Assembly (NCBI RefSeq): GCF_003602005.1
Contig: NZ_QZWD01000004.1
Coordinates: 186,001-250,000 of the forward strand
Length of the DNA stretch: 64,000 bases
Source: Salinisphaera sp. Q1T1-3
GTDB taxonomy: Bacteria > Pseudomonadota > Gammaproteobacteria > Nevskiales > Salinisphaeraceae
Direction of reading: 5' to 3'
Shown here: positions 1 to 64,000 of the stretch, in pieces
How positions within the stretch are numbered: the first letter of the stretch is position 1
How the letters are laid out: every line of letters begins with the position of its first letter
The notes under the pieces: model-generated
Told to the model about the DNA's origin: nothing
The model's database searches: none
The model's input: only the letters and a program-made list of their open reading frames with translations
Position numbers and translations under genes: made by a program

Positions 1-526
1 TACGATCGAACGGATCGCAGCCTGGAGCTATGTCCTGGGTACGGTCTGTTTTCTCGTCGGCAGCCTGTGTTTTCTGCCGGAGCTCGATGCGATTCCCCTG
101 GGCAGCTGGTGTTTCATCGTCGGTTCCGGCCTGTTCATCGTGGGCGGCTTCGTCAATATCCTGCAGGTCGTCGAGGCCCCGTCGCTGATCTACATGCAAC
201 TGTTCAACGTCACGGTCGCGATGTTCCTGATCGGCTCGGCCCTGTTCGTCGTGGCCTCGGTGCCTTATCTATGGCATTTGTCCGGCCCGAGCGGCCAGCG
301 CATCACCGCGTTTGCCGCCGCCCAGTTCCTGGCGGCCAGTCTGTTGTTCTTCGGTGGCGGCATCGTGATCTACTACCGCAATCTCGTGCGCCACGCGCTC
401 GAGGCCTGGTGTCACGATAATCGCCTGAGCACGATGTTCATCCGCGCGCTGCGCTCCGAAATCGAGGACAAGGGCCATTTCGTACCGCGCGAGCGCGCCG
501 CCGACGAATCGAACAGGTCGGCGTGA
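1..526 (+). CDS. YrhK-like membrane protein, 5' end outside the window
   Basis: The reading frame is open from base 2 to a TGA at 524-526, so the gene begins before the window. The translated part has at least three hydrophobic segments and begins with a WSYVLGTVCFLVGS-type stretch typical of the YrhK domain, a small two-helix membrane module of unknown function. The tail after about residue 140 is charged and cytoplasmic in character. It converges with yccS. The family assignment rests on recognised motif shape and no function is claimed. The ATG at 140 lies inside the domain and is not the true start. Confidence 0.6.
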   Translation, partial: TIERIAAWSYVLGTVCFLVGSLCFLPELDAIPLGSWCFIVGSGLFIVGGFVNILQVVEAPSLIYMQLFNVTVAMFLIGSALFVVASVPYLWHLSGPSGQRITAFAAAQFLAASLLFFGGGIVIYYRNLVRHALEAWCHDNRLSTMFIRALRSEIEDKGHFVPRERAADESNRSA

Positions 527-574
527 GGCCGGCGGGCGGCGACCATTGCCGCCCCGCCGGATCGGCCGGGTTAT

Positions 575-2737
575 TCAATCCACCAGCACGCCGCTGATGC
601 GCCGCAGCGTGGGCAGTTCGTCAAGCATCAACAACAGCTGGCCGGCCACGCGACGGACGGTGGCATCATCGTCTCGGGCAACGACCGTGAGCCGATCGTA
701 GATCTCGGCCGCGCCGCGCGTATCCACGGCCCCGGTATCGTGGCGGATCAGGGCCTCGCCGCCATGTTCGAAGGCCTCGGCGACATGGGCCACACCATCG
801 GCGAGCACCGTTGTGGCCTCGGCATCGGCCGGCAAGGCACGACGATGCGCCCCCAGCGTCGACAGATGGCCGATCAGCGTCTGGGCGCAGGCCAGCACGG
901 TCAATGCCTCGCGACTGTCGGCACGGGCGCCGTGCGGATCGGCGAGTGCTGTGGCCACGTGTGCCGATACCGCGGCATCGGCGTTGTGGGCCGCACGCCG
1001 TGCGACCCGATAGGCCAGATCGTCCACCCGACCGCTGCCGCGATACTGCGAAAAGATGGCGCGCAGATACGTCGCATGGGCGAACAGCGCATCGGCCAAC
1101 CGATGATGCAGATCACGCTCGCGCCAGTCCGGCAACACGAGCAGCATGGCGACCGCAGCCAGCGCCCCGCCGATGATCGTATCCACCAGCCGCGGGATGA
1201 TCAGGTCGTAGCCGTTGTCGATCTGGTTGAAAGACAACAGCACCAGCACGCTGATCGCTGCCGCGGCGACGAAGTAGCGGCGGAATCGCGCGGCGAAGAA
1301 GATCACACCCGAGACGACGAGCAACAGCAGCTGGGCCTGGCTGTCGGGAAACAGCTGCATCAACGCCCAGCCACAGACCAGGCCAGCGATCGTGCCCCCC
1401 ACACGCTGGGCGAAACGACGCCGCGTGGCGCCGTAATCGGGCTGGCAGACCAGCATGGTGGTCAACAGGATCCAGTAGCCCTGCTCCGGGTGCACGGCCA
1501 GCAGCACCGCATAGCCGGCAAGCATGGCCAGCGACAGCCGCAGGGCATGACGGAACCGCGCCGAGGCCGGCGTCAGTGCTGCCCGAATGCGTTGCCAGGT
1601 CTCCAGCGGCGATGTCGGTTGCGGGTCGGCGAGCTCGGTCTCGGCGATCGCCTGCCCCGTCGGCCCGGCTTCACGCACCCGATCAACCAGCACCCCGAGG
1701 TTGTCGGCCACGCCGTCGAGGGCATGCAGCAGCTCGTTGCCCGCGGCATCGGGCTGGCTTCGTCGATGCGCGATCGCGGCATTCAGATCCGCGCGCGCCG
1801 CCGTCATGTGACCGGCATCGTCCAAGGGCGCGTCGTAGCGCAGCGCGTGTGCACGGGCACGACAGCCCTGGCCGGTGACACGCAGCAGCCGCTGGCAGCG
1901 AAACATCAGATCGCTGTGAAAGAACGATTCGGTCAGCGCCTTGTAGGGATGATGCGCCGAACTGGCCCGTTCGTGAATGTCCTGTGCCGTCAGATACAGC
2001 GCCAGATTCTCTTGCATGGCCGAGCGCGAGCGGCGCCCGGACAGCCGGTCGATCAGGGCCAGGCGCGTGTCATTGAGCGCGGCGACGACACGCGCATTGG
2101 CATGTGCAAGATCGGTGCGCCGGGCGGCGACATCCAGATCACGTACCGGCTCGAACAGCCACGATTTGCAGACCAGATAATCGGCCAGGGCGACATACAG
2201 CCGAGACAAGGACTGGCGCACCGGCCGGTGGACGAACAGCGCCTGCCAGGCGAGCGCCAGGCCGCCGTACCAGGCCGCCCCGGCCACGAGCAGTGTCGGA
2301 CTGACCCAGAACGGCTGCGGAGGGCCATTGTGCTGGGTCACGCCGATCATCGTATAGACGGCCAGCAGCAGCGTGGCATTGCCGATGGTGGCGAATCGTG
2401 CGCTGGCCGCCCCCAGCATGACCAGCACGAAAGTACCGGCGGTCAGGACCGCGGCAAAAGCCGTCGGATGCGCCAACAGCCCCTCGACCGCCAGAGCCGC
2501 GACCGAGAAACAGACCAGGGTGAGCAACAGCGCCCGGGCCCGGCGGCGCCAGGAGTCATCGGTTTCGGCGATGCCTGACGCGATCACGCCGAGCATCAGC
2601 GGGATAAGCTGATGCTCGGCGTCGGCGATGGCGGTATAAGCCATGACGCCGGACAGCGCGACGAGCACGCGTACGGCATCCGCGAAGCGATCGAAAGCGG
2701 TGAAACGCTGGATCTGACGAGCGAAGAACAAGAGCAC
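575..2737 (-). CDS. yccS: YccS family FUSC-domain inner-membrane protein
   Basis: This 720-residue protein has the architecture of E. coli YccS: an N-terminal group of membrane helices, a long soluble middle with the HERASSAHHPYK stretch near residue 259, and a second membrane group containing YWILLTTMLVCQP near residues 420-433, followed by a soluble C-terminal region. Length matches the family (about 720). YccS and its FUSC relatives are proposed efflux-type transporters related to aromatic acid and fusaric acid exporters; the substrate is not known. Translation appears to start at a GTG with only a weak upstream ribosome site. It is divergent from the tauE-like gene, with the end of a repeat element between them. 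Confidence 0.85.
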   Translation of the reverse strand: MLLFFARQIQRFTAFDRFADAVRVLVALSGVMAYTAIADAEHQLIPLMLGVIASGIAETDDSWRRRARALLLTLVCFSVAALAVEGLLAHPTAFAAVLTAGTFVLVMLGAASARFATIGNATLLLAVYTMIGVTQHNGPPQPFWVSPTLLVAGAAWYGGLALAWQALFVHRPVRQSLSRLYVALADYLVCKSWLFEPVRDLDVAARRTDLAHANARVVAALNDTRLALIDRLSGRRSRSAMQENLALYLTAQDIHERASSAHHPYKALTESFFHSDLMFRCQRLLRVTGQGCRARAHALRYDAPLDDAGHMTAARADLNAAIAHRRSQPDAAGNELLHALDGVADNLGVLVDRVREAGPTGQAIAETELADPQPTSPLETWQRIRAALTPASARFRHALRLSLAMLAGYAVLLAVHPEQGYWILLTTMLVCQPDYGATRRRFAQRVGGTIAGLVCGWALMQLFPDSQAQLLLLVVSGVIFFAARFRRYFVAAAAISVLVLLSFNQIDNGYDLIIPRLVDTIIGGALAAVAMLLVLPDWRERDLHHRLADALFAHATYLRAIFSQYRGSGRVDDLAYRVARRAAHNADAAVSAHVATALADPHGARADSREALTVLACAQTLIGHLSTLGAHRRALPADAEATTVLADGVAHVAEAFEHGGEALIRHDTGAVDTRGAAEIYDRLTVVARDDDATVRRVAGQLLLMLDELPTLRRISGVLVD

Positions 2738-2882
2738 GGCCCCGAGCGTGAGAATGCCAGTGTAACGAACCCCGGCGGGTCGGTCGGCCCGGTCCGCGAC
2801 AGCGCGGGTGGCGCCTCCTCAGGCAAGCGCTGCCTCATCGGCCGGCCAACGCGCTCGCCTGCCGCCATCGAGCCGCGGACAG

Positions 2883-2910
2883 CGGACTCGTACGAAACAT
2901 CAACAGGCCC
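2883..2910 (+). repeat. Solo terminus of the dispersed inverted-repeat element (copy A)
   Basis: The 28 bases ending in CATCAACAGGCCC, followed by TAG, match the termini of the longer copies at 13.0, 24.0, 30.6, 34.4 and 61.4 kb. The GGACTCGTACGAAAC part places it with the arm that ends the right side of copies B, E and F. No matching left terminus is visible upstream as far as yccS, so this is a remnant or a one-ended deletion product. It lies in the divergent promoter region between yccS and the tauE-like gene. Confidence 0.7.
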
Positions 2911-2948
2911 TAGAATACGCGGCCATTCCCGCCGGCTCCCCGCTTTTC

Positions 2949-3680
2949 GTGCAGATTCTCATCTACAACCTGGCCGCCCTGCTCGGTGCGACCTCTCAGG
3001 GGCTGACCGGCTTCGGCAGCGGCACGCTGACCATCAGTGTGCTCGTGCTGGTCTATCCGTTTCGGGAAGTCGTGCCGATCGTGGCCGTGATCGGGTTGAC
3101 CGCCAACGTTGTGATGACGTTGCTCGCCGGCCGCGAATTCGACTGGCGGCGCGGCCCGATCGCTGCGCTGGGCATGTCGATCGGCATGATCATCGGCGCG
3201 CAGCTGCTCGCCGTGCTACCGGTCACCGTGCTGCAACGCGGCCTCGGTGTGGTCATCCTGTGCTACGTGGCAATCAATCTGTTCAAGACCCCGGCCCCGA
3301 AGCAGGTGCCGCGCCTGAGCTGGCTGGATGCCAGCGGTCTGGCCGGCTGCTCGTTGTTCGCCGGCGTGATCGCCGGCGCCGTGGGGGTGTCACCGGTGCC
3401 GTTGCTGATCTATGCCAGCCTGCGTTATCCGAAGCAGGAAGCCCGCGCGATTCTCACGATGGGCTTTCTCGTCAGCTCGGCCGTCCAGGTGCTCACCTAT
3501 GCCCATCTCGGACTGCTCGATGCACATGCAGGCTGGCTTGCCGCGGCCAGTCTGCCGGCGGTGATCATCGGGGCCTATCTCGGCCACCGCCTGCATTACC
3601 GCATCGATCAGAAGACCTTCGCCCGGGCGCTGGCGATCATTCTCATCGCCCCGGCCGTGCGCCTCGTCTTCTTCACCTGA
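2949..3680 (+). CDS. TauE/SafE (TSUP) family anion exporter-like permease
   Basis: The 243-residue product has about seven or eight hydrophobic helices and two glycine-rich repeats (LLGATSQGLTGFGSG near residues 10-24 and a FAGVIAGAVGVSP stretch near 137-150), the hallmark of the TSUP/TauE family of sulfite, sulfoacetate and related organosulfur exporters. I chose the GTG at 2949 because upstream in-frame codons run through repeat element DNA and the protein homology begins at VQILIYN; the ribosome site there is weak, so the start is uncertain. The methyltransferase gene follows after 6 bases, suggesting co-transcription. The substrate cannot be read from sequence. Confidence 0.75.
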   Translation: MQILIYNLAALLGATSQGLTGFGSGTLTISVLVLVYPFREVVPIVAVIGLTANVVMTLLAGREFDWRRGPIAALGMSIGMIIGAQLLAVLPVTVLQRGLGVVILCYVAINLFKTPAPKQVPRLSWLDASGLAGCSLFAGVIAGAVGVSPVPLLIYASLRYPKQEARAILTMGFLVSSAVQVLTYAHLGLLDAHAGWLAAASLPAVIIGAYLGHRLHYRIDQKTFARALAIILIAPAVRLVFFT

Positions 3681-3686
3681 GCATTC

Positions 3687-4661
3687 ATGGCCGCCCCGCC
3701 CGCCGAACCGCTGGCCGTCGACTACGACACGGTACACGTCGCGGCCGCCGATCACCGCGATGCGCTGATCGACGAGCTGGTCCACCGCGGCAGCCGGGTC
3801 GTGGCCACGCAGGACGATCTCGTATTCAGCGCCGATCGGCCCGGGCCGGCGGCCTGGGCGGCCAATACCTGGCTGGCCCCCGCGCTCTACCGGGTCGAGT
3901 CGATCGGCGCGGCCGCCCACTGTTTAAAGGCCATTCAGCGCAACTGGCATGCCCATCCGGTCGGGCACCATCGCCGGGCACGGCTGATCGCCGAGCGGCT
4001 GCCCACGATCCGGTTCCGCCCGCTGACGTTTCCGAGCGCGCCGCCAAGTGCGCCGCTGGGCGCCTGGACACTGCTCTCGCATGACCGGCTCCTGGCCTCG
4101 CGACACACCACGAGCGCATTCGCCGACGGCGCGCCGGCGTTTGTCGAAGACCGAGAAGGCCCGCCCAACCGCGCCTATCTGAAACTCTGGGAAGCACTGA
4201 CGCTCGCGGGCATACAGCCGGGCCCCGGCGAGCGCTGTCTCGATCTCGGCGCCGCCCCGGGTGGCTGGAGCTGGGTACTGGCGGCGCTCGGGGCCCGGGT
4301 GCTCGCCGTCGATCGCGCGGCCCTGGCCCCGGCCGTGGCCGCCAACGCGCGCATCGAGACGCGTACAGGCGATGCATTTTCCGTCCGCGGCGCCGATGTC
4401 GGACACATCGACTGGGTGTGCTCGGATCTGATCGCCTATCCGGAACGGCTTCTCGAGCTCGCGCGCTACTGGTGTGACGCCCTGCCCGATGCCAACATCA
4501 TTCTGACCGTGAAATGCCAGGGGCCGGTCGATGCGGACCTGATCGCCCGTTTTCTGGCCATTCCCGGAGCGCGCCTGCGCCATCTGCATGCCAACAAGCA
4601 TGAACTGACGTTCTTTCGCCTGCGCGATGGCGGTCCGAGCGAAGCCGCCGGCCGAATGTGA
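3687..4661 (+). CDS. RlmM-like 2'-O-ribose methyltransferase (FtsJ fold)
   Basis: The 324-residue protein has a C-terminal Rossmann methyltransferase domain with the SAM loop LDLGAAPGGWSWVL near residues 187-200. The K-D-K-E tetrad of 2'-O-methyltransferases is visible: K in YLKLWE, D in CSDL, K in TVKCQG and E in HELTFF. The N-terminal half resembles the substrate-binding part of RlmM-related enzymes, which modify C2498 of 23S rRNA, although it is shorter than E. coli RlmM (366 residues). The exact RNA target is inferred. It sits between the permease and prc on the same strand. Confidence 0.7.
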   Translation: MAAPPAEPLAVDYDTVHVAAADHRDALIDELVHRGSRVVATQDDLVFSADRPGPAAWAANTWLAPALYRVESIGAAAHCLKAIQRNWHAHPVGHHRRARLIAERLPTIRFRPLTFPSAPPSAPLGAWTLLSHDRLLASRHTTSAFADGAPAFVEDREGPPNRAYLKLWEALTLAGIQPGPGERCLDLGAAPGGWSWVLAALGARVLAVDRAALAPAVAANARIETRTGDAFSVRGADVGHIDWVCSDLIAYPERLLELARYWCDALPDANIILTVKCQGPVDADLIARFLAIPGARLRHLHANKHELTFFRLRDGGPSEAAGRM

Positions 4662-4816
4662 CACGCGCGCGTAGCACGTTTGGCAACATGGGCGATTACT
4701 GCACGCCGCATCGATCCTGTATCGTTGCGGGAATGCCGATATTCACGTGCCCGGCGTCGCGCTCCGCGATCGACGCCCACGAGCATGCGGACCGATTCAC
4801 AGGACCGAAGGATTTC

Positions 4817-6955
4817 ATGCGCAAGATCGCTCTGACCGTGACCCTCGTTGCTGCCCTGTTCACACAGACCGGCTGCGCGGCGTCGGATACCGACAAGATG
4901 CCGCAACCGGTGCCGGATGCCGGGGCCGGCCCGGCCAAGGGCTATACGCCGCTGGTTCCGGACAACAACGAAGGCAAGATCGACAAGGAGATCGTGCGCG
5001 AGCTCCAGGAGAACCATTACAACAAGGTGGGTCTGGACGACGCATTCTCGACGCAGTTCTTCAAGGCCTATCTCGATGACCTGGATGGCACGCACAGCGT
5101 GTTTCTGGCCTCGGACATCCAGCGGCTGAAGAAGAAATACGGCGACTCGCTCGACGACCAGCTGCGAAACGGGCATCTCAACGCCGCCTTCGATATCTTC
5201 AACACCTATCAGAAGCGACGCATCCAGATCGACCAGTGGGCGCTGGCGCGCATCGGCCAGGGGCTGGACACGCTCGATCTGAACAACGACGAGTCCTTCA
5301 ACGTCGATCGCGAGGACGCGCCGTGGCCGGCCGATGCGGCCGCGCGCGAAAAACTGTGGCGCAAGCAGCTGGAAAACCAGGTCATCGACCTGCGCCTGTC
5401 GGATGTCGCTCCCGACGAGATCCAGAAACGGCTGACCCAGCGTTACACGAACGAGCTCAAGCAGCTGCGTCAGGCCGAGCCGACCGATGCGTTCTCGGTC
5501 TACATGGATGCCTACACCCACAGCTACGATCCACACACCGATTATTTCTCGCCGCGTCGCGCCGAGGATTTCTCGATCGACATGAACCTGTCGCTGCAGG
5601 GCATCGGCGCCGAGCTGCGTTCCAAGAACGGCTACGCCGAGCTGGTGCGTCTCATTCCGGGCGGGCCGGCGGCCAAATCCGGCAAGCTCAAGCCGACCGA
5701 TCGCATCATTGCTGTCGGTCAGGGCAAATCGGGTGACTTCACCGACGTGATCGGCATGCGGCTCGACGAAACGGTTCAGCTGATCCGCGGCAAGAAGGAC
5801 TCCTACGTCCGTCTGCAGGTCCAGCCGGCCGACAGCGGCCAGACCAAGACGGTCACGCTGCAGCGCGACAAGATCAAGCTCAAGGATCAGGCTGCCAGCT
5901 CGAAGATCATCCACGTCAAGCAGGACGGCAAGTCGCACAAGATCGGCCTGCTCACACTGCCGTCGTTCTACAACGGCACCTCCGACGACGTGAAGAAACA
6001 ACTCGTCAAGCTGAAGAAGGACAACGTCGACGGCGTGGTTCTGGACCTGCGCAACAACGGCGGCGGCGCACTGGGCGAGGCGATGCAGCTGATCGGCCTG
6101 TTCATGGATTCTGCCCCCGGCGTGCAGATCCGCGACGCCAACGGCAACATCCAGGTGCTGGGCGATCGCAACAACGGCGCGGTCTATTCCGGCCCACTGG
6201 CCGTGATGACCAACCGGCTGTCGGCTTCGGCCTCGGAGATCGTGGCCGGTGCCCTGCAGGACTACGGCCGCGCGATCATTCTGGGCAGCCGCACCTTCGG
6301 CAAGGGCACGGTCCAGACGCTGCTTCCGTTGTCGGAAGGCCAGCTCAAGCTCACCGAAGCGAAGTTCTATCGCGTCTCCGGCAAGTCGACCCAGGACCGG
6401 GGCGTGAAGCCGGACATCGATTTCGCATCGGCGATCGACCCGGACAAGATCGGCGAGTCCGCGCTGCCCAACGCCCTGCCCTACGACACGATCCCGCCGA
6501 CCGCCTACCCGACCTCGGACGCGATCAACGGCGTGCTGAACACACTGCGACAGGAGCACAATGCCCGTGTGGCCCACGAGCCCGATTTCCAGTATCTGGT
6601 CAAGCGGATCCAGGCGGCACGCGAGGAATCGAACAAGACCACCGTGTCGTTGAACATCGACACACGCCGGGCCGAGCAGAACAAGCTGCAGCAGCAGATG
6701 CTCTCGTTGGCCAACACGCATCGCAAGGCGACCGGCAAGCCGCCGTACGAGAACTACAAGGCATTCGAGGATGCCCAGGACGCCGAGCAGAGCGGTAACG
6801 ACGACGAGGGCGACGACAGCGAGACGCTGCCGGATCAGACGCCCGGCATGTCGAACACCGACAAGATCGACGCGTACCAGACCGAAAGTGCCCACATTCT
6901 GCTCGACATGATCCACGCGATCGTGGCCAAGCAGGATCAGCAGGGCAACGATTGA
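4817..6955 (+). CDS. prc: Carboxy-terminal (tail-specific) S41 protease, lipoprotein
   Basis: The product (712 residues) is a Prc/Tsp protease, which degrades periplasmic proteins from their C-termini and processes cell-wall factors. The order is signal peptide with a lipobox (TQTGC, Cys about 21), an N-terminal Tsp domain, a PDZ domain at about residues 258-305, and the S41 protease domain. The catalytic serine lies in SASASEIV near residue 470 and the lysine in FGKGTVQ near 495, at the spacing known for Tsp. The ATG at 4817 is preceded by GAAGG and starts a proper signal peptide, so the longer frame from 4658 is not used. The predicted lipid anchor differs from the soluble E. coli enzyme. 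A strong terminator follows. Confidence 0.93.
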   Translation: MRKIALTVTLVAALFTQTGCAASDTDKMPQPVPDAGAGPAKGYTPLVPDNNEGKIDKEIVRELQENHYNKVGLDDAFSTQFFKAYLDDLDGTHSVFLASDIQRLKKKYGDSLDDQLRNGHLNAAFDIFNTYQKRRIQIDQWALARIGQGLDTLDLNNDESFNVDREDAPWPADAAAREKLWRKQLENQVIDLRLSDVAPDEIQKRLTQRYTNELKQLRQAEPTDAFSVYMDAYTHSYDPHTDYFSPRRAEDFSIDMNLSLQGIGAELRSKNGYAELVRLIPGGPAAKSGKLKPTDRIIAVGQGKSGDFTDVIGMRLDETVQLIRGKKDSYVRLQVQPADSGQTKTVTLQRDKIKLKDQAASSKIIHVKQDGKSHKIGLLTLPSFYNGTSDDVKKQLVKLKKDNVDGVVLDLRNNGGGALGEAMQLIGLFMDSAPGVQIRDANGNIQVLGDRNNGAVYSGPLAVMTNRLSASASEIVAGALQDYGRAIILGSRTFGKGTVQTLLPLSEGQLKLTEAKFYRVSGKSTQDRGVKPDIDFASAIDPDKIGESALPNALPYDTIPPTAYPTSDAINGVLNTLRQEHNARVAHEPDFQYLVKRIQAAREESNKTTVSLNIDTRRAEQNKLQQQMLSLANTHRKATGKPPYENYKAFEDAQDAEQSGNDDEGDDSETLPDQTPGMSNTDKIDAYQTESAHILLDMIHAIVAKQDQQGND

Positions 6956-6979
6956 TCTCCGCCCGGCAATGAGCGAAAC

Positions 6980-7008
6980 GACGGCCCCTTGCGGGGCCGT
7001 CTTTCGTT
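6980..7008 (+). terminator. Rho-independent terminator after prc
   Basis: A 9-bp perfect stem (GACGGCCCC / GGGGCCGTC) with a TTGC loop is followed by TTTCGTT, 24 bases after the prc stop. It fits an intrinsic terminator, although the T run is interrupted. Confidence 0.8.
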
Positions 7009-7109
7009 GTGCGCTCGCAAAATTTGCCCGCCGGTTGGCCGCGGCCCGACCGGTAACGCGCCCGGGCGTCAGGATCAGCGCCTGTCAAGCCTATCCGCGC
7101 GGGTCGTGT

Positions 7110-7411
7110 TGCTGCCCCCAAAAGCGGCGACAAGCGCCGTCCGTGCGCTGATCGCCACACTGCATCATTACCGACGCCCGGGCATCCGTTTCAAAGCGGT
7201 GCTGACCGATAACGGGGCCTGTTTTATCGATCCCGTCGATTGGCCCAGGCCTGTCGACGGCTCGGACTCAAGCGCACGCGGTCTCTCTGCCGCGCTGGCG
7301 CCATGACGATCACTGGCATCGACTCCACGCCAGCCTGAATCACCCCCCATCAGCCGACTGCCTGCAGCCATCCGTGAACAATGTGCCGGGTTTACACACC
7401 CCGGCATGTCG
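7110..7411 (+). pseudogene. Decayed IS481-family transposase fragment
   Basis: Three stretches in different frames translate to pieces of an IS481-type DDE integrase in the right order. These are RRPGIRFKAVLTDNG with the second catalytic Asp around 7170-7220, ACRRLGLKRTR around 7248-7285, and HWHRLHASLNHPPSADCL running to NNVPGLHT around 7310-7400. The N-terminal half, the first Asp and the catalytic Glu region are missing, and at least two frameshifts separate the blocks. No terminal inverted repeats were recognised. It is an old remnant filling the gap between prc and the next gene; it cannot encode an active enzyme. Confidence 0.7.
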
Positions 7412-7450
7412 CGAGGGATCCAGTGGCCGGCGACCGGGCCGGAATATCGC

Positions 7451-7891
7451 TCAGCGTCGGCGCCGCCGATTGCGCGGCGGCGCCTGTGGCCGATAGACCA
7501 GCCCCAGCGCCGCGCCGTAGAGCAGATGCTGCAGCAACGCCATGACGGGCACCCACCAGCCGATCACGAGTCCGAAGAAACCGGCGCCGGCGATCGGCAG
7601 AAACAACAGCATCATGGCCGCCCAGGCCAAGCCGCCGAAAACCAGGCCGCGTGCGATGTCGGAAGCGCCGGGCAGCCGCGCTCTGAGCAGCACGAACACG
7701 GCCGGCCAGAGCAGAACACCGACCAGCGCGTAGCCGAGCCAGCCGGCCGCACGCGGGCCGCCGGTGAATCGCTGGATCAGACCGACCAGATCATAGGCCG
7801 GCAGCACCGGGAACAGGGATTCGGCCACAAGCGCCGCGGCCAGAACAAGACTGGCGACAACGCCGGCAAGGATCGCGCTTTTCGGTGACAT
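7451..7891 (-). CDS. DUF6789-like small membrane protein
   Basis: This 146-residue protein has four predicted membrane helices and ends in a run of arginines. The segments LGYALVGVLLWPAVFVLL and MLLFLPIAGAGFFGL, followed by LLQHLLYGAALG, match the pattern of the DUF6789 family, which is widespread but uncharacterised. It is the last gene of a minus-strand set with the cupin, DUF3253 and DsbA-like genes, 47 bases downstream of the cupin gene. No function is assigned. Confidence 0.6.
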   Translation of the reverse strand: MSPKSAILAGVVASLVLAAALVAESLFPVLPAYDLVGLIQRFTGGPRAAGWLGYALVGVLLWPAVFVLLRARLPGASDIARGLVFGGLAWAAMMLLFLPIAGAGFFGLVIGWWVPVMALLQHLLYGAALGLVYRPQAPPRNRRRRR

Positions 7892-7938
7892 GGCGGCCTG
7901 TTAAACCCGGGGGCGCGGCCATCGCCGACGCCGTTTGA

Positions 7939-8439
7939 TCAATGAGAACACAGTGGTTTGATTCGCTCGGCCAGATCGGGGAAGCATTGGCCGAGGGCCG
8001 AGGCCTCGGCCAACTCGAAATCGGCGAAATCGAAACCGGGCGCCACCGTGTTGCCAACCAGGGCATAACCGGTCTCGGTCAGCGGCTCGGCCGCGAACCA
8101 GTGACCGTGCGGCACCACGAGCTGCGGCCGTTCGCCAGCGGCCAGGTCTGGCCCGAGGCGATGGGTTCGATAGACCCCGTCCGGCGAAATCACATGCACG
8201 CAGACCGGCGCGCCGCGATAGAAATGCCAGATTTCATCGGAGCGCAGACGGTGCAGATGCGAACGCTCGCCGGCACGCAGCAGGAAATAGATCGCGGTCG
8301 CGGCCGCGCGCGGCCCGTCGTACCGGGCCGGCAACCCGGTCTCGGGCAGTTGATCCGCAGCGGCATAGACCTGCCGGTAGTGGCCGCCCTCGGGATGCGG
8401 GGCAAGTGCCAATGCCGCAATGATGTCGTCACCCGTCAC
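7939..8439 (-). CDS. Cupin_5 (DUF985) family protein
   Basis: The 166-residue product begins with the LAPHPEGGHYRQVY motif that defines DUF985/Cupin_5 and carries cupin metal-type residues in SHLHRLRSDEIWHFYRG (two His and a Glu, near residues 60-76) and PHGHWFAA. Members are small cupins with no settled reaction; sugar or nucleotide-sugar binding has been suggested for relatives. Translation likely starts at a GTG preceded by a GGGGAG site. It is in line with the DUF3253 and DsbA-like genes. Confidence 0.75.
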   Translation of the reverse strand: MTGDDIIAALALAPHPEGGHYRQVYAAADQLPETGLPARYDGPRAAATAIYFLLRAGERSHLHRLRSDEIWHFYRGAPVCVHVISPDGVYRTHRLGPDLAAGERPQLVVPHGHWFAAEPLTETGYALVGNTVAPGFDFADFELAEASALGQCFPDLAERIKPLCSH

Positions 8440-8474
8440 GGGCGCTCCCCAACCGATGAATACGTCTTACCTTA

Positions 8475-8795
8475 TCAGGTCGATCCGGGGGCCAAACCGG
8501 CCGGAGGCTGTGTATCGGCCACGCCGTCATCGGGCGGGTTGTTACCAACGGCCGGTAGCCCCAGGCGCACCGGCCCATTGGCACGTTCGATGTCGACAGG
8601 CTGGCCGCCCTGGGTCACCACGATCTCGCCGGTGGCGGCCAGCGCGGCGGCCACCCGGCGCACCTGCGCCATCGCCGCCGGCTGGGCCGTACCACATCCC
8701 CGCGCGATCTCCGACGGACAACAGGTCTTGCCCGCCCCTCTCGCAGCCACCCTCGCCCGGATACGCGCGGCGACCACGGTATCGGTTACGGCCAT
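8475..8795 (-). CDS. DUF3253 family small protein
   Basis: The 106-residue protein fits DUF3253: an N-terminal helix region with GKTCCPSEIAR and a winged-helix-like stretch ending in IVVTQGGQPVDIERANGPVRLGL. These proteins are often found beside oxidoreductases and have no established role; the fold suggests possible nucleic-acid binding. The gene overlaps the end of the DsbA-like gene by 10 bases, which implies translational coupling. The C-terminal 25 residues are low-complexity. Confidence 0.65.
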   Translation of the reverse strand: MAVTDTVVAARIRARVAARGAGKTCCPSEIARGCGTAQPAAMAQVRRVAAALAATGEIVVTQGGQPVDIERANGPVRLGLPAVGNNPPDDGVADTQPPAGLAPGST

Positions 8796-9466
8796 GCCGG
8801 CGCCTCATCGGCCGGGGCGTCATCACGCTCGGCCGCGATCCGGCCGAGCGCATCGGCCAACGCCTCGGGCGGTTGCGCGCCGCTGATCAGATATCGGGAT
8901 TCGACGATGAAGGCCGGGACCGCGGTCACCCCCATCTCGCGAAACTCGGCCACCTCGGCCTGAACCGCCTCGCCGTGGCGGTCCGAGTCGACGATGTCCG
9001 TGATATCCCGGGCATCGAGGCCGAGACCGGTCCCGATATCCACCAGCAGGTCAGCGTCGTTCGGATTCCGGGCCCGACCGAAATAGGCCTCGAACAAGGC
9101 CCGGTTGAACGGATCGTCGACGCCCTGCTCACGTGCGTGATGCAACACGCGGTGTGCTGTCAGCGTGTTGTAGGAGCGACGCGACAAGGCTTGCGAGAAA
9201 TCCAGATCGAGCGCCTCGGCAGCGGCCACGATCTGGCGCTGCGACTCGGTGATCTCGGCCGGTGTCTTGCCGTACTTGGCCGATAGATGGGTAGTCATGT
9301 CACGGCCACCGGGCTCGATATCCGGGTTGAGCAGGAACGGATGCCACTGTAGCGCGACATCCAGATCACTACGCCGGGCGATGGCCTGCTCCAGTCGAGC
9401 CAGACCGATCGCACACCAGGGGCAGACGATATCCGAGACCAGATCGATACGCAGAGACGACGACAT
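8786..9466 (-). CDS. DsbA-family oxidoreductase (FrnE/2-hydroxychromene-2-carboxylate isomerase-like)
   Basis: The 226-residue thioredoxin-fold protein carries a CPWC pair at residues 15-18 immediately after the first strand, an inserted helical domain and the cis-proline loop in GVTAVPAFIV. This is the layout of the cytoplasmic FrnE-like DsbA relatives, often linked to oxidative stress or polyketide tailoring. There is no signal peptide, so it is probably cytoplasmic. I moved the start to the ATG at 9466, which has an AAGG site upstream; the longer frame adds 19 unlikely residues. It heads a four-gene minus-strand run. Confidence 0.8.
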   Translation of the reverse strand: MSSSLRIDLVSDIVCPWCAIGLARLEQAIARRSDLDVALQWHPFLLNPDIEPGGRDMTTHLSAKYGKTPAEITESQRQIVAAAEALDLDFSQALSRRSYNTLTAHRVLHHAREQGVDDPFNRALFEAYFGRARNPNDADLLVDIGTGLGLDARDITDIVDSDRHGEAVQAEVAEFREMGVTAVPAFIVESRYLISGAQPPEALADALGRIAAERDDAPADEAPAWP

Positions 9467-9529
9467 GACAGAGACCTTTGCAAGACAGGCCACCAGCCTG
9501 CCGGAGTCCGAACGCGCGACCAAACCGGC

Positions 9530-10342
9530 TCAGAACAGATGGGCGATCCCGAATCCGGCATAGACATCGCTTTGAACATCATTGAGCCCGGTGCCCACGA
9601 AGGCATCGAGCTGCGTGTGCTGCGTGGTCAGGAAACTAACACCGCCATCGATGGCATGGGTGTCCCGGGCGCCGCCCTCCGGCAGCTGCGTGTAGTATTC
9701 CGCATAACCGGACAGGCGATCGGTCAACGCATAGCTGCCCGAGGCCGAGACGGCTGTCTCCAGCTGTCGATTGCCGGTGCGCTGCTCGAATTGCTCGGTC
9801 AGATTGACGTTGCCGCCGAGGCTGAACCGCGATGTCAGCTGCTTGGCCCAGATGAAATGTACCGAGGGCTCGGCCTTCGACGCGGCCACGGCGTCGTCAC
9901 CGGCCGGCAGCGCCACCGTCGGCAACACGCTGAAGGCCGGCGTCCAGGTCGTCTCATCGTGCACACGGATCTTGAACCCGACCGAGGCATTGCCCGGTCC
10001 GTCTTCGCCGGGCGCGTTGATGTCGTAACCATCGAAACCCAGACGCAGCTCGACGCTGTCGGCAATGCCCGTGCGCAGCAGCAGCCCGGAGGGCACGGTC
10101 GTTGTGGTCCCGCCGCCCTGGTTGTCGTCGAAACGCAGGCCACCTTCCATTTCAAACCAACCCTTCGGCACGAGTTCGGCGCTGTCGCCGAAGCCCGGGC
10201 GGTCCGCTGGAACACGGTCCGGATCGGCGGCTTTCTCGATCCCCAGCACATTGGTATCGCCCGCGGCTTCCCATGCCGTGGCCGGCCCGGTCAAACCGAG
10301 GACGGCAAGCAAGACAAGACGCGTATTTCTGCAATCGATCAT
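9530..10342 (-). CDS. Outer-membrane beta-barrel protein (MetA-pathway-of-phenol-degradation type)
   Basis: The 270-residue protein has a signal peptide ending near TAWEA, then alternating strands and a C-terminal phenylalanine (GFGIAHLF), as expected of an outer-membrane barrel. ADRPGFGDSAELVPKG and the surrounding strands match the Pfam Phenol_MetA_deg group of putative channel proteins. The group name reflects a historical context and does not prove transport of phenols. The start has a GGGGAGAG ribosome site. It is divergent from nhaD and shares its 320-base promoter region. Confidence 0.65.
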   Translation of the reverse strand: MIDCRNTRLVLLAVLGLTGPATAWEAAGDTNVLGIEKAADPDRVPADRPGFGDSAELVPKGWFEMEGGLRFDDNQGGGTTTTVPSGLLLRTGIADSVELRLGFDGYDINAPGEDGPGNASVGFKIRVHDETTWTPAFSVLPTVALPAGDDAVAASKAEPSVHFIWAKQLTSRFSLGGNVNLTEQFEQRTGNRQLETAVSASGSYALTDRLSGYAEYYTQLPEGGARDTHAIDGGVSFLTTQHTQLDAFVGTGLNDVQSDVYAGFGIAHLF

Positions 10343-10664
10343 CTAGTTGTCTCTCCCCTTGAGCGGCACGCCGGCACTGGTTTTTAATCATCAGGCGCCG
10401 GTGCGCGTCAGATCGTACGCGAGATGCCGCTCTGGCGGACTCGGGCATTCCCCTGAGATTCGCCGTATCGCCCCGGCGGCGACACGGGGGCCAGGCCGAG
10501 CCGGGCAGCTATGATCCGGCATCAACCTCATCCAGCTCGATTCCGAGGACGGAATGCGTGACCGTCTCGGACATATCAACCGGACTGCGGCCTTGCTAAG
10601 CTCGTTATTTTATATTCGTCACGACGCCCCTCGGCGTCTTTCCTGGTCGACCAACGGAGATTTC
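10343..10664. other. Divergent promoter region between the barrel protein and nhaD
   Basis: This 322-base stretch has no supported gene. It contains an unusually AT-rich island (GTTATTTTATATTCG at about 10603-10617), a likely promoter zone for nhaD, and then a perfect 6-bp hairpin (GACGCC-CCTC-GGCGTC, 10624-10639) in the presumed nhaD leader, 26 bases before the start codon. The hairpin could influence translation or mRNA stability; no known riboswitch was recognised. Confidence 0.4.
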
Positions 10665-12131
10665 ATGAGCCCGACCCGCGCGTTCATGTCGCGAGCGGCC
10701 CTGCTCGCATGCCTGCTGTTTCCCATGACGGCGCTGGCCGCCGAGGGCGGCTCATCCCACGGATTGGATCTCGTCACGGCCTGGCCCGGCCTGCTGGCGC
10801 TGGCCCTGTTCTGTGGCGCCTACCTTCTGGTGGTATTCGAGGAATACACCGATCTGCGCAAGTCGAAACCCGTCATCCTCGCCGCCGGGCTGATATGGAT
10901 GATCATCGGTGGCTATGTGCACTTCAGCGGCGTATCCGCCGCGGTCGAGGAAGCACTGACCGATACGCTGGTCGAATTCGCCGGGCTATTCCTGTTCCTG
11001 CTCGTGGCCATGACCTATGTCAACGCCATGACCGACCGGAACATCTTCGAGGCCCTGCGGACCTGGCTGGCCTCGCGCGGTTATTCGTACAAACAGCTGT
11101 TCTGGATTCTCGGCGCCCTGGCCTTCGTCATCTCGCCGATGATCGATAACCTGACCACCGCGCTCGTGCTGTCGGCCGTGGTGCTGGCGGTGGGCGCCGG
11201 CAATCGCCGGTTCATCACGCTCGCCTGCATCAATATCGTGGTCGGCGCCAACGCCGGCGGTGCATACAGCCCGTTCGGCGACATCACCACGCTCATGGTC
11301 TGGCAGAAGGACCAGCTGGGTTTCCTGCAGTTCTTCCTGCTGATCATTCCGTCGCTGGTCAATTTCATCGTGCCGGCGATGCTGATGTACAAGGCCGTGC
11401 CGGAAGGCACCCCCGAGGCCAGCGAAAACACCGGCCACGTACGGCGCGGCGGTTATGCGGTGATGGTGGCGTTTGCCGCCACGGTGGCCACCGCCGTGAT
11501 CGGTCACAGCGTATTCGGCCTGCCCGCGTATCTGGGCATGATGCTGGGCCTGGCCTATCTCCAGTTGCTGATGTACTACCTGATGAAGACCGCCATGCGC
11601 AAAGACGAGGCGCTGGCGGCCTACCGGGAATCCGACGAGATGACGCCGCCGGAATTGATCCGGCACAAGGAACACGGCGATTCGGCCGACCGCTTCAATG
11701 TGTTCGGCCACGTCGCCGAGGCCGAGTGGGACACGCTGCTTTTCTTCTACGGGGTTCTGCTGTGCGTCGGCGGGCTGGCGTTTCTGGGGTATCTGTCGCT
11801 ACTGGCCAACGTGCTTTATGACGGGCTCGGTGCGACGCTGGCCAACACCATCGTCGGGGTGCTCTCGGCCATCGTGGACAACATCCCGATCATGGCTGCC
11901 GTGCTGCAAATGAACCCGAGCATGCCCGACGGCCAGTGGCTGCTGGTCACGCTGACCGCCGGCGTGGGCGGTTCGCTCCTGTCCATCGGTTCAGCCGCCG
12001 GCGTGGCCCTGATGGGTCAGGCGCGCGGCTACTACACTTTCATGTCCCATCTGAAGTGGACCTGGGCCATCGCGATCGGTTACGTCGCCTCGATCCTGGC
12101 TCACCTGATCGTCAACTTCTGGACTTTCTAG
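10665..12131 (+). CDS. nhaD: NhaD-type Na+/H+ antiporter
   Basis: The 488-residue protein has an N-terminal signal-like helix (cleavage-type TALAAEGG) followed by about a dozen membrane helices of the ion-transporter superfamily. The stretches ISPMIDNLTTALVLS, NAGGAYSPFGDITTLM and AIVDNIPIMAAVLQM are characteristic of NhaD, the sodium/proton antiporter common in marine and halophilic gammaproteobacteria. It exports Na+ at alkaline pH. The ATG at 10665 is preceded by CGGAGA. Its last 20 bases overlap the convergent HTH gene. It is a main reason for inferring a salt-exposed lifestyle. Confidence 0.92.
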   Translation: MSPTRAFMSRAALLACLLFPMTALAAEGGSSHGLDLVTAWPGLLALALFCGAYLLVVFEEYTDLRKSKPVILAAGLIWMIIGGYVHFSGVSAAVEEALTDTLVEFAGLFLFLLVAMTYVNAMTDRNIFEALRTWLASRGYSYKQLFWILGALAFVISPMIDNLTTALVLSAVVLAVGAGNRRFITLACINIVVGANAGGAYSPFGDITTLMVWQKDQLGFLQFFLLIIPSLVNFIVPAMLMYKAVPEGTPEASENTGHVRRGGYAVMVAFAATVATAVIGHSVFGLPAYLGMMLGLAYLQLLMYYLMKTAMRKDEALAAYRESDEMTPPELIRHKEHGDSADRFNVFGHVAEAEWDTLLFFYGVLLCVGGLAFLGYLSLLANVLYDGLGATLANTIVGVLSAIVDNIPIMAAVLQMNPSMPDGQWLLVTLTAGVGGSLLSIGSAAGVALMGQARGYYTFMSHLKWTWAIAIGYVASILAHLIVNFWTF

Positions 12132-12843
12132 GCCCTCTGGTCGTCCCCGGATCCGTCGGTTCCGGGGACGACGGATCGATATCGTCGGCCCGGCGATACG
12201 GCTCGCCGGTGCCCCCCACGGCGCGAGGATCGACGACGGCCTGGGTCCGGCGGAACGCCATCGCCGTATCGAGCGCGCTCTCGCAGAACGACAGCACCTG
12301 GTTGAACTCGGCCTCGGGCAGCTGGCGAACGGCTTCGTTGCCGCGATAAATGTTCAACCACTTCCGATCCCGCTCGATCATGGTCGGCAGATGCCCGATG
12401 CCCCAATCCTCGGCCAACGCCCAGAGCCGTGGATTGAAGCCCCGCACGAGGCTGATCAGAAACGGAATCGGATCGTTGCGGGCAAGCAGGGAGGTCAGGC
12501 GCAGGATCATCTCGAAGGAAACCGTGGCACTGCCCTGCTCCATGGCCTGCAGCACGGTCTTGTCTTCCAGATCCAGCGCTGCGGCCAGGCCTTCCAGCGA
12601 GAGGCCCGCGGTCAACCGCGCATCCTGAATCGCCTGACCGGCACGTGCCATCCAGGCTCGTTGTTCGGATGACAACAGACGCCGCTGGCTGGCATCGAGA
12701 ATCAGGGTCGAGCCGATCCGGAACGTCATGCCGCCGACCCGACTGGCCAGCGCCCCGACTGCACTGCGCGATAGATTGAACGTCAGGCTGGAGACCTGCT
12801 CGAACAGTCCGGCGCGTCCACCTGTCTCATCGTTTCGGGCCAT
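12112..12843 (-). CDS. XRE-type helix-turn-helix regulator, unassigned
   Basis: The 243-residue protein has an XRE-like helix-turn-helix at about residues 71-121 (AGLSLEGLAAALDLEDKTVLQAMEQG), with a conserved preceding segment and a C-terminal part of unknown fold. I do not recognise a named regulator. The ATG at 12843 is preferred over an upstream start because similarity-like composition begins at MARNDE. Its 3' end overlaps the nhaD 3' end by 20 bases on the opposite strand. A link to nhaD regulation is possible but only positional. Confidence 0.6.
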   Translation of the reverse strand: MARNDETGGRAGLFEQVSSLTFNLSRSAVGALASRVGGMTFRIGSTLILDASQRRLLSSEQRAWMARAGQAIQDARLTAGLSLEGLAAALDLEDKTVLQAMEQGSATVSFEMILRLTSLLARNDPIPFLISLVRGFNPRLWALAEDWGIGHLPTMIERDRKWLNIYRGNEAVRQLPEAEFNQVLSFCESALDTAMAFRRTQAVVDPRAVGGTGEPYRRADDIDPSSPEPTDPGTTRGPRKSRS

Positions 12844-13005
12844 GCCGTGTCTCCGGCGCACGTGGATTGCCCGGCCGGACAGCGGCGCGGGCATATCGTG
12901 CGAGCATACCGCGATCGCCGGGTGCTGCGGGCCGATACAGTTTCAACGACAGGCCGACGGACCAACGTCTCGGGTGGCGCCACCTTGATCGGCAGCCGGC
13001 CGCTA
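12844..13005. other. Intergenic, no gene seen
   Basis: Upstream region of the HTH gene, bounded by repeat copy B; together they form 312 bases without a gene. I see no convincing promoter or operator. Confidence 0.3.
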
Positions 13006-13156
13006 AGGCCTGTTGAGGTCTCGTTCGAGCGCCGCGTCGGAGACCGCAAATCGCGTCCGGCAAGGCGCGGGTTGCCGATCGTGGCGTGCCACGATCCAGA
13101 CCGGCAACGCCGCAGGGCGCGCTTGGCGCGGACTCGCACGAAACATCAACAGGCCC
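13006..13156. repeat. Dispersed inverted-repeat element, copy B
   Basis: About 151 bp bounded by AGGCCTGTTGAGGTCTCGT on the left and the complement of GGGCCTGTTGATGTTTCGT on the right, with TA directly outside each end. It contains a 9-bp palindrome (GATCGTGGC / GCCACGATC, 13077-13096) also found in copies D and F. The inner parts present in E and F are deleted. On the right, TA plus the element's terminal G make the TAG stop of the adjacent lipoprotein gene. Confidence 0.85.
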
Positions 13157-13800
13157 TAGTGGCGATAGAATCGCTTGTCGAGCAGGGCATTGATCTCGTC
13201 GAACAGATCGGCGAAATGCGTCGAGGCATCCTGCATGATCTTCGACAGCGCCGGATTGGGCTCCTGTTCGGCCAATACCTGTGTCAGATAGCGTTCCTGA
13301 TCGGCAACGCCGAGCAGCCGAAGCAACACGCCCCGCTCGAATGCGGCTCCGCTCTGGCCGACGAGCGGCGCGAATCGTTTCAGCGTACCGTTGCGTTGTG
13401 CGGTGTGGGCATCGTCGATGATCGGCGGTGTGGTCGTGCGTTTCAGATTCATCGCCGGGAACTGTTCGGCCAGCTTCTCCAGGCGATCGGCCAGCTGGCC
13501 GCTGTAGTCCGTGAGATCACCGACGACGTTCTGCACATCGTCCGACTCGATCTTGACGTAGAAGATCCGATCGACCTGGGACAAGCCGCGTAGCTGCTTG
13601 TGCAGCGCGCTGTAGCCGTCGTTGAGCTTATCGCGCCGGCTTTCATTCGCAAAGACGTGTCCCAGCGGATCATCGCTGCGGGCCGTTTCCGTGTCGCCGG
13701 ACTTCGAGCCGGTCGCCTGCCAGGTGGCGCAGCCACTCGGCCCGAGCATTGTCAGGCCGAGCACCGCGATACAGAGCGTGGTCCGTGTGAGCTGTCGCAT
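13156..13800 (-). CDS. Predicted lipoprotein of unknown function
   Basis: The 214-residue product begins with a lipoprotein signal (MRQLTRTTLCIAVLGLT, lipobox PSGC near residue 24) and continues as a soluble, mostly helical domain. I do not recognise a family. The ATG at 13800 is used because it starts the signal peptide cleanly. The stop codon TAG is formed jointly with the end of repeat copy B. It follows the sugar porter gene on the same strand after 35 bases and may be the last gene of that transcript. Confidence 0.6.
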   Translation of the reverse strand: MRQLTRTTLCIAVLGLTMLGPSGCATWQATGSKSGDTETARSDDPLGHVFANESRRDKLNDGYSALHKQLRGLSQVDRIFYVKIESDDVQNVVGDLTDYSGQLADRLEKLAEQFPAMNLKRTTTPPIIDDAHTAQRNGTLKRFAPLVGQSGAAFERGVLLRLLGVADQERYLTQVLAEQEPNPALSKIMQDASTHFADLFDEINALLDKRFYRH

Positions 13801-13835
13801 CGCACCAGCATACGCCTCGAGCCGCGCCTTCGTCG

Positions 13836-15248
13836 TCATCCAGTCCGGGCGGGTGCCGGCGCACTCTTGTCACGCGGGAAGAATTGGCCGGCTTTCAGAT
13901 CGGCTTCGATCTGCTCGAGCGAGCGGCCCTTGGTTTCCGGGATATAGCGGATCACGAATACCACGGCGATGGCACTGATGATGGCATAGAGCCAGAACGC
14001 ACCGGACGTGCCCAGGCTATTGATCAGCGTCAGCGTGGTCAGCGTGACCAGCAGATCGAAGCCCCAGTGGGAGAACGCACCGACCGAGGCGCCCTTGCCG
14101 CGCACGAATAACGGATAGACCTCGGCATTGATGAGCCAGAGCGCGACGCCGAAACTGCAGTTCAGCGCCATGTAGATCCCCATGCAGGCGATCAGCAGAT
14201 ACTGCAGGCCGGCCGACTGGGGCATCCCGCCGGTGAACAGAATGGCCATCACGGCCATGGCCACGGCCGAACCCGGCACCATCCAGAGCAGGAAGCGACG
14301 ACGCCCGATACGATCGACCATCAGAATCCCGAACACGGTGCTGATATTGACCAGGACGATGGCGCCGATGGAGGCCAGAATCGAGGCGTTGTCGCCGAAC
14401 CCGGCCTGCGAGAGGATCGTCGGTGCGTAGTAGAGCAGCGCATTGTTACCCGTGATCTGCGAAAACATCGCGATACCGGCACCGGCGACCAGAGCCGGCC
14501 GAATCCAGGGCGCGAACAGATCACGCCAGCGGCCTTCCGGACGTGCCGAAATATCCTTGATCTCGGCGATCTCGCTGCGGGCGGCCTCATGATCGCCCCG
14601 CACCCGATGCAGTACCGCCAGTGCGGCCGCCTCGCGCTTCTGATTGACCAGCCAGCGTGGCGACTCGGGCAACAACAGCATGCCGACCATCAGAATGACC
14701 GCCGGAATCGCCCCGAGCCCGAACATCCAGCGCCAGGCGTCGCCGAGTGCAAAGCCCGTCAGATACGCCACAAGAATGCCGAAGACCACCATGAACTGGA
14801 ACATCACCACCAGTCGCCCGCGCGAGGCCGGCGGCGTGACCTCGGCGATATAGACCGGAATGATCTGCGTGGCACTGCCCGCCGATAGCCCGAGCACGAA
14901 ACGCGACGCGATCAGGAATTCGACCGAAGGGGCGAGCGCCGACATGAACGAGCCAACCGTGAAGATCAGCCCCACGATCAGGATCGAGGCCCGACGCCCG
15001 ATCCGGTCCGAGATTGCACCGGTACCGAAAACACCGAAGATCGCGCCGAAAATGATGGCGCCAGTCACGACCTGTTTGACACCGTCAGTTAACGCGAAAT
15101 CCTTGGAGAGCCCCAGCAAAGCCACACCGATGATGCCCGTGTCGTAGCCGAACAGCAGGCCGCCGAGCGCGGCGATCACCGAAACCATGATGATGAGGGC
15201 GCGGCCGTGCAGCAGCCCTGCCGGCGCCTCAGCGCTTTCCTGGGTCAT
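13836..15248 (-). CDS. Sugar porter family MFS transporter
   Basis: The 470-residue protein has twelve predicted helices and the sugar porter signatures: GYDTGIIGVALLG in helix 1, DRIGRRASIL in loop 2-3, VPVYIAEV-type IIPVYIAEVTPP after helix 4, LLPESPRWL after helix 6, DRIGRRRFLL in loop 8-9 and PETKGRSLEQIE at the end. These proteins are sugar/proton symporters such as XylE and GalP; the particular sugar is not determinable here. The start at 15248 removes a 24-residue basic extension. It lies downstream of the UdgX fusion gene on the same strand. Confidence 0.88.
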   Translation of the reverse strand: MTQESAEAPAGLLHGRALIIMVSVIAALGGLLFGYDTGIIGVALLGLSKDFALTDGVKQVVTGAIIFGAIFGVFGTGAISDRIGRRASILIVGLIFTVGSFMSALAPSVEFLIASRFVLGLSAGSATQIIPVYIAEVTPPASRGRLVVMFQFMVVFGILVAYLTGFALGDAWRWMFGLGAIPAVILMVGMLLLPESPRWLVNQKREAAALAVLHRVRGDHEAARSEIAEIKDISARPEGRWRDLFAPWIRPALVAGAGIAMFSQITGNNALLYYAPTILSQAGFGDNASILASIGAIVLVNISTVFGILMVDRIGRRRFLLWMVPGSAVAMAVMAILFTGGMPQSAGLQYLLIACMGIYMALNCSFGVALWLINAEVYPLFVRGKGASVGAFSHWGFDLLVTLTTLTLINSLGTSGAFWLYAIISAIAVVFVIRYIPETKGRSLEQIEADLKAGQFFPRDKSAPAPARTG

Positions 15249-15383
15249 TCGATTCTTCCGATTTGAAACACGTCTCGCAATCCCGGATCGCGGCCTTTCA
15301 GCGTTGCTGAATCGATTCATTATGACGTGTTCAGCTGTGATCGAAACTCCGCCTTTCGGCTAAGGGGCGCGTTTCGGCGCGAC

Positions 15384-16868
15384 TTATTCGGTCGCGGCGC
15401 GGGCCAGATCGGCCACGAAGCGCGCATAGCCCGGCCCGTTGGTCTCCCCGGCACGCAGAAGATGGGATGGATGCACGGTTGGCCAGAGGGTGCGCCCGTG
15501 CCAGGCGATCGGCCGACCGCGCTCGCGCGTCACCGCGATCTCGCGCGTGAGCAGCGCACGGGCCGCTGTCGCGCCGAGCGTGATCACCGTGGCCGGATTC
15601 ACATGGCCGAGCTCGGCCTCCAGCCAGGGGCGACAGGCCCGGACTTCGTCGTAATCCGGCTTGGCGTGCAGCCGCTGCTTGCCGCGCGGCGTGAACTTGA
15701 AGTGCTTGACGGCGTTGGTCAGATAGATTTCCTGTCGATCGATTCCGGCCTCGGCCAGCGCCCGGTCCAGGAGCTGTCCGGCCGGACCGACGAACGGTCG
15801 CCCGGCCAGATCCTCCCGATCACCGGGCTGTTCGCCGACGATCATGAGACGGGCATCGACCGGCCCTTCCCCGAAGACGGTCTGTGTCGCCGGCCCACAG
15901 AGCGCGCAGTTACGACACAGCGCCGCTCGAGCGGCCAGACGCTCCAGCGAAAACGCCGGGTAGGCCTCGGCCGCCGCTTCAGTCACGGCCGCCGGGCTTG
16001 CCGGTCTCGGCCCACAGTGCAGGGTATCGGTATCGCGACGCGCCGCTTCCATCGTGGCCACCCGACGATCGGCACCGGCGACGAGCTTCGGGATCAACTG
16101 GGCCTCGGGCATGTTCTTCCAGTACTTGACCGGCATTTCCGAGCGCATCGCCGACCATTTCACGCGGGCCGGATTGAAGATGCTCTCGTAATAGGTCTGC
16201 CAGGCCATTTCGAGCGGATCCTCGCCGGGCGCCTGTGCCCGATCAGCGCCCGGCGAGAACCACGGTGTGCCCTCGCCTTCCCAGTGCACCGAGCGCTCCG
16301 GCGTCAGGATCGACCACCGCATATTGGCGAAACGCCGCACGAAGAACCCGGCCGCATAGGCCACGATATCGTGGCTCGGCTCGAACCAGGCCACATAGCG
16401 CGGCGTTTCATAGCCGGCTTCGTCGACGGCACGAAATCGCACGAAAGCCTTCATCTTGTGGACGTCGCGACGCACCGCCTTGGCATAGCCCGACACCGTT
16501 GCGACATCGCTGTCCCCGGCAAGCGATAACAGATGTCGCTCGCCGTGGGTGAGCCGCCACAGGAGCCGGTAGAGCAGCGCCCAGCGATCCGGCGCGCTGT
16601 GGCAGGCCGCCGCCCGAGCCAGCTCGACGAAACGTTTGGGCACACGGATCGTTCCCGGCCGTTCGCTTGCCCGGGCGGCCGCCGCGTCGCTCTCGGCCTC
16701 GAACGAAACAGGCGCCGGCTGCCACCAGATCGCCTCCGGCGGCACGGCCGCCGCCAGATGCCGTCTGGCGGCCCGTTGCCAGCCGGCGAAATCGCCAGCA
16801 AAGCGGACGACCGCCTGATCACCCGCCGTATCGGCGCCGTCGAACAGCGATGGCTGATAGCCGCTCAC
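15384..16868 (-). CDS. DUF4130 / UdgX uracil-DNA glycosylase-like fusion protein
   Basis: The 494-residue protein joins two modules. Residues about 1-250 are the DUF4130 domain (TIGR03915 type), normally partnered with the radical-SAM family encoded at 18420-19697. Residues about 290-494 are a family-4-like uracil-DNA glycosylase of the UdgX class, with iron-sulfur cysteines (CRNCALC and a later Cys in VRACRPW), the GEQPGD motif near 346, the extended loop with KQRLHAKP near 400 whose histidine in UdgX forms a covalent bond to uracil sites, and HPSHLLR near 467. It starts with GTG, overlapping the DUF3307 stop by 4 bases. The role in this cell, tight capture of uracil-containing DNA, is inferred from family knowledge. 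Confidence 0.85.
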   Translation of the reverse strand: MSGYQPSLFDGADTAGDQAVVRFAGDFAGWQRAARRHLAAAVPPEAIWWQPAPVSFEAESDAAAARASERPGTIRVPKRFVELARAAACHSAPDRWALLYRLLWRLTHGERHLLSLAGDSDVATVSGYAKAVRRDVHKMKAFVRFRAVDEAGYETPRYVAWFEPSHDIVAYAAGFFVRRFANMRWSILTPERSVHWEGEGTPWFSPGADRAQAPGEDPLEMAWQTYYESIFNPARVKWSAMRSEMPVKYWKNMPEAQLIPKLVAGADRRVATMEAARRDTDTLHCGPRPASPAAVTEAAAEAYPAFSLERLAARAALCRNCALCGPATQTVFGEGPVDARLMIVGEQPGDREDLAGRPFVGPAGQLLDRALAEAGIDRQEIYLTNAVKHFKFTPRGKQRLHAKPDYDEVRACRPWLEAELGHVNPATVITLGATAARALLTREIAVTRERGRPIAWHGRTLWPTVHPSHLLRAGETNGPGYARFVADLARAATE

Positions 16869-17644
16869 GCCAGCCCCGACAGCGCGGCCCGGGTCGCCAG
16901 CGCCACCAGAATCGCCCAGCCAAAGCTGGCCAGCGTTCCGATGATGACCAGCTCACTCTGCTCGACCTTGCGCGCATATTCGAACCGCAACACCGACTTG
17001 GCGGCGATCACGAACCCGATGGCACCAAACTGGCCGAGCAGCACGAACACGAAGACCAGCACGCGTTCCAGCCAGCCGATCCATACGCCAGCCCGCAGTC
17101 GGTGCGCCGGCTCGTCATCGGCGGGCATGACCACCGATGCTTCGGACGATGCCGGCAGTCCGGACAGCCCCTGCATCAACAGCCCGATCAACAAGGCCCC
17201 TACCCGTGTGGCCACGATGAAACCGGTGACCACGCTCACCGCGCTGACAACCGTTGTCAGCGTCCCGGGCGCCAGCAAACGCGGCCAACCACCGTCAATG
17301 AACGCCGTAGGCAGGGCGATTGCGATACCGGCCAGGCAGACGAGGTGCGCCGCTTGATCGATCGCGAAGATCTCGAGTGCCGCGAAGTCGCTGCGGCGTC
17401 GTATGAGGCCCGACGAGCCGATCTTGATCGCATCGATCACGGCGTGGGCGAGCGTGACAAGCCCGACGGTCATCCACGAGACGGCCCCCGAGGCAGCCAG
17501 CGCAACAGCCGCCGTGAGCGCCACGATCACGATATGCGCACCGAAGACCCGCACCCGTCGCTTGTGCGCGACCATGCCGCCGGTCTGCATCACAAAATCC
17601 GCGAGGACGTGGGCGAACAACAGTACGACGAACGATCGGATCAT
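16865..17644 (-). CDS. DUF3307 integral membrane protein
   Basis: The 259-residue protein has about seven predicted membrane helices and begins with VLLFAHVLADFVMQT, the signature of DUF3307. A His-Asp pair in LAHAVIDAIKIG lies in the third helix region, reminiscent of catalytic or metal-binding residues in membrane enzymes, although no activity is known. DUF3307 genes commonly neighbour satD. The gene is 74 bases after satD and overlaps the UdgX fusion by 4 bases, so translation is probably coupled to a DNA repair-like protein. Confidence 0.75.
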   Translation of the reverse strand: MIRSFVVLLFAHVLADFVMQTGGMVAHKRRVRVFGAHIVIVALTAAVALAASGAVSWMTVGLVTLAHAVIDAIKIGSSGLIRRRSDFAALEIFAIDQAAHLVCLAGIAIALPTAFIDGGWPRLLAPGTLTTVVSAVSVVTGFIVATRVGALLIGLLMQGLSGLPASSEASVVMPADDEPAHRLRAGVWIGWLERVLVFVFVLLGQFGAIGFVIAAKSVLRFEYARKVEQSELVIIGTLASFGWAILVALATRAALSGLA

Positions 17645-17717
17645 GGTCGGATCAGCGCGCCGAGCGCCACATTCGGCCGGACTGAGAAAACAGCCGAAAA
17701 CGACTGATACCGCGATA

Positions 17718-18389
17718 TCAGTCTTTCGCGGCTGCTCTCCCGATATGTCCTGTCACCGTTTCGAAACGCTCGACGGCGTCCTGCAAGGCGTGGCCGCCGG
17801 CCCGCGCAAAATGGCTGGACACGGTCTGTGGCCGCAGCCCACAGGCGTCGGCGAGTGCGGCCATCGAGGGCGCCGCCGGCGCCAGCAGGCGGGCGGCGAT
17901 ATCGGCCTGGCGCGCGGTCCAGGCCTGCGAACGCTCGTCGGCCAGCCCCAGCAGCCCATCGGTCAACTGATCCACACACGAATCGCCGAGTGTGCCGCCG
18001 AATGCCCAGAGCCGATGCCGGGCAAGCGCGTCCAGGGCCTGTCCGGAACGCTCGAACGCCGGGCCGGCAGACGTTCCGGGGCTCGAGCCGCGCGTGCCCG
18101 GCCCGATGCCAAGCGCCAGTCGGGTTTCGCTGGCCGCCACGGCGCTGCGCACGGCCGCCCGCATGATCAACGCCGCCCGCAGCCCGAACACGGCCGGCGC
18201 CAGGACCAGCTGCCAGCCGTCGCCGCGGAATCGCTCGTAGTCGAGCTTTTGCACACCCGGCCATGCGGCGATCGCCCGGCCTGCCGTTTCGAGTGCCTGC
18301 ATCACGGCTTCGAACTCGGTCTCCGATAACGCACTGGATTTGACGATATCGCCGGTGATCACCGCGAGCCGATCGTCGGTCTCTGGCAT
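17718..18389 (-). CDS. SatD family protein with C-terminal helix-turn-helix
   Basis: The 223-residue protein opens with AVITGDIVKSS near residues 9-19 and carries FRGDGWQLVL near residues 54-63. Together these resemble the two acidic metal-binding strands of nucleotidyl-cyclase-like folds, in line with the SatD family. A C-terminal segment, SMAALADACGLRPQTVSSHFARAG written in pieces (MAALADACGL then RPQTVSSHF), looks like a helix-turn-helix. SatD was named in a Streptococcus acid-tolerance operon; its biochemical role is unknown. It sits 30 bases after the radical-SAM gene and before DUF3307. Confidence 0.75.
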   Translation of the reverse strand: MPETDDRLAVITGDIVKSSALSETEFEAVMQALETAGRAIAAWPGVQKLDYERFRGDGWQLVLAPAVFGLRAALIMRAAVRSAVAASETRLALGIGPGTRGSSPGTSAGPAFERSGQALDALARHRLWAFGGTLGDSCVDQLTDGLLGLADERSQAWTARQADIAARLLAPAAPSMAALADACGLRPQTVSSHFARAGGHALQDAVERFETVTGHIGRAAAKD

Positions 18390-18419
18390 GGCTGCTCCTG
18401 CGGGCTCGAACGAGGCGCA

Positions 18420-19697
18420 TCAGAAATCGAAAGTCTGCTGAGCCGCGGTCGGCGGTGCAAATCGCGCCCGCAGCGCCGGGCTGGCCAGCTCGCCCGCCCC
18501 GGCCCGATGACCGGCACAGACGATGAACGGCATGGCCTTGGTCACGCCGGCTTTCATGGCCACGAGGTCATCGAGCCGGACTTTCTGCCAGCGCCGGATC
18601 GCCAGTACGCGATTGACCGATTTCACCCCCAGACCGGGCACGCGCAGCAATCGTTCGCGATCGTCGCGATTCAGATCGACCGGGAAATACGCCCGATTGC
18701 GCAGTGCCCAGGCCAGCTTGGGGTCGATATCCAGATCGAGCATGCCGTCGGCCGGCGTATCGTCGGCCCCGGCCGTGATCTCGTGCGGCGCGTAGCCGTA
18801 GAAACGCATCAGCCAGTCCGACTGATATAACCGATGTTCGCGCACCAGCGAGGTCCGCTGCGACGGCAGGCGCGACGAACTGTCCGGAATCGGCGAGAAC
18901 GCCGAGAAATAAACGCGCTTGAGCCGATACGACGAATACAGCTCGGCGCTGGTGTTCAGGATATCGGCATCCGTGGACGGCTCGGCGCCGATGATCATCT
19001 GGGTCGACTGGCCGGCCGGCGCGAATCGCCCGAGATCGGCCGACTTCGGGCGCTGGTTGGTCACGCGCCTGGCCGCGCGTCGTGCCTCGGCATGTTCGTC
19101 GGACTTTGCGCGAATCCGGGCCATCGACAGCTTGATCGTGCGGTGATCCTTTTCCGGCGCCAGATCGGCAAGCGCGATGCGCGTGGGCAGCTCGACGTTG
19201 ATCGACAGGCGATCGGCATAGCGGCCGGCGTCGGCCAGCAGCTGACCGTCGGCGTCGGGAATCGTCTTGAGATGGATATAGCCGCGAAAGTCGTGATCCA
19301 CGCGCAGGCAGCGTGCGACCTCGACGAGCTGGCCCATGGTGTAGTCGGCCGACTGAATCACCCCGGAAGACAGGAACAGCCCTTCAATGTAGTTCCGCTT
19401 ATAGAAATCCAGCGTCAGATCGACGATTTCCCTGGCCGTGAAACGGGCCCGGGTGACGTTCGAGGAATTGCGATTGATGCAATAGCTGCATTCATAGATA
19501 CAGAAATTCGTCATCAGGATCTTGAGCAACGAGATGCAGCGTCCGTCCGGCGCATAGGCATGGCAAATGCCCGAGCCTTCGGACGAACCCACCCCGCGCC
19601 CGTCGCGCGACGAGCGTCGGCTCGTGCCGCTCGAGGCACAGGAGGCATCGTATTTCGCGGCGTCGGCGAGGATCGCCAGCTTGTCGATCGTATTCAT
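18420..19697 (-). CDS. Putative DNA modification/repair radical-SAM protein (TIGR03916 type)
   Basis: The 425-residue enzyme starts with KLAILADAAKYDASC, typical of TIGR03916, has the radical-SAM CxxxCxxC cluster motif (CIYECSYC near residues 67-74), and ends with a helix-hairpin-helix DNA-binding motif (VPGLGVKSVNRVL near 357-369). The family is widely paired with DUF4130 proteins and is suspected to act on DNA, possibly in damage repair, but no substrate has been shown. Here its DUF4130 partner is three genes downstream and fused to UdgX. A LexA-like box overlaps its start codon, so it is probably induced by DNA damage and leads the minus-strand array. Confidence 0.88.
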   Translation of the reverse strand: MNTIDKLAILADAAKYDASCASSGTSRRSSRDGRGVGSSEGSGICHAYAPDGRCISLLKILMTNFCIYECSYCINRNSSNVTRARFTAREIVDLTLDFYKRNYIEGLFLSSGVIQSADYTMGQLVEVARCLRVDHDFRGYIHLKTIPDADGQLLADAGRYADRLSINVELPTRIALADLAPEKDHRTIKLSMARIRAKSDEHAEARRAARRVTNQRPKSADLGRFAPAGQSTQMIIGAEPSTDADILNTSAELYSSYRLKRVYFSAFSPIPDSSSRLPSQRTSLVREHRLYQSDWLMRFYGYAPHEITAGADDTPADGMLDLDIDPKLAWALRNRAYFPVDLNRDDRERLLRVPGLGVKSVNRVLAIRRWQKVRLDDLVAMKAGVTKAMPFIVCAGHRAGAGELASPALRARFAPPTAAQQTFDF

Positions 19698-19716
19698 GCT
19701 GTCTATTTATACAATA
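19697..19716 (-). promoter_or_regulatory. LexA (SOS) box at the start of the radical-SAM gene
   Basis: Read on the minus strand, TTGTATAAATAGACAG matches the SOS consensus CTGT-N8-ACAG with one mismatch, an AT-rich centre and favourable flanks (TA before, CA after); 16 of 20 positions match the extended E. coli consensus. It directly abuts the ATG and includes TATAAAT, which may be the -10 element, so LexA bound here should block transcription. The transcript may be leaderless or nearly so. Confidence 0.7.
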
Positions 19717-19805
19717 ATCGACGATTCGGATGCAGACGATCGGCCCCGGCTTGCCGCACGCGCGGCGCCGGCCGACAATGACCGGACCACCCGCACGAGA
19801 TCGCC

Positions 19806-20741
19806 GTGGCCGCGCCGGAGACACAGCCGTTGTTCGACTGGGATCGAATCCTCAGCAGTCTCTGGCATACGATCGGTCAGGCGTGGGCCGAATTCCTGAC
19901 GCGTCTGCCCCTGATCGGGATCGCCGTCGTCGTGCTGGCGCTGACCTGGGCCATCACCTGGATCAGCCTGCGACTGGCGCGCCTGCTGGCCGGCGCCCGG
20001 GCCCGCCCCTCCCTGGTCCGACTGGTCGAGCGCCTGCTCAAGCTGATCATCTGGGCGCTCGGGCTCCTTTTGGCCGCGATCATTGTCTTTCCCGGCATCT
20101 CGCCAGCAAATGCGATTGGCGGGCTCGGACTGTTGTCGGTCGCGGTGGGCTTTGCCTTTCGCGACACGTTCGAGAATTTCTTCGCCGGCATGCTGTTGTT
20201 GTGGAAATATCCGTTCGAGGCCGGCGACTTCATCGAGAGCGGCGATATCCTCGGCCGCGTCGAGCGCATCAATATCCGCATGACCGAGCTGCGCCAGACC
20301 ACCGGTGAGCTGCTGCTCGTACCGAACGGCCAGCTGTTCAAGAATCCGGTCGTGGTCCTGACCGACCAGCCGGAGCGACGGATCTCGATCATGACCGGCG
20401 TGGCCTACGGCGTCGATCTGGCCGCCGCTCTGGAGGTCATCGATACGGCCACGCGGGATTGCGAGCAGGTACAGCGCGACCGGCCCGTTCAGGTCTTCGC
20501 GCACGGCTTCGGCGCGAGCGGCATGGATATCGAAGTCGCCTGGTGGTGCGGGGCCACACCACTGGCCGTGCGTCGCTCGCGCAGCGAGGTGGTCGTGGCG
20601 ATCAAGGCGGCACTCGATGCCGCGGGCATGGAAATCCCGTTCCCGTACCGCACGCTGACATTCGCCGAGCCGCTCGCGATCGCGCCGATGCGTGATGACA
20701 GCGACGAACACCCCGCGACATCGAGCGACTCCGGCCCATGA
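19806..20741 (+). CDS. Small-conductance mechanosensitive channel (MscS family)
   Basis: The 311-residue protein has three N-terminal membrane helices, the pore-lining glycine-alanine helix (GLGLLSVAVGFAFRDTFENF, about residues 105-124) followed by FFAGMLLLWKYPFEAGDFIE, the conserved beta-domain entry of MscS channels, and a cytoplasmic alpha/beta domain. These channels open under membrane tension and release solutes on osmotic downshock, consistent with a salt-adapted cell. The start is a GTG at 19806. The gene is divergent from the radical-SAM gene and overlaps arfB by 4 bases. Confidence 0.88.
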   Translation: MAAPETQPLFDWDRILSSLWHTIGQAWAEFLTRLPLIGIAVVVLALTWAITWISLRLARLLAGARARPSLVRLVERLLKLIIWALGLLLAAIIVFPGISPANAIGGLGLLSVAVGFAFRDTFENFFAGMLLLWKYPFEAGDFIESGDILGRVERINIRMTELRQTTGELLLVPNGQLFKNPVVVLTDQPERRISIMTGVAYGVDLAAALEVIDTATRDCEQVQRDRPVQVFAHGFGASGMDIEVAWWCGATPLAVRRSRSEVVVAIKAALDAAGMEIPFPYRTLTFAEPLAIAPMRDDSDEHPATSSDSGP

Positions 20742-21166
20742 GCGATACCGGCGAACTGCGGATCTCGTCGCGCGTTGTGATTCCCGACCGCGAGATCAGC
20801 TGGCAGGCGATCCGCAGTCCGGGCCCGGGTGGCCAGAAGGTCAACAAGACCGCGAGCGCGATCCATCTGCGTTTCGATATCGCGACCTCGTCGCTACCGG
20901 ACAGCTACAAGAAACGTCTGCTGTCCTGTGCCGATGGGCGCATCACCGATCAGGGCGTGATCGTGATCAAGGCCACCGACGGCCGGCATCAGTCGGCCAA
21001 CCTGGCAGCCGCCCGCGAACGGCTTGCGAGACTGATCGCGGCAGCCGGTCGTCCGGCCAAGAAACGCCGGGCGACCCGGCCCAGCCGGGCCGCCCGGGCC
21101 CGGCGCGCCGATCGCAAGACCCAACGCGGGCGTCTCAAGGCACTGCGTCGCCGACCGCCGGAATGA
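20738..21166 (+). CDS. arfB: Alternative ribosome-rescue factor B (peptidyl-tRNA hydrolase)
   Basis: The 142-residue protein has the class-I release-factor core with SPGPGGQKVNKTAS at residues 27-40, including the catalytic GGQ, followed by a long basic C-terminal tail (KKRRATRPSRAARARRADRK) that enters the mRNA channel of stalled ribosomes. This is ArfB/YaeJ, which hydrolyses peptidyl-tRNA on non-stop ribosomes. The start overlaps the mscS stop as ATGA. A bidirectional terminator follows. Confidence 0.93.
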   Translation: MSDTGELRISSRVVIPDREISWQAIRSPGPGGQKVNKTASAIHLRFDIATSSLPDSYKKRLLSCADGRITDQGVIVIKATDGRHQSANLAAARERLARLIAAAGRPAKKRRATRPSRAARARRADRKTQRGRLKALRRRPPE

Positions 21167-21175
21167 TGCGGCCAT

Positions 21176-21210
21176 AAAAAAGCCCGATCGATTATCGATC
21201 GGGCTTTTAC
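21176..21210. terminator. Bidirectional intrinsic terminator between arfB and the GH3 gene
   Basis: An 11-bp perfect stem (AGCCCGATCGA / TCGATCGGGCT, 21181-21205) with a three-base TTA loop is flanked by A5 on the left and T4 on the right, so it can serve arfB and the convergent glycosidase gene. Confidence 0.9.
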
Positions 21211-21236
21211 GGCTCACGCCCGGGACGCGTCCCGAC

Positions 21237-23924
21237 TCAGTAAGCGCTCTCGGCCGACACCTGGACCGCCTTCTGCAGCGGCAGCGGCAGCGGGTTCGAA
21301 TCACGCGTGGTCAGACGCACGGCCCGGGGTACTGTCAACGTCGCCGAGACCGGCAGGTCGTTGGAGGCACCGCCGACACGAACCTCGTAGCGGCCCTTGT
21401 CGATATCCCAGCTATCCGTTCGATCGACGTAGTAAGCCAGCGACCGTCCGTTGAGCGGCATGGTCACCCGCTTGCTCTCGCCGGGCTGCAGATAGACCTT
21501 GGTGAAGCCCTTGAGCTCTTTCTCCGGCCGGGCCGCAGCGCTCTGGTCCGGATGCACGTACAGCTCGGCGGTCTCGTAACCGGCCCGGTTGCCCGTGTTG
21601 GTGATGGTCACCTGGGCTGCGATGGTCTGGCCTGCGCGGAAGCGCTTGCGCGACAGCGCCAGATCGCTGTAGCCGAACGAGGTGTAGGACAGGCCGTACC
21701 CGAACGGATACAACGGCGCCACACCGGACTTGTCGTAGCCGCGATAGCCGAGGAACAGGCCCTCGGTATAGTCCATCTCGGTCTTGGCGTTGGGCCCGCG
21801 ATACGCGTAGATGTCGTGGTAGCTCGGATACGCCGGGTTGTCCTTGAGCTGACGCGCGATACTGATCGGCAGCTTGCCGGACGGGTTGACATCACCGTAG
21901 ATGATCTCGGCCAGGGCCTGACCGCCCAGCTGCCCGGGATACCAGGCCTGGATGATCGCACCGGCATTCTCGGCCCAGGGCATCATCTTCACACCGCCAC
22001 CGGCGTGGATCAGCACGACGGTGTTCGGATTGGCACGACTCAGGTTCTGGATCAGATCGGACTGATACTCGGGCAGTTCGGCCGGGTGGTCGAACGCCTC
22101 GCCCTCGTATTCGCTGCCAAGACCGGCGGCGACGACAACGGCATCGTATTTATCCAGGTTCTTCGGCGCCCCCAGCGAGGCCCAGCTCAGCTGGATGCCC
22201 TGCATGCCGCCGAGCGCCGGGATGAAGTCGTTGCGATAACGGCGATACTCGAACCGCACGTCGTAGCTGTGACCTTTCTGGAGATACACGGTCTTGGCCG
22301 AATGGGCTGGGGAATAGGTCAGATCGGCCGCCACCGGATCGCCGTCGTCGTGAAAGACTTCCTTGCCATCGATCCAGAGCGTATAGCCGCCGTCGCCGCG
22401 CATCTTGAAGACATGCGGGCCGGAAATCGTGGGCTTGATGCGGGCAGTGAAACGGGCCGCGAAATGCCAGGCCGAGGTATCCAGCCCGGAGGCATCGGTA
22501 CTGCCCTGGGCGCCGACATTACGACCGGCGGTGAAATTCCAGTTGATGGCCGGCTCCACGCGGGTCACCGTCGGCTGGCCGATCATGTAGCTGTTGTCCC
22601 AGTACTCGGCCTTCACGCCCGTGACGTCGCCCGCATCGGCATCGGTCTTGGGCTGATACCAGACCGCGGTGGCCGGGTCGGGTGCCAGCGCCGAGAGATA
22701 ATCGACCCGGCTGGCCGAGCGATTGAGCTTGCGCAGGCCTGTCAGTTCATTGACGTAGGTATCCGGCGGCGAGTTGGCGGTCCCGAACGGCGACGGCGGC
22801 ACGCCGTTGGCGATGTTGCCCACGACCGCGATCCGTGCACGTTTGGACAACGGCAGGACCGGCTGGCTGTCATCCTGGCCGTTCTTGAGCAGCACCATCG
22901 CTTCACGCGCCATATCCAGGGATGCCCGGGCGCCGTGCTCGGGCTCGGTCAAGCCAGTCGCGACCGGCAGCCCCTTGTCGAACCCGTAGCTGACCAGGGC
23001 GCGCAGATTGCGACGCACCTTGTCCTCGATGACGATTGGCGAAAGCGCGCCGGCCCAGATGAAGGGCATCAGGTTCGCCTCGGTGAATTTCAGGCCGCTG
23101 GGCATATCCAGATCGGTTCCGGCCCAGGCCCCCTCGAAGGGATCGTTGATCGAGTTGAAGTCACTCATCACGAAGCCCTTGAAGCCCCATTCGCCTTTCA
23201 GGACATCAGTCAGCAGGTGATGGTTATCGCAGACGTACTGGCCGTTGACCTTGTTGAAGCCGCACATGATCGACGTCACGTTGGCGTTCTTGACCAACGA
23301 CTCGAAGCCCGGCATGTAGAGCTCACGCATGGTGCGCTCGTCGACGCGTACGTCGAGCCCGTGCCGATTGGCTTCCTGCTCGTTCATCAGGAAGTGCTTG
23401 GCCGAGGTCTGAATGCCCTGAGCCTGGATGCCGTTGACCACGGCCGGGCCCATCACCGCGCCGAGGAACGGATCCTCGCCGGTCACGAATTCGGCTTCAC
23501 GGCCGCCGAAAGGCATGCGGTACAGGTTCATGCCCGGCGAGAGTATCTGCTGGCCGCCGGCGGCACGGGTCTCGTAGCCGATCGCCAGACCGAATTCCTT
23601 GGCCCGATTCAGATTCCACGTCGCCGCCAGCCCCGACTGGGACGGATACTGGGCGCCGAAGGTCTTGTTGTTGACATGCACGCCCATCGACGAGTCGTAG
23701 GCGACCGTGCCGGGCAGATCGAACTTGGCCAGCGGCGGCAGCATATGGCCGTCGTCGACACGGATATAGCCGATGCGCTCGGCCGTGTTCATGTTATCGA
23801 CCATCGCCCCCACACGGGCTTCGACTTCGTTGCCCGTCTTGGGGGGTTCTGCGAACACCGCGGGCGCGGCGGCGACACACATCGCCAACACCGCGGATCG
23901 CGATGAAAACTGCTTTATAGACAC
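21237..23924 (-). CDS. Periplasmic glycoside hydrolase family 3 enzyme with PA14 insert
   Basis: The 895-residue product has a signal peptide (SRSAVLAMCVAAAPAVFA) and the GH3 order: N-terminal barrel with KHFLMNEQE and the nucleophile Asp in GFVMSDF near residue 253, the alpha/beta sandwich, a PA14 carbohydrate-binding insert around residues 478-540 (HVFKMRGDGGYTLWIDG), and a C-terminal fibronectin-III-like domain (about 808-885). This is the layout of beta-glucosidases acting on oligosaccharides; substrate is unknown. I chose the GTG at 23924 because GGAG lies 6 bases upstream. Longer frames read back into repeat copy C and are artefacts. Confidence 0.88.
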   Translation of the reverse strand: MSIKQFSSRSAVLAMCVAAAPAVFAEPPKTGNEVEARVGAMVDNMNTAERIGYIRVDDGHMLPPLAKFDLPGTVAYDSSMGVHVNNKTFGAQYPSQSGLAATWNLNRAKEFGLAIGYETRAAGGQQILSPGMNLYRMPFGGREAEFVTGEDPFLGAVMGPAVVNGIQAQGIQTSAKHFLMNEQEANRHGLDVRVDERTMRELYMPGFESLVKNANVTSIMCGFNKVNGQYVCDNHHLLTDVLKGEWGFKGFVMSDFNSINDPFEGAWAGTDLDMPSGLKFTEANLMPFIWAGALSPIVIEDKVRRNLRALVSYGFDKGLPVATGLTEPEHGARASLDMAREAMVLLKNGQDDSQPVLPLSKRARIAVVGNIANGVPPSPFGTANSPPDTYVNELTGLRKLNRSASRVDYLSALAPDPATAVWYQPKTDADAGDVTGVKAEYWDNSYMIGQPTVTRVEPAINWNFTAGRNVGAQGSTDASGLDTSAWHFAARFTARIKPTISGPHVFKMRGDGGYTLWIDGKEVFHDDGDPVAADLTYSPAHSAKTVYLQKGHSYDVRFEYRRYRNDFIPALGGMQGIQLSWASLGAPKNLDKYDAVVVAAGLGSEYEGEAFDHPAELPEYQSDLIQNLSRANPNTVVLIHAGGGVKMMPWAENAGAIIQAWYPGQLGGQALAEIIYGDVNPSGKLPISIARQLKDNPAYPSYHDIYAYRGPNAKTEMDYTEGLFLGYRGYDKSGVAPLYPFGYGLSYTSFGYSDLALSRKRFRAGQTIAAQVTITNTGNRAGYETAELYVHPDQSAAARPEKELKGFTKVYLQPGESKRVTMPLNGRSLAYYVDRTDSWDIDKGRYEVRVGGASNDLPVSATLTVPRAVRLTTRDSNPLPLPLQKAVQVSAESAY

Positions 23925-23994
23925 CAATGACTCCTGAGCGAAGCGCCCCATGGACGCTGATGAAAACCCGTTCTTGTTCTCGTTTTCGTGCTCA

Positions 23995-24139
23995 GGGCCT
24001 GTCGAGGTTTCGTGCGAGTCCGCGCCAAGCGCGCCCTGAAATTGACGATGGGCGGCAAGACGAGGCGTCGCAGGCGCCGGGCAGCCATGCGGCACCAGCG
24101 GGCGACAACGCGGCGCTCGAACGAAACATCAACGGGCCC
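23995..24139. repeat. Dispersed inverted-repeat element, copy C
   Basis: About 145 bp from GGGCCTGTCGAGGTTTCGT to the complement of GGGCCCGTTGATGTTTCGT. The left arm continues with GCGAGTCCGCGCCAAGCGCG and a TTGACGATGGGCGGCAAGACG stretch shared with copies D, E and F; the middle is deleted and the palindrome is absent. The right-hand TA plus terminal G form the TAG stop of the small secreted protein gene. It lies upstream of the GH3 gene, where it may hold or disturb the promoter. Confidence 0.85.
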
Positions 24140-24411
24140 TAGCGATTGTTCCGGCGCGCGTTATCGTCCGGCACCGGCGTTGCATCGTCCGTGCGAATCG
24201 GCGAGTTCAGCATCGCCTCGGTCGCGGACCGTTTGGCGGCCTTGTCTTCACTGGCGCCGCCAAGTCGCTGCTCGGCCAGGGCATCACGCTTGGCCTGCCA
24301 GGCCTGGCGCGCTTCGGTCTCGCTGGCGGCGTTATCCGAACCCTGAGCAAACGCCACCGGACAGATGGCGCTTGCGGCCGCCAGAATGAAAAACACAGTT
24401 ATCAGACGCAT
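24139..24411 (-). CDS. Small secreted protein of unknown function
   Basis: The 90-residue product has a clear signal peptide (MRLITVFFILAAASAICPVAFA, cleaved before QGS when read in two parts MRLITVFFIL and AAASAICPVAFA) and a charged, Ala-rich mature part of about 68 residues with no recognised domain. Its TAG stop is completed by repeat copy C. It is the only gene between the GH3 gene and the LysR regulator. Confidence 0.5.
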   Translation of the reverse strand: MRLITVFFILAAASAICPVAFAQGSDNAASETEARQAWQAKRDALAEQRLGGASEDKAAKRSATEAMLNSPIRTDDATPVPDDNARRNNR

Positions 24412-24691
24412 CGACAGTCTCGCTCTTGCGTATCGAATGAGAGAGGGGCGCGACGTCTCGCACAGTGCGGTTGTCGGCGCCGTAGTCCGCGTTCTGCCGG
24501 CCGACGCGATGTCGGGGAGCGCGGAATGCGACGAAAGCCTAAGGGCACGTCGGGCCGCGGGATAATTAATGGTTATGATCAGTTGATCAGTATTGCTGAT
24601 GAAACGACAATCGTTTGATAAACGTTATGAATCGGCGACGCCGACCGGTCCGGTCGAGAAGGCCATACGCGCCACTGAGCGGAGACTCTCC

Positions 24692-25588
24692 ATGGAACTG
24701 CGCCATCTGCGCTATTTCGTCACCCTGGCCGAAGAACTGCATTTCGCCCGGGCCGCCGAGCGGCTGCATATCGTCCAGCCGGCACTGAGCATGCAGATCA
24801 AGTCGCTGGAAACCGAATTCGGCACCCCATTGTTCGAGCGCAGCCGACGATGCGTCCGGCTGACACCGGCCGGCGAGGCACTGCTGCCCGAAGCCCGCCG
24901 TTGCCTGCAACAGGCACGCCAGGCCCAGCAGGCCGTTGCCAATACCGTGGCCGGCGCAGCCGGCCATATCCGGATCGGGTATTCGGCCAGCGCGCTTTAC
25001 AGCGGTCTGCTACGCGACTGTCTGACCATCGTGATGGCCGAGCGGCCGGGCATACGGCTGTCGTTCAACGAGATTCACCCCCGTTCGCTACGCGATGCCC
25101 TGACCGAACGACAGGTCGATGTGGTCTTGAGTACAACGCTGTCGTTACCCGACGCGCCCGGCGTGATGCGTCACACGCTCTGCGAGTTTCCGATTCGGGC
25201 GGCTCTGCCCAGCCGTCACCCATTGACCGCGCATGACACGATTCCATTCGCCAGGCTGATCGATCAGACGATGATCGGTTATGCCGGCCCACACGATGCC
25301 GCCGGTGCGATGCTCTATCGACGCGTACTCGGCGTCGAGCCGCACATCGCCTATCGCGCGGACAATCCGGTGACCGTACTCGGACTGGTCGAGACAGGCG
25401 TCGGTCTCGCTCTCGTGTCGGCGGCTCTGGCCGCGCGTTTTCGCGGCGATGTCGTGTTCCGGCCGATCGCGGGCCTGAACGCGCGCATGGACATCTCGTT
25501 GACCCACCGCTGCGAGGAAGCCGACCCCGCCGTACGTTTTTTCATCGACACCGCGCTGGCCCTGCCGCCGCCGAACGCCACGGACTGA
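24692..25588 (+). CDS. LysR-type transcriptional regulator
   Basis: The 298-residue protein begins with the canonical LysR winged helix-turn-helix (LRHLRYFVTLAEELHFARAA and QPALSMQIKSLE, residues about 3-40) and continues with a two-lobed periplasmic-binding-like effector domain. The ATG at 24692 has GGAG 7 bases upstream; the longer frame is not needed. No obvious divergent target operon is present: the gene on the left is the small secreted protein and the one on the right is a convergent AraC regulator. Effector unknown. Confidence 0.85.
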   Translation: MELRHLRYFVTLAEELHFARAAERLHIVQPALSMQIKSLETEFGTPLFERSRRCVRLTPAGEALLPEARRCLQQARQAQQAVANTVAGAAGHIRIGYSASALYSGLLRDCLTIVMAERPGIRLSFNEIHPRSLRDALTERQVDVVLSTTLSLPDAPGVMRHTLCEFPIRAALPSRHPLTAHDTIPFARLIDQTMIGYAGPHDAAGAMLYRRVLGVEPHIAYRADNPVTVLGLVETGVGLALVSAALAARFRGDVVFRPIAGLNARMDISLTHRCEEADPAVRFFIDTALALPPPNATD

Positions 25589-25594
25589 GTCGAA

Positions 25595-26515
25595 TCAGAC
25601 CGCAGCCTGGACGATTTCGGCATGGCTGACCGGGGCCACGCCGAAATAGCGCTTGTACTCTCGAGAGAACTGCGAGGCACTCTGGTAGCCCACGGCAGCC
25701 GCGACTCCGGCCACCGTGCCGTATCGGGCCAACAACAGTTCGCGCGAACGCAGCAGACGCAGCCGTTTCTGGTACTGCAATGGCGAGACACGCGTCACGC
25801 GCTTGAAATGGGCATGAAAACTGGAAACGCTCATATTGACCGCGCGCGCCAGCTCGGCCACCGAGACCGGGGCCGTGAAATCGGCCTGGAGACGCGCGAT
25901 CGCCTGACCGACCCGTGCATAGATGCCCTGCTCGCTCATCAGTCGGCGCAGCAGATGGCCCTGCGGCCCGCGCAGCGCTTCGAAAACGACTTCTCGCACG
26001 CGACCGCTGCCCAGCGCCCGGGCCGCGGCGGTATCATCGAGACAATCCAGCAATCGCTCCAGCGCGCTGCCGATTGCGTCATCGAGAGTTACGGCCGCCA
26101 TGGGCAACGCATGGTCGTCTGTATCGTCGGGCCACTGACCGCCTGCCGGCCATTCCGAGATCAGCTCGGCGAGCAGATCGGCATCCAGACGCAACGCCAC
26201 GCCGAGCAGCGGCGCATCGCCGGGCCCGATGAAGGTCTCGCACTCGAACGGCAGCGGCATGGCCTGGACCAGATAATGACCGGGCCCGTAACGAATCACG
26301 CGATCATCGACATAGCCGGTCTTGTCGCCCTGGACGAAAAACATCAGACCGGGGGCGTAGCAGACCGGCTGCCGCGGCCTGTGCTCGCGGGCCGACAACA
26401 GCTGCAGTTCCGGAATGTCAGTGACGTTGTACCCGTCGTGGTCGAGATGCGCCTCGATCCGGCGCGCCAGCCGGGCACAGCGTTCAGCCTGCGCCGAGGA
26501 CAGATGATTGGGCAT
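25595..26515 (-). CDS. AraC family regulator (YqhC-like) divergent from an alcohol dehydrogenase
   Basis: The 306-residue protein has an N-terminal AraC_N effector domain (LQLLSAREHRPRQP, FFVQGDKTGYV) and a C-terminal AraC/XylS pair of helix-turn-helices (SVAELARAVNMSVSSFHAHFK and TVAGVAAAVGYQSASQFSREY, the latter read across positions 265-285). The arrangement beside an NADP-type alcohol dehydrogenase parallels YqhC-YqhD, which respond to toxic aldehydes. That functional parallel is inferred. Direct repeats in the 160-base intergenic region are candidate binding sites. Confidence 0.85.
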   Translation of the reverse strand: MPNHLSSAQAERCARLARRIEAHLDHDGYNVTDIPELQLLSAREHRPRQPVCYAPGLMFFVQGDKTGYVDDRVIRYGPGHYLVQAMPLPFECETFIGPGDAPLLGVALRLDADLLAELISEWPAGGQWPDDTDDHALPMAAVTLDDAIGSALERLLDCLDDTAAARALGSGRVREVVFEALRGPQGHLLRRLMSEQGIYARVGQAIARLQADFTAPVSVAELARAVNMSVSSFHAHFKRVTRVSPLQYQKRLRLLRSRELLLARYGTVAGVAAAVGYQSASQFSREYKRYFGVAPVSHAEIVQAAV

Positions 26516-26517
26516 GA

Positions 26518-26567
26518 TTAGGCAACGTTATAGCGTAGAGAGGTCGCCAACCTGGATTTTTAGGCAA
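26518..26567. promoter_or_regulatory. Paired TTAGGCAA direct repeats, candidate AraC-family operator
   Basis: TTAGGCAA occurs at 26518-26525 and again at 26560-26567, 42 bases apart, which is four helical turns. The first copy lies against the start of the AraC-type gene. Direct repeats on one helix face are the usual target of AraC-family dimers. No binding data exist. Confidence 0.4.
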
Positions 26568-26675
26568 AACACAGCGATGAATGACTATGGTGATCGACGT
26601 CGGCCATCGCAATACTTCGTTCTGCTTATCGCTTTTCGATCGTCAGCCGATCGTCACTTCGACTAAGGAGTCGTT

Positions 26676-27740
26676 ATGCCGACACCGACACAAGCCTTTG
26701 CCGCCCACGCGGCCGACAAGCCGCTCGAACACTGGCACTTCGAGCGTCGCGATCCGCGCCCGGACGATGTCTCCATCGAAATCCTCTATTGCGGCGTGTG
26801 TCATTCAGACCTGCATTTCGCCAAGAACGACTGGGGCTTCACCGAATTCCCGATCGTGCCCGGCCACGAAATCGTCGGCCGCGTCACCGCTGTCGGCCCC
26901 GACGTTTCCGGGTTTGCCGTGGGCGATCTTGTCGGCGTCGGTTGCATGGTGGACTCCTGCCGCGATTGTGACGCCTGCAACGACGGGCTCGAGCAGTACT
27001 GCCTGAACGGTTTCACCATGACTTACGGCAGCCCGGACCGGCACGACGGCACGATGACCCAGGGGGGTTATTCGAATTTCGTCGTGGTCTCCGAGCGTTT
27101 TGTCGTTGCCATGCCGGATGGGATCGATCTCAAATCGGCCGCGCCGATCCTGTGCGCGGGCATCACCACTTACAGCCCGCTCAAGCACTATGGCGTCGGT
27201 CGCGGTCACCGCATTGGCGTGATCGGCATGGGCGGCCTGGGACATATGGGCGTCAAGCTCGCCCAGGCGCTCGGCGCCGAGGTCACGGTGTTCACGCGTA
27301 GTCCGTCGAAGGTCGACGAGGCGAAATCCAACGGCGCCGATCATGTGGTCGTCTCGACCGATGACGACCAGATGGCCGCGGTCGCGCACACCTTCGACTT
27401 CATGCTCGACACGGTCCCGGTCCAGCACGAGATCGATCCGTATCTGAACTGCCTCAAATACGACGGCACGCATATTCTGGTCGGTCTGATGGACCCGATC
27501 GAGCCGCCGATCACCGGCATGAACCTGGTCTTCAAACGGCGCGTGGTGGGCGGTTCGCTCATCGGCGGCATGCCGGAGACCCAGGAGGTGCTGGATTTCT
27601 GCGCCGAGCACGGCATCACCTGTGATGTCGAAATGATCGACATCCAGTCCATCAACGAAGCCTTCGAACGCATGAAGAGCGGTGACGTGCGTTATCGCTT
27701 CGTCATCGACATGCAGTCGTTCGACAAGGCGGCCGCCTGA
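26676..27740 (+). CDS. Zinc-dependent NADP alcohol dehydrogenase (cinnamyl-alcohol dehydrogenase/YahK type)
   Basis: The 354-residue medium-chain dehydrogenase has the catalytic zinc ligands in YCGVCHSDLHF (Cys about 39) and PGHEIVG, the four structural-zinc cysteines in CRDCDACNDGLEQYC, and the nucleotide loop GMGGLGHMGVKLA. The sequence follows the broad-range aldehyde reductases YahK/AdhC, which prefer NADPH. It is likely to detoxify aldehydes and to be controlled by the divergent AraC regulator. An AAGGAG site precedes the ATG and a strong terminator follows. Confidence 0.9.
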   Translation: MPTPTQAFAAHAADKPLEHWHFERRDPRPDDVSIEILYCGVCHSDLHFAKNDWGFTEFPIVPGHEIVGRVTAVGPDVSGFAVGDLVGVGCMVDSCRDCDACNDGLEQYCLNGFTMTYGSPDRHDGTMTQGGYSNFVVVSERFVVAMPDGIDLKSAAPILCAGITTYSPLKHYGVGRGHRIGVIGMGGLGHMGVKLAQALGAEVTVFTRSPSKVDEAKSNGADHVVVSTDDDQMAAVAHTFDFMLDTVPVQHEIDPYLNCLKYDGTHILVGLMDPIEPPITGMNLVFKRRVVGGSLIGGMPETQEVLDFCAEHGITCDVEMIDIQSINEAFERMKSGDVRYRFVIDMQSFDKAAA

Positions 27741-27775
27741 TCACGGCTCTCCGGATCAACGGCCCTTGAGGGCAA

Positions 27776-27808
27776 AGCCGGCGCCGCGATGGCGCCGGCT
27801 TTTTTTTC
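27776..27808 (+). terminator. Rho-independent terminator after the alcohol dehydrogenase
   Basis: A 10-bp perfect GC stem (AGCCGGCGCC / GGCGCCGGCT) with a 5-base loop is followed by eight or more T residues. Confidence 0.95.
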
Positions 27809-27837
27809 ATGGCCCGCCGGCCCCTTATCGACGTGGC

Positions 27838-28203
27838 TCAGCCGGCCCCGTCGTCGGCCTCAGCATGGGCGCGCTCGCCGCCCGGCAGGGCGTTGGCCGA
27901 GCTGATCGGCTTGTAGATACAGGCCGTCCCGCCCGGTGTGACCGCAACCGTGTAGCGCAGATCGCAGTTGGCCGCGGCGAACAGGGCCGCCTGTTCGGCA
28001 TCGCCCGAGCCGCCCGGGCGATAGAGCACTTTCTGACCCGGCTGGCACTGATTGGCCACGTTCAACGGTTTCCAGGTATCGACCTGACAGAGCTTGGTCT
28101 GATCGATATCGGCACTCGTCTTGTCGGCCCCGTTGTTCTGCACACAACCGGCCAGTACCAGCACGGTCAACGCCAGCACACTCCGCCCGATCCAGTCACG
28201 CAT
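27838..28203 (-). CDS. Small predicted lipoprotein
   Basis: The 121-residue product has a lipobox (VLVLAGC, Cys about 20) and a compact mature domain with four further cysteines (in KLCQVD, ANQCQPG, ANCDLR and TACIYK), so it may hold two disulfides in the periplasm. I do not recognise the family. It lies 54 bases downstream of the alpha/beta hydrolase gene on the same strand. Confidence 0.6.
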   Translation of the reverse strand: MRDWIGRSVLALTVLVLAGCVQNNGADKTSADIDQTKLCQVDTWKPLNVANQCQPGQKVLYRPGGSGDAEQAALFAAANCDLRYTVAVTPGGTACIYKPISSANALPGGERAHAEADDGAG

Positions 28204-28257
28204 CTCGTTTCTCCCTGAAATTGAAAAGCCGCCTGTCTTGCAGGACCGGCGGTACGG

Positions 28258-29091
28258 CTAGCCGAGGAATTCCAGCAAGGCGCGGTTGAACTCCGCGGCG
28301 TGCGTGGCGTTGATGCCGTGCGGGCCGCCCTCGATGACCACGAGCGAGGCATCGGCCACGGATTCGGCCGTGCGCTTGCCCGAAACCTCGAGCGGCACGA
28401 TGCCATCGGCATCGCCATGAATGACCAGCGTGGGTACATCGATCGTTTTCAGATCGTCACGGAAATCCGTACGCCCGAACGCTGCGATGCAGTCCAGCGT
28501 GCCCTTGGGCGAGGCCGCCCACGCCAGATTGCGGTGATAGACCCGATTGGCCTCGGAGACCAGCAGCCCGCCGCTTTCGGTGGAGAAGAAGTCGGCCGAG
28601 AACCGCTCGAAGAACGCGGCCCGATCCTGTTTCACCCCATCCTCGAAGCTCTGAATCGTGGCGTCGTCCAGACCGCCGTCGGGGTTGTCGTCGCTCTTGA
28701 ACAGATACGGTGGCACCGCGGACGCGAACACGGCACCCGACAGGCGTTTCGTGCCATAGGTGCCGATATAGCGCGCGACTTCGCCCCCGCCCATCGAAAA
28801 ACCGACGAGCGTCACCTCGTTGAGATCCAGCGTTTCGATCAGCGTGTGCAGATCGGCGGCGAACGTATCGTAGTCGTAGCCGGTGTAAGGCTGTGAGGAT
28901 TTGCCGAACCCGCGCCGGTCGTAGGTCACCACGCGATGGCCGGCCTCGACCAGCGCCCGTACCTGGCGCTCCCACGATCGGCCGGACAGCGGCCAGCCGT
29001 GAATGAGGACCACCGGCCGGCCTGCACCGACGTCCTCGTAGTACAGCTCCACCGGGCTCGAATTCTCGGTACCGACTTTCACATATCCCAT
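28258..29091 (-). CDS. Alpha/beta hydrolase (non-heme chloroperoxidase/arylesterase type)
   Basis: The 277-residue protein has the oxyanion motif LIHGWPLSGRSWE, the nucleophile elbow GFSMGGGE (Ser about 98), an acid in VIHGDADGIVP and the histidine in EGGPHGINATH, the complete triad of the cofactor-free haloperoxidase/esterase group. Length and motif spacing are normal. The physiological ester or peracid reaction is unknown. A GGAG site precedes the ATG. Confidence 0.85.
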   Translation of the reverse strand: MGYVKVGTENSSPVELYYEDVGAGRPVVLIHGWPLSGRSWERQVRALVEAGHRVVTYDRRGFGKSSQPYTGYDYDTFAADLHTLIETLDLNEVTLVGFSMGGGEVARYIGTYGTKRLSGAVFASAVPPYLFKSDDNPDGGLDDATIQSFEDGVKQDRAAFFERFSADFFSTESGGLLVSEANRVYHRNLAWAASPKGTLDCIAAFGRTDFRDDLKTIDVPTLVIHGDADGIVPLEVSGKRTAESVADASLVVIEGGPHGINATHAAEFNRALLEFLG

Positions 29092-29168
29092 GGCTGGCTC
29101 CGTTGCGCAGCGGCAATGTATGGATGACCGACAGTGTGCAAAGCCACGGCCGACGGCTCAACTATCGT

Positions 29169-30404
29169 TCAGTCCGGATCGGGCGCACCGCCGGGCCCGT
29201 TGAGTAGCGGCACCCGGAAAATCGTGAAATCACCGCGACGGGGATAGCCGTTGGCGAAATGGGTTTCGTTGAGATGCGAATCCGCGATGTAGAGATAGCC
29301 GTTGGCGATGGCAAACCCGTCGGCCCAGGCCAACCGTTCGGGGTCGTGCACGAGAACCTGACTTTCAAGCTGCGGCCGGCCCTTGTCGTCGCGCGTGGGC
29401 GTGAGCGCGACGACGCTGTGATGTTCGAGATCCCCGGCGTAGAGCACGCCGGCATCGCTCATCGCCAGCCCCCCGGACAACGCATGATCGCCGAGCGGCT
29501 CGACCTTGGCGGCCCGCTGGGCGGGCGTCAGCGATCGATCGATGAGCGCCGCGGTGGGAATACGATAATAATGCCGGTCCGACAGGGGGCGATAATAGAG
29601 CCAGTCCCGATCGGGCGAGAGGGCCAGGCCATCCGTATCCAGGGACAGCTCATGACCGTCCTGGGTACGGGCGATACGATCGCCGAATTTCAGATGCTGA
29701 TCCGGGTCGGCCACGCTGGAGCGGTCGCGGCGCAGCACCATGCGCGAGCGTCCGCTGGCCAGATCCACCACGAGTATTCCGCCGCCGTTCTTGGCGTTGG
29801 AGATATAAGCCACGTTGTGCTTGTCGTCGACACGGACATCGTTGAGCGAGTCGCCCGGCTCGAGCACATTGCCGAACGTATAGCGATGCGTGATGCGGCC
29901 AGTCGCCGGATCGAGCGCCACGAGCTTGGGCGGCTGGTTGTCCGGCGCATCGGGCAGCGATTTGTCGAGCGCCCACAGCCGATTCGCCCGATCGACCCAG
30001 AGTGCCTGCACCGATATCCACTGCTGGCGGCCTGCGGCCTGCGCGTCGTAGTGGTTCCAGGCCGCATTCGGAAAAGGCGATGTGGCCCCGGTTTCCGGAT
30101 CTACCGTCACCACGCTGGCCGATGAACGGGCATCCGCGCTCGCTGGTGCGCTGGCAAAAAGATGCCCATCGGGTGTCACGGCGATGCCGACCAGCTTGAA
30201 ATCATTGCCGAAACGCGCGACGGGGTCGAGCGCGGCATCGGCGCCGTTGGTCTTTTCCGGCGCCGCCAGCGCACCGGCGACATCGGCATCCGTGGCCTCT
30301 TTCGCGGCCGGGGCGGCCCAGAGTGGCATCGACAGACCGGCCAGCACGATGGCGACGGCCGCGTATTGAATCGTTTCGCGCATGAGAAACTGCTTTTGAC
30401 TCAT
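29169..30404 (-). CDS. Secreted Yellow/major-royal-jelly-like beta-propeller protein
   Basis: The 411-residue product has a signal peptide (AIVLAGLSMPLWAAPA) and a repeated beta-sheet domain with WISVQALWVDRANRLWALD, SLNDVRVDD, HELSLDTDGLALSPD and RLAWADGFAIANGYLYIADS, as in bacterial MRJP/Yellow family proteins. Some insect relatives are dopachrome-converting or amine-binding proteins; bacterial members are uncharacterised. A second in-frame ATG seven codons in would also yield a good signal peptide. It precedes the hydrolase on the same strand by 77 bases. Confidence 0.75.
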   Translation of the reverse strand: MSQKQFLMRETIQYAAVAIVLAGLSMPLWAAPAAKEATDADVAGALAAPEKTNGADAALDPVARFGNDFKLVGIAVTPDGHLFASAPASADARSSASVVTVDPETGATSPFPNAAWNHYDAQAAGRQQWISVQALWVDRANRLWALDKSLPDAPDNQPPKLVALDPATGRITHRYTFGNVLEPGDSLNDVRVDDKHNVAYISNAKNGGGILVVDLASGRSRMVLRRDRSSVADPDQHLKFGDRIARTQDGHELSLDTDGLALSPDRDWLYYRPLSDRHYYRIPTAALIDRSLTPAQRAAKVEPLGDHALSGGLAMSDAGVLYAGDLEHHSVVALTPTRDDKGRPQLESQVLVHDPERLAWADGFAIANGYLYIADSHLNETHFANGYPRRGDFTIFRVPLLNGPGGAPDPD

Positions 30405-30551
30405 GCGCTGAGTGTATGCCCGATCGGGCCACCGGGGCGCGAACGTCGTCGGCCCGGCGCAACCGGGACGCAGCCGATATCACTGCCTCATGTCGCACGC
30501 GGCGCGTCAACGCGCCGTCTTACCGGGTCGCGTCGGCCCCTGGCCACGCCA

Positions 30552-30860
30552 GGGCGTGTTGAGGTTTCGTGCGAGTCCGCGCCAAGTGCGCCCTGAAATT
30601 GACGATGGGCGGCAAGACGAGGCCTAGCTGGCGCCGCGCCGTCGTTCTACGCCCGCGTGCTGGAACGCTGTATTGCCGTCGTGTTCTTGATTTTGGGGCG
30701 CCTGTCCCTTTGGGTTGGGCCGCCCATGAAAAATCGACGATGGGCGCCCGGCGGCGTTGCGAGTCTGGATCGTGGCACGCCACGATCGGCAACCCGCGCC
30801 TTGCCGGACACACGGCGGCCTCTCAACGAAAAGGCGCTCGAACGACACATCAACAGGCCC
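30552..30860. repeat. Dispersed inverted-repeat element, copy D (longest)
   Basis: About 309 bp from GGGCGTGTTGAGGTTTCGT to the complement of GGGCCTGTTGATGTGTCGT. It is inverted relative to E and F: the GCGAGTCCGCGCCAAGTGCG arm is on the left, the palindrome (30768-30787) and TTCGTTGAGAGGCCGCC-type arm on the right. The inner AAAATCAAGAACACGACGG block (complement) is shared with E and F. The right TA plus terminal G make the TAG stop of the OprD-like porin. No reading frame in it is supported. Confidence 0.88.
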
Positions 30861-32428
30861 TAGAATTTATAGAACAGCCGGAAACGGTCGTCGTAGAAGG
30901 TCTGGCTGTTCTCGAATCCGGTGATACCGAGCGTGTTCTGGATCTGGACACCGGCGAGCTTGTCGCTGATCGCGCCGAGATCGAACGTTACCCCCGTGTC
31001 CCAGCCCCAGGAGTGCTCGTCGTGCGTGATCGGCGTGCCGGCCGCGAACCCCCGCGGGCCGTCGTAGTTGTAGAAATTGTGACTCTGGCCGTCACGCGCG
31101 AGATAGCGCACATAGCGCGTGAAACCGCTGATGTTGTCCGTGGCCTGGATGTCGAGCCGCCCGCCATAGCCGTAACCCGGCCCCAGATCGCCGACACCGT
31201 CGTTCATGGTGTCGGTATAGAACAGACCGGACAGATCGGTATAGGGATGCACGACGCCGCCGTTGCGGAAACTGCCCTCGTGTCGCGGCGCGTAATGCCC
31301 CACAGCCGCCAGATTGACATGGGCCGTGCGCACACCGAACTTGGCGCCGTAGACCTGGGCATCGACGTTGCCCAGGCGCGCCGCGCCGGCCTCGGTCTCG
31401 TGCACGTACTGAACACGGGCATATGGTCGGATGCCCGAAAAATTCTCGCCGCCCAGCAGCGCCGGCGTCTGGTAGCCGGCCTCGACGTATTGCAGATCGG
31501 CGGTGTCGTTGAAGTTGTAGTGCCAGACCTGAGCGATGTAGTCGCCGACGTGCGTGCGCTGGCGCACATGCGTGCCGAGCGTGTAGAAACCGCTGGTATC
31601 GTCGACGTAGCGATTGCCGTCGGCGAAATGGTCCGATTGACGGCTTTCGTACTTATACATGCGCGCGAAATAGACACGCCACTTCGGCATCGACGCGACA
31701 TCCCCGGCAAACGTCATGGGCATGAGCAGATCGTTGTCGTAGGACACGGGCGCCTTGCGCTGACGGCTCAGCGTGCCTTTCTTCGTCTTGCCGGTATCGA
31801 AATCCGTGTCTTCGCCGCGGGTCAGGGCGAGCGGGTCGACGGCGACCGAAAACCCGGCGAACGAGCGCGGAATGAAGGCGAACTGGTCATCCGAGGCGAA
31901 CGGCGTATAGATGTTCTGTCGGCCCGCCCGCACTCGCACGCCGTCGATGTTGTACTGCAGATAAGCACGGTTGAGCGTGCGATAGTGCCCGGTCGCACCG
32001 ACGAGGTTGGGGTTGTAGTCAGTCTTGTCCCGCAGCGCCTGGGCAAACGAGAAACCCAACCCCGCCGAGAAGCCGTAGAGCGTGCCCGTCTCGGCGTAGA
32101 TGTTGCCGCCGACGGCCAGCGACTCCAGCTCGTAGTCGTCGTCGGCCTGTCCGTCGCGCTGCCCGGGAAACGGCTGATTCAGGTTGTGATCGCGGTAGAA
32201 GTCATAGAGTCCGACACGCCCGTGAAGACGGATCCCGCGGACCCACTGCTGCTCTGCCTGCTGCAGGAAACCGCCCGCGGCCTCCTCGCCGTCGGCCGGC
32301 GCCTCGGCGGCCCCCGCCGTGGCCGCGATGCCGGTCAATCCCAGCGCGAGCGCGCCCACGGCCGACAGCATCCGGCCCGACGACACACATCGCGTCGTGC
32401 CGACCCGTTCCACACTGCGCTTCCCCAA
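30860..32428 (-). CDS. OprD-like outer-membrane porin
   Basis: The 522-residue protein has a long signal peptide (hydrophobic part MLSAVGALALGLTGIAATAG) and continues as alternating amphipathic strands with aromatic girdles, ending in FRLFYKF with the terminal aromatic residue required for barrel insertion. NRAYLQYNIDGVRVRAGRQ and IPRSFAGFSV fit the OprD group of substrate-specific porins. I take the TTG at 32428 as the start because TAAGGAAAAT lies just upstream; an internal ATG at 32371 is an alternative. Substrate unknown; position beside the polyol locus is suggestive only. Confidence 0.8.
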   Translation of the reverse strand: MGKRSVERVGTTRCVSSGRMLSAVGALALGLTGIAATAGAAEAPADGEEAAGGFLQQAEQQWVRGIRLHGRVGLYDFYRDHNLNQPFPGQRDGQADDDYELESLAVGGNIYAETGTLYGFSAGLGFSFAQALRDKTDYNPNLVGATGHYRTLNRAYLQYNIDGVRVRAGRQNIYTPFASDDQFAFIPRSFAGFSVAVDPLALTRGEDTDFDTGKTKKGTLSRQRKAPVSYDNDLLMPMTFAGDVASMPKWRVYFARMYKYESRQSDHFADGNRYVDDTSGFYTLGTHVRQRTHVGDYIAQVWHYNFNDTADLQYVEAGYQTPALLGGENFSGIRPYARVQYVHETEAGAARLGNVDAQVYGAKFGVRTAHVNLAAVGHYAPRHEGSFRNGGVVHPYTDLSGLFYTDTMNDGVGDLGPGYGYGGRLDIQATDNISGFTRYVRYLARDGQSHNFYNYDGPRGFAAGTPITHDEHSWGWDTGVTFDLGAISDKLAGVQIQNTLGITGFENSQTFYDDRFRLFYKF

Positions 32429-32441
32429 CGATTTTCCTTAA

Positions 32442-32466
32442 ATAATATGTAATTGCCACATATTAT
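32442..32466. promoter_or_regulatory. AT-rich inverted repeat before the porin gene
   Basis: A perfect 9-bp inverted repeat, ATAATATGT and ACATATTAT separated by AATTGCC, lies immediately upstream of the porin ribosome site. Such AT-rich symmetry in a GC-rich genome fits an operator or the promoter core. Confidence 0.5.
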
Positions 32467-32619
32467 GCCGTCCGCCCCGGATGCCGTGGGGTATAGATTG
32501 TGGGCAATGCAAACCGCTGAGCCTCATCCGTCCAGTCTGAACGACGGCATCGAGGCCGCCCGGCGACGACCACTGCCGCCCGCATGCCCTGCCCCGCCAC
32601 GCCGGCGTCTATCGGTCCA

Positions 32620-34239
32620 TCAGATGTCGGCCGACGCCATGATGTCCCGGTAGCCGACCGAATCGGCATGCAGCGCGCGATAGACCCGGTATTTGGCATC
32701 GTGAAAGGATCGTCGCTCGTCGCGTGGCTCGACGACGCGGGCCGTCCGGCTCATTCGGGCGGCGGCGGCACGCAGATCCGGCACATCGCCGGCAGCAGTC
32801 ACGGCCAGCATCGCACTACCGAGCAGAACCGTCTCCGTCTCGGCAGGCACCTCAAGAGGCAGACCGATGGCATCGGCCGTCTCCGTCAGCCATCGCTCGT
32901 TCTTCAGGATGCCGCCACACACGCGCAGCCGGGTCACCGCGTGACCGTTGTCGTTCAGTGCCTCGATGATGTGCCGCGTCCCATAGGACACCGCCTGCAG
33001 CGTCGCCAGGTAACGAACAGCCAGATCGTCAATACGCGTTCCCAGCGTCAGGCCGGTGAATGCGCCGGTGAGCGTGGCATCCGCCAGTGGCGACCGATTG
33101 CCGTGGTGGTAATCCAGAACATGAACATCGCGGGTCAGTGTCGGCGCGCCGTGTTCTGCCTCCATGGCATCGAGGCGGGCGTTGAGCACATCGAAATGAC
33201 TCATGCCGCGGGCATCAGCCTCTGCCATCAGGGCGGTGCCTGCCGCACTGTCCGCGATCACGTGATCGATCAACGCCCCGACCGCGCTCTGCCCGCCCTC
33301 GTTGATCCAGCCATCCGGCAGCACCGCGCCCCAGTACGGCCCCCACACGCCCGGCACGAAACAAGGCGCGCGCGAGAACGCGATATGGCAGGTCGAGGTT
33401 CCGGCAATCACCGCCAGGCCAGCCTCCGGGTCGTCACCGAGCATGCCGAGCGCGCCGGCATGGGCATCGATCAGCCCAGTCGCGACCACCACATCGCCGC
33501 GCAGTCCGAACGCTTCAGCCACGGCCGGGGTCAGATGCCCCGCGGGCGCACCGGGTTCACGGATCGGGCCGGTCATACGCGGCTTGTCGAGCAGGGACTC
33601 GAGGCCGATGTCAGCCAGCAGATCCGTCGGCCAGCGTTTCTCGTGGGCCAGATACAGCCACTTGCAGACCTGGGTGCAGACACTCTTGCCCGGCGTTTTG
33701 TCGCTATCGAGCGCCCCAACGGCTCGCGCCACCATGTAATCGGCCAGATCGAGGAACATCGCGGCGCGTTCGTACTGATCCGGCCGATTTCGCGCGAGCC
33801 AGAGCAGCTTGGGCAATTCCAGCTCCGGGCTGACCTGGCCGCCGATGTAGCGCAGCGCCTCGTGACCGGTCGCCGCGATCGTCTCGGCTTCGGCAGTGGC
33901 ACGATGGTCCATCCACATGATGATGTTCTGTGCATCGTCATCGGTGGGTGAAACCGAAACCGGTGCCCCATCGGCTCCGACAGCCACGAGCGAACAGGTG
34001 GCATCGAAGCCGATGGCGCGGACACTCTCGCGGGCGATCGCGGCCGCATCGAGCGCCTCGTTTACGGCCTGCACGCAGGCCCGCCAGATATCGTCACTCG
34101 ATTGCTCGACGAACGCCGCCGCGGGCCGAAACTGCGCGATCGCACAGGCACGTTGGGCCAGACAGCGCCCGGCACCATCAAAAACGCCAGCCCGAACACT
34201 GCCCGACCCCACGTCAATGCCGAGATAATACGCGCTCAT
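32620..34239 (-). CDS. FGGY pentulose kinase (D-ribulokinase-like)
   Basis: The 539-residue kinase begins with YYLGIDVGSGSVRAGVFD, the phosphate-1 motif of FGGY kinases, and carries AFVEQSSDDIW, IGFDATCSLV, IMWMDHRA and SPELELPKLLWL, closely following the YpCarbK/TIGR01315 pentulose kinases that phosphorylate D-ribulose. The C-terminal domain has GGQSAVGALIDH and YFHGNRSP-type YHHGNRSPLAD. It probably phosphorylates the ketose made by the dehydrogenase at 38.5 kb. The ATG at 34239 has GAGGAGA upstream and corrects a longer frame. It is divergent from the ABC transporter with repeat copy E between. Confidence 0.85.
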   Translation of the reverse strand: MSAYYLGIDVGSGSVRAGVFDGAGRCLAQRACAIAQFRPAAAFVEQSSDDIWRACVQAVNEALDAAAIARESVRAIGFDATCSLVAVGADGAPVSVSPTDDDAQNIIMWMDHRATAEAETIAATGHEALRYIGGQVSPELELPKLLWLARNRPDQYERAAMFLDLADYMVARAVGALDSDKTPGKSVCTQVCKWLYLAHEKRWPTDLLADIGLESLLDKPRMTGPIREPGAPAGHLTPAVAEAFGLRGDVVVATGLIDAHAGALGMLGDDPEAGLAVIAGTSTCHIAFSRAPCFVPGVWGPYWGAVLPDGWINEGGQSAVGALIDHVIADSAAGTALMAEADARGMSHFDVLNARLDAMEAEHGAPTLTRDVHVLDYHHGNRSPLADATLTGAFTGLTLGTRIDDLAVRYLATLQAVSYGTRHIIEALNDNGHAVTRLRVCGGILKNERWLTETADAIGLPLEVPAETETVLLGSAMLAVTAAGDVPDLRAAAARMSRTARVVEPRDERRSFHDAKYRVYRALHADSVGYRDIMASADI

Positions 34240-34352
34240 GGAATCTCCTCTTGCCGAGTGGAACCGGCGTGCTCGGTCTGACACCGCACCGGGCGACCAC
34301 TCTGCCGCGTTTCTGGTGAACGCGCTCGTCAATCCGCTTCGACTTTAGCCTA

Positions 34353-34626
34353 GGGCGTGTTGAGGTTTCGTCCGAGCGCCTTTTCGTCGAGAGACCGCCG
34401 TGTGTCCGGCAAGGCTCGCAACGCCGCAGGGCGCCCGTCGTCGATTTTTCATGGGCGGCCCAACCCGAAGGGACAAGCGCCCTAAAATCAAAAACACGAC
34501 GGCAATCCAGCGTTCCAGCACGCTGGCGCAGCATCACTGCACGGTGCCTGAGACGCCTCGTCTTGCCGCCCATCGTCAATTTCAGGGCACACTTGGCGCG
34601 GACTCGCACGAAACCTCAACACGCCC
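34353..34626. repeat. Dispersed inverted-repeat element, copy E
   Basis: About 274 bp from GGGCGTGTTGAGGTTTCGT (preceded by CTA) to the complement of the same terminus, almost perfectly symmetrical at both ends. It lacks the GATCGTGGC palindrome of B, D and F: the gap lies exactly between two AAGGC repeats. It retains a second stem, CCAGCGT / ACGCTGG, around 34510-34530. It sits in the control region between the divergent kinase and transporter genes. Confidence 0.88.
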
Positions 34627-34848
34627 GAAGGCCTGTCGTTACGAGATAGCAGGGGCAACGCGAAGGACTAGCGGCCAAGCGACGACCATACGGCGTTATC
34701 GCGCGCTCACATGGCTGAGCCACGCCATTCTCACGATGCCTTGTCTTGCCGCCGTTTGGCCACGGGTGCGACGGTCGATCTCGTGACGACGCGCGCCAAG
34801 TAATCCAAAAGGCGGATTGTGAAACGCCAAGCCTCGCAATAGCGTGAA

Positions 34849-34864
34849 ATGACAACGTTAACAT
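34849..34864. promoter_or_regulatory. Candidate LacI-family operator before the ABC transporter
   Basis: ATGACAACGTTAACAT is a 16-base palindrome (6 of 8 pairs, central AACGTT with CG at the axis), the form bound by LacI/PurR-type proteins. It lies about 77 bases upstream of the binding-protein start. The LacI regulator at 39634-40671 is the obvious candidate partner, by inference. Confidence 0.45.
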
Positions 34865-34940
34865 AACTGCCTCGCCGGGTATGGCTGCATCGCCCAACGA
34901 TCAGCAGCGCCGGCGACGGCCACGAGGAGGAGCGAACCCA

Positions 34941-35897
34941 ATGTCGATCATGAGAAAACCCAATCTCCGCCGCGCGCTGGCGCTGGCCCTGATGCCGATT
35001 GCCGCCGTCGCCCTGCCTGCCGCTGCGGCCGACGATCAAAAAAAGCCGGATAACGAACTCGTCATCGGGATGTCGTTCCAGGAATTGAACAATCCCTACT
35101 TCGTGACCATGCAGAAGGCACTGCAGAAACAGGTCGACAAGATGGGAGCCAAGCTGATCGTCACCGACGCCCATCACGACATCGCCAAGCAGACCAGCGA
35201 CGTCGAAGACATGATCCAGCGCGGCGTGGATGTGCTGCTGCTCAACCCCACCGATACGGTTGGCATCCAGTCAGCCGTCGTTTCTGCCCACAGCGCGGGC
35301 ATTCCGACCGTCGCGGTCGACGCTCAGGCGGACGGACCGGTTTCCGGCTTCGTCGGTTCGAAGAATTTCAAGGCTGGCTATCTGGCCTGTCAGTATTTGG
35401 CCAAGAGCCTGAACGGCAAAGGCCAGGTCGCGATCCTCAACGGGATTCCGGTCACGCCGATCCTGCAACGTGTCAAGGGCTGCAAGAAAGCACTCGGCGA
35501 GGCCGACAGCATCAAGATCGTCGACGAACAGAACGGTCACCAGGAACGTGACACCGCCATGAACGTGACAGAAAACATGCTTCAGGCCCATCCCGACCTC
35601 GACGGCCTGTTCAGTGTGAATGATGGTGGCACGCTCGGCGCGCTGGTTGCGCTTCAATCAAGCCAGAATCACGTCAAACTGGCCACGATCGATGGTATTC
35701 CGGAGGTCATCAAGGCAATGCAGAAGCCCGATACGCCGATCGTCGTGGATGTGGCCCAGCACCCGGATGTCGAAGTCGTCAAGGCGCTGCAACTGGCGCT
35801 CAAGAAATATCGCGGCGAGAAGAGCCCGGACGAAATCCCGGTCGATGTCACCCCGGTGACTCCTGAGAACGCTGCCGGCTTCCACTGGGGCAGCTGA
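34941..35897 (+). CDS. Periplasmic sugar/polyol-binding protein (ribose type)
   Basis: The 318-residue product has a signal peptide (basic start, then [16 protein letters not shown]) and the type-I binding-protein fold: [61 protein letters not shown] and [16 protein letters not shown], as in the RbsB cluster. It would deliver the ligand to the ATPase-permease pair downstream. GAGGAGGAG precedes the ATG at 34941. A strong hairpin after the stop probably protects its mRNA and gives it higher expression than the following genes. Confidence 0.9.
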
Positions 35898-35907
35898 GCC
35901 TCATTGC

Positions 35908-35936
35908 GAGCGCGACGCCAGTAAGGCGCCGCGCTC
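35908..35936 (+). promoter_or_regulatory. Intercistronic hairpin after the binding-protein gene
   Basis: GAGCGCG and CGCGCTC form a perfect 7-bp stem enclosing a smaller ACGCC/GGCG pairing, with no T run. Stem-loops in this position commonly limit 3' decay and raise binding-protein levels. Confidence 0.55.
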
Positions 35937-35956
35937 GTACTGCGCAGGAGCGATCG

Positions 35957-37489
35957 ATGACTGCCGTGTTGTCACTGGAACAAGTGAGCAAGCAATTCCC
36001 GGGTGTGAAGGCGCTGGATAACGTCAGCCTGACGGTCGCCGCCGGCGAAATTCATGCCCTGCTGGGCGAGAACGGCGCGGGCAAATCGACGTTGATGAAG
36101 ATCCTATGCGGTATTCATCAACCCGATGAAGGCACGATTCGGCTGGATGGCGAACCCCGTCGATTCACCAGCTATCGCGATGCGTGTGCGACCGGCGTGG
36201 GCATCGTGTTTCAGGAATTCAGCCTCGTGCCGTGGTTGTCGGTGGTCGACAACATCTTTCTAGGCCGCGAACCGCGGAATCGCCTCGGCCTGATCCGGCA
36301 CGCACAGATGCGCGCCGAAGCCAACGCTCTGTTCGACCGGTTGGAAATCGACATCGACCCGGAGATATCGGTACACCGGCTGAGCGTGGCCGATCAGCAA
36401 TTCGTCGAGATTGCCAAGGCATTGTCGCTCAACGCCCGCGTGCTGGTACTCGACGAGCCAACCGCCCCGCTTACGCCAAGTGAAGTCGAACGCCTGTTCC
36501 GCATCATGCGACGCCTGCGCGAAGACGGGGTCGCGATGGTTTTCATCTCGCATCATCTCGAAGAGATCTTCCAGATCTGCGACCGGATCACAGTGCTGCG
36601 CGACGGCACATACGTGGACAGCTGCCGCGTGGCGGACACGGATCACGACGCACTCGTGGAAATGATGATCGGGCGTCGGGTCGAGAACATCTTCCCTCCG
36701 CGCCAAGCACGGGCCGCGAATTCCCCGCTTCTGCTCACGGCCGAGATCGGCCTGAAACAGACCGACCACACCGATTCGATCACGTTGCACCGGGGCGAAA
36801 TTCTGGGGTTTGCCGGGCTCGTGGGATCAGGGCGCAGCGAATTTGCCATGGCCCTGATCGGCGCCTATCCGACGCGCGTCGCCCAAATTCGACTCGACGG
36901 CGCCGACGTCACGTTTCGCTCACCGGCCGATGCGCTGGATGCGGGGATCGGGATGCTGCCGGAGGATCGCAAGCGCCAGGGACTGATCCTGCCGTTTTCC
37001 TGCGCCGACAACATCACGCTCAATCACCTGGGACAATTCTATCGGCCGGCTCCGTTTATCAGCCGCAAGCAAGAAGCCGAAACCGTCGATGCGGCCATGG
37101 ATCAGGTCCGGGTCAAGGCACCGAGTGCGCAAACCCCTGTGGCCTCGCTTTCCGGCGGCAATCAACAGAAGGTGGTCATTGCCCGCTGGCTGGATCGCGG
37201 CTGTCGGATTCTCATTTTCGACGAGCCGACGCGCGGCATCGATGTCGGCGCCAAGGCCGAGATCTACACACTGATGAAACGGCTGGCTGCCCAGGGCATC
37301 GCCATCATCATGATTTCTTCCGAACTACCCGAGATCACCGGCCTGTGTGACCGCGTGCTGGTCTTCAGCCACGGCCGGATCGTGGCCGAACTGGCCGACG
37401 AGGCGATCGAGGCCGACACCATCATGCGACACGCCGTGACCGAGCCACGCCGCAACGATGTCTCCCATTCTGTGACCGAGGACGCCTGA
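35957..37489 (+). CDS. Sugar ABC transporter ATP-binding protein, two ABC domains (RbsA/XylG type)
   Basis: The 510-residue protein has two nucleotide-binding domains. The first has a standard Walker A (GENGAGKST near residues 38-46) and [17 protein letters not shown]; the second has the degenerate GLVGSGRSE loop usual for the family, plus [15 protein letters not shown] and [16 protein letters not shown]. This is the fused ATPase of CUT2 (ribose-type) importers. It overlaps the permease start by one base (TGATG). Confidence 0.95.
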
Positions 37490-38475
37490 TGAGCGACGCC
37501 ACCCCATCCGCCGCCGTCGCGGCGCCGCGACGACAACGCCGTTCGCGCTGGCAGCGGCTGCTGCATTCGCCGATGTTCTTCCCGCTCCTGGGGTTCATCG
37601 CCGTATTCATCATCATGAGTCTGGTCAACGACCGGTTTCTTGATCTCGGGAATATCCAGAACGTGATCCGACAGGGCTCGGTGATCGGCATCATCGCCGT
37701 GGGCATGAGCTTTGCCATTTTCACCGGCGGCATCGATCTGTCGGTCGGCCCGGTGATGGCCCTGTCCGGCACCATCATGGCCGGGCTGATGGCCGCGGGC
37801 TGGCCGGCACCGGTCGCAATCGCCGCCGGACTCTGCCTCGGCAGCGCCTTCGGTGCCTTCAACGGTTTCTGTGTCGCCTTTGGCCGAATGCCGCCGATCA
37901 TCGTCACCCTGGCCACGATGGGCGCGGCCCACGGCCTGGCACTGCTCTACACCGGCGGCTACCCGATCTCGGGGTTGCCGTCGTGGTTCTCCTGGTTCGG
38001 CCGCGGCACGCTGGCCGGCATTCAGTTGCCGATCCTGATCATGCTTCTGACTTATGCGATCGCCTATGTGGTCCTGCATCACACCCCGTTCGGTCGTTAT
38101 GTCTATGCCGTGGGCGGCAACGAGGAAGCGACCCGCCTGACCGGCATCCGGGTGCCGCGCACGAAGATGCTGGTCTACACGATCAGCGGCCTGACGGCGG
38201 CCATCGCCGGGCTTGTGATCACCTCGCGTCTGATGAGCGGGCAGCCGGGCATCGGCGAAGGCTTCGAGCTGGACGCAATCGCCGCCGTCGTACTCGGCGG
38301 CGCAGCCATCGCCGGCGGGCGCGGCGTGGTTCTGGGCACACTCGTCGGTGCCATGCTACTGGCCATGCTCAACAACGGACTGAATTTGATGGGCGTGTCG
38401 TCCTATCTGCAGGACGTCATCAAGGGCGGGATCATCCTGCTGGCCGTCTACATCGGTCGCGGCCGCGACGCCTGA
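37489..38475 (+). CDS. Sugar ABC transporter permease (RbsC type)
   Basis: The 328-residue protein has eight to ten membrane helices and the RbsC signatures: SVIGIIAVGMSFAIFTGGIDLSVGPVMALSG (read as GMSFAIFTGGIDLSVG), YAVGGNEEATRLTGI and LDAIAAVVLGGAAIAGG, the last being the ATPase contact loop region. It completes a CUT2 importer with the two preceding genes. The N-terminal 20 residues are basic and low complexity. Confidence 0.95.
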   Translation: MSDATPSAAVAAPRRQRRSRWQRLLHSPMFFPLLGFIAVFIIMSLVNDRFLDLGNIQNVIRQGSVIGIIAVGMSFAIFTGGIDLSVGPVMALSGTIMAGLMAAGWPAPVAIAAGLCLGSAFGAFNGFCVAFGRMPPIIVTLATMGAAHGLALLYTGGYPISGLPSWFSWFGRGTLAGIQLPILIMLLTYAIAYVVLHHTPFGRYVYAVGGNEEATRLTGIRVPRTKMLVYTISGLTAAIAGLVITSRLMSGQPGIGEGFELDAIAAVVLGGAAIAGGRGVVLGTLVGAMLLAMLNNGLNLMGVSSYLQDVIKGGIILLAVYIGRGRDA

Positions 38476-38532
38476 CCTGTCTCCAACCCGACTTCACTGT
38501 TCAACGCCGCGACGCGGCAAGGAAATTCCGTC

Positions 38533-39615
38533 ATGAGCCAGACCGCCGAAACAATGCAGGCCATTGTCTGTCATGGGCCCGAGGATTATCGCCACGAGCG
38601 CATCGCCCGACCGACGGCCGGCCCCGGCGAGGTCATTCTCAAGATCGGTGCCTGTGGTATCTGTGCCAGCGACGTGAAGTGTCGCGGCGGTGCGGCCATG
38701 TTCTGGGGCAGCGCGTCCCAACCGTCGTGGGTGAAGGCACCAGTGGTGGCCGGCCACGAATTCTTTGGCGAAGTCGTCGAGCTGGGTACGGGTGCTGCCG
38801 AGCGCACCGGGCTTACGATCGGCGACCGGGCCATCGCCGAACAGATCGTGCCATGCGGCGAGTGCCTGTACTGCGATTCCGGTCATTACTGGATGTGCGA
38901 AGTCCATAACATCTTCGGCTTCCAGCGCGAGGCCGCTGATGGCGGCATGGCCGAATACATGCGCATACCGGCCAAGGGCCGCCTGCATCAGATTCCGGAA
39001 GCCCTGAGTCGGGCCGAGGCGGCTTTCATCGAGCCGTTGGCCTGCGGGATTCATGCCGTCAATCGCGGCGATATCCAGCTCGACGATACGGTGGTGATCG
39101 CCGGCGCCGGGCCAATTGGCCTGGCGATGGTCCAGGTCGCCCATCTCAAGACACCGAAAAAGCTCATCGTGATCGACATGATCGATGAACGGCTCGAACT
39201 GGCCGAACGCTTCGGCGCTGATGTCACCCTCAATCCATCCCGAGACGATGTCGGCGCGCGTGTCCGCGAGCTGACCGGCGGTTACGGCTGCGATGTCTAT
39301 ATCGAGGCCACCGGTTCACCGACCGGCGTCCGCCAGGGGCTGGACATCATTCGCAAGCTCGGGCGCTTCGTGGAGTTCAGCGTATTCGGCAAGGAAACAT
39401 CCGTGGACTGGTCAATCATCGGCGATCGCAAGGAACTGGACATACGCGGCGCCCATCTGTCGCCGCGGACCTTTCCAGTCGCCATCGACCTGATGCAACG
39501 CGGGCTCGTAAGCACTGACGGCATCGTCACGCACGAGATTCCCATGGCCGATTACGAACAGGGTTTCCGCATGGCCACCGCGGCCGAATCGATCAAGGTG
39601 CTGCTAATTCCCTGA
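38533..39615 (+). CDS. Zinc-dependent polyol dehydrogenase (threitol/iditol dehydrogenase-like)
   Basis: The 360-residue medium-chain dehydrogenase has catalytic-zinc residues in GACGICASDVK (Cys about 41) and AGHEFFGEVV, a reduced structural-zinc set in PCGECLYCDSGHYWMC, and the NAD loop VIAGAGPIGLAMV followed by an acidic residue (VIDMID), which favours NAD. It resembles erythritol/L-threitol and iditol dehydrogenases, which oxidise polyols to ketoses. With the kinase across the transporter genes it forms a polyol to ketose to ketose-phosphate route; the polyol is probably a pentitol but is not fixed by sequence. AAGGAAATT precedes the ATG. Confidence 0.82.
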   Translation: MSQTAETMQAIVCHGPEDYRHERIARPTAGPGEVILKIGACGICASDVKCRGGAAMFWGSASQPSWVKAPVVAGHEFFGEVVELGTGAAERTGLTIGDRAIAEQIVPCGECLYCDSGHYWMCEVHNIFGFQREAADGGMAEYMRIPAKGRLHQIPEALSRAEAAFIEPLACGIHAVNRGDIQLDDTVVIAGAGPIGLAMVQVAHLKTPKKLIVIDMIDERLELAERFGADVTLNPSRDDVGARVRELTGGYGCDVYIEATGSPTGVRQGLDIIRKLGRFVEFSVFGKETSVDWSIIGDRKELDIRGAHLSPRTFPVAIDLMQRGLVSTDGIVTHEIPMADYEQGFRMATAAESIKVLLIP

Positions 39616-39633
39616 TCGCGCGGGCCACCGTGG

Positions 39634-40671
39634 CTATTCGATCAGCACGCCGCGGACCGTCTCGGTCTGCGGCGCGAGTTCCGGCTCGGCGATCCGCTCG
39701 AGCAACATCTCGAGCGCCCGCTGGCCGGCATGAAAGCCATCGTGCACCACACAGGGTACGTGGATATCGAAGATATCGAGGTAGGGCAGCCGATCGACGC
39801 TGACCACGCTCAGTGTGTCGGGCGCGATGCCGTGGGCCTTCATGGCCTGTAATGCGCCGAGCGTGATGAGCTGATTCAGTCCGAAAATCGCACCGGGCAT
39901 GCCCCGACTTTCGATATGCTCGCTCACCCGCTCACGCGCCGGTGCCAGGGTGTAATCCCCCCAGACGATGTCGAGCGAGAGCGCTGTCGTACTCGTACGG
40001 CGCGCGAGCGCCTTGCGCACACCGGCCAGGCGCTCCTGAGTGATTCGGGAACGCTCGGGGCCTGCCACCACCAACAGATCCGTCGCCCGGCGCTCAAAGA
40101 CCGCGTCGGTTTCGGCGAATACACGCTGGAGCAAATGACGAGCCGCACATTCGCCTGCCCAGGCGTTGTCGAGCACCACGGCACTGAAACCGGCGTCGGC
40201 CAGAGTGCGATCGAGCTGTACGACAGCCACATCGCTGTTACGCAGACGCTCGACGTAGGCTGGTCGGTAATGCGGCTCGTCGGATACGGGCGAGAGGATG
40301 ATGCCAGCCGCCTGGTAACTGAGCAGCGTTTCGATCGCCTTGGCCTCTAGCCAGGGCTCTCCATCTGTATCGAACAGCAGAATCGCGTAGTTGTGTCGTT
40401 TCGCATGACGCGACACGGCCTTGATCATCTCGGCGTAGAACGGGTTGTCCACGCTCGCGGTGACGAAACCGATCAGTCGACTCTCGCTGTGCTTCAGGCC
40501 CCGCGCAAAGGCATTGGGCACATAACCCAGCTCGCTGGCCGCGGCCTCGATCCGGGACCGGGTCTCGGGCTTGACCAGCTCCGGCCGATTCAGTGCCCGC
40601 GACACCGTGATGCTCGTCAGACCGACACGGGCGGCAACGTCGGCGATGGTGACACGGCGCCTCTTGGGCAT
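39634..40671 (-). CDS. LacI family regulator of the polyol locus
   Basis: The 345-residue protein starts with the LacI helix-turn-helix and hinge (VTIADVAARVGLTSITVSRAL, residues 7-27; ARGLKHSESRLIGF after it) and a type-I periplasmic-binding-like effector domain. It converges on the polyol dehydrogenase gene from 18 bases away, so it closes the locus. Regulation of the transporter and kinase is inferred from position and from a palindrome at 34849-34864. Confidence 0.88.
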   Translation of the reverse strand: MPKRRRVTIADVAARVGLTSITVSRALNRPELVKPETRSRIEAAASELGYVPNAFARGLKHSESRLIGFVTASVDNPFYAEMIKAVSRHAKRHNYAILLFDTDGEPWLEAKAIETLLSYQAAGIILSPVSDEPHYRPAYVERLRNSDVAVVQLDRTLADAGFSAVVLDNAWAGECAARHLLQRVFAETDAVFERRATDLLVVAGPERSRITQERLAGVRKALARRTSTTALSLDIVWGDYTLAPARERVSEHIESRGMPGAIFGLNQLITLGALQAMKAHGIAPDTLSVVSVDRLPYLDIFDIHVPCVVHDGFHAGQRALEMLLERIAEPELAPQTETVRGVLIE

Positions 40672-40790
40672 CTGGCAGCGTTATCCGAATCGAAGACAGG
40701 ACCAGCGCCTCAGCCTATCGCAAACCGCACCCGCGTCGTCAGCCCGCAACGGGTCGACGCGGGTTTTGGCGCCGCTGGCTGTCGTCGCCC

Positions 40791-42545
40791 TCAGGCGCCC
40801 AGCGGCCCGGTCTGTTTATCGAGCGCACCGGCTTCCTGATCCACCGGGCGTCGCTTGATGGCCGCATAGGCCAGGCCGGTGATGACCGATCCGGCAGCAA
40901 TGGCCGCCAGATACAGCAACGCATGCCCCACCGCCTTCGGAATCAGCAGGACGAACAGGCCGCCGTGCGGTGCCATCAGCTGGCAGCCGAAGAACATCGA
41001 CAGCGCCCCGGCGACCGCGCCGCCGACCACGCAACAGGGAATCACGCGCAGCGGGTCCTTGGCGGCAAACGGAATCGCGCCTTCGGTGATGAAACACAGC
41101 CCCAGCACGAGCGCGGCCTTGCCGCCTTCGCGCTCGGCCTCGGCGAACTTCGATCGGGCGACGAGGCAGGCAATGCCCATGGCGATCGGCGGCACCATGC
41201 CACCGGCCATGATCGCGCCCATCGGCAGATAGGTCTGGCTCGACAACAGCCCGACCCCGAAGGTGTAGGCCGCCTTGTTGATCGGCCCGCCCATGTCGAT
41301 GCACATCATGCCGCCGAGCAGCGCGCCCAGCAGCACGGCATCGGTCGAGCCCATCGAGTTCAGAAACGCCTTGAGTTCCGCCAGGATCGCGGCCACCGGC
41401 GTGCCGACGACATAGATCATGATCAACCCGGTCGCCAGCGAGGACAACAACGGGATGATCAGGATCGGCTTGAGCGATTCCATGCTCGCCGGCAGCGGAA
41501 TCGCCCGCTTGACCGCCAGTGCCGCATAACCGCCGAGGAAGCCGGCGATAATGCCACCGATGAAACCGGCCCCGAGGTCGGTGGCCAGCAACCCCCCGAT
41601 CAGCCCCGGTGTCAGGCCCGGGCGATCGGCAATGGAATAGGCGATGTAGCCGGCCAGCACCGGCACCATCAGCTTGAAAGCCGCCCCGCCGCCGATCTGC
41701 GAGAGCGCGGCGGCGAGACTGCCTTTCTCGTCGGCGGCATTGATACCGAACATGAACGACAAAGCGATGCACAGACCGCCGGCCACGACGATGGGCAGCA
41801 TGTAGGACACGCCGGTCAACAGATGCTTGTAGACGCCGCGTTCCTTGATCGACTTGTTGGCGCGACCCGGCGCCGACGCGGTGCCTTCGCCTTCAACGAC
41901 CGCCTCGGAAAGCGCGGCCTCGACGGTCGCCCGTGCTTTTTTCAAGGCATTGCCGGTGGAGGTCCGGTAGATGCGTTTACCGGCGAAACGCGTGTCGTCG
42001 ACCTCGATGTCACAGGCCAGCAGCACGACGTCGGCTGCCGCGATCTCGTCTTCGGTCAAGGCATCCTGTGCGCCGACCGAGCCCTGGGTCTCCACGCGGA
42101 TCTCGTGGCCCAGCGCCCGACCGGCTTCGGTCAGCGCCTCGGCCGCCATGAACGTGTGCGCCACACCGGTCGGGCAGGCCGTGACCGCGACGATGCGCTG
42201 GCCGTCGCCGGCGGTATCGGACGAGGCCTGGCCTGCCGGCCGGCTGAGAACCGACGGCGCATTCGTATGGTCGTAGACCACGCTGCCCTCGGCGGCCGCA
42301 TCGAGCACGGCCTCCGGTTCTGCCAGTGCGTCCGCGATATCGGCGTGATAAAGCGCTCGCCCATCGTAGCGCGCCAGATCCACCGGCGCGCTCGCGGCCA
42401 CGATCACGCAATCGGACGTGCCCGTATCCTCGTCGTGGAACACGCTGGACCAGCCACGTCGTTCGGCGGCCCGCGCCAGACGCTGGCCGGCGAGCCAGGA
42501 GGTGGTATGCCCGCCGGGACAGGCGGTGACGATCGTCAGTTTCAT
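40791..42545 (-). CDS. fruA: Fructose PTS permease, EIIB'BC components
   Basis: The 584-residue permease has an N-terminal degenerate EIIB' domain (Cys9 in VTACPGG), an active EIIB domain (Cys124 in VTACPTGVAHTFMAAEAL, the phosphorylated cysteine) and an EIIC membrane domain from about residue 230, with GLITEGAIPF-type CFITEGAIPFAAKDP. It brings fructose in as fructose-1-phosphate. Its start overlaps the fruK stop by 4 bases. Confidence 0.96.
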   Translation of the reverse strand: MKLTIVTACPGGHTTSWLAGQRLARAAERRGWSSVFHDEDTGTSDCVIVAASAPVDLARYDGRALYHADIADALAEPEAVLDAAAEGSVVYDHTNAPSVLSRPAGQASSDTAGDGQRIVAVTACPTGVAHTFMAAEALTEAGRALGHEIRVETQGSVGAQDALTEDEIAAADVVLLACDIEVDDTRFAGKRIYRTSTGNALKKARATVEAALSEAVVEGEGTASAPGRANKSIKERGVYKHLLTGVSYMLPIVVAGGLCIALSFMFGINAADEKGSLAAALSQIGGGAAFKLMVPVLAGYIAYSIADRPGLTPGLIGGLLATDLGAGFIGGIIAGFLGGYAALAVKRAIPLPASMESLKPILIIPLLSSLATGLIMIYVVGTPVAAILAELKAFLNSMGSTDAVLLGALLGGMMCIDMGGPINKAAYTFGVGLLSSQTYLPMGAIMAGGMVPPIAMGIACLVARSKFAEAEREGGKAALVLGLCFITEGAIPFAAKDPLRVIPCCVVGGAVAGALSMFFGCQLMAPHGGLFVLLIPKAVGHALLYLAAIAAGSVITGLAYAAIKRRPVDQEAGALDKQTGPLGA

Positions 42546-43519
42546 GCTCTCCCCCCTCGAACCGCGTCGACAGCGGTGGAATCACTCAGGTTGTGAATAC
42601 GCGTGGCCGTGTGAAGCGCCGTGAAACCAGCGTGATCGCTGCGTCCCACACCCACTCGCGTAACCGCGTCGGCGGCCAGTGCGGCGGCGAAGGCCAGCGT
42701 GCGCGCATCGGCCCAGCCCGACAGGCGGCCGTGCAGCAGGCCGGCCAGCAACGTATCGCCGGCACAGACAGTGTCGATTACACGCACGCGCGGCGGCTCG
42801 GCCTGCCAGACCGCTGCCGGCGTGACCCAGAGCAACGCGTCATCGCCTCGGGAGATCACGACATCCGCCGCCCCGCCGGCCTGCATGCGCCGGGCGGCGG
42901 CCAGAAGCTCGTCGCGCGAGGCCGGCGTGTGCCCGTCCCACTCGGCGAGCTCTGCTTCGTTGGGTTTGACGAGCGTCGGGCCGGCCGCGATACCCGCGGC
43001 CAGCGCCGCCCCGCTGGTATCCAGCCAGACCGGCGTGCCGCGCGCCGTGATTCGCAAGACGAGCCCGGCGAATGCATGCGGCGATACACCGGGGGCCAGG
43101 CTACCGGAAACAACCACCGCCGCCGGCGCGGCCGAGAGCAGATCATCCACGTCGGCCAGCAGCCGGGCCCAGGCCTCATCGTCGATGCCGGCCCCGGCGG
43201 TATTGAGATCGGTGACACGACCATCCGCCTCGCCGATCTTCACATTGGTCCGGGTTTCACCGGCGATGCGCGTACAACCATCGACGATGCCACACGCTGC
43301 AAACGCGGCGACGAACCGGTCCGCGTTGGCCGCGCCGAGAAAACCGGCCGCGGTGACCGCATGGCCGTGCGCGGCCAGCACTTCGGCCACGTTGTGGCCC
43401 TTGCCGCCACAGCGAGTCGTCGTCCGTTCGGCCCGATGCACGGTGCCGGGCGAGAGCACATCCACGCCGATCGACAGATCGATCGCCGGATTGAGCGTGA
43501 TCGTGACCACGCGACTCAT
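42542..43519 (-). CDS. fruK: 1-phosphofructokinase
   Basis: The 325-residue PfkB-family kinase has TLNPAIDLSI at the start, the substrate-binding GGKGHNVAEVLAAHG and the catalytic DTVCAGDTLLAGLL near the end, with the Asp base in AGD. It converts fructose-1-phosphate to fructose-1,6-bisphosphate. The ATG at 43519 is chosen because it overlaps the fruB stop as ATGA and starts the conserved domain; the longer frame lies inside fruB. Confidence 0.95.
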   Translation of the reverse strand: MSRVVTITLNPAIDLSIGVDVLSPGTVHRAERTTTRCGGKGHNVAEVLAAHGHAVTAAGFLGAANADRFVAAFAACGIVDGCTRIAGETRTNVKIGEADGRVTDLNTAGAGIDDEAWARLLADVDDLLSAAPAAVVVSGSLAPGVSPHAFAGLVLRITARGTPVWLDTSGAALAAGIAAGPTLVKPNEAELAEWDGHTPASRDELLAAARRMQAGGAADVVISRGDDALLWVTPAAVWQAEPPRVRVIDTVCAGDTLLAGLLHGRLSGWADARTLAFAAALAADAVTRVGVGRSDHAGFTALHTATRIHNLSDSTAVDAVRGGRA

Positions 43520-46392
43520 ACCGGATGCTCCAGCGCTTCGCGAACGGCGGTCGCGGTCGGCAGTCGCAACCATGCATCGGCCTGGGTCGCAGCCTCGCGC
43601 TGGTCCAGATCGCGGATACGCGCCTTGACCAACGGCACCTGACGCGCGTTGACCGAAACTTCATCGACACCGAGGCCGACCAGTACCCGGATCGCCTGGG
43701 CATCGCTGGCCAGCTCGCCACACACGCCGACCCAGCAGTCGTGGCCGGCCGCGGCCTGGACCGTCATGCGGATCAGGCGCAGCACGGCCGGATGCAATCC
43801 GTCGGCCTCGGCGGACAGCCGCGGGTGGCCGCGGTCGATGGCCAGCGTGTACTGCGTCAGGTCGTTGGTGCCGATCGAGAAGAAATCGACGTCCGGCGCC
43901 AGCGTCTCGGCGAGCAGTGCACAGGACGGGATCTCGATCATCACGCCGAGCTGGACATCGAGATCGCGATCGAACTCGGCCAGCACGCGATCGTAGATGG
44001 CTCGGGCGGCCTGAAACTCGGCGACGTCCTTGACCATGGGAAACATGATCCGCAGGGGACGGCCTTCGCTGGCGGTGACCAGGGCCCGGATCTGGGTTTC
44101 AAGGATGTTCGGCCGCATCAGCGCCAGGCGAATACCGCGCAGCCCGAGAAACGGGTTGTCCTCGGGCGGTACGGGCCAGTAATCCAGCGGCTTGTCGCCG
44201 CCGACATCCAGCGTCCGGGCCACCAGCGGCCGATCCGGACCGAGTGCATCGAAGGCCCGTCGGTATTCGGTGACCTGGGTCTCCAGATCGGGCGCGGACG
44301 GATGCGCCATAAAGATGAATTCGGTGCGCAGCAGCCCCACGCCCTCGGCCCCGCGGCCGACGGCGTCCCCGGCGTGAGAGGTATTGCCCAGGTTGGCCGC
44401 GACCTCGATCCGCACGCCGTCCCGCGTGATCGCCGGCTCGTCGCGCGCCGCGAAGGCCCGCTCCTCGAGCGCGGCCCGCTCGGCGATCGCACGCTCGGAG
44501 CGGGCCCGACGTTCATCGCTGGGGTTGGCCACGAACCGACCACGCTCGCCGTCGATGATCAACGATGTCTCGTCAGCCAGCGAGAGCACCTGTTCGCCGG
44601 CACCGACCACCGCCGGAATGCCGAGACTGCGCGCCAGAATCGCGCTGTGCGACGTCGCCCCGCCTTTGGCCGTCAGCAGACCGCGCACCCGCTCCGTGTC
44701 CAGCTGGGCGACATCGGACGGGCCGATGTCCTCGGCCACGAGAATATAGGGATGCTCGGGTGGCTCGGGCATGGACACACCGCACAACACGCCCAGCACA
44801 CGGCGGCCGACATCCCGCAGATCGGCGGCGCGCTCGGCGAGCACGCGGTCGGCGAGCGCCGCCTGGGCTCGGGCCGAGGCATCGATGGCCGACCACCAGC
44901 CGGCCTCGGCCGAAGCCCCTTCGTTAATCGCCTCGACGGCGGCCTCGCGCAGCTCGGGATCCCGCAGCATCTCCTCGTGCATGGACAGGATCTCGGCCAT
45001 GTCGCCGCCGTCGGCGGCCTGGATGAGATCGGTCAGCTGGCGATAGGACGCCCGGATCGCATCGTCCAGACGCTTGCGCTCGGTGATCGAATCGTCGCTG
45101 GTTTCGGCATAATCGAACGCCGGCAGACGCATCACGAACACCGGCGCGATCGCCATGCCCGGCGAGGCCGCGACCGCCGTCAGCGGCGTATCGTCGTCGG
45201 GAGCCGGCGCGAGGGCGACAGGCGTGGTCTTGTTACGCGAGGGCCGCGCTTCGCTGGTGTCCTCCAACGGCAACACATCCTCGCCGAGGCCGGCACGCAC
45301 GGCATCGGCGATGGCCCCGAGCGCCGTGGCCGCCCCCTCGCCCTCGGCCGAGAAGACCAGCATCTGGCCGCGTCGTGCGCCCAGGCCGATCACCTTGGTC
45401 AGGCTGGCGGCCGATACCGAGTCCGCCCCGCCGGCCTCCAGCCGAACACGGATTGGCAGGCGTTGTTCGCGGGCGATCTGGACCAGCTGCTTGGCCGGGC
45501 GAGCGTGCAGGCCGTGGGCGTTACGCACCCGCACCCGCAACACCTCGGCCCCGGCCGACTCGCCGGCCAGCCGCCCCAGCAATTGAGCCGCATCGAGCTC
45601 CGGCAACCGGGCGCCCTCTCCAGCCTCCAGAACGCCTAGCAGCCGGCCGAGCAGTTCTTGCGTGACGTGCTCGGCAGCGGCCTCGGGCCGCGACATGCGG
45701 GCCAGCACGAATACGCCATGAACCGAGCGCGGCTCGGCAGGCGTGGCCACGGCCAGCGCCGGCTGGCTGACATCGTGGCTGGACTCGACCAGATACAACC
45801 CTTCCCCGAGTGGAATCGGCTGACTGGCCAGGGCATGTCGCACGAAGCCCGAACCGGCGACGCCGGCCTCGTGCAGGCGGGCAGCCGCGATCGCGGTCAG
45901 CCCCTCGCAGCTTGCGGCCGGCACCCGGGCCGCAATCGTGGCGCGATCGAGCCGGGCACTGACGGGCTCGCGCGAGAGCAGCTTGATCACGGTTTCGGCA
46001 TCGCTGGCCGCGGCCAGCCGATCGGCCACGCCCGGCGTATCCAGCACATGCGTAAGCTGTCGCAGGATATCCAGATGCTGATCACCGGCCGCGGCAATCG
46101 TGACGATCACCGAAACCGTGTTGCCGTCGTGCCAGGTCACCCCGTCGGGGAACTGCAACACCCGGAGCCCGGTATGATCGACGTGGGCGCTGGCATCCTT
46201 GGTCCCGTGCGGGATGGCAATGCCATTGCCCAGATAGGTCGAGGATTGGGCCTCGCGATCGAACAGGGCATCGGCATAGGCCGAGTCGACCAGGCCGGCC
46301 TCGACGAGCGCTTTACCGGCCGCGCCCAGCGCATCGCGCCAATCGTCGGCGGTCTGGTCGAGCAGCACGGCATCAGGGGTGAGTTCGAGCAT
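43516..46392 (-). CDS. fruB: Fructose PTS multiphosphoryl transfer protein (EIIA-HPr-EI fusion)
   Basis: The 958-residue protein fuses three PTS parts in order: EIIA-Fru with His62 in GIAIPHGTKD, a divergent middle region, HPr near residues 285-370 with the active histidine in NAHGLHARPAKQL, and full enzyme I with GGATSHSAILARS near residue 579 and the PEP-site CGELASD near 889. It carries phosphate from PEP to FruA without separate PtsI/PtsH. The ATG at 46392 has GGGAGA upstream. A Cra-like palindrome lies about 70 bases upstream. Confidence 0.96.
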   Translation of the reverse strand: MLELTPDAVLLDQTADDWRDALGAAGKALVEAGLVDSAYADALFDREAQSSTYLGNGIAIPHGTKDASAHVDHTGLRVLQFPDGVTWHDGNTVSVIVTIAAAGDQHLDILRQLTHVLDTPGVADRLAAASDAETVIKLLSREPVSARLDRATIAARVPAASCEGLTAIAAARLHEAGVAGSGFVRHALASQPIPLGEGLYLVESSHDVSQPALAVATPAEPRSVHGVFVLARMSRPEAAAEHVTQELLGRLLGVLEAGEGARLPELDAAQLLGRLAGESAGAEVLRVRVRNAHGLHARPAKQLVQIAREQRLPIRVRLEAGGADSVSAASLTKVIGLGARRGQMLVFSAEGEGAATALGAIADAVRAGLGEDVLPLEDTSEARPSRNKTTPVALAPAPDDDTPLTAVAASPGMAIAPVFVMRLPAFDYAETSDDSITERKRLDDAIRASYRQLTDLIQAADGGDMAEILSMHEEMLRDPELREAAVEAINEGASAEAGWWSAIDASARAQAALADRVLAERAADLRDVGRRVLGVLCGVSMPEPPEHPYILVAEDIGPSDVAQLDTERVRGLLTAKGGATSHSAILARSLGIPAVVGAGEQVLSLADETSLIIDGERGRFVANPSDERRARSERAIAERAALEERAFAARDEPAITRDGVRIEVAANLGNTSHAGDAVGRGAEGVGLLRTEFIFMAHPSAPDLETQVTEYRRAFDALGPDRPLVARTLDVGGDKPLDYWPVPPEDNPFLGLRGIRLALMRPNILETQIRALVTASEGRPLRIMFPMVKDVAEFQAARAIYDRVLAEFDRDLDVQLGVMIEIPSCALLAETLAPDVDFFSIGTNDLTQYTLAIDRGHPRLSAEADGLHPAVLRLIRMTVQAAAGHDCWVGVCGELASDAQAIRVLVGLGVDEVSVNARQVPLVKARIRDLDQREAATQADAWLRLPTATAVREALEHPV

Positions 46393-46461
46393 GGGTTCTC
46401 CCGGTACGGGCGCGACCGTAGGCGTTGAACGAGCCTGCTGACTATTCGCCGAAGGGCGCAT

Positions 46462-46479
46462 GGCTGAATCGTGTCAGCC
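46462..46479. promoter_or_regulatory. Candidate Cra/FruR operator between fruB and the regulator gene
   Basis: GGCTGAATCGTGTCAGCC is a perfect 6-bp inverted repeat with a 6-base spacer. Its core TGAATCGTGTCA differs from the Cra site TGAATCGTTTCA at one position. It lies in the divergent region where FruR should bind; fructose-1-phosphate would release it. Confidence 0.65.
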
Positions 46480-46567
46480 GTTCTAGAGTGCATGCTGAAA
46501 CCAGGCCGTGATGGAAGCAAGTGAAATGGCGCCCCTTAAGACAAAAGTCTGACCGGCAGACGCGATC

Positions 46568-47578
46568 ATGACAGCACGCACACTCGCCGACATCGCCCGG
46601 CTGGCCGGTGTTTCGCGCACGACCGCCAGCTATGTCGTCAACGGCCAGGCCGAGGCCCGTCGGATCAGTTCGGCGACCGTGGCGCGGGTCAACGCGGTCA
46701 TCGCCGAGCACGATTTTCGGGTCGATGCCCGGGCCGCCGCCCTGCGACGGGGCGAAACCCGCACGCTCGGCCTGATCCTGCCCGATCTCGAAAACCTGAG
46801 CTATGCGCGTCTGGCCAAGCACATCGAGCGCGGCGCCCGACGGGCCGGCTATCAGCTGTTCGTCGTCGACTCCGATGACGACCCGGACACCGAGCGCACG
46901 CTCGTGGCGGCCCTGCGGGCCCGACGCTGCGATGCGCTGATCGTGGCGTCCTGCCTGAGTCCGGACGATCCCTTCTATGCCGAGATCGTCGCCGACGGCC
47001 TGCCGGTGATCGGCTTCGATCGACCGCTGGATCCCACGCGGCTCTGCAGCGTGGCCTCGGCCAACGAGAGTGCTGCCTACGAACTCGCGAGCGCCGTACG
47101 ATCCCGGATCAACGGCACGGCCCTGTGGCTGGATGCCGTCCCCTGGCTGTCGATCACTCAGCGGCGCCGCGCCGGGTACGAACGGGCGCTTGCCGCGCGC
47201 GGCGCGTCCTCATCGGCGGCGTGCACCGGCGTCCGCTACGATCGCGCGACGGGGGCCAGACTCATGCAGGCCTATCTGGCCGAACACGCGCCGCCCGCGG
47301 CCGTGATCACGGCCGCCTATCCCCTGCTCGACGGCGCCCTGGATGTCTTGCTGGATCACGGTACATCGCGGCCCAAGCAGGCACTGCCGCAACTGGCCAC
47401 GTTCGGCGATCATCGCCTGCTGGATTTCCTGCCCACTACCGTGCATACGATGGCCCAGCAGCACGATATTCTGGCGAACCAGGTCTTGAAACGACTCTGG
47501 GCCGCGCTTGCCGATGAGTACCTGCCGGGTCACGATCGCATCCCGCGTGTGCTTCGTCGGCGGGACAACCGCCCGTGA
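46568..47578 (+). CDS. Fructose operon repressor, LacI family (Cra/FruR-like)
   Basis: The 336-residue protein starts with TLADIARLAGVSRTTASYVVNG, the Cra/FruR-specific form of the LacI helix-turn-helix, then the hinge RRGETRTLGLILPDLEN and an effector domain with NLSYARLAKHIE. The divergent position to fruBKA and the palindrome between them support a fructose repressor responding to fructose-1-phosphate. I withhold a gene symbol because Cra and FruR roles differ among gammaproteobacteria. Confidence 0.87.
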   Translation: MTARTLADIARLAGVSRTTASYVVNGQAEARRISSATVARVNAVIAEHDFRVDARAAALRRGETRTLGLILPDLENLSYARLAKHIERGARRAGYQLFVVDSDDDPDTERTLVAALRARRCDALIVASCLSPDDPFYAEIVADGLPVIGFDRPLDPTRLCSVASANESAAYELASAVRSRINGTALWLDAVPWLSITQRRRAGYERALAARGASSSAACTGVRYDRATGARLMQAYLAEHAPPAAVITAAYPLLDGALDVLLDHGTSRPKQALPQLATFGDHRLLDFLPTTVHTMAQQHDILANQVLKRLWAALADEYLPGHDRIPRVLRRRDNRP

Positions 47579-47617
47579 ACCGCATACGACATTAGTGGTA
47601 GGCACACCATTTATTCG

Positions 47618-47632
47618 TGGGAATCGGTCCCA
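47618..47632. promoter_or_regulatory. Palindrome before the sugar porter gene, possible second Cra-type site
   Basis: TGGGAATCGGTCCCA is a 5-bp inverted repeat with central ATCGG. It shares GAATCG with the site at 46462-46479 and lies 93 bases upstream of the porter start. Weak evidence. Confidence 0.3.
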
Positions 47633-47724
47633 GCGCACGCTATTTTATGCGCCACCGTACGCCGCCGCATGTCGGCGCCCTGCATCAAACGGGCGCCCCG
47701 CCCCATCAAACAAAGGAGATCAAC

Positions 47725-49158
47725 ATGGCTGGCTCCGCCAATCCCGGCTCCGCCTCGACAGGCCGAGCCCCCTCGGCCGTCGCGCACGCCGATATCGTGC
47801 CCATGGTCTGGCTGTCCTGCGGCCTGGCCGCGCTCGCCGGCCTGCTGTTCGGCATGGACATCGGCGTCATTTCCGGCGCCCTGCCTTTCATCAATAAAGA
47901 GTTCGATCTGTCACCGTCCATGGAGGGCTGGATCGTCTCCTCGATGATGGTCGGCGCCGCCGTCGGCGCCCTGTCGGCCGGTTCCATCTCGAAGAACATG
48001 GGCCGCAAGCGCGCGCTGCTGGCCTCCTCGCTGCTGTTTATCGTCGGGGCACTCGTGTGCGTGGCCGCCACCGGCCCGACGCTGCTGTGGATCGGGCGCA
48101 TCCTGCTTGGTCTGGCGGTTGGCGTGGCCTCGTTCACCGCGCCGCTGTATCTGTCCGAAGTGACGCCGGAGCGCATTCGCGGCACGACGATCTCCTTCTA
48201 CCAGCTCATGGTGACGGTCGGTATTCTCGCCGCCTTCGTCTCCAACGCTGCCTTCTCCTATATCGAGAGCTGGCGCTGGATGTTCGGCGTACTCACGATT
48301 CCGGCCATTCTCTTGTTCTTCGGGGCCCTGTCCGTGCCCAACAGCCCGCGCTGGCTGGCGGCCAAGGATCGCTTCGACGAAGCACGCAACGTGTTGTCCA
48401 AGCTGCGCGGCACGAGCGAAGAAGTCGAATACGAGATGAGCGAGATCCAGGAGGCGATCTCTCAGGAATCGGAATCCAAGGGCTGGGCCATGTTCTGGCG
48501 CAACTCGAATTTCCGACGCTCGGTGTTTCTGGGGATCGCCCTGCAGATCGTGCAACAGTTCACCGGCATGAACGTGATCATGTATTACGCGCCGCAGATC
48601 TTCCAGGCCTCCGGTTTCGAAGGCACGTCGGCGAGCCTGTGGGCGACCGTGGTCACCGGCCTGACCAACGTCCTGGCGACCTTCATCGCGATCGCGCTGA
48701 TCGATCGCGCCGGCCGTAAGCCGATTCTGTTCGCCGGTTTCGGCATCATGGCGGTCACCATGGCCGTGCTGTCCTTCGTGCTGTACATCGGCGCGACGAA
48801 CACCGCGCTGCAATACACCGGCCTGGCCGCCGTGCTGCTGTTCGTAGCCGGTTTCGCCATGTCGGCCGGCCCGATGATCTGGACGCTGTGCGCGGAGATC
48901 CAGCCGCTGCAGGGCCGTGACTTCGGCATCGGGGCGTCCACCGGCGCCAACTGGATCGGCAACTTCGGCATCGGTTATTTCTTTCCGATCATGTTCGCCG
49001 GCATCGGCGGCGCCTGGACCTTCGGTCTGCTGGCCGTCGTCAATGCGGTCTTCATCCTCTTCACGCTGGCCTTTGTCCCCGAGACCAAGGGCATCTCGCT
49101 GGAGAAGATCGAGAAGAACCTGCTGTCGGGCAAGCGCCTGCGCAATATCGGCACCTGA
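47725..49158 (+). CDS. Sugar porter family MFS transporter (GalP/AraE-like)
   Basis: The 477-residue protein has twelve helices and the full set of sugar porter motifs: LLFGMDIGVISGALPF in helix 1, KNMGRKRALL in loop 2-3, PLYLSEVTPERIRG after helix 4, VPNSPRWLA after helix 6, QQFTGMNVIMYYAP in helix 7 and VPETKGISLEKIE at the end. GalP, AraE and XylE carry the same pattern. Neighbourhood suggests a hexose, perhaps fructose. AAAGGAGAT precedes the ATG at 47725. Confidence 0.9.
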   Translation: MAGSANPGSASTGRAPSAVAHADIVPMVWLSCGLAALAGLLFGMDIGVISGALPFINKEFDLSPSMEGWIVSSMMVGAAVGALSAGSISKNMGRKRALLASSLLFIVGALVCVAATGPTLLWIGRILLGLAVGVASFTAPLYLSEVTPERIRGTTISFYQLMVTVGILAAFVSNAAFSYIESWRWMFGVLTIPAILLFFGALSVPNSPRWLAAKDRFDEARNVLSKLRGTSEEVEYEMSEIQEAISQESESKGWAMFWRNSNFRRSVFLGIALQIVQQFTGMNVIMYYAPQIFQASGFEGTSASLWATVVTGLTNVLATFIAIALIDRAGRKPILFAGFGIMAVTMAVLSFVLYIGATNTALQYTGLAAVLLFVAGFAMSAGPMIWTLCAEIQPLQGRDFGIGASTGANWIGNFGIGYFFPIMFAGIGGAWTFGLLAVVNAVFILFTLAFVPETKGISLEKIEKNLLSGKRLRNIGT

Positions 49159-49166
49159 CCGGGCCG

Positions 49167-49196
49167 CCGGGCCGGCACCGATCGGCGCCGGCCCGG
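49167..49196. terminator. Strong GC hairpin after the sugar porter gene
   Basis: CCGGGCCGGC and GCCGGCCCGG form a perfect 10-bp stem around a 10-base loop that itself contains CCGATCGG. There is no T run, so it may act as a Rho-assisted terminator or mRNA-stabilising structure. Confidence 0.5.
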
Positions 49197-49270
49197 CTGT
49201 TATCATTGCAGGATGCATTTCATCGACCGGTTCGGCCCTGCCGAGCCGGTCGATCTCGTTGGAGAATCCT

Positions 49271-50143
49271 GTGTCACAGCATCCTGCGATCGCCGCCAGC
49301 AACGCGGCCGTGGTCACCGGGGCCGCCAGCGGCATCGGGCATGCCGCGGCGGTTCATTTCGCCGCCCACGGCATGCACGTTGTGCTCGTCGATCGTCCGG
49401 GCCATCCGCTCGACGATGCGGCAAGCGACGTGCTGGATGCCGCCCGCAAGGCCGGCCATGCGCACAGCGTCGTCGAGGCGCGGGCCGCCGACGTGGCTGA
49501 TTTCGCGGCCGTGCAAGCCCTGGCCGATGCGGTGTTCGCTGCATACGACCATGTCGGCGTGGTGATGAACAACGCCGGCGTGAACGGCGGTGGCGGGGTC
49601 TTCGAGAAACACGATCGCTGGCAGACACTGATGCAGGTCAATCTATGGGGCGTCCTGCACGGCTGCCAGGCCTTCGGCCCGCGGCTGGTCGCGCAGAACG
49701 GCCCGGCCGCGATCATCAACACTGGCTCCAAGCAGGGCCTCACCAACCCGCCGGGCGACGCCGCTTACAACGTCACCAAGGCAGGCGTGAAAGCCTATAC
49801 CGAGGCCATGGCCCACGAACTGCGCGAAATGACGGGCGATGATCGGGTCACGACCCATCTGCTGGTTCCGGGCTTTACTTATACCGGCATGTCGAAATCA
49901 CGCCACCCCACCCAACCGGCGGAAGCCTGGACACCGGCTCAGGTCATCGACTACATGGACACCGCACTCGCGGCCGGTGATTTCTACATCATCTGCCCGG
50001 ACAACGCGGTCGATGCCGCCACCGACCGTCGGCGCATCGCCTGGGCCGCTGGCGACATCACCGAAAACCGGCCGGCGCTGTCGCGCTGGCACTCCGATTA
50101 TCGCCAGACGTTCGCCGATTACGTCGACGGGAGCACCTCATGA
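49271..50143 (+). CDS. Short-chain dehydrogenase/reductase
   Basis: The 290-residue protein has the SDR nucleotide motif TGAASGIGHAAA (residues about 16-27), NNAGVNGGG, the catalytic Ser in INTGSKQG and the YNVTK pair, with the Tyr-Lys spacing of classical SDRs. The substrate is unknown. Translation starts at a GTG with GGAG 6 bases upstream; a longer frame runs into the porter gene. The end overlaps the hydrolase by 4 bases, so the two are probably co-translated. Confidence 0.87.
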   Translation: MSQHPAIAASNAAVVTGAASGIGHAAAVHFAAHGMHVVLVDRPGHPLDDAASDVLDAARKAGHAHSVVEARAADVADFAAVQALADAVFAAYDHVGVVMNNAGVNGGGGVFEKHDRWQTLMQVNLWGVLHGCQAFGPRLVAQNGPAAIINTGSKQGLTNPPGDAAYNVTKAGVKAYTEAMAHELREMTGDDRVTTHLLVPGFTYTGMSKSRHPTQPAEAWTPAQVIDYMDTALAAGDFYIICPDNAVDAATDRRRIAWAAGDITENRPALSRWHSDYRQTFADYVDGSTS

Positions 50144-50973
50144 GCAACGACTGGGACCGCGCCTACGATAACCGCGGCGCCGTCGCCGATGCCGACGACT
50201 GGATCGCGGCCTGGCAGGCCGACGGTGAAGCGTTTCGTCGGGCCCACGAATCGCGCATACATCGGCGGGCCTACGGACTCCAGGCTCGTGAGTTCGTCGA
50301 TTACGTCGAGCCGGCCGATACCCAGCCCCAGGGCACGCTCGTATTCGTGCACGGCGGCTATTGGCGATCGATGGCGGTCGAAGCCAATCATCAACTGGCC
50401 GCAGGCCCGCTGGCCCGCGGCTGGCGCGTGGCGTTCATCGAGTATCCGTTGTGTCCGGACGTCTCGCTCGAATCCCTCTGTGACTCGGTGCTCGCGGCGA
50501 TCGGCGATATCGCCGATCGCGTCGACGGCGACCTGACGCTGGCCGGCCACTCCGCCGGCGGCCATCTCGTCACGCATGCCGTGACCGAACACGCCGGCCT
50601 GCCCGATCCCGTGCGTGCACGCATACAACGCGTGATCTCGATCAGCGGCCTGCACGACCTGCGCGCCCTGGCCCGTACCACCGATATCGGCGGCACGCTG
50701 GCGCTCGACGAAGGCCGGGCGGCCGCTCTCTCGCCGGCGCTGGCACGCCCCGCTTTCGCCGGCGATCTGCTGTGTGTCGTCGGCGCCGACGAACTACCGG
50801 AACTCAGGCGGCAGAGCCACCTGCTGGCCAATATCTGGACCGGCCTCGGCCAGACCACGGCAGCCCACGAGATCGCCGGCGAACATCATTTCTCGATCAT
50901 CGAAGCCTTGCGCGCGCCGAACACGGCCCTGACCCGCTGGACCGCGCCGAAACACCTGTCGATGACGGCTTGA
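50140..50973 (+). CDS. Alpha/beta hydrolase (kynurenine-formamidase-like)
   Basis: The 277-residue protein has the oxyanion motif FVHGGYWRSM, the nucleophile elbow LAGHSAGGHLV (Ser about 138), an acid in CVVGADELPE and a histidine in GEHHFSII. The HGGYW form is typical of arylformamidases and related carboxylesterases. Coupling to the SDR suggests a joint two-step conversion, of unknown substrate. Confidence 0.8.
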   Translation: MSNDWDRAYDNRGAVADADDWIAAWQADGEAFRRAHESRIHRRAYGLQAREFVDYVEPADTQPQGTLVFVHGGYWRSMAVEANHQLAAGPLARGWRVAFIEYPLCPDVSLESLCDSVLAAIGDIADRVDGDLTLAGHSAGGHLVTHAVTEHAGLPDPVRARIQRVISISGLHDLRALARTTDIGGTLALDEGRAAALSPALARPAFAGDLLCVVGADELPELRRQSHLLANIWTGLGQTTAAHEIAGEHHFSIIEALRAPNTALTRWTAPKHLSMTA

Positions 50974-51133
50974 AGACAGGCACGGTCCGGTCCGTCCCCG
51001 CCCGCGTGATCACCTCAACGATGCGGCGCGGACCGGCCGCCGGCGGGCAGCTTGCCGCATCCGCCCCCGCTCGGCGATCGCACCGTGAACCGGCAAGACC
51101 GCGGGCCGGGACTGATACCGACGCCGGATATCG

Positions 51134-51730
51134 TCAGTCGGTACCGCGCAACAGGCGCAGGAAACGCACGATATAGAGCCCGATCGCCACAGCGAGCAGA
51201 CCCAATCCGATACGCAGCGCCGTCATACCCAGCAAGGCATCGGCGACCCAGCGTCCGAGCAGGACGAGAGCGCTGGCCCACAGCAACGAGCCGAGCGTGG
51301 TGAAGACCAGAAAACGCCCGAGCCGCATGCGATGGAAGCCCGCCGGCACGGAAATCATCGAGCGCATCCCCGGGATCAGCCGGCCGATCATCACCAGCCA
51401 GACCCCGTAACGTCGAAACCAGCGACCGGAACGGTCGATATCCTGGGGCGTGATCAGCAGCCAACGCCCCCGGCCGCGCAGAAACGCCTTGAAGCGCGCC
51501 TCGCCCATGAGTCGGCCGAGGTAATACAACGGCAGCGTTCCGCAGACGAGCCCGAGCGTGGCCGCGGTGATCGCCAGCGCCACGCGCAGATGATGGTGAT
51601 CAAACAGGGCCGCGGCGAAGGGGATCGTCATCTCGGCCGGCAAGGGCGGCAGCAGATTGACCGCGGCCATGGTCAACAACAGATATCCATAGCCGGCGAG
51701 ATCAGACAGATAGAGCACGGATTCGAGCAT
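51134..51730 (-). CDS. DedA family membrane protein
   Basis: The 198-residue protein has about four or five membrane helices and DedA features: PLPAEMTIPFAAALF early and RRYGVWLVMIGRLIPGMRSMISVPAG near residues 120-145 (read as GRLIPGMRSMISVPAG). The family is implicated in membrane lipid (undecaprenyl phosphate or phospholipid) translocation and envelope homeostasis. The ATG at 51730 starts directly before the first helix; a 44-residue longer frame looks spurious. Confidence 0.8.
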   Translation of the reverse strand: MLESVLYLSDLAGYGYLLLTMAAVNLLPPLPAEMTIPFAAALFDHHHLRVALAITAATLGLVCGTLPLYYLGRLMGEARFKAFLRGRGRWLLITPQDIDRSGRWFRRYGVWLVMIGRLIPGMRSMISVPAGFHRMRLGRFLVFTTLGSLLWASALVLLGRWVADALLGMTALRIGLGLLAVAIGLYIVRFLRLLRGTD

Positions 51731-51913
51731 ATCCACGCCGGCTGTAAACAATCCGTCATTGTCTCGCGTTATACACAGCGACGCGAGCCTCGCCCGACCG
51801 CTCGGTCGTCGACGCACGGGCGCGCGACAGGGCGCTGACGCGTTACCCGCGGCTTGCGTCACGACGGCGTCGGCCGGCCTCGCTCATCAGCCTGTGCCGT
51901 GCCTGCAAACGCG

Positions 51914-52423
51914 TCACCGCAACGCCGCGTATCTCGCCAGGGTCTCACACTGCTCGGCCACGCGCATCGCGCCTGACAATTCAACGACGGGACAAGTGCG
52001 CGCAGCCAGCCATGCGCGATGACGCGACAGGCTGCGCCCGGGCGCCGTACCGGCGTCATATCGGGCCGCCCAGGCCAGGAAGGCCCGATTCACCCGGCCG
52101 TAGCGTGCCTGTTCACGTTGCCGGAGCCGCGCCAGCCGGGTCCGACGGTCCACGTAGACAAAAACGATCGCAGCGAAGGCGTTCTCGATCTCATCGCCCC
52201 AACCCATGACCGAGCCGGCGACCACGGCGTTCGGGTCAGCCCGCAGACGGGCTGCCATCAGGAGTTGTCGCTCGGCGGCCGGGCGTTTTGTCGTGAATGG
52301 CGGCACCGTCGCATACCAGTAGATATCGTCGGCCTCGACCCGAACCGTGCCGCGTCTGTCCGCCAGCGCCCGTGCGAGCGTACTCGTACCGGAACCGGCC
52401 GCACCTGTGATCAGAACCGCCAT
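51914..52423 (-). CDS. Small P-loop NTPase/kinase
   Basis: The 169-residue protein begins MAVLITGAAGSGTSTLARAL, where GAAGSGTST is a Walker A loop, and has an acidic EADDIYW stretch and a VVAGSVMGWGD strand as in small nucleoside or shikimate-type kinases. It resembles adenylate-kinase-like AAA_18 proteins; the substrate is not identifiable. It lies between the DedA and OpgC genes. Confidence 0.65.
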   Translation of the reverse strand: MAVLITGAAGSGTSTLARALADRRGTVRVEADDIYWYATVPPFTTKRPAAERQLLMAARLRADPNAVVAGSVMGWGDEIENAFAAIVFVYVDRRTRLARLRQREQARYGRVNRAFLAWAARYDAGTAPGRSLSRHRAWLAARTCPVVELSGAMRVAEQCETLARYAALR

Positions 52424-52820
52424 GGCGGCCAATCTATCGCGCGCTGCGCCCGGCATCCACCGCCGGGCAACGCGTCATGGACAACGCGGACAGCAACACG
52501 CCCGGCCCGTGCGATCCGGCGCCCCCGACGAGAACACGGCTCGGGCGGCCCGGGCCGATAGGACCGGCACACCGGGCAGGCCACACCGGCGCGCCCGCCC
52601 GCTGTCAAACCGTTCGACAGACAATCGTCGCGTCGCCGAGCACGCAAGTCCACGACATGGGCCCCGATGACCGGCCTGACTGGATCGAACCTGTCGGAAA
52701 AATTGACAGCTGTCTTGCACGCGCCCGCTACACCAGGCGATCAGCCCTTGCGTTTCAAATATTTGCGAGCCTGGAGCGAATCTTGCCAAGCCAGCTTTTC
52801 GACATCCGCAGGGGGAAACG
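52424..52820. other. 397-base region before the OpgC-like gene
   Basis: No gene is supported. TTGACA at 52703-52708 begins a perfect 10-bp palindrome GACAGCTGTC (52705-52714), a plausible -35 element overlapped by an operator; the matching -10 would be poor (CGCTAC at 17 bases). GGGGGAAACG at 52811-52820 is the ribosome site of the next gene. Confidence 0.35.
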
Positions 52821-53975
52821 ATGTTGAAGCACGCGCTGGGCCGGCCGGTACGATGGATGACATGGGCACGGGCCCGCTCTGCCGGGCGCGATATATCGGC
52901 GGCCGCATCGCCGACGACAGCAGCCGCGCGCAGCGGGCGCGATGCACGAGTAGACAGTCTGCGCGGACTGCTGCTGGTGATCATGACGCTCGATCATCTC
53001 GGCGGGCCGCTCTACGCCATCACCTACTCGCCGCTTGGCTATGTGACGGCGGCCGAGGGCTTCGTCTTTCTGTCCGGTTATATGTTCGCACTGGCCTATG
53101 CGCTACGTGCCCCCTCGATGCCGGTCCTGCTGACGAAGTCCCTGCGGCGCGCCGGCCTGATCTATCGCTACCACGTTGCCCTGCTGGCGCTGCTCGTCGG
53201 CCTGACATGGCTGATGCCCCGGCTCGCTGCCTACTGGCACCTCGGCGGCGCCAGCGATCATCCGGTGACATGGCCCCTGTTATCGATCGCACTGATCAAC
53301 CAGCCGTCCTATTTCGACATCCTGCCGATGTACGTGATCTTCGTCCTGACCACACCGCTGGCCGCCCTCGGATTCGCGCGCGGCCGGGGCCACATCGTGC
53401 TGCTGGTCAGCGTCGGCATTTGGGCGCTGGGCAGCCTCGTGAATCCCACGGCATCGCTCACGGCCCAACTCGACGGCGATTTCCGCCCCGGTCATTTCAA
53501 CCTGCTCTGCTGGCAGCTGCTCTGGGTGGCCGGACTCGCGCTAGGCTACTACCGAGAGCCCGTCAAACGCTTGATCGCGCGCCTGTCACCGGCACTATGG
53601 CTGGCGCTGATCCTGTTCCTCGGGGCGATCTTTCTGGCCCGGCACGGGATCGTCACACTCGGCGTGTCCGCCGCCGCCCCAGCCGTCGACAGCACCCACA
53701 TGGGCTGGCTTCGCATGCTCGACACACTCGGTCTGCTGCTGCTCACCGGCGGGATGCTCAGCTACGTTCGCCGAGACGCCCGGATCGGCTGGCTCGCCTA
53801 TCTGGGCCGTGCTTCCATTCAGGTCTTTGCCTTCCAGATCGTGCTCGTCTATCTGGATATGGGCATCGGGTTTAGGATCACGGCCCTGGGCGGCCCGGGG
53901 CTGTATATCGTCTATTCCCTGCTGTGCGTGATGTCGTTGACCGTTCCGGCCTTTCTCCACCACCGGCGACTTTGA
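52821..53975 (+). CDS. OpgC-family membrane acyltransferase-like protein
   Basis: The 384-residue protein has an N-terminal basic extension of about 45 residues, then about ten membrane helices. VDSLRGLLLVIMTLDHLGG at the first helix and AAEGFVFLSGYMFALAYA in the second fit the OpgC group of the acyltransferase-3 superfamily, which succinylates osmoregulated periplasmic glucans. Absence of opgG/opgH nearby leaves the substrate open. Confidence 0.8.
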   Translation: MLKHALGRPVRWMTWARARSAGRDISAAASPTTAAARSGRDARVDSLRGLLLVIMTLDHLGGPLYAITYSPLGYVTAAEGFVFLSGYMFALAYALRAPSMPVLLTKSLRRAGLIYRYHVALLALLVGLTWLMPRLAAYWHLGGASDHPVTWPLLSIALINQPSYFDILPMYVIFVLTTPLAALGFARGRGHIVLLVSVGIWALGSLVNPTASLTAQLDGDFRPGHFNLLCWQLLWVAGLALGYYREPVKRLIARLSPALWLALILFLGAIFLARHGIVTLGVSAAAPAVDSTHMGWLRMLDTLGLLLLTGGMLSYVRRDARIGWLAYLGRASIQVFAFQIVLVYLDMGIGFRITALGGPGLYIVYSLLCVMSLTVPAFLHHRRL

Positions 53976-54194
53976 TGCGGCCGGGCCGGCTGTCCGCTCC
54001 GGCCACGGTGCCGCGGCGGCCTGCCGACCGGCTCCAGGCGCGGAATCAGCACGGTCTCAGTACCGGGGCCTGTTCGACAGCCTCGGCCAGCCATCGACAT
54101 TCGGCGGCGTCGCCCACGCAGGCCGCGGCGATACCGGCGGCATGATCGATTCAGAGCGGACCGATCATGCCGCGTCTTCTGCATCGTCGGTGCG
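53976..54194. other. Short intergenic, nothing recognised
   Basis: Convergent gap between the OpgC-like and flotillin genes; no clear terminator or gene seen. Confidence 0.3.
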
Positions 54195-55475
54195 CTATGT
54201 CTTGTCCGTCGTCTCGTCGTCGGCCCAGGCGCCCGCGACCTCGTCCCGATTGAACGCCTTGCGAATCAGATCGGCTTTCTGTTGCTCGATCGGATGCGGG
54301 TCCACGGCCGAGATCGGTGCGTGCTCGCTGCCCGCGCCACTCAACACCGAAACCTGCGAGGCCGGGAACAGGTTGAGCGTCTGGGCGAACGGACGGATGA
54401 AGGCATCGAAGTTGTCGATGAGATAAGCCTCCAGCGCCGAGGCCCCGCCCTTGTTGAGAATCTCGATGGTCTTGGCGAGCTGTTCGATCTCGGCCTCGGC
54501 CACGCCGCGAATCTCGAAGGCCTCCTGTTCGGCCTCCAGCCGGCGCCGATCGCTCTTGCCGTGGGCCGGTGTCACGATTTCGGCTTCGTACTGCGCGGTG
54601 AGATATTCAATGCGCTGTTTCTCGGCGGTGATCTGCGCCCGCACGCCGGCTTCATTGGCCGATCCGTCGCGCTTGGCCCGCTCGATGCCCACCGCACCGC
54701 GCTGGCGCTCATCGGCCACCTTGGCACTGGTGCTGGTCTCCAGCGATTCGCGTTCGTTGTCGCGCTTGCGGCATTCCACTTCGCCGCGCCGGGCCTCGGC
54801 CTGCTCTCGCGATGTCGCGTGGGCCTCGGCCTGCGAGCAACGCGCCTGCGACTTGGCACTGGCCGACTGCGTGCGATTGAGCAGGCCGATATAGAGCTCG
54901 CCGTCGCCCATGCCCGGCAGGCGATGATCCTCGACGTCGGCGATGTTCATCGTGGTGATCTCCAGGCCGATGGCTTCGAGATCCTCCTTGCAGACCCGAA
55001 TCATGTTGCGCACCAGCTGGTCCTTGTCGCGCATGACCTGCTCGGGGGTCATGGTGGCGATGGAGTCACGCAGATGCCCCTCGACGATGGAGCTGGTCAC
55101 CTGGATCAGTTCCTCGCGATCCTGGGCGATCGACAGAATCCGGCGAATGGCGTTCTGCAACACCTTGCCGGAGGACGACACGGCGAACGAGACGGTGGCC
55201 GTGACGTCGAGCGGAACCATGCCCTTGGCGATCGCGGACTGGACTTCCACGGAGGTGGTGCTGGGCCGCAGGTCCAGGTCGTAGCGCTTGTTGATGAGAG
55301 GCCAGACGACCACGCGGCCGCCGTGATAGGTGCGATAACCGTGCGGGCCCTTGCCCGCGACGATCGCGACCTGGTTGGCGCCCACGACCTTGAAATTGCG
55401 CACGAACTGGAAGGCGAGCGTGAGTACGATCAGGGCGACCAGCAGCAGGAACGACAGAATGAGTGTGGATGCCAT
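54195..55475 (-). CDS. SPFH/flotillin-like membrane protein (second of two)
   Basis: The 426-residue protein has one N-terminal membrane helix, an SPFH/Band 7 domain (about residues 30-200; VSFAVSSSGKVLQNAIRRIL) and a long Ala/Glu-rich coiled coil (about 200-330) ending in a conserved LIDNFDAFIRPFAQTLNLFP. This is the flotillin/YqiK form, which assembles into membrane microdomain scaffolds. It is separated by only 3 bases from the upstream flotillin gene, with nfeD-like upstream of that. Confidence 0.85.
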   Translation of the reverse strand: MASTLILSFLLLVALIVLTLAFQFVRNFKVVGANQVAIVAGKGPHGYRTYHGGRVVVWPLINKRYDLDLRPSTTSVEVQSAIAKGMVPLDVTATVSFAVSSSGKVLQNAIRRILSIAQDREELIQVTSSIVEGHLRDSIATMTPEQVMRDKDQLVRNMIRVCKEDLEAIGLEITTMNIADVEDHRLPGMGDGELYIGLLNRTQSASAKSQARCSQAEAHATSREQAEARRGEVECRKRDNERESLETSTSAKVADERQRGAVGIERAKRDGSANEAGVRAQITAEKQRIEYLTAQYEAEIVTPAHGKSDRRRLEAEQEAFEIRGVAEAEIEQLAKTIEILNKGGASALEAYLIDNFDAFIRPFAQTLNLFPASQVSVLSGAGSEHAPISAVDPHPIEQQKADLIRKAFNRDEVAGAWADDETTDKT

Positions 55476-55478
55476 GGC

Positions 55479-56873
55479 TCAGCCCTCCTCGGCGGCGCGG
55501 GCACGCTCGGCGGGCTCGCCGGTGCTCATGAATTGCTTGATGCTGATACCGAAAGCCTGCTCGAACTGTTCGAGGAAGTTCACCAGGCCGGCCGGGCCAC
55601 GGTTGACCGCGGCATTCACGCCGTCGTCATCACCATCGCCCATGAAGGTCAGGTTATCCAGACGCAGATTCTTGGCGCCGTCGGCATAGGCATCGAACAG
55701 CGAACCGAGTTGTTGCTGGACGAACAACGGCACGCGTGCGTTGGCGCCGGCGCTGGCCAGCAGCGTGGCCTTGCGCTCGAGCAGCTCGTTGCGCACGCCA
55801 CGCAGGATGTTCACGGCGTCGTTATCGCCGCGCGCCAGGATCTCGGCGGCCAGTCTTTCCTTCTCGGGCTTGAGCGTGACGTCAGAGCTGTTCTTGTATT
55901 CCTGCAGTTCGCTGCGGGCCGTCTCGACCTTCGACTGGGCCGTGCTGCTGGCCTCGTCGATGCCGGCATCGGCCTCCTGGCGCGCCTGCGCGATACGGGC
56001 ATTGCATTCCTGTTCGACCAGGCCGAGGCGCTGCTGGGCCTCGACGATCGCCTCGTCGGCCCGGGCCTTGGCGATCGCCTGACGGCGCTCACTGTCGGAT
56101 TCCGCGGACTCGGCGACCGCGGCCAGGCGGGCCTCCTGCACCTCGACCTCCTGGCGCTTGTGGGCCACCGCCTTGGTCGCGAGATTCGAGATGTAGTCGG
56201 AGCTGTCCCAGATGCGCTGAAACGAGACAGAGACGACCTTCATGCCGAAGCTCGACAGATCCTCGTTGGCATCCTCGAGCATTTCCTGACGGAAATGCGC
56301 CCGCTCGCCCTCGCCGACGCTCGTATTCTCGTCGGCCTCCGGCAACTCACCGGCCTGCACCTTCTCCACGCTTTCCACCATTCCCATGGCCTCCAGCGGC
56401 GTCGTGCGGTTCATCGCGCCCCGGAAGTTGCCGATCATGGTCTGCTGAATCTGGTCCTGAATCTCGGCCCGGCTCTTGCCGAGCATGCGTTCGACCGCGG
56501 TGAACAGGAGAGCCTGGTCCTCGACATCGACACACACACAGGCGGTCGCATCGGCACCGACGGTGATCCCGTTGGCCGAGTTGACGCCTTCCACGCGGAC
56601 GTTGATCGGCAACACGCTCAGGTCTAGCAGCTCAGCGCGATGCAGAAACGGAATGACGATCGCGCGCCCGCCGAGAATCACACGGAAACCGTAGGTCTTG
56701 CCGTTGACCGTGGTCTTGGCGCCCTGGATCACCATCACGTGATTGGGCGGACATACACGGACCAGCAGGCGCAGAAAGCCCACCAGAATGAGAAATATCA
56801 GTACCGCGATACCGCCGGCTGTGGCAAAGCCGAGCAGTGCCGGGGCCTGTCCCGAATCGACACCCATGTTCAA
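55479..56873 (-). CDS. SPFH/flotillin-like membrane protein (first of two)
   Basis: The 464-residue protein has an N-terminal membrane helix (GGIAVLIFLILVGFLRLLV), an SPFH domain with HVMVIQGAKTTVNGKTYGF and ADATACVCVDVEDQALLF, a coiled coil (about 235-350) and an acidic C-terminus. It differs clearly from its neighbour, so the pair is likely to form a hetero-oligomeric cage or raft. Two SPFH genes after an nfeD gene is a known arrangement; the specific client is unknown. Confidence 0.83.
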   Translation of the reverse strand: MNMGVDSGQAPALLGFATAGGIAVLIFLILVGFLRLLVRVCPPNHVMVIQGAKTTVNGKTYGFRVILGGRAIVIPFLHRAELLDLSVLPINVRVEGVNSANGITVGADATACVCVDVEDQALLFTAVERMLGKSRAEIQDQIQQTMIGNFRGAMNRTTPLEAMGMVESVEKVQAGELPEADENTSVGEGERAHFRQEMLEDANEDLSSFGMKVVSVSFQRIWDSSDYISNLATKAVAHKRQEVEVQEARLAAVAESAESDSERRQAIAKARADEAIVEAQQRLGLVEQECNARIAQARQEADAGIDEASSTAQSKVETARSELQEYKNSSDVTLKPEKERLAAEILARGDNDAVNILRGVRNELLERKATLLASAGANARVPLFVQQQLGSLFDAYADGAKNLRLDNLTFMGDGDDDGVNAAVNRGPAGLVNFLEQFEQAFGISIKQFMSTGEPAERARAAEEG

Positions 56874-56927
56874 GCGCTCCTGTTCTCGATTGTTCTCGGA
56901 CGGCCGGCACGGCCGCCACTGTCGTCA

Positions 56928-57578
56928 TCAGGCCTCGGGCATGGCCACGATCAGGCCGCGATCGCTCACGGCGACCACCGCCACGCGGGCGCCCTTGGGA
57001 ATGAAATCGTCGGCATCGCTGGCCGCGTAGCGATCGCAGACCAGCTGATCCAGAGCGATCCGCACGCGGCCGATCTCGCCCGGATGAATGGCGATCAGGA
57101 CCTCGGCCCGTTCGCCGATCAGGTCCCGATCGTGGACGGTGGAATCCAGATCCTTCTGCTGGAACCGAATCACGCGGCGATAGAGCACCGCGGCCACCAC
57201 GCCGGCCGCCAGCGCACAGACCAGGCTGACGAACGCGTTCGCCCCGAGCACGGTGGCCACCAGCCCCATGGGGCCGAACCCCAGACCGAAATAGATCACC
57301 AGGCGCAGGGCGCCCAGCAGCGTGAACAGGGCATGGCCCGAGCGACGCTGCTGTTGCCAGGCGTTGCCCTTGACCGCCACGCCGGATTCACCGTGGGCAT
57401 CCTCGCCGCCGCCACCGTCGTGACCGGCATGGTCGCCCACAGACATATCGCCGGCGTCATGGCCGCCGCCGTCGTGGTCCGCATCGCCGAGCAATCCCAT
57501 GCTCTCGATGGCAATGACACCCAGCGCAAAGACCGTGGCGAAAAGATAGATGCCTTGTAGCAAGACCGGCAGCGACAT
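56928..57578 (-). CDS. NfeD-like membrane protein with His/Asp-rich loop
   Basis: The 216-residue protein has a first helix, a His-Asp-Gly-rich stretch (HDGGGHDAGDMSVGDHAGHD, residues about 44-63), two or three more helices and a C-terminal OB-fold NfeD domain (IGERAEVLIAI, ASDADDFIPKGARVAVV). NfeD OB domains bind or modulate SPFH partners. The ATG at 57578 follows AGGGGGA. The gene leads a three-gene transcript with both flotillins. Confidence 0.75.
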   Translation of the reverse strand: MSLPVLLQGIYLFATVFALGVIAIESMGLLGDADHDGGGHDAGDMSVGDHAGHDGGGGEDAHGESGVAVKGNAWQQQRRSGHALFTLLGALRLVIYFGLGFGPMGLVATVLGANAFVSLVCALAAGVVAAVLYRRVIRFQQKDLDSTVHDRDLIGERAEVLIAIHPGEIGRVRIALDQLVCDRYAASDADDFIPKGARVAVVAVSDRGLIVAMPEA

Positions 57579-57877
57579 GCGTCCCCCTGTTAACGGTGCG
57601 ACGTCCACCGATATTAGAGCAGCGTACGCGAATCAAGCTCGGTCACAACATTCGATCGCTCCCGGTCTTTTATCGCCTCATCTAAATCGGGTCCGGGCCA
57701 TACCAGCTCGCCCCGTGTCATATGGGAAGCGCCGGTCCCATATCGCTGCTTTGGGTGGCCGCGAGCATGTAAAGAGCGCCGCATCGCAGCGATCCGGCAA
57801 GCGGCCGGCCCGGATTGCGCTGCACCCACCTCGCGCCTAAGCTGCATGCTGGGCATTCGGCGACCAGAGCCAGAACA
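57579..57877. promoter_or_regulatory. Divergent promoter region of the SPFH cluster
   Basis: These 299 bases separate the nfeD-like gene from the coiled-coil gene and must hold both promoters. TAATAT on the minus strand near 57612-57617 is the best -10 candidate for the flotillin side; no confident -35 was found. Confidence 0.35.
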
Positions 57878-59032
57878 ATGACCAGCGTGATGCATTTTCT
57901 CGAATCGGCCACGGCGAAACTGGCCGCCGTGGGCGTGCCGACACCGAGCCAAGAGCCCGCGCCGGTGCTCGGCCTGCTCGAACGGCTCGAGCCGATCGAC
58001 CCCGACCGGGTGCTCGTCATTGCCCGCACGCTGCAACAGGCCGGCCACTTCAACGAAGTCGTGCGCACCCATATTCGCGGCCACGACCTGGCCGATCGCT
58101 ATAACCAGATCGCCGAGGATTTCACCAGCATTCGCGAGGATGTCCGTACGCTGGTCAATCAGCGCCAGAACGGCCGACTGAGCCTGTCGCAGCGCCTGCA
58201 ACAACGCTGGATGAAACTGCGCCGCGGCTCGATCGAGGCGCGTTTTCAGGACATCGCCCGTACCTATCGCGACGTGATCGGCGACTCGCGCGCCGCCATC
58301 GAACGCGAGCAGGCGATACTCGCCGCCTACGCCGATTTTCGGGGCGCACTCAAACAGTCGGAGGTCGAGGCGCACGCGCTGCACGAGCAGACCGAGACAC
58401 AGCTGGCCGGCGCACGCGAAACGCTCGAAACCCGGGAACGGGCCCTATCCGAAGCCGAAGGCGACCGCCAACGCGCCGAGGCCGAACTGGCACGGGACCA
58501 GGCCATGGCCGGTTTCGAGCAGGCTCGCAAGAACGAACAGATCGCCAAGGATCTGGCCGAAAACCTCCAGATCTCCTACGCCACAGGCGAAACCGTGATG
58601 GGTCGACTGTCCCAGAGCAGCGACGTCAAGGAACGCGTCTACGAACAATCGGTCGCTTTTTTCAGCACCAACGAAAGCGTGTTCACCGCCCTGGCGGCGA
58701 CCTTCGTCTCGCTGGGCGGCCTGCACGAGTCCACGCAGACGCTGGAACGCATGAAACAGGGCATGAACGAATCGATCGAGACCCTGGCCGACGTCGGCGA
58801 CGACGTCCTCACGGAAGGCACGCGTGCCGGCTACGGCCCCGGTCTGCGGGCCGAAAGCGTGGCGAAACTCGTCGATGCCATCGGCGACTATCAGCAGCGT
58901 ACCTTCGAAACCACACGTGAAATGCGCCAGCTGGCGACCGAGAACGCCAATGAAGTCGCCAATCTGGTCGAAGCCGGCAAGGCTCGCTACAGCCGTCTGC
59001 TGCACGAAGAGCCCGCCGCCGATCCCGCATAA
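57878..59032 (+). CDS. Coiled-coil protein, unknown function, divergent from the SPFH operon
   Basis: The 384-residue protein is nearly all helical, with coiled coils at about residues 150-235 (EQTETQLAGARETLETRER) and a conserved-looking C-terminal part containing RVYEQSVAFFSTNESVFTALA and GLHESTQTLERMKQGMNE. That part recalls proteins annotated near toxic-anion-resistance or flotillin clusters, but I cannot assign a family. It has no signal peptide. The ATG at 57878 removes a 21-residue extension. It overlaps nothing and is followed 3 bases later by the DUF6384 gene. Confidence 0.65.
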   Translation: MTSVMHFLESATAKLAAVGVPTPSQEPAPVLGLLERLEPIDPDRVLVIARTLQQAGHFNEVVRTHIRGHDLADRYNQIAEDFTSIREDVRTLVNQRQNGRLSLSQRLQQRWMKLRRGSIEARFQDIARTYRDVIGDSRAAIEREQAILAAYADFRGALKQSEVEAHALHEQTETQLAGARETLETRERALSEAEGDRQRAEAELARDQAMAGFEQARKNEQIAKDLAENLQISYATGETVMGRLSQSSDVKERVYEQSVAFFSTNESVFTALAATFVSLGGLHESTQTLERMKQGMNESIETLADVGDDVLTEGTRAGYGPGLRAESVAKLVDAIGDYQQRTFETTREMRQLATENANEVANLVEAGKARYSRLLHEEPAADPA

Positions 59033-59035
59033 TCC

Positions 59036-59359
59036 ATGACCGACGCCGATCCGTCCCGCCCCGGCCTGGAAGACAGCCTTGTCGTCATGGACATCGCCGA
59101 TCGCATGCGCCGACGGGCCGATACGCTCGATCGGGCCAGCGATTACGAAAGCCGCCGGCAGGCCCTGCGCGAACGGCTGGAAGGGCTGTACGCCGCCCAG
59201 CATATCGATATCGATACGGCGACACTCGATGCCGCGATCGAGCAACACCTGGCCCGACGATTGACACACCGCCCGGCGCGCGGCCTGGCGGCCGCCCTCG
59301 CCCGTCTGTACGTCCGCTGGCTGGCACCGCGACAAGACCGGCCCGCCGTCGAGCGCTGA
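59036..59359 (+). CDS. DUF6384-like small protein
   Basis: The 107-residue protein starts with SLVVMDIADRMRRRADTLD and contains RERLEGLYAAQHIDIDTATLD, matching the pattern of DUF6384, a small helical family found with coiled-coil and flotillin genes. No function is known. It is packed between two coiled-coil genes with gaps of 3 bases on both sides, so the three are almost certainly one transcript. Confidence 0.55.
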   Translation: MTDADPSRPGLEDSLVVMDIADRMRRRADTLDRASDYESRRQALRERLEGLYAAQHIDIDTATLDAAIEQHLARRLTHRPARGLAAALARLYVRWLAPRQDRPAVER

Positions 59360-59362
59360 ACC

Positions 59363-60421
59363 GTGGCCGAGCCCGATTCGAATGACGCGCGCATCGCGCG
59401 GCTGCAGGCCCGACTGGCCGACAACGAGACCCGCCAGGCCGATCTGTGGCAACAGTTCGCCGACGCCCGCGCCCAGAGTCTGGCCGCGGGCCGCATCGCC
59501 GGCGCGCTGACCCGCAGCGACCGGCGAATGCTCGAACTGCGCGACGCGCGCCATGCACACGGCCAGGCCATCGAGCGCGCCTGGCAGGAACAGGCACAAC
59601 GCGAATCGCGACGCACCGAGGTTCTCGCGGCTGCCCGCGAACCGGCCGAAACCGCGGCGGCGGCCCACGCCGCCTGCCGCGCTGCCGTCGAGGGCGAGCT
59701 GCAGGCCGATGCCGACTATCGGCGCGCCGCCCAGGACTACGAACGCACGCGCCAGACCCTGTCCGACCTGCAGGATCGTCTGACCGATGCCCGCGCCGAG
59801 CTCGAGGCCAAACGCGGCGCGTTCGAGCAGGATCGCCTGTTCGTCTACCTGCTGAACCGCGGCTATGCCAGCCAGCACTATGCGCGCTGGGGCTGGGCCC
59901 GTCGTATCGACGACTGGATCGCGACCATCGTCGACTTCAACAATGCCTATGCCGATTACAGCCTGCTCAAGGACATGCCGGCCTGGCTGGAGGAGAACAT
60001 CACCCGGATCACGGCCCTGAAGGCCACCCACGAACAGGCCTTGGCCCGGCACTGGGAGCAGGCCGCCCGAGCCAGCGAGTTGCGACGCCTGCGAGACCGT
60101 GCCGAACAGGCACGCCTTGAAGCCGAACAACAGGCCGAAACCGTCGCGCAGGAGCGCGCGCGGGATGCGGCCCTGATCGCCGCGCGAGATGACTACCGGG
60201 CACAGAACGATACCTACGCACAGCAGATGCGCGATATCTATCGACAGAGCTTTCGCGATCAGCCGCTATCGGCCCTGCGCAGCCTGGCGGCCCAGACCGC
60301 CACCGACCTCGATGCCCGAGCCGTGGATTCACTGGCCCGTCTACAGCGCGAACATGCGGACCTGTGCCAGCGCCTGGCCTCGCTCAGCGACGACGACGAC
60401 GATGACGATAGCGTTTCTTGA
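59363..60421 (+). CDS. Long coiled-coil protein with poly-Asp tail
   Basis: The 352-residue product starts at a GTG and is dominated by coiled coil (residues about 1-155 and 220-275), interrupted by an aromatic, conserved-looking block (FVYLLNRGYASQHYARWGWA, about 154-173) and followed by a C-terminal DDDDDDD run. I do not recognise a family. Its tight linkage to the DUF6384 gene suggests one complex. Confidence 0.6.
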   Translation: MAEPDSNDARIARLQARLADNETRQADLWQQFADARAQSLAAGRIAGALTRSDRRMLELRDARHAHGQAIERAWQEQAQRESRRTEVLAAAREPAETAAAAHAACRAAVEGELQADADYRRAAQDYERTRQTLSDLQDRLTDARAELEAKRGAFEQDRLFVYLLNRGYASQHYARWGWARRIDDWIATIVDFNNAYADYSLLKDMPAWLEENITRITALKATHEQALARHWEQAARASELRRLRDRAEQARLEAEQQAETVAQERARDAALIAARDDYRAQNDTYAQQMRDIYRQSFRDQPLSALRSLAAQTATDLDARAVDSLARLQREHADLCQRLASLSDDDDDDDSVS

Positions 60422-60519
60422 GCGCCGGCGTGATTGCCACCACCGCATTCGAACGCCATCGAGTCGATATCCAGCCTCCCGAAACGCCGCGCCCGGGCGG
60501 CCAACTCCCCAGCGAGATT

Positions 60520-60547
60520 GAACTTTTGCCGCGAACGTCTGTTTAAA
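60520..60547 (+). promoter_or_regulatory. Possible sigma-E-type promoter before the DUF2076 gene
   Basis: GAACTT at 60520-60525 matches the sigma-E -35 element and is followed after 16 bases by TTTAAA, a loose fit to the -10. It lies 55 bases before the start codon. Suggestive only. Confidence 0.3.
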
Positions 60548-60601
60548 GACCAAGGACGTTCAATCACGCCGCCGGCCACAGCCCGGCGCAGGAGATCGGC
60601 A

Positions 60602-61249
60602 ATGGAATCTCGGGAGAAACAGACGATCGACAGCCTGTTCGACCGGCTCGAACAGGCCGAAACACAGACCGGCCCACGCGATACGCAGGCCGAGGATCAC
60701 ATCGCTGCGCGCGTGCGCGAACAGCCCCACGCCCCGTATTACATGGCCCAGGCCATGCTCGTGCAGGAAGCCGCCCTCAAGAAACTCCATGCCCGAGTCG
60801 CCAACCTCGAACAGCGACTGACAACAGCCGAGGGCAACAGCCACAGCCCGTCGCATCGCAGTGGTCTGCTCGCCTCCCTGTTCGGAGGCCGCCCGTCAAC
60901 CACGCCCCGGGCCGGCCGCGAGATGCCCGAGCCACGGTCACAGCCGCCCGGGGTCGCGCGCGACAGCGGCTTTCTCGGCGGCGCGCTGCAAACCGCGACC
61001 GGTGTGGCCGGCGGTATCATGGCCGCCGACATGCTGACCGGACTGTTCCACCACAGCCAGCCCGACGAGATCGTCGACATCATCAACGAACCGGCACCCG
61101 GCGACAGCGATTTCAGCGATGCCGGGTTCGATGGCGCCGGCGATGCCAACGACGGGTCGAATACGAACGTTGCCGATTTCAACGATCCGGGCTATGACCC
61201 GGGCGACGATACATTCGGCGGCTGGGGCGACGACGACAGCTTTCTCTAA
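60602..61249 (+). CDS. DUF2076 family protein
   Basis: The 215-residue protein fits DUF2076: an N-terminal helix pair (KQTIDSLFDRLEQAE, PYYMAQAMLVQEAALKKL), a Pro/Gly-rich linker, a glycine-rich hydrophobic helix (GFLGGALQTATGVAGGIMAADML) and an acidic Asp/Asn-rich tail. The family is uncharacterised and often near envelope genes. AGGAG precedes the ATG. It completes the plus-strand side of the SPFH cluster. Confidence 0.75.
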   Translation: MESREKQTIDSLFDRLEQAETQTGPRDTQAEDHIAARVREQPHAPYYMAQAMLVQEAALKKLHARVANLEQRLTTAEGNSHSPSHRSGLLASLFGGRPSTTPRAGREMPEPRSQPPGVARDSGFLGGALQTATGVAGGIMAADMLTGLFHHSQPDEIVDIINEPAPGDSDFSDAGFDGAGDANDGSNTNVADFNDPGYDPGDDTFGGWGDDDSFL

Positions 61250-61414
61250 CGCCAGGGCAAGCCTTGCGCGGCCGGGTGTTGCCCTGCCCAATCAGCCACA
61301 TGGCGTATCCGGAAGTGCAGCGCCGCGGGGCCAGAGCAGCCAGGCAGCGCCGACGGGGGTAATGCGGCGGTTTGTCTTGCAAAAAATGATCGCCGGCGCG
61401 GCGCACGCGGGACG

Positions 61415-61429
61415 TGTCAACACGCCCCA
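61415..61429. repeat. Abutting remnant of another copy of the repeat terminus
   Basis: GTGTCAACACGCCCC directly left of copy F is the complement of the element terminus. With copy F it forms the head-to-head palindrome CAACACGCCC-CA-GGGCGTGTTG, as if two elements had met end to end and one was then lost. Confidence 0.55.
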
Positions 61430-61720
61430 GGGCGTGTTGAGGTTTCGTTCGAGCGCCGCGTTGGCGCCACAAATCGTGTCCGGCAAGGCGCGAGTCGCCG
61501 ATCGTGGCGTGCCACGATCAAGGCTCGCAACGCCGCCGGGCGTGATTTGTGGCCCAACCCTTCGGGACAAGTGCCCCCAAAATCAAAAACACGACGGCAA
61601 TCCAGCGTTCTAGCACGCTGGCGCAGAATGACACGCTATGCGTGCTACGCCTTGTCTTGCCGCCCATCGTCAATTTCAGGGCGCACTTGGCGCGGACTCG
61701 CACGAAACCTCAACACGCCC
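61430..61720. repeat. Dispersed inverted-repeat element, copy F
   Basis: About 291 bp from GGGCGTGTTGAGGTTTCGT to the complement of the same terminus. It has both internal stems: the 9-bp palindrome (61500-61519) and CCAGCGT / ACGCTGG (61602-61621). Orientation matches copies B and E. The right TA plus terminal G form the TAG stop of the acetyltransferase gene. The rest of the 61250-61429 gap shows no gene. Confidence 0.88.
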
Positions 61721-62136
61721 TAGTCTGGAATCAATCGCCGGCCGAAGCTGACCGCATCGTCCGGCGTATAGCCGAGCCGCTCGTAGAACGCCGCCACCTC
61801 GGTGTTGTCGCGCCGGATCTGCAGATTGATCTTCGGGCAGCCGCGCGCGATCAGCGCGGCTTCGACGGCCTGCATGAGCTCGCGTCCCAGCCCCTGCCCG
61901 CGCCGGCTCGGCGCGACCGCCACGTAATAGACCCAGCCGCGGTGTCCGTCGAAGCCAGCCATCGCCGAGGCCACGATCTCGGTATTGTCGCGACCGACGA
62001 AGAACAGCTCCGGCTGCTCGGCCAGCTTGCGTGCGATGTCCTGTCGTGGATCGTTCCAGGGCCGCGTGAGGCCACACTGAGCCCAAAGCGCGATGACGGC
62101 CGCCTCATCGGCGGGTTCGAATATGCGAATGTCCAT
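61720..62136 (-). CDS. GNAT acetyltransferase (YpeA-like)
   Basis: The 138-residue protein follows E. coli YpeA closely in outline: MDIRIFEPADEAAVIALW at the start, LTRPWNDPRQDIARKL, the acetyl-CoA loop VAPSRRGQGLGRELM (residues about 73-87) and GCPKINLQIRRDN, then YERLGYTPDDAVSFGRRLI. The C-terminus ends about three residues earlier than in YpeA, where TAG is formed with repeat copy F. Substrate unknown. Confidence 0.85.
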   Translation of the reverse strand: MDIRIFEPADEAAVIALWAQCGLTRPWNDPRQDIARKLAEQPELFFVGRDNTEIVASAMAGFDGHRGWVYYVAVAPSRRGQGLGRELMQAVEAALIARGCPKINLQIRRDNTEVAAFYERLGYTPDDAVSFGRRLIPD

Positions 62137-62487
62137 CTCGATTCTTGATGCTATCGGGGGATTGAAAGCCGCAACACGATGGCTTCATACCTGCCGGCAC
62201 GCGGGCCGGGCCGCTATCCTGCCACGCGCACCGATACAAAGCCCCACGGCGCCGTCCCCGACGACAGGTGCACACACCGCCCGGGTGCCGATACCACGCG
62301 TCGGAAACATATTGCCCCAAGCGTACGAGACCGCATCGCTGACGGCGTCGAAACACACGCGACATCGCCCGGCGCATCGCAGGCGGCGACCCGATCGGCG
62401 TCAGCGCTCTCGTTGTCTTTTACCCTGCCGCGAGCGCGTCAGTGATCGCACGTCCTGCCCGGTCCGATCATGCCCGCGCGGGGCGTT
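62137..62487. other. 351-base region without a gene
   Basis: No supported reading frame, RNA gene or repeat seen between the acetyltransferase and the decayed ubiX-like gene. Confidence 0.3.
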
Positions 62488-62979
62488 TCAGTGCGCCGGC
62501 CCGGTAGCCGGCCGGGTATAGAAGGCCGGCACCGGCGGAAAGATCACCGCCCCCATTTCGGTCAGCGACGTCATGCTGCGCAGATGCCCGAGATGCAGCG
62601 ACGTTTCGCGCAGCACCAACACCAGCCGGCGGCGCTCCTTGAGCACGACATCCGCGGCGCGAGACATGAGATTTGCGCCGATGCCGGCGTTGACCTCCGA
62701 CATCGTCTTGATGGTACAGGGCGCGATGAGCATGCCCTTGGTCTTGAACGAGCCCGAAGCCAGCGCGGCACCGATATCGTTGACCGAATAGCTGACATCG
62801 GCCGCGCTCTTCCGGCTGCGATGGTCGATGCCGGTTTCCAGATGACGGGTCTGCTCGGCGGCCCTGGAGACGATCAAATGGGTCTCGACGCCCGCCGCGC
62901 GCAGCATCTAGAGCGCCCCGGCACCGTAAACGAGGCCGGTTGCTCCGGTGATGGCGACGATGAGGCGTTGTTGTTTCAT
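62488..62979 (-). pseudogene. UbiX-like flavin prenyltransferase gene with in-frame stop and lost C-terminus
   Basis: The frame from ATG 62979 reads MKQQRLIVAITGATGLVYGAG, the UbiX start with its FMN loop, then meets a TAG at 62908-62910. It resumes with LRAAGVETHLIVSRAAEQ, SGSFKTKGMLIAPCTIKTMSEV, SRAADVVLKERRRLVLVLRET and VIFPPVPAFYTRP, all diagnostic of UbiX/VdcB, and stops soon after, lacking about 40 C-terminal residues. UbiX makes the prenylated FMN used by UbiD decarboxylases. One stop could be a sequencing error, but the lost tail supports decay. Confidence 0.75.
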
Positions 62980-63009
62980 GGCGATTCTCCTGACGTGCGG
63001 GCTGGCCTA

Positions 63010-63582
63010 TCAGGACAGGTCGGGAGCCCAGAGGCCGGCGCCGGAGTCGACGTCAAGAAAACGAGCACGTACGAAACGAGACTTCCGGGCGCCGGGCACG
63101 GTCCAATCGAAGATGGTCTTGCAGGCGGTGCCCTTGGCAGGCAGGTTCGGGTCGTATGCCGGCGTCTGGCTCGGGTCCAGCACGTGACCGATCATATCGG
63201 GCACGAAAACCGTGTCCCTGTTGCCCTGATAACGAGTCTGCATGGCCCACAGCACGTCGTCGGTATCGAAGATATCGACATCGTCGTCCACCAGAATCAC
63301 GTTCTTGAGCTCGCGATAGACGGCCAGCGCAATGAGCGCCGCCTGCCGGGCGTTGCCATCGTCAGCTGCATTCTTCTTGACGAGTTGCAGCACGGCCAGA
63401 AACTTGCCCACGCCCGCCGTATGGGCATGGACGTTGCGGACCAGGCCGGGCAGTGCTTCCTCGCAGGCGTTGAAGATGCCGGATTCGCAGGACATGCCGG
63501 CCAGATTCGTGTGCGTCTCGCCGGGACCGGCCAACGTCAGTCTGGTACCGGCCGCGTGGCAGCGACTGCAACTGCCGGGCAT
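63010..63582 (-). pseudogene. C-terminal fragment of a UbiD-family decarboxylase
   Basis: The 190-residue frame matches the C-terminal third of UbiD-type aromatic acid decarboxylases: a VRNVHAHTAGVGKFLAVLQL strand, ALAVYRELKNVILVDDDVDIFDTDDVLWAMQTRYQG (seen in shorter blocks) and VPDMIGHVLDPSQTPAYDPNLP. Full-length enzymes are about 480-500 residues, and the N-terminal prenyl-FMN-binding two thirds are absent upstream. With the broken ubiX-like gene it marks a former decarboxylase operon. Confidence 0.75.
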
Positions 63583-63832
63583 CTGTTATCGACCACTGGA
63601 TGATCGAAGCCACGAGCCCCCTATCCCTGCTGTGGCATCCCGAACGGCCCGACCCGGTCGTTCAGCCCGGGCTGGAGCACGGGTCCGAACCGGCCGCGCC
63701 CTGAACGCCTGACCACGCCCGCTGCCGGCCTGAAGCCCCGGAACCGGCAGGACCGGCCAGCGGGCCCCGAAACCGCGTCGGAATCGCACCAATCCCGCGG
63801 TTACGGGGCATGCACACGGCGGCCCGGCCGAT
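63583..63832. other. Intergenic, nothing recognised
   Basis: Expected place of the missing ubiD N-terminal region, but no recognisable homology remains. Confidence 0.3.
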
Positions 63833-64000
63833 TCATGCGGCTGCCGCACATCGATTCCGACCGGCGCTCTTGGCGTCGTAGAGGGCATGATCGGCTGCCG
63901 ACAACAACGCGCTGCCACTGCGGTGCGGGGCCGAGGAATGAACGAAGCCGAAGCTGGCGGTGACATGGATACCGCCGTCGGCAGCCCGAACCGGCCGGTG
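63833..64000 (-). CDS. GGDEF (diguanylate cyclase) C-terminal end, continues beyond the window
   Basis: On the minus strand the frame open to the right edge reads GGIHVTASFGFV, then LLSAADHALYDAKSAGRNRC and a short tail to a TGA at 63833-63835. These are the last strands and helix of a GGDEF domain, where ADHALYDAKSAGRNR is the usual ending. The catalytic GGDEF loop and any sensor domain lie outside the window, so activity cannot be judged. Confidence 0.8.
   Translation of the reverse strand, partial: HRPVRAADGGIHVTASFGFVHSSAPHRSGSALLSAADHALYDAKSAGRNRCAAAA

Follow-up and report, generated by a model that had tools for sequence, protein, structure and literature searches.

A Salinisphaera MITE family that shares its ends with an IS5-family element and often abuts TAG stop codons at CTAG sites

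Introduction

The insertion sequence IS5 of Escherichia coli inserts at Y-T-A-R, most often CTAG (15 of the 24 targets in the table of PMC5493358), a motif that the same paper describes as under-represented in bacterial genomes. MITEPsy1 of Pseudomonas syringae, 100 bp long with six tabulated copies, uses CTAG or YTAA with a 4-nt duplication and originates, in its authors' view, from ISPsy2, which is tabulated under IS5 (PMC3189936). RUP of Streptococcus pneumoniae targets TA, and its movement is attributed to IS630-Spn1 acting in trans; for RUP and the Correia elements, stop codons inside the repeats are mentioned and host stop codons at the junctions are not (PMC2229807). The term 'stop codon' is absent from the review PMC10969869. 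These statements refer to the available portions of the four papers. In the IS427 group, the transposase is split over two coding sequences (PMC9241763). The titles and abstract openings of the best-ranked open-licence papers gave no account of IS5-type elements landing on stop codons, and no paper on the Salinisphaera MITE family was found among the best-ranked open-licence PMC papers.

Here we analyzed a 64-kb stretch of DNA from Salinisphaera sp. Q1T1-3 (the window) and the genome around it. An initial annotation of the window had proposed that dispersed inverted-repeat elements insert at TA within stop codons and restore a stop each time. These elements form a real, large MITE family with an IS5-family relative of the same ends, and we hold it very probable that their habit of lying on stop codons follows from CTAG targeting combined with selection.

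Results

At up to 3 mismatches, the window contains 11 matches to the element terminus, where shuffled sequences average 0.02; the matches resolve into five elements with two ends each plus a lone end (Table 1). The six copies of the initial annotation were thereby recovered, the extent of similarity at the lone end fitting its 28-bp copy, but their flanks do not all read TA. The left flank is CA at the elements starting at 23995, 30552 and 61430, and the right flank is GA at 34353; among the window elements TA is present on both sides of 13006-13156 only, whose own first base is A, not G. Predicted minus-strand genes stop exactly on an element at 13156, 24139, 30860 and 61720, each junction reading CTA/G (the slash marks the element boundary), as had been noted for four genes. 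None of the eight genome matches to DDE_Tnp_1 falls inside the window, which bears out the earlier remark that it holds no transposase. The gene at 30860-32371 encodes a C-terminal Phe, gives a porin match below its cut-off and no match in a Pfam search for its product, and is tentatively predicted to encode an outer-membrane protein.

Table 1. Elements and associated stop codons in the 64-kb window
Feature	Position	Strand	Remarks
Lone element end	2892..2910	-	similarity extends to about 2881, i.e. ~30 bases; surroundings: minus-strand gene start 2737, plus-strand gene start 2949
Two-ended MITE, 151 bp	13006..13156	.	TA at both sides
TAG stop of minus-strand gene 13156-13839	13156..13158	-	target TA + element's terminal G
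Two-ended MITE, 145 bp	23995..24139	.	
TAG stop of minus-strand gene 24139-24396	24139..24141	-	85 aa, gene call weakly supported
Two-ended MITE, 309 bp, full-length	30552..30860	.	
TAG stop of minus-strand gene 30860-32371	30860..30862	-	
Two-ended MITE, 274 bp	34353..34626	.	not at a stop
End-like sequence of different IS5-type element	61410..61427	-	two bases from MITE 61430
Two-ended MITE, 291 bp	61430..61720	.	folds over whole length, z about -10
TAG stop of minus-strand GNAT acetyltransferase gene 61720-62136	61720..61722	-	

The pattern reaches beyond the window: a whole-genome search, which the initial annotation had called for, gave 358 terminus matches at up to 2 mismatches and 0 for the reversed pattern, and we estimate the number of elements in the genome at ~180. 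All 14 Salinisphaera genomes searched contain the terminus (2 to 358 matches each), as do 2 of the 27 genomes outside the genus, with one match apiece. Among the 41 genomes searched, the family is thus confined to Salinisphaera, bar the single terminus matches in those two others. Two samples of the genome were analyzed. The first comprises 346 kb around terminus matches, window included, and yielded 81 two-ended and 35 lone elements; it was drawn from the first 100 of the 358 matches and the 46 places of one exact variant, and leans to contigs C1-C22. The second consists of the window and twenty 20-kb stretches picked regardless of elements (464 kb, 22 elements). Their union holds 132 distinct elements, 93 of them two-ended. 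In the first sample, 80 of the 81 two-ended elements measure 94-321 bp, the second end of the 94-bp one being weak. Compared with the MITE consensus of 309 bp, the 80 copies show a median identity of 89.5%. The elements are short, bear terminal inverted repeats, mostly lack a transposase gene and occur in many copies, all of which agrees with their initial designation as a MITE.

The 81st two-ended element is an 860-bp IS located elsewhere in the genome, with nearly the same ends as the MITEs and a 267-aa transposase in a single reading frame. Over 17-20 bp on each side, the consensus ends align with those of the IS at 90-100% identity. With the NCBIfam model NF033580 (IS5 family transposase), whose cut-off is 110, the transposase reached 248.6 bits; it was also above the cut-offs for Pfam DUF4096 and DDE_Tnp_1, and no IS630 model was among its listed matches. 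A second copy of the transposase in the genome is 97% identical over residues 147-267 and runs off the contig end. Copies in S. hydrothermalis C41B8 are 91-93% identical, and the congener G005 has three IS copies at 91-93%; in congeners G007 and G009, with 67 and 106 terminus matches, no copy of the 860-bp IS was detected. The suggested search for a full-length parent with the same ends had therefore found a candidate. Since this copy encodes an IS5-family transposase, the MITE is IS5-derived rather than of the IS630/Tc1 type, so that of the two parents initially envisaged the CTAG-preferring IS5 type is retained and the other dropped. Judging from the shared ends and target, the IS would mobilize the MITEs in trans. 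Comparison of the MITE interior with the IS revealed nothing clearly in common beyond the ends. We also considered that the MITE arose from the IS by internal deletion; convincing alignment was limited to the ends, and the unlike interior argues against so simple an origin. The IS sits at a CTAG, and both convergent neighbors, which we take to be murI and pdxY, end on TAG at its junctions.

TA is kept at 129 of the 197 junctions of the first sample, preceded by C in 113 of the 129. TA occurs on both sides of 37 two-ended elements, 25 of which have CTAG on both sides. The MITE junctions by themselves are ambiguous between a 2-bp and a 4-bp duplication. Because the two look alike at CTAG, related IS were used to decide. 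Both ends were recovered for 28 of 66 loci, with TA on both sides in 24 of the 28; the target was CTAG in 16 of these 24 and another sequence in the other 8. G was found at both element ends in all 8 with non-CTAG targets, indicating that TA is duplicated and that G belongs to the element. On these junction sequences, the preferred target is CTAG and its TA is duplicated, and the earlier proposal that target TA plus the first G of the element forms the TAG stop is upheld. The four-base target duplication of the IS5 group was not found in the related IS. Duplication of TA is a property of the IS427 group; the single 267-aa frame departs from the two coding sequences of that group. CTAG itself is depleted to about half in the 464-kb sample (143 observed, 309 expected).

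With genes called by a codon model trained on the window rather than by a standard gene finder, 45 of the 132 distinct elements (34%) have the stop of a predicted gene right at a junction. For two of the 45, the 860-bp IS included, this applies to both neighbors, giving 47 stop junctions, two of which do not read TA/G. Three further genes, whose junctions are shifted by one base, stop at the second base of the element and were excluded from the 45. Only 118 of 1602 non-coding TA (7.4%) lie at stops, so that elements are 4.6-fold above this baseline (p 7e-19). By comparison, 39 of 119 element-free non-coding CTAG (33%) lie at stops, which is the rate of the elements (odds ratio 1.06, p 0.89, interval 0.63-1.79). 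The stop-codon enrichment that had been predicted thus holds against non-coding TA and is absent, in the pooled data, against free non-coding CTAG; enrichment of stop codons for their own sake has no support in this comparison. A stop preference below about 1.8-fold may be compatible with the pooled data. In the 464-kb sample, 11 of 22 elements against 24 of 82 CTAG were at stops (odds ratio 2.4, p 0.08), suggesting that a modest real preference may exist; the remainder of the pooled sample gave an odds ratio of 0.66 (p 0.32). In a replicate on 20 stretches of G005, stops were found at 6 of 23 elements and 5 of 18 CTAG. Of 122 elements, 44 lie between convergent genes, as do 26 of 104 CTAG (p 0.08). 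Full-length IS relatives of other genera were at stops in 2 of 28 cases; this count was set aside, as the window-trained gene model behind it does not apply to the genomes concerned. We attribute the stop-codon pattern to the CTAG preference together with the loss of insertions inside genes.

Protein ends were compared with those of 13 congeners. Among the matches listed, 75 rows were scored and 3 from the genome itself were set aside, leaving 72, to which the GNAT gene contributes none. Of these 72, 55 share the stop position exactly, 16 are one codon off and 1 is two codons off, so that 71 lie within one codon; some of the 72 are only 40-60% identical and may be paralogues. For the gene at 13156-13839 all 7 scored matches end one codon earlier, and for that at 30860-32371 all 4 stop at the same codon. 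As a view of the empty site, 22 stop junctions have TA kept on the opposite flank, which continues as TAG in 19, TAA in 2 and TAT in 1. Both comparisons support the initial claim that insertion preserves the stop, and the C-termini of the predicted genes ending at elements are, by these alignments, largely unchanged. An element is present at the corresponding stop in 4 of the 72 matches. Two of these elements, at a murI-like gene of G005 and an outer-membrane-like gene of G009, belong to the same MITE family; the other two, at a ferredoxin-like and an outer-membrane-like gene of G013, have different ends and belong to another family. The names murI, pdxY, ferredoxin, Rph and outer-membrane protein are our presumptive readings of the sequences, with no family call behind them.

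Of 147 non-stop junctions of two-ended elements, 78 retain TA. Among the called genes with their end inside an element, 47 terminate at the first base of the element and 3 at the second, and none extends further in. Equal decay at stop junctions would let many genes run into elements, which makes selection on the stop the likely reason; selection thus likely holds TA at the stop side. After insertion, each of the two junctions again reads CTAG. Pairs of ends that face each other at a distance of 0-2 bases, counted with as many as 5 mismatches per end, were found four times in the sample of this genome and three times in that of G005, which fits reuse of the recreated CTAG. Non-stop junctions read CCAG 29 times and CTGG 14 times (p 0.03). 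Vsr-type repair was considered as a cause of CTAG decay at junctions and rejected, there being no Vsr match in the genome.

Folding z scores were below -3 in 77 of the 93 two-ended elements and in 24 of 93 when the interiors were folded alone, so the end repeats account for the greater part of the folding signal. The window copies differ: the copy at 30552 has a z of -2.7, far from that at 61430. The automatic consensus fold of the MITE was weak, and pair counts were made on the structure taken from the 61430 copy, with 500 shuffles. In this structure 87.0% of cells pair, against 35-43% in slid controls. All 500 shuffles fell below the observed values both for cells with two-sided changes (98, shuffles 64.8) and for the covariation score (0.073, shuffles 0.064), whereas pairs with two-sided changes showed no excess (15 against 15.4), and for two helices the paired share of cells was only 53% and 65%. 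Alternative interior cassettes pair in part of the copies only, which suggests that the family is a mosaic and not an RNA under maintenance. On these observations we read the MITE as a patchwork of foldback cassettes; they do not prove a structured RNA. A scan of the window against Rfam gave no family at its gathering score, and terminator-like sites in 61300-61850 numbered 2 against 0.6 expected. The two element ends face the stop in 24 and 17 of the 47 stop junctions, 6 being unclassified.

Discussion

The best explanation, and in our judgment a highly likely one, is that IS5-moved MITEs enter CTAG, that insertions in genes are selected away, and that landing on stops is a by-product. The IS5-family transposase would recognize the roughly 18-bp terminal repeat and move the MITEs, inserting them at TA with a strong preference for CTAG and duplicating the TA. 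Gene-internal insertions would be lost to selection, leaving survivors in non-coding CTAG, about one third of which are TAG stop codons. As the element starts with GGG and ends with CCC, CTA/GGG would retain TAG, and the insertion would leave the protein unchanged. Later, selection would keep the stop-side TA while the opposite TA decays. Elements would lie on many stop codons because their target is rare and, outside coding DNA, is often a stop. Points that count against this account are the lean towards stops in the 464-kb sample and towards convergent pairs, the MITE interior that differs from the IS, the failure to detect the IS in G007 and G009 despite their many termini, and the use of our own codon model for the gene calls.

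A transposase or host factor might instead actively direct insertion to gene ends or stops beyond CTAG, e.g., where transcripts terminate or 3' ends converge. The 464-kb sample and the excess in convergent pairs lean that way, but the pooled odds ratio is close to one, the rest of the pooled sample leans in the opposite direction and G005 shows no such effect; we regard this targeting as improbable, and the counts do not show that stops as such are sought. It is still less likely that elements are retained at gene ends as foldback terminators or protectors of 3' mRNA ends. The low z scores of most two-ended elements and the excess of paired cells, two-sided-change cells and covariation over controls would fit such a role; yet related copies can beat shuffles without structure, the end repeats supply most of the folding, the pairs with two-sided changes and the two poorly paired helices speak against it, either end may face the stop, and stops are not enriched beyond CTAG in the pooled data. 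As for an IS630/Tc1-type MITE inserting at any TA, the TA duplication agrees with it, but the transposase with the same ends is of the IS5 family and the C that precedes most retained TA is far from a bare-TA target, which makes that origin extremely improbable.

It may be, although we think it rather doubtful, that in CTAG-avoiding genomes stop codons serve as reusable docking sites for every IS5-type element beginning with G that takes its TA from CTAG. Such elements would be channelled onto TAG stops without altering the protein, and CTAG would be regenerated for a further insertion; this neutrality may have been the reason why selection kept the terminal G, and a modest additional bias towards 3' ends may exist. 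The presence of two element families on corresponding stops in several species of one genus counts towards this possibility.

Our counts show that a target motif, avoidance of that motif and purifying selection can together mimic a stop-seeking transposon. The right baseline for claims about stop codons is therefore the set of free non-coding target sites, not free TA. The analysis also describes a large Salinisphaera MITE family along with its likely driver IS.

As far as the available portions of the respective papers go, the family resembles IS5 of E. coli in its DDE transposase and CTAG-type target (PMC5493358), but IS5 duplicates four bases, whereas the Salinisphaera family duplicates two, TA, the G being part of the element; its copies are, moreover, mostly non-autonomous, unlike IS5. 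With MITEPsy1 it shares its short length, an IS5-linked origin and the CTAG target, and it differs in its estimated copy number, its size range, mostly 94-321 bp, and the 2-bp duplication. Like RUP and the Correia elements, it is a high-copy small mobile sequence, and RUP also targets TA, with its movement in trans attributed to an IS; the driver of RUP is IS630-Spn1, whereas the relative of the Salinisphaera elements belongs to the IS5 family.

Interior cassettes and junctions of the MITE copies

Alignment of 64 copies (alignment A1) showed that the interior cassettes of the MITE differ by alternation from copy to copy. TGTTYTGCGGC is one such cassette, and its rough complement, CAAAACAGCGC, is present only in copies that have it. 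Because the cassettes alternate, some copies are very stable foldbacks and others have mismatched arms. At non-stop junctions of the source-genome loci, CCAG (29) was commoner than CTGG (14) as a decay product of CTAG (p 0.03), and despite this bias no match to Vsr was found in the source genome. Beside one window copy lies an end-like sequence of a further IS5-type element; two more sequences resembling it occur elsewhere in the sample.

MITEs in congeners

No copy of the IS5-type parent was detected in the congeners G007 or G009, which contain 67 and 106 MITE termini, respectively. The congener G013 carries a second family of MITEs, which are about 280 bp long and have ends resembling GGGCGTGTYGNCATAAGATAAG; this family had zero copies in the source-genome sample. 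In G013, its elements occupy the stops of one ferredoxin-like and one outer-membrane-like gene.

Positions of the additional elements
Feature	Sequence	Position	Remark
End-like sequence of a further IS5-type element	Window	61410-61427	Adjoins MITE at 61430
Second-family MITE	G013, locus L202	near 1224-1504	
Second-family MITE	G013, locus L255	near 389-667
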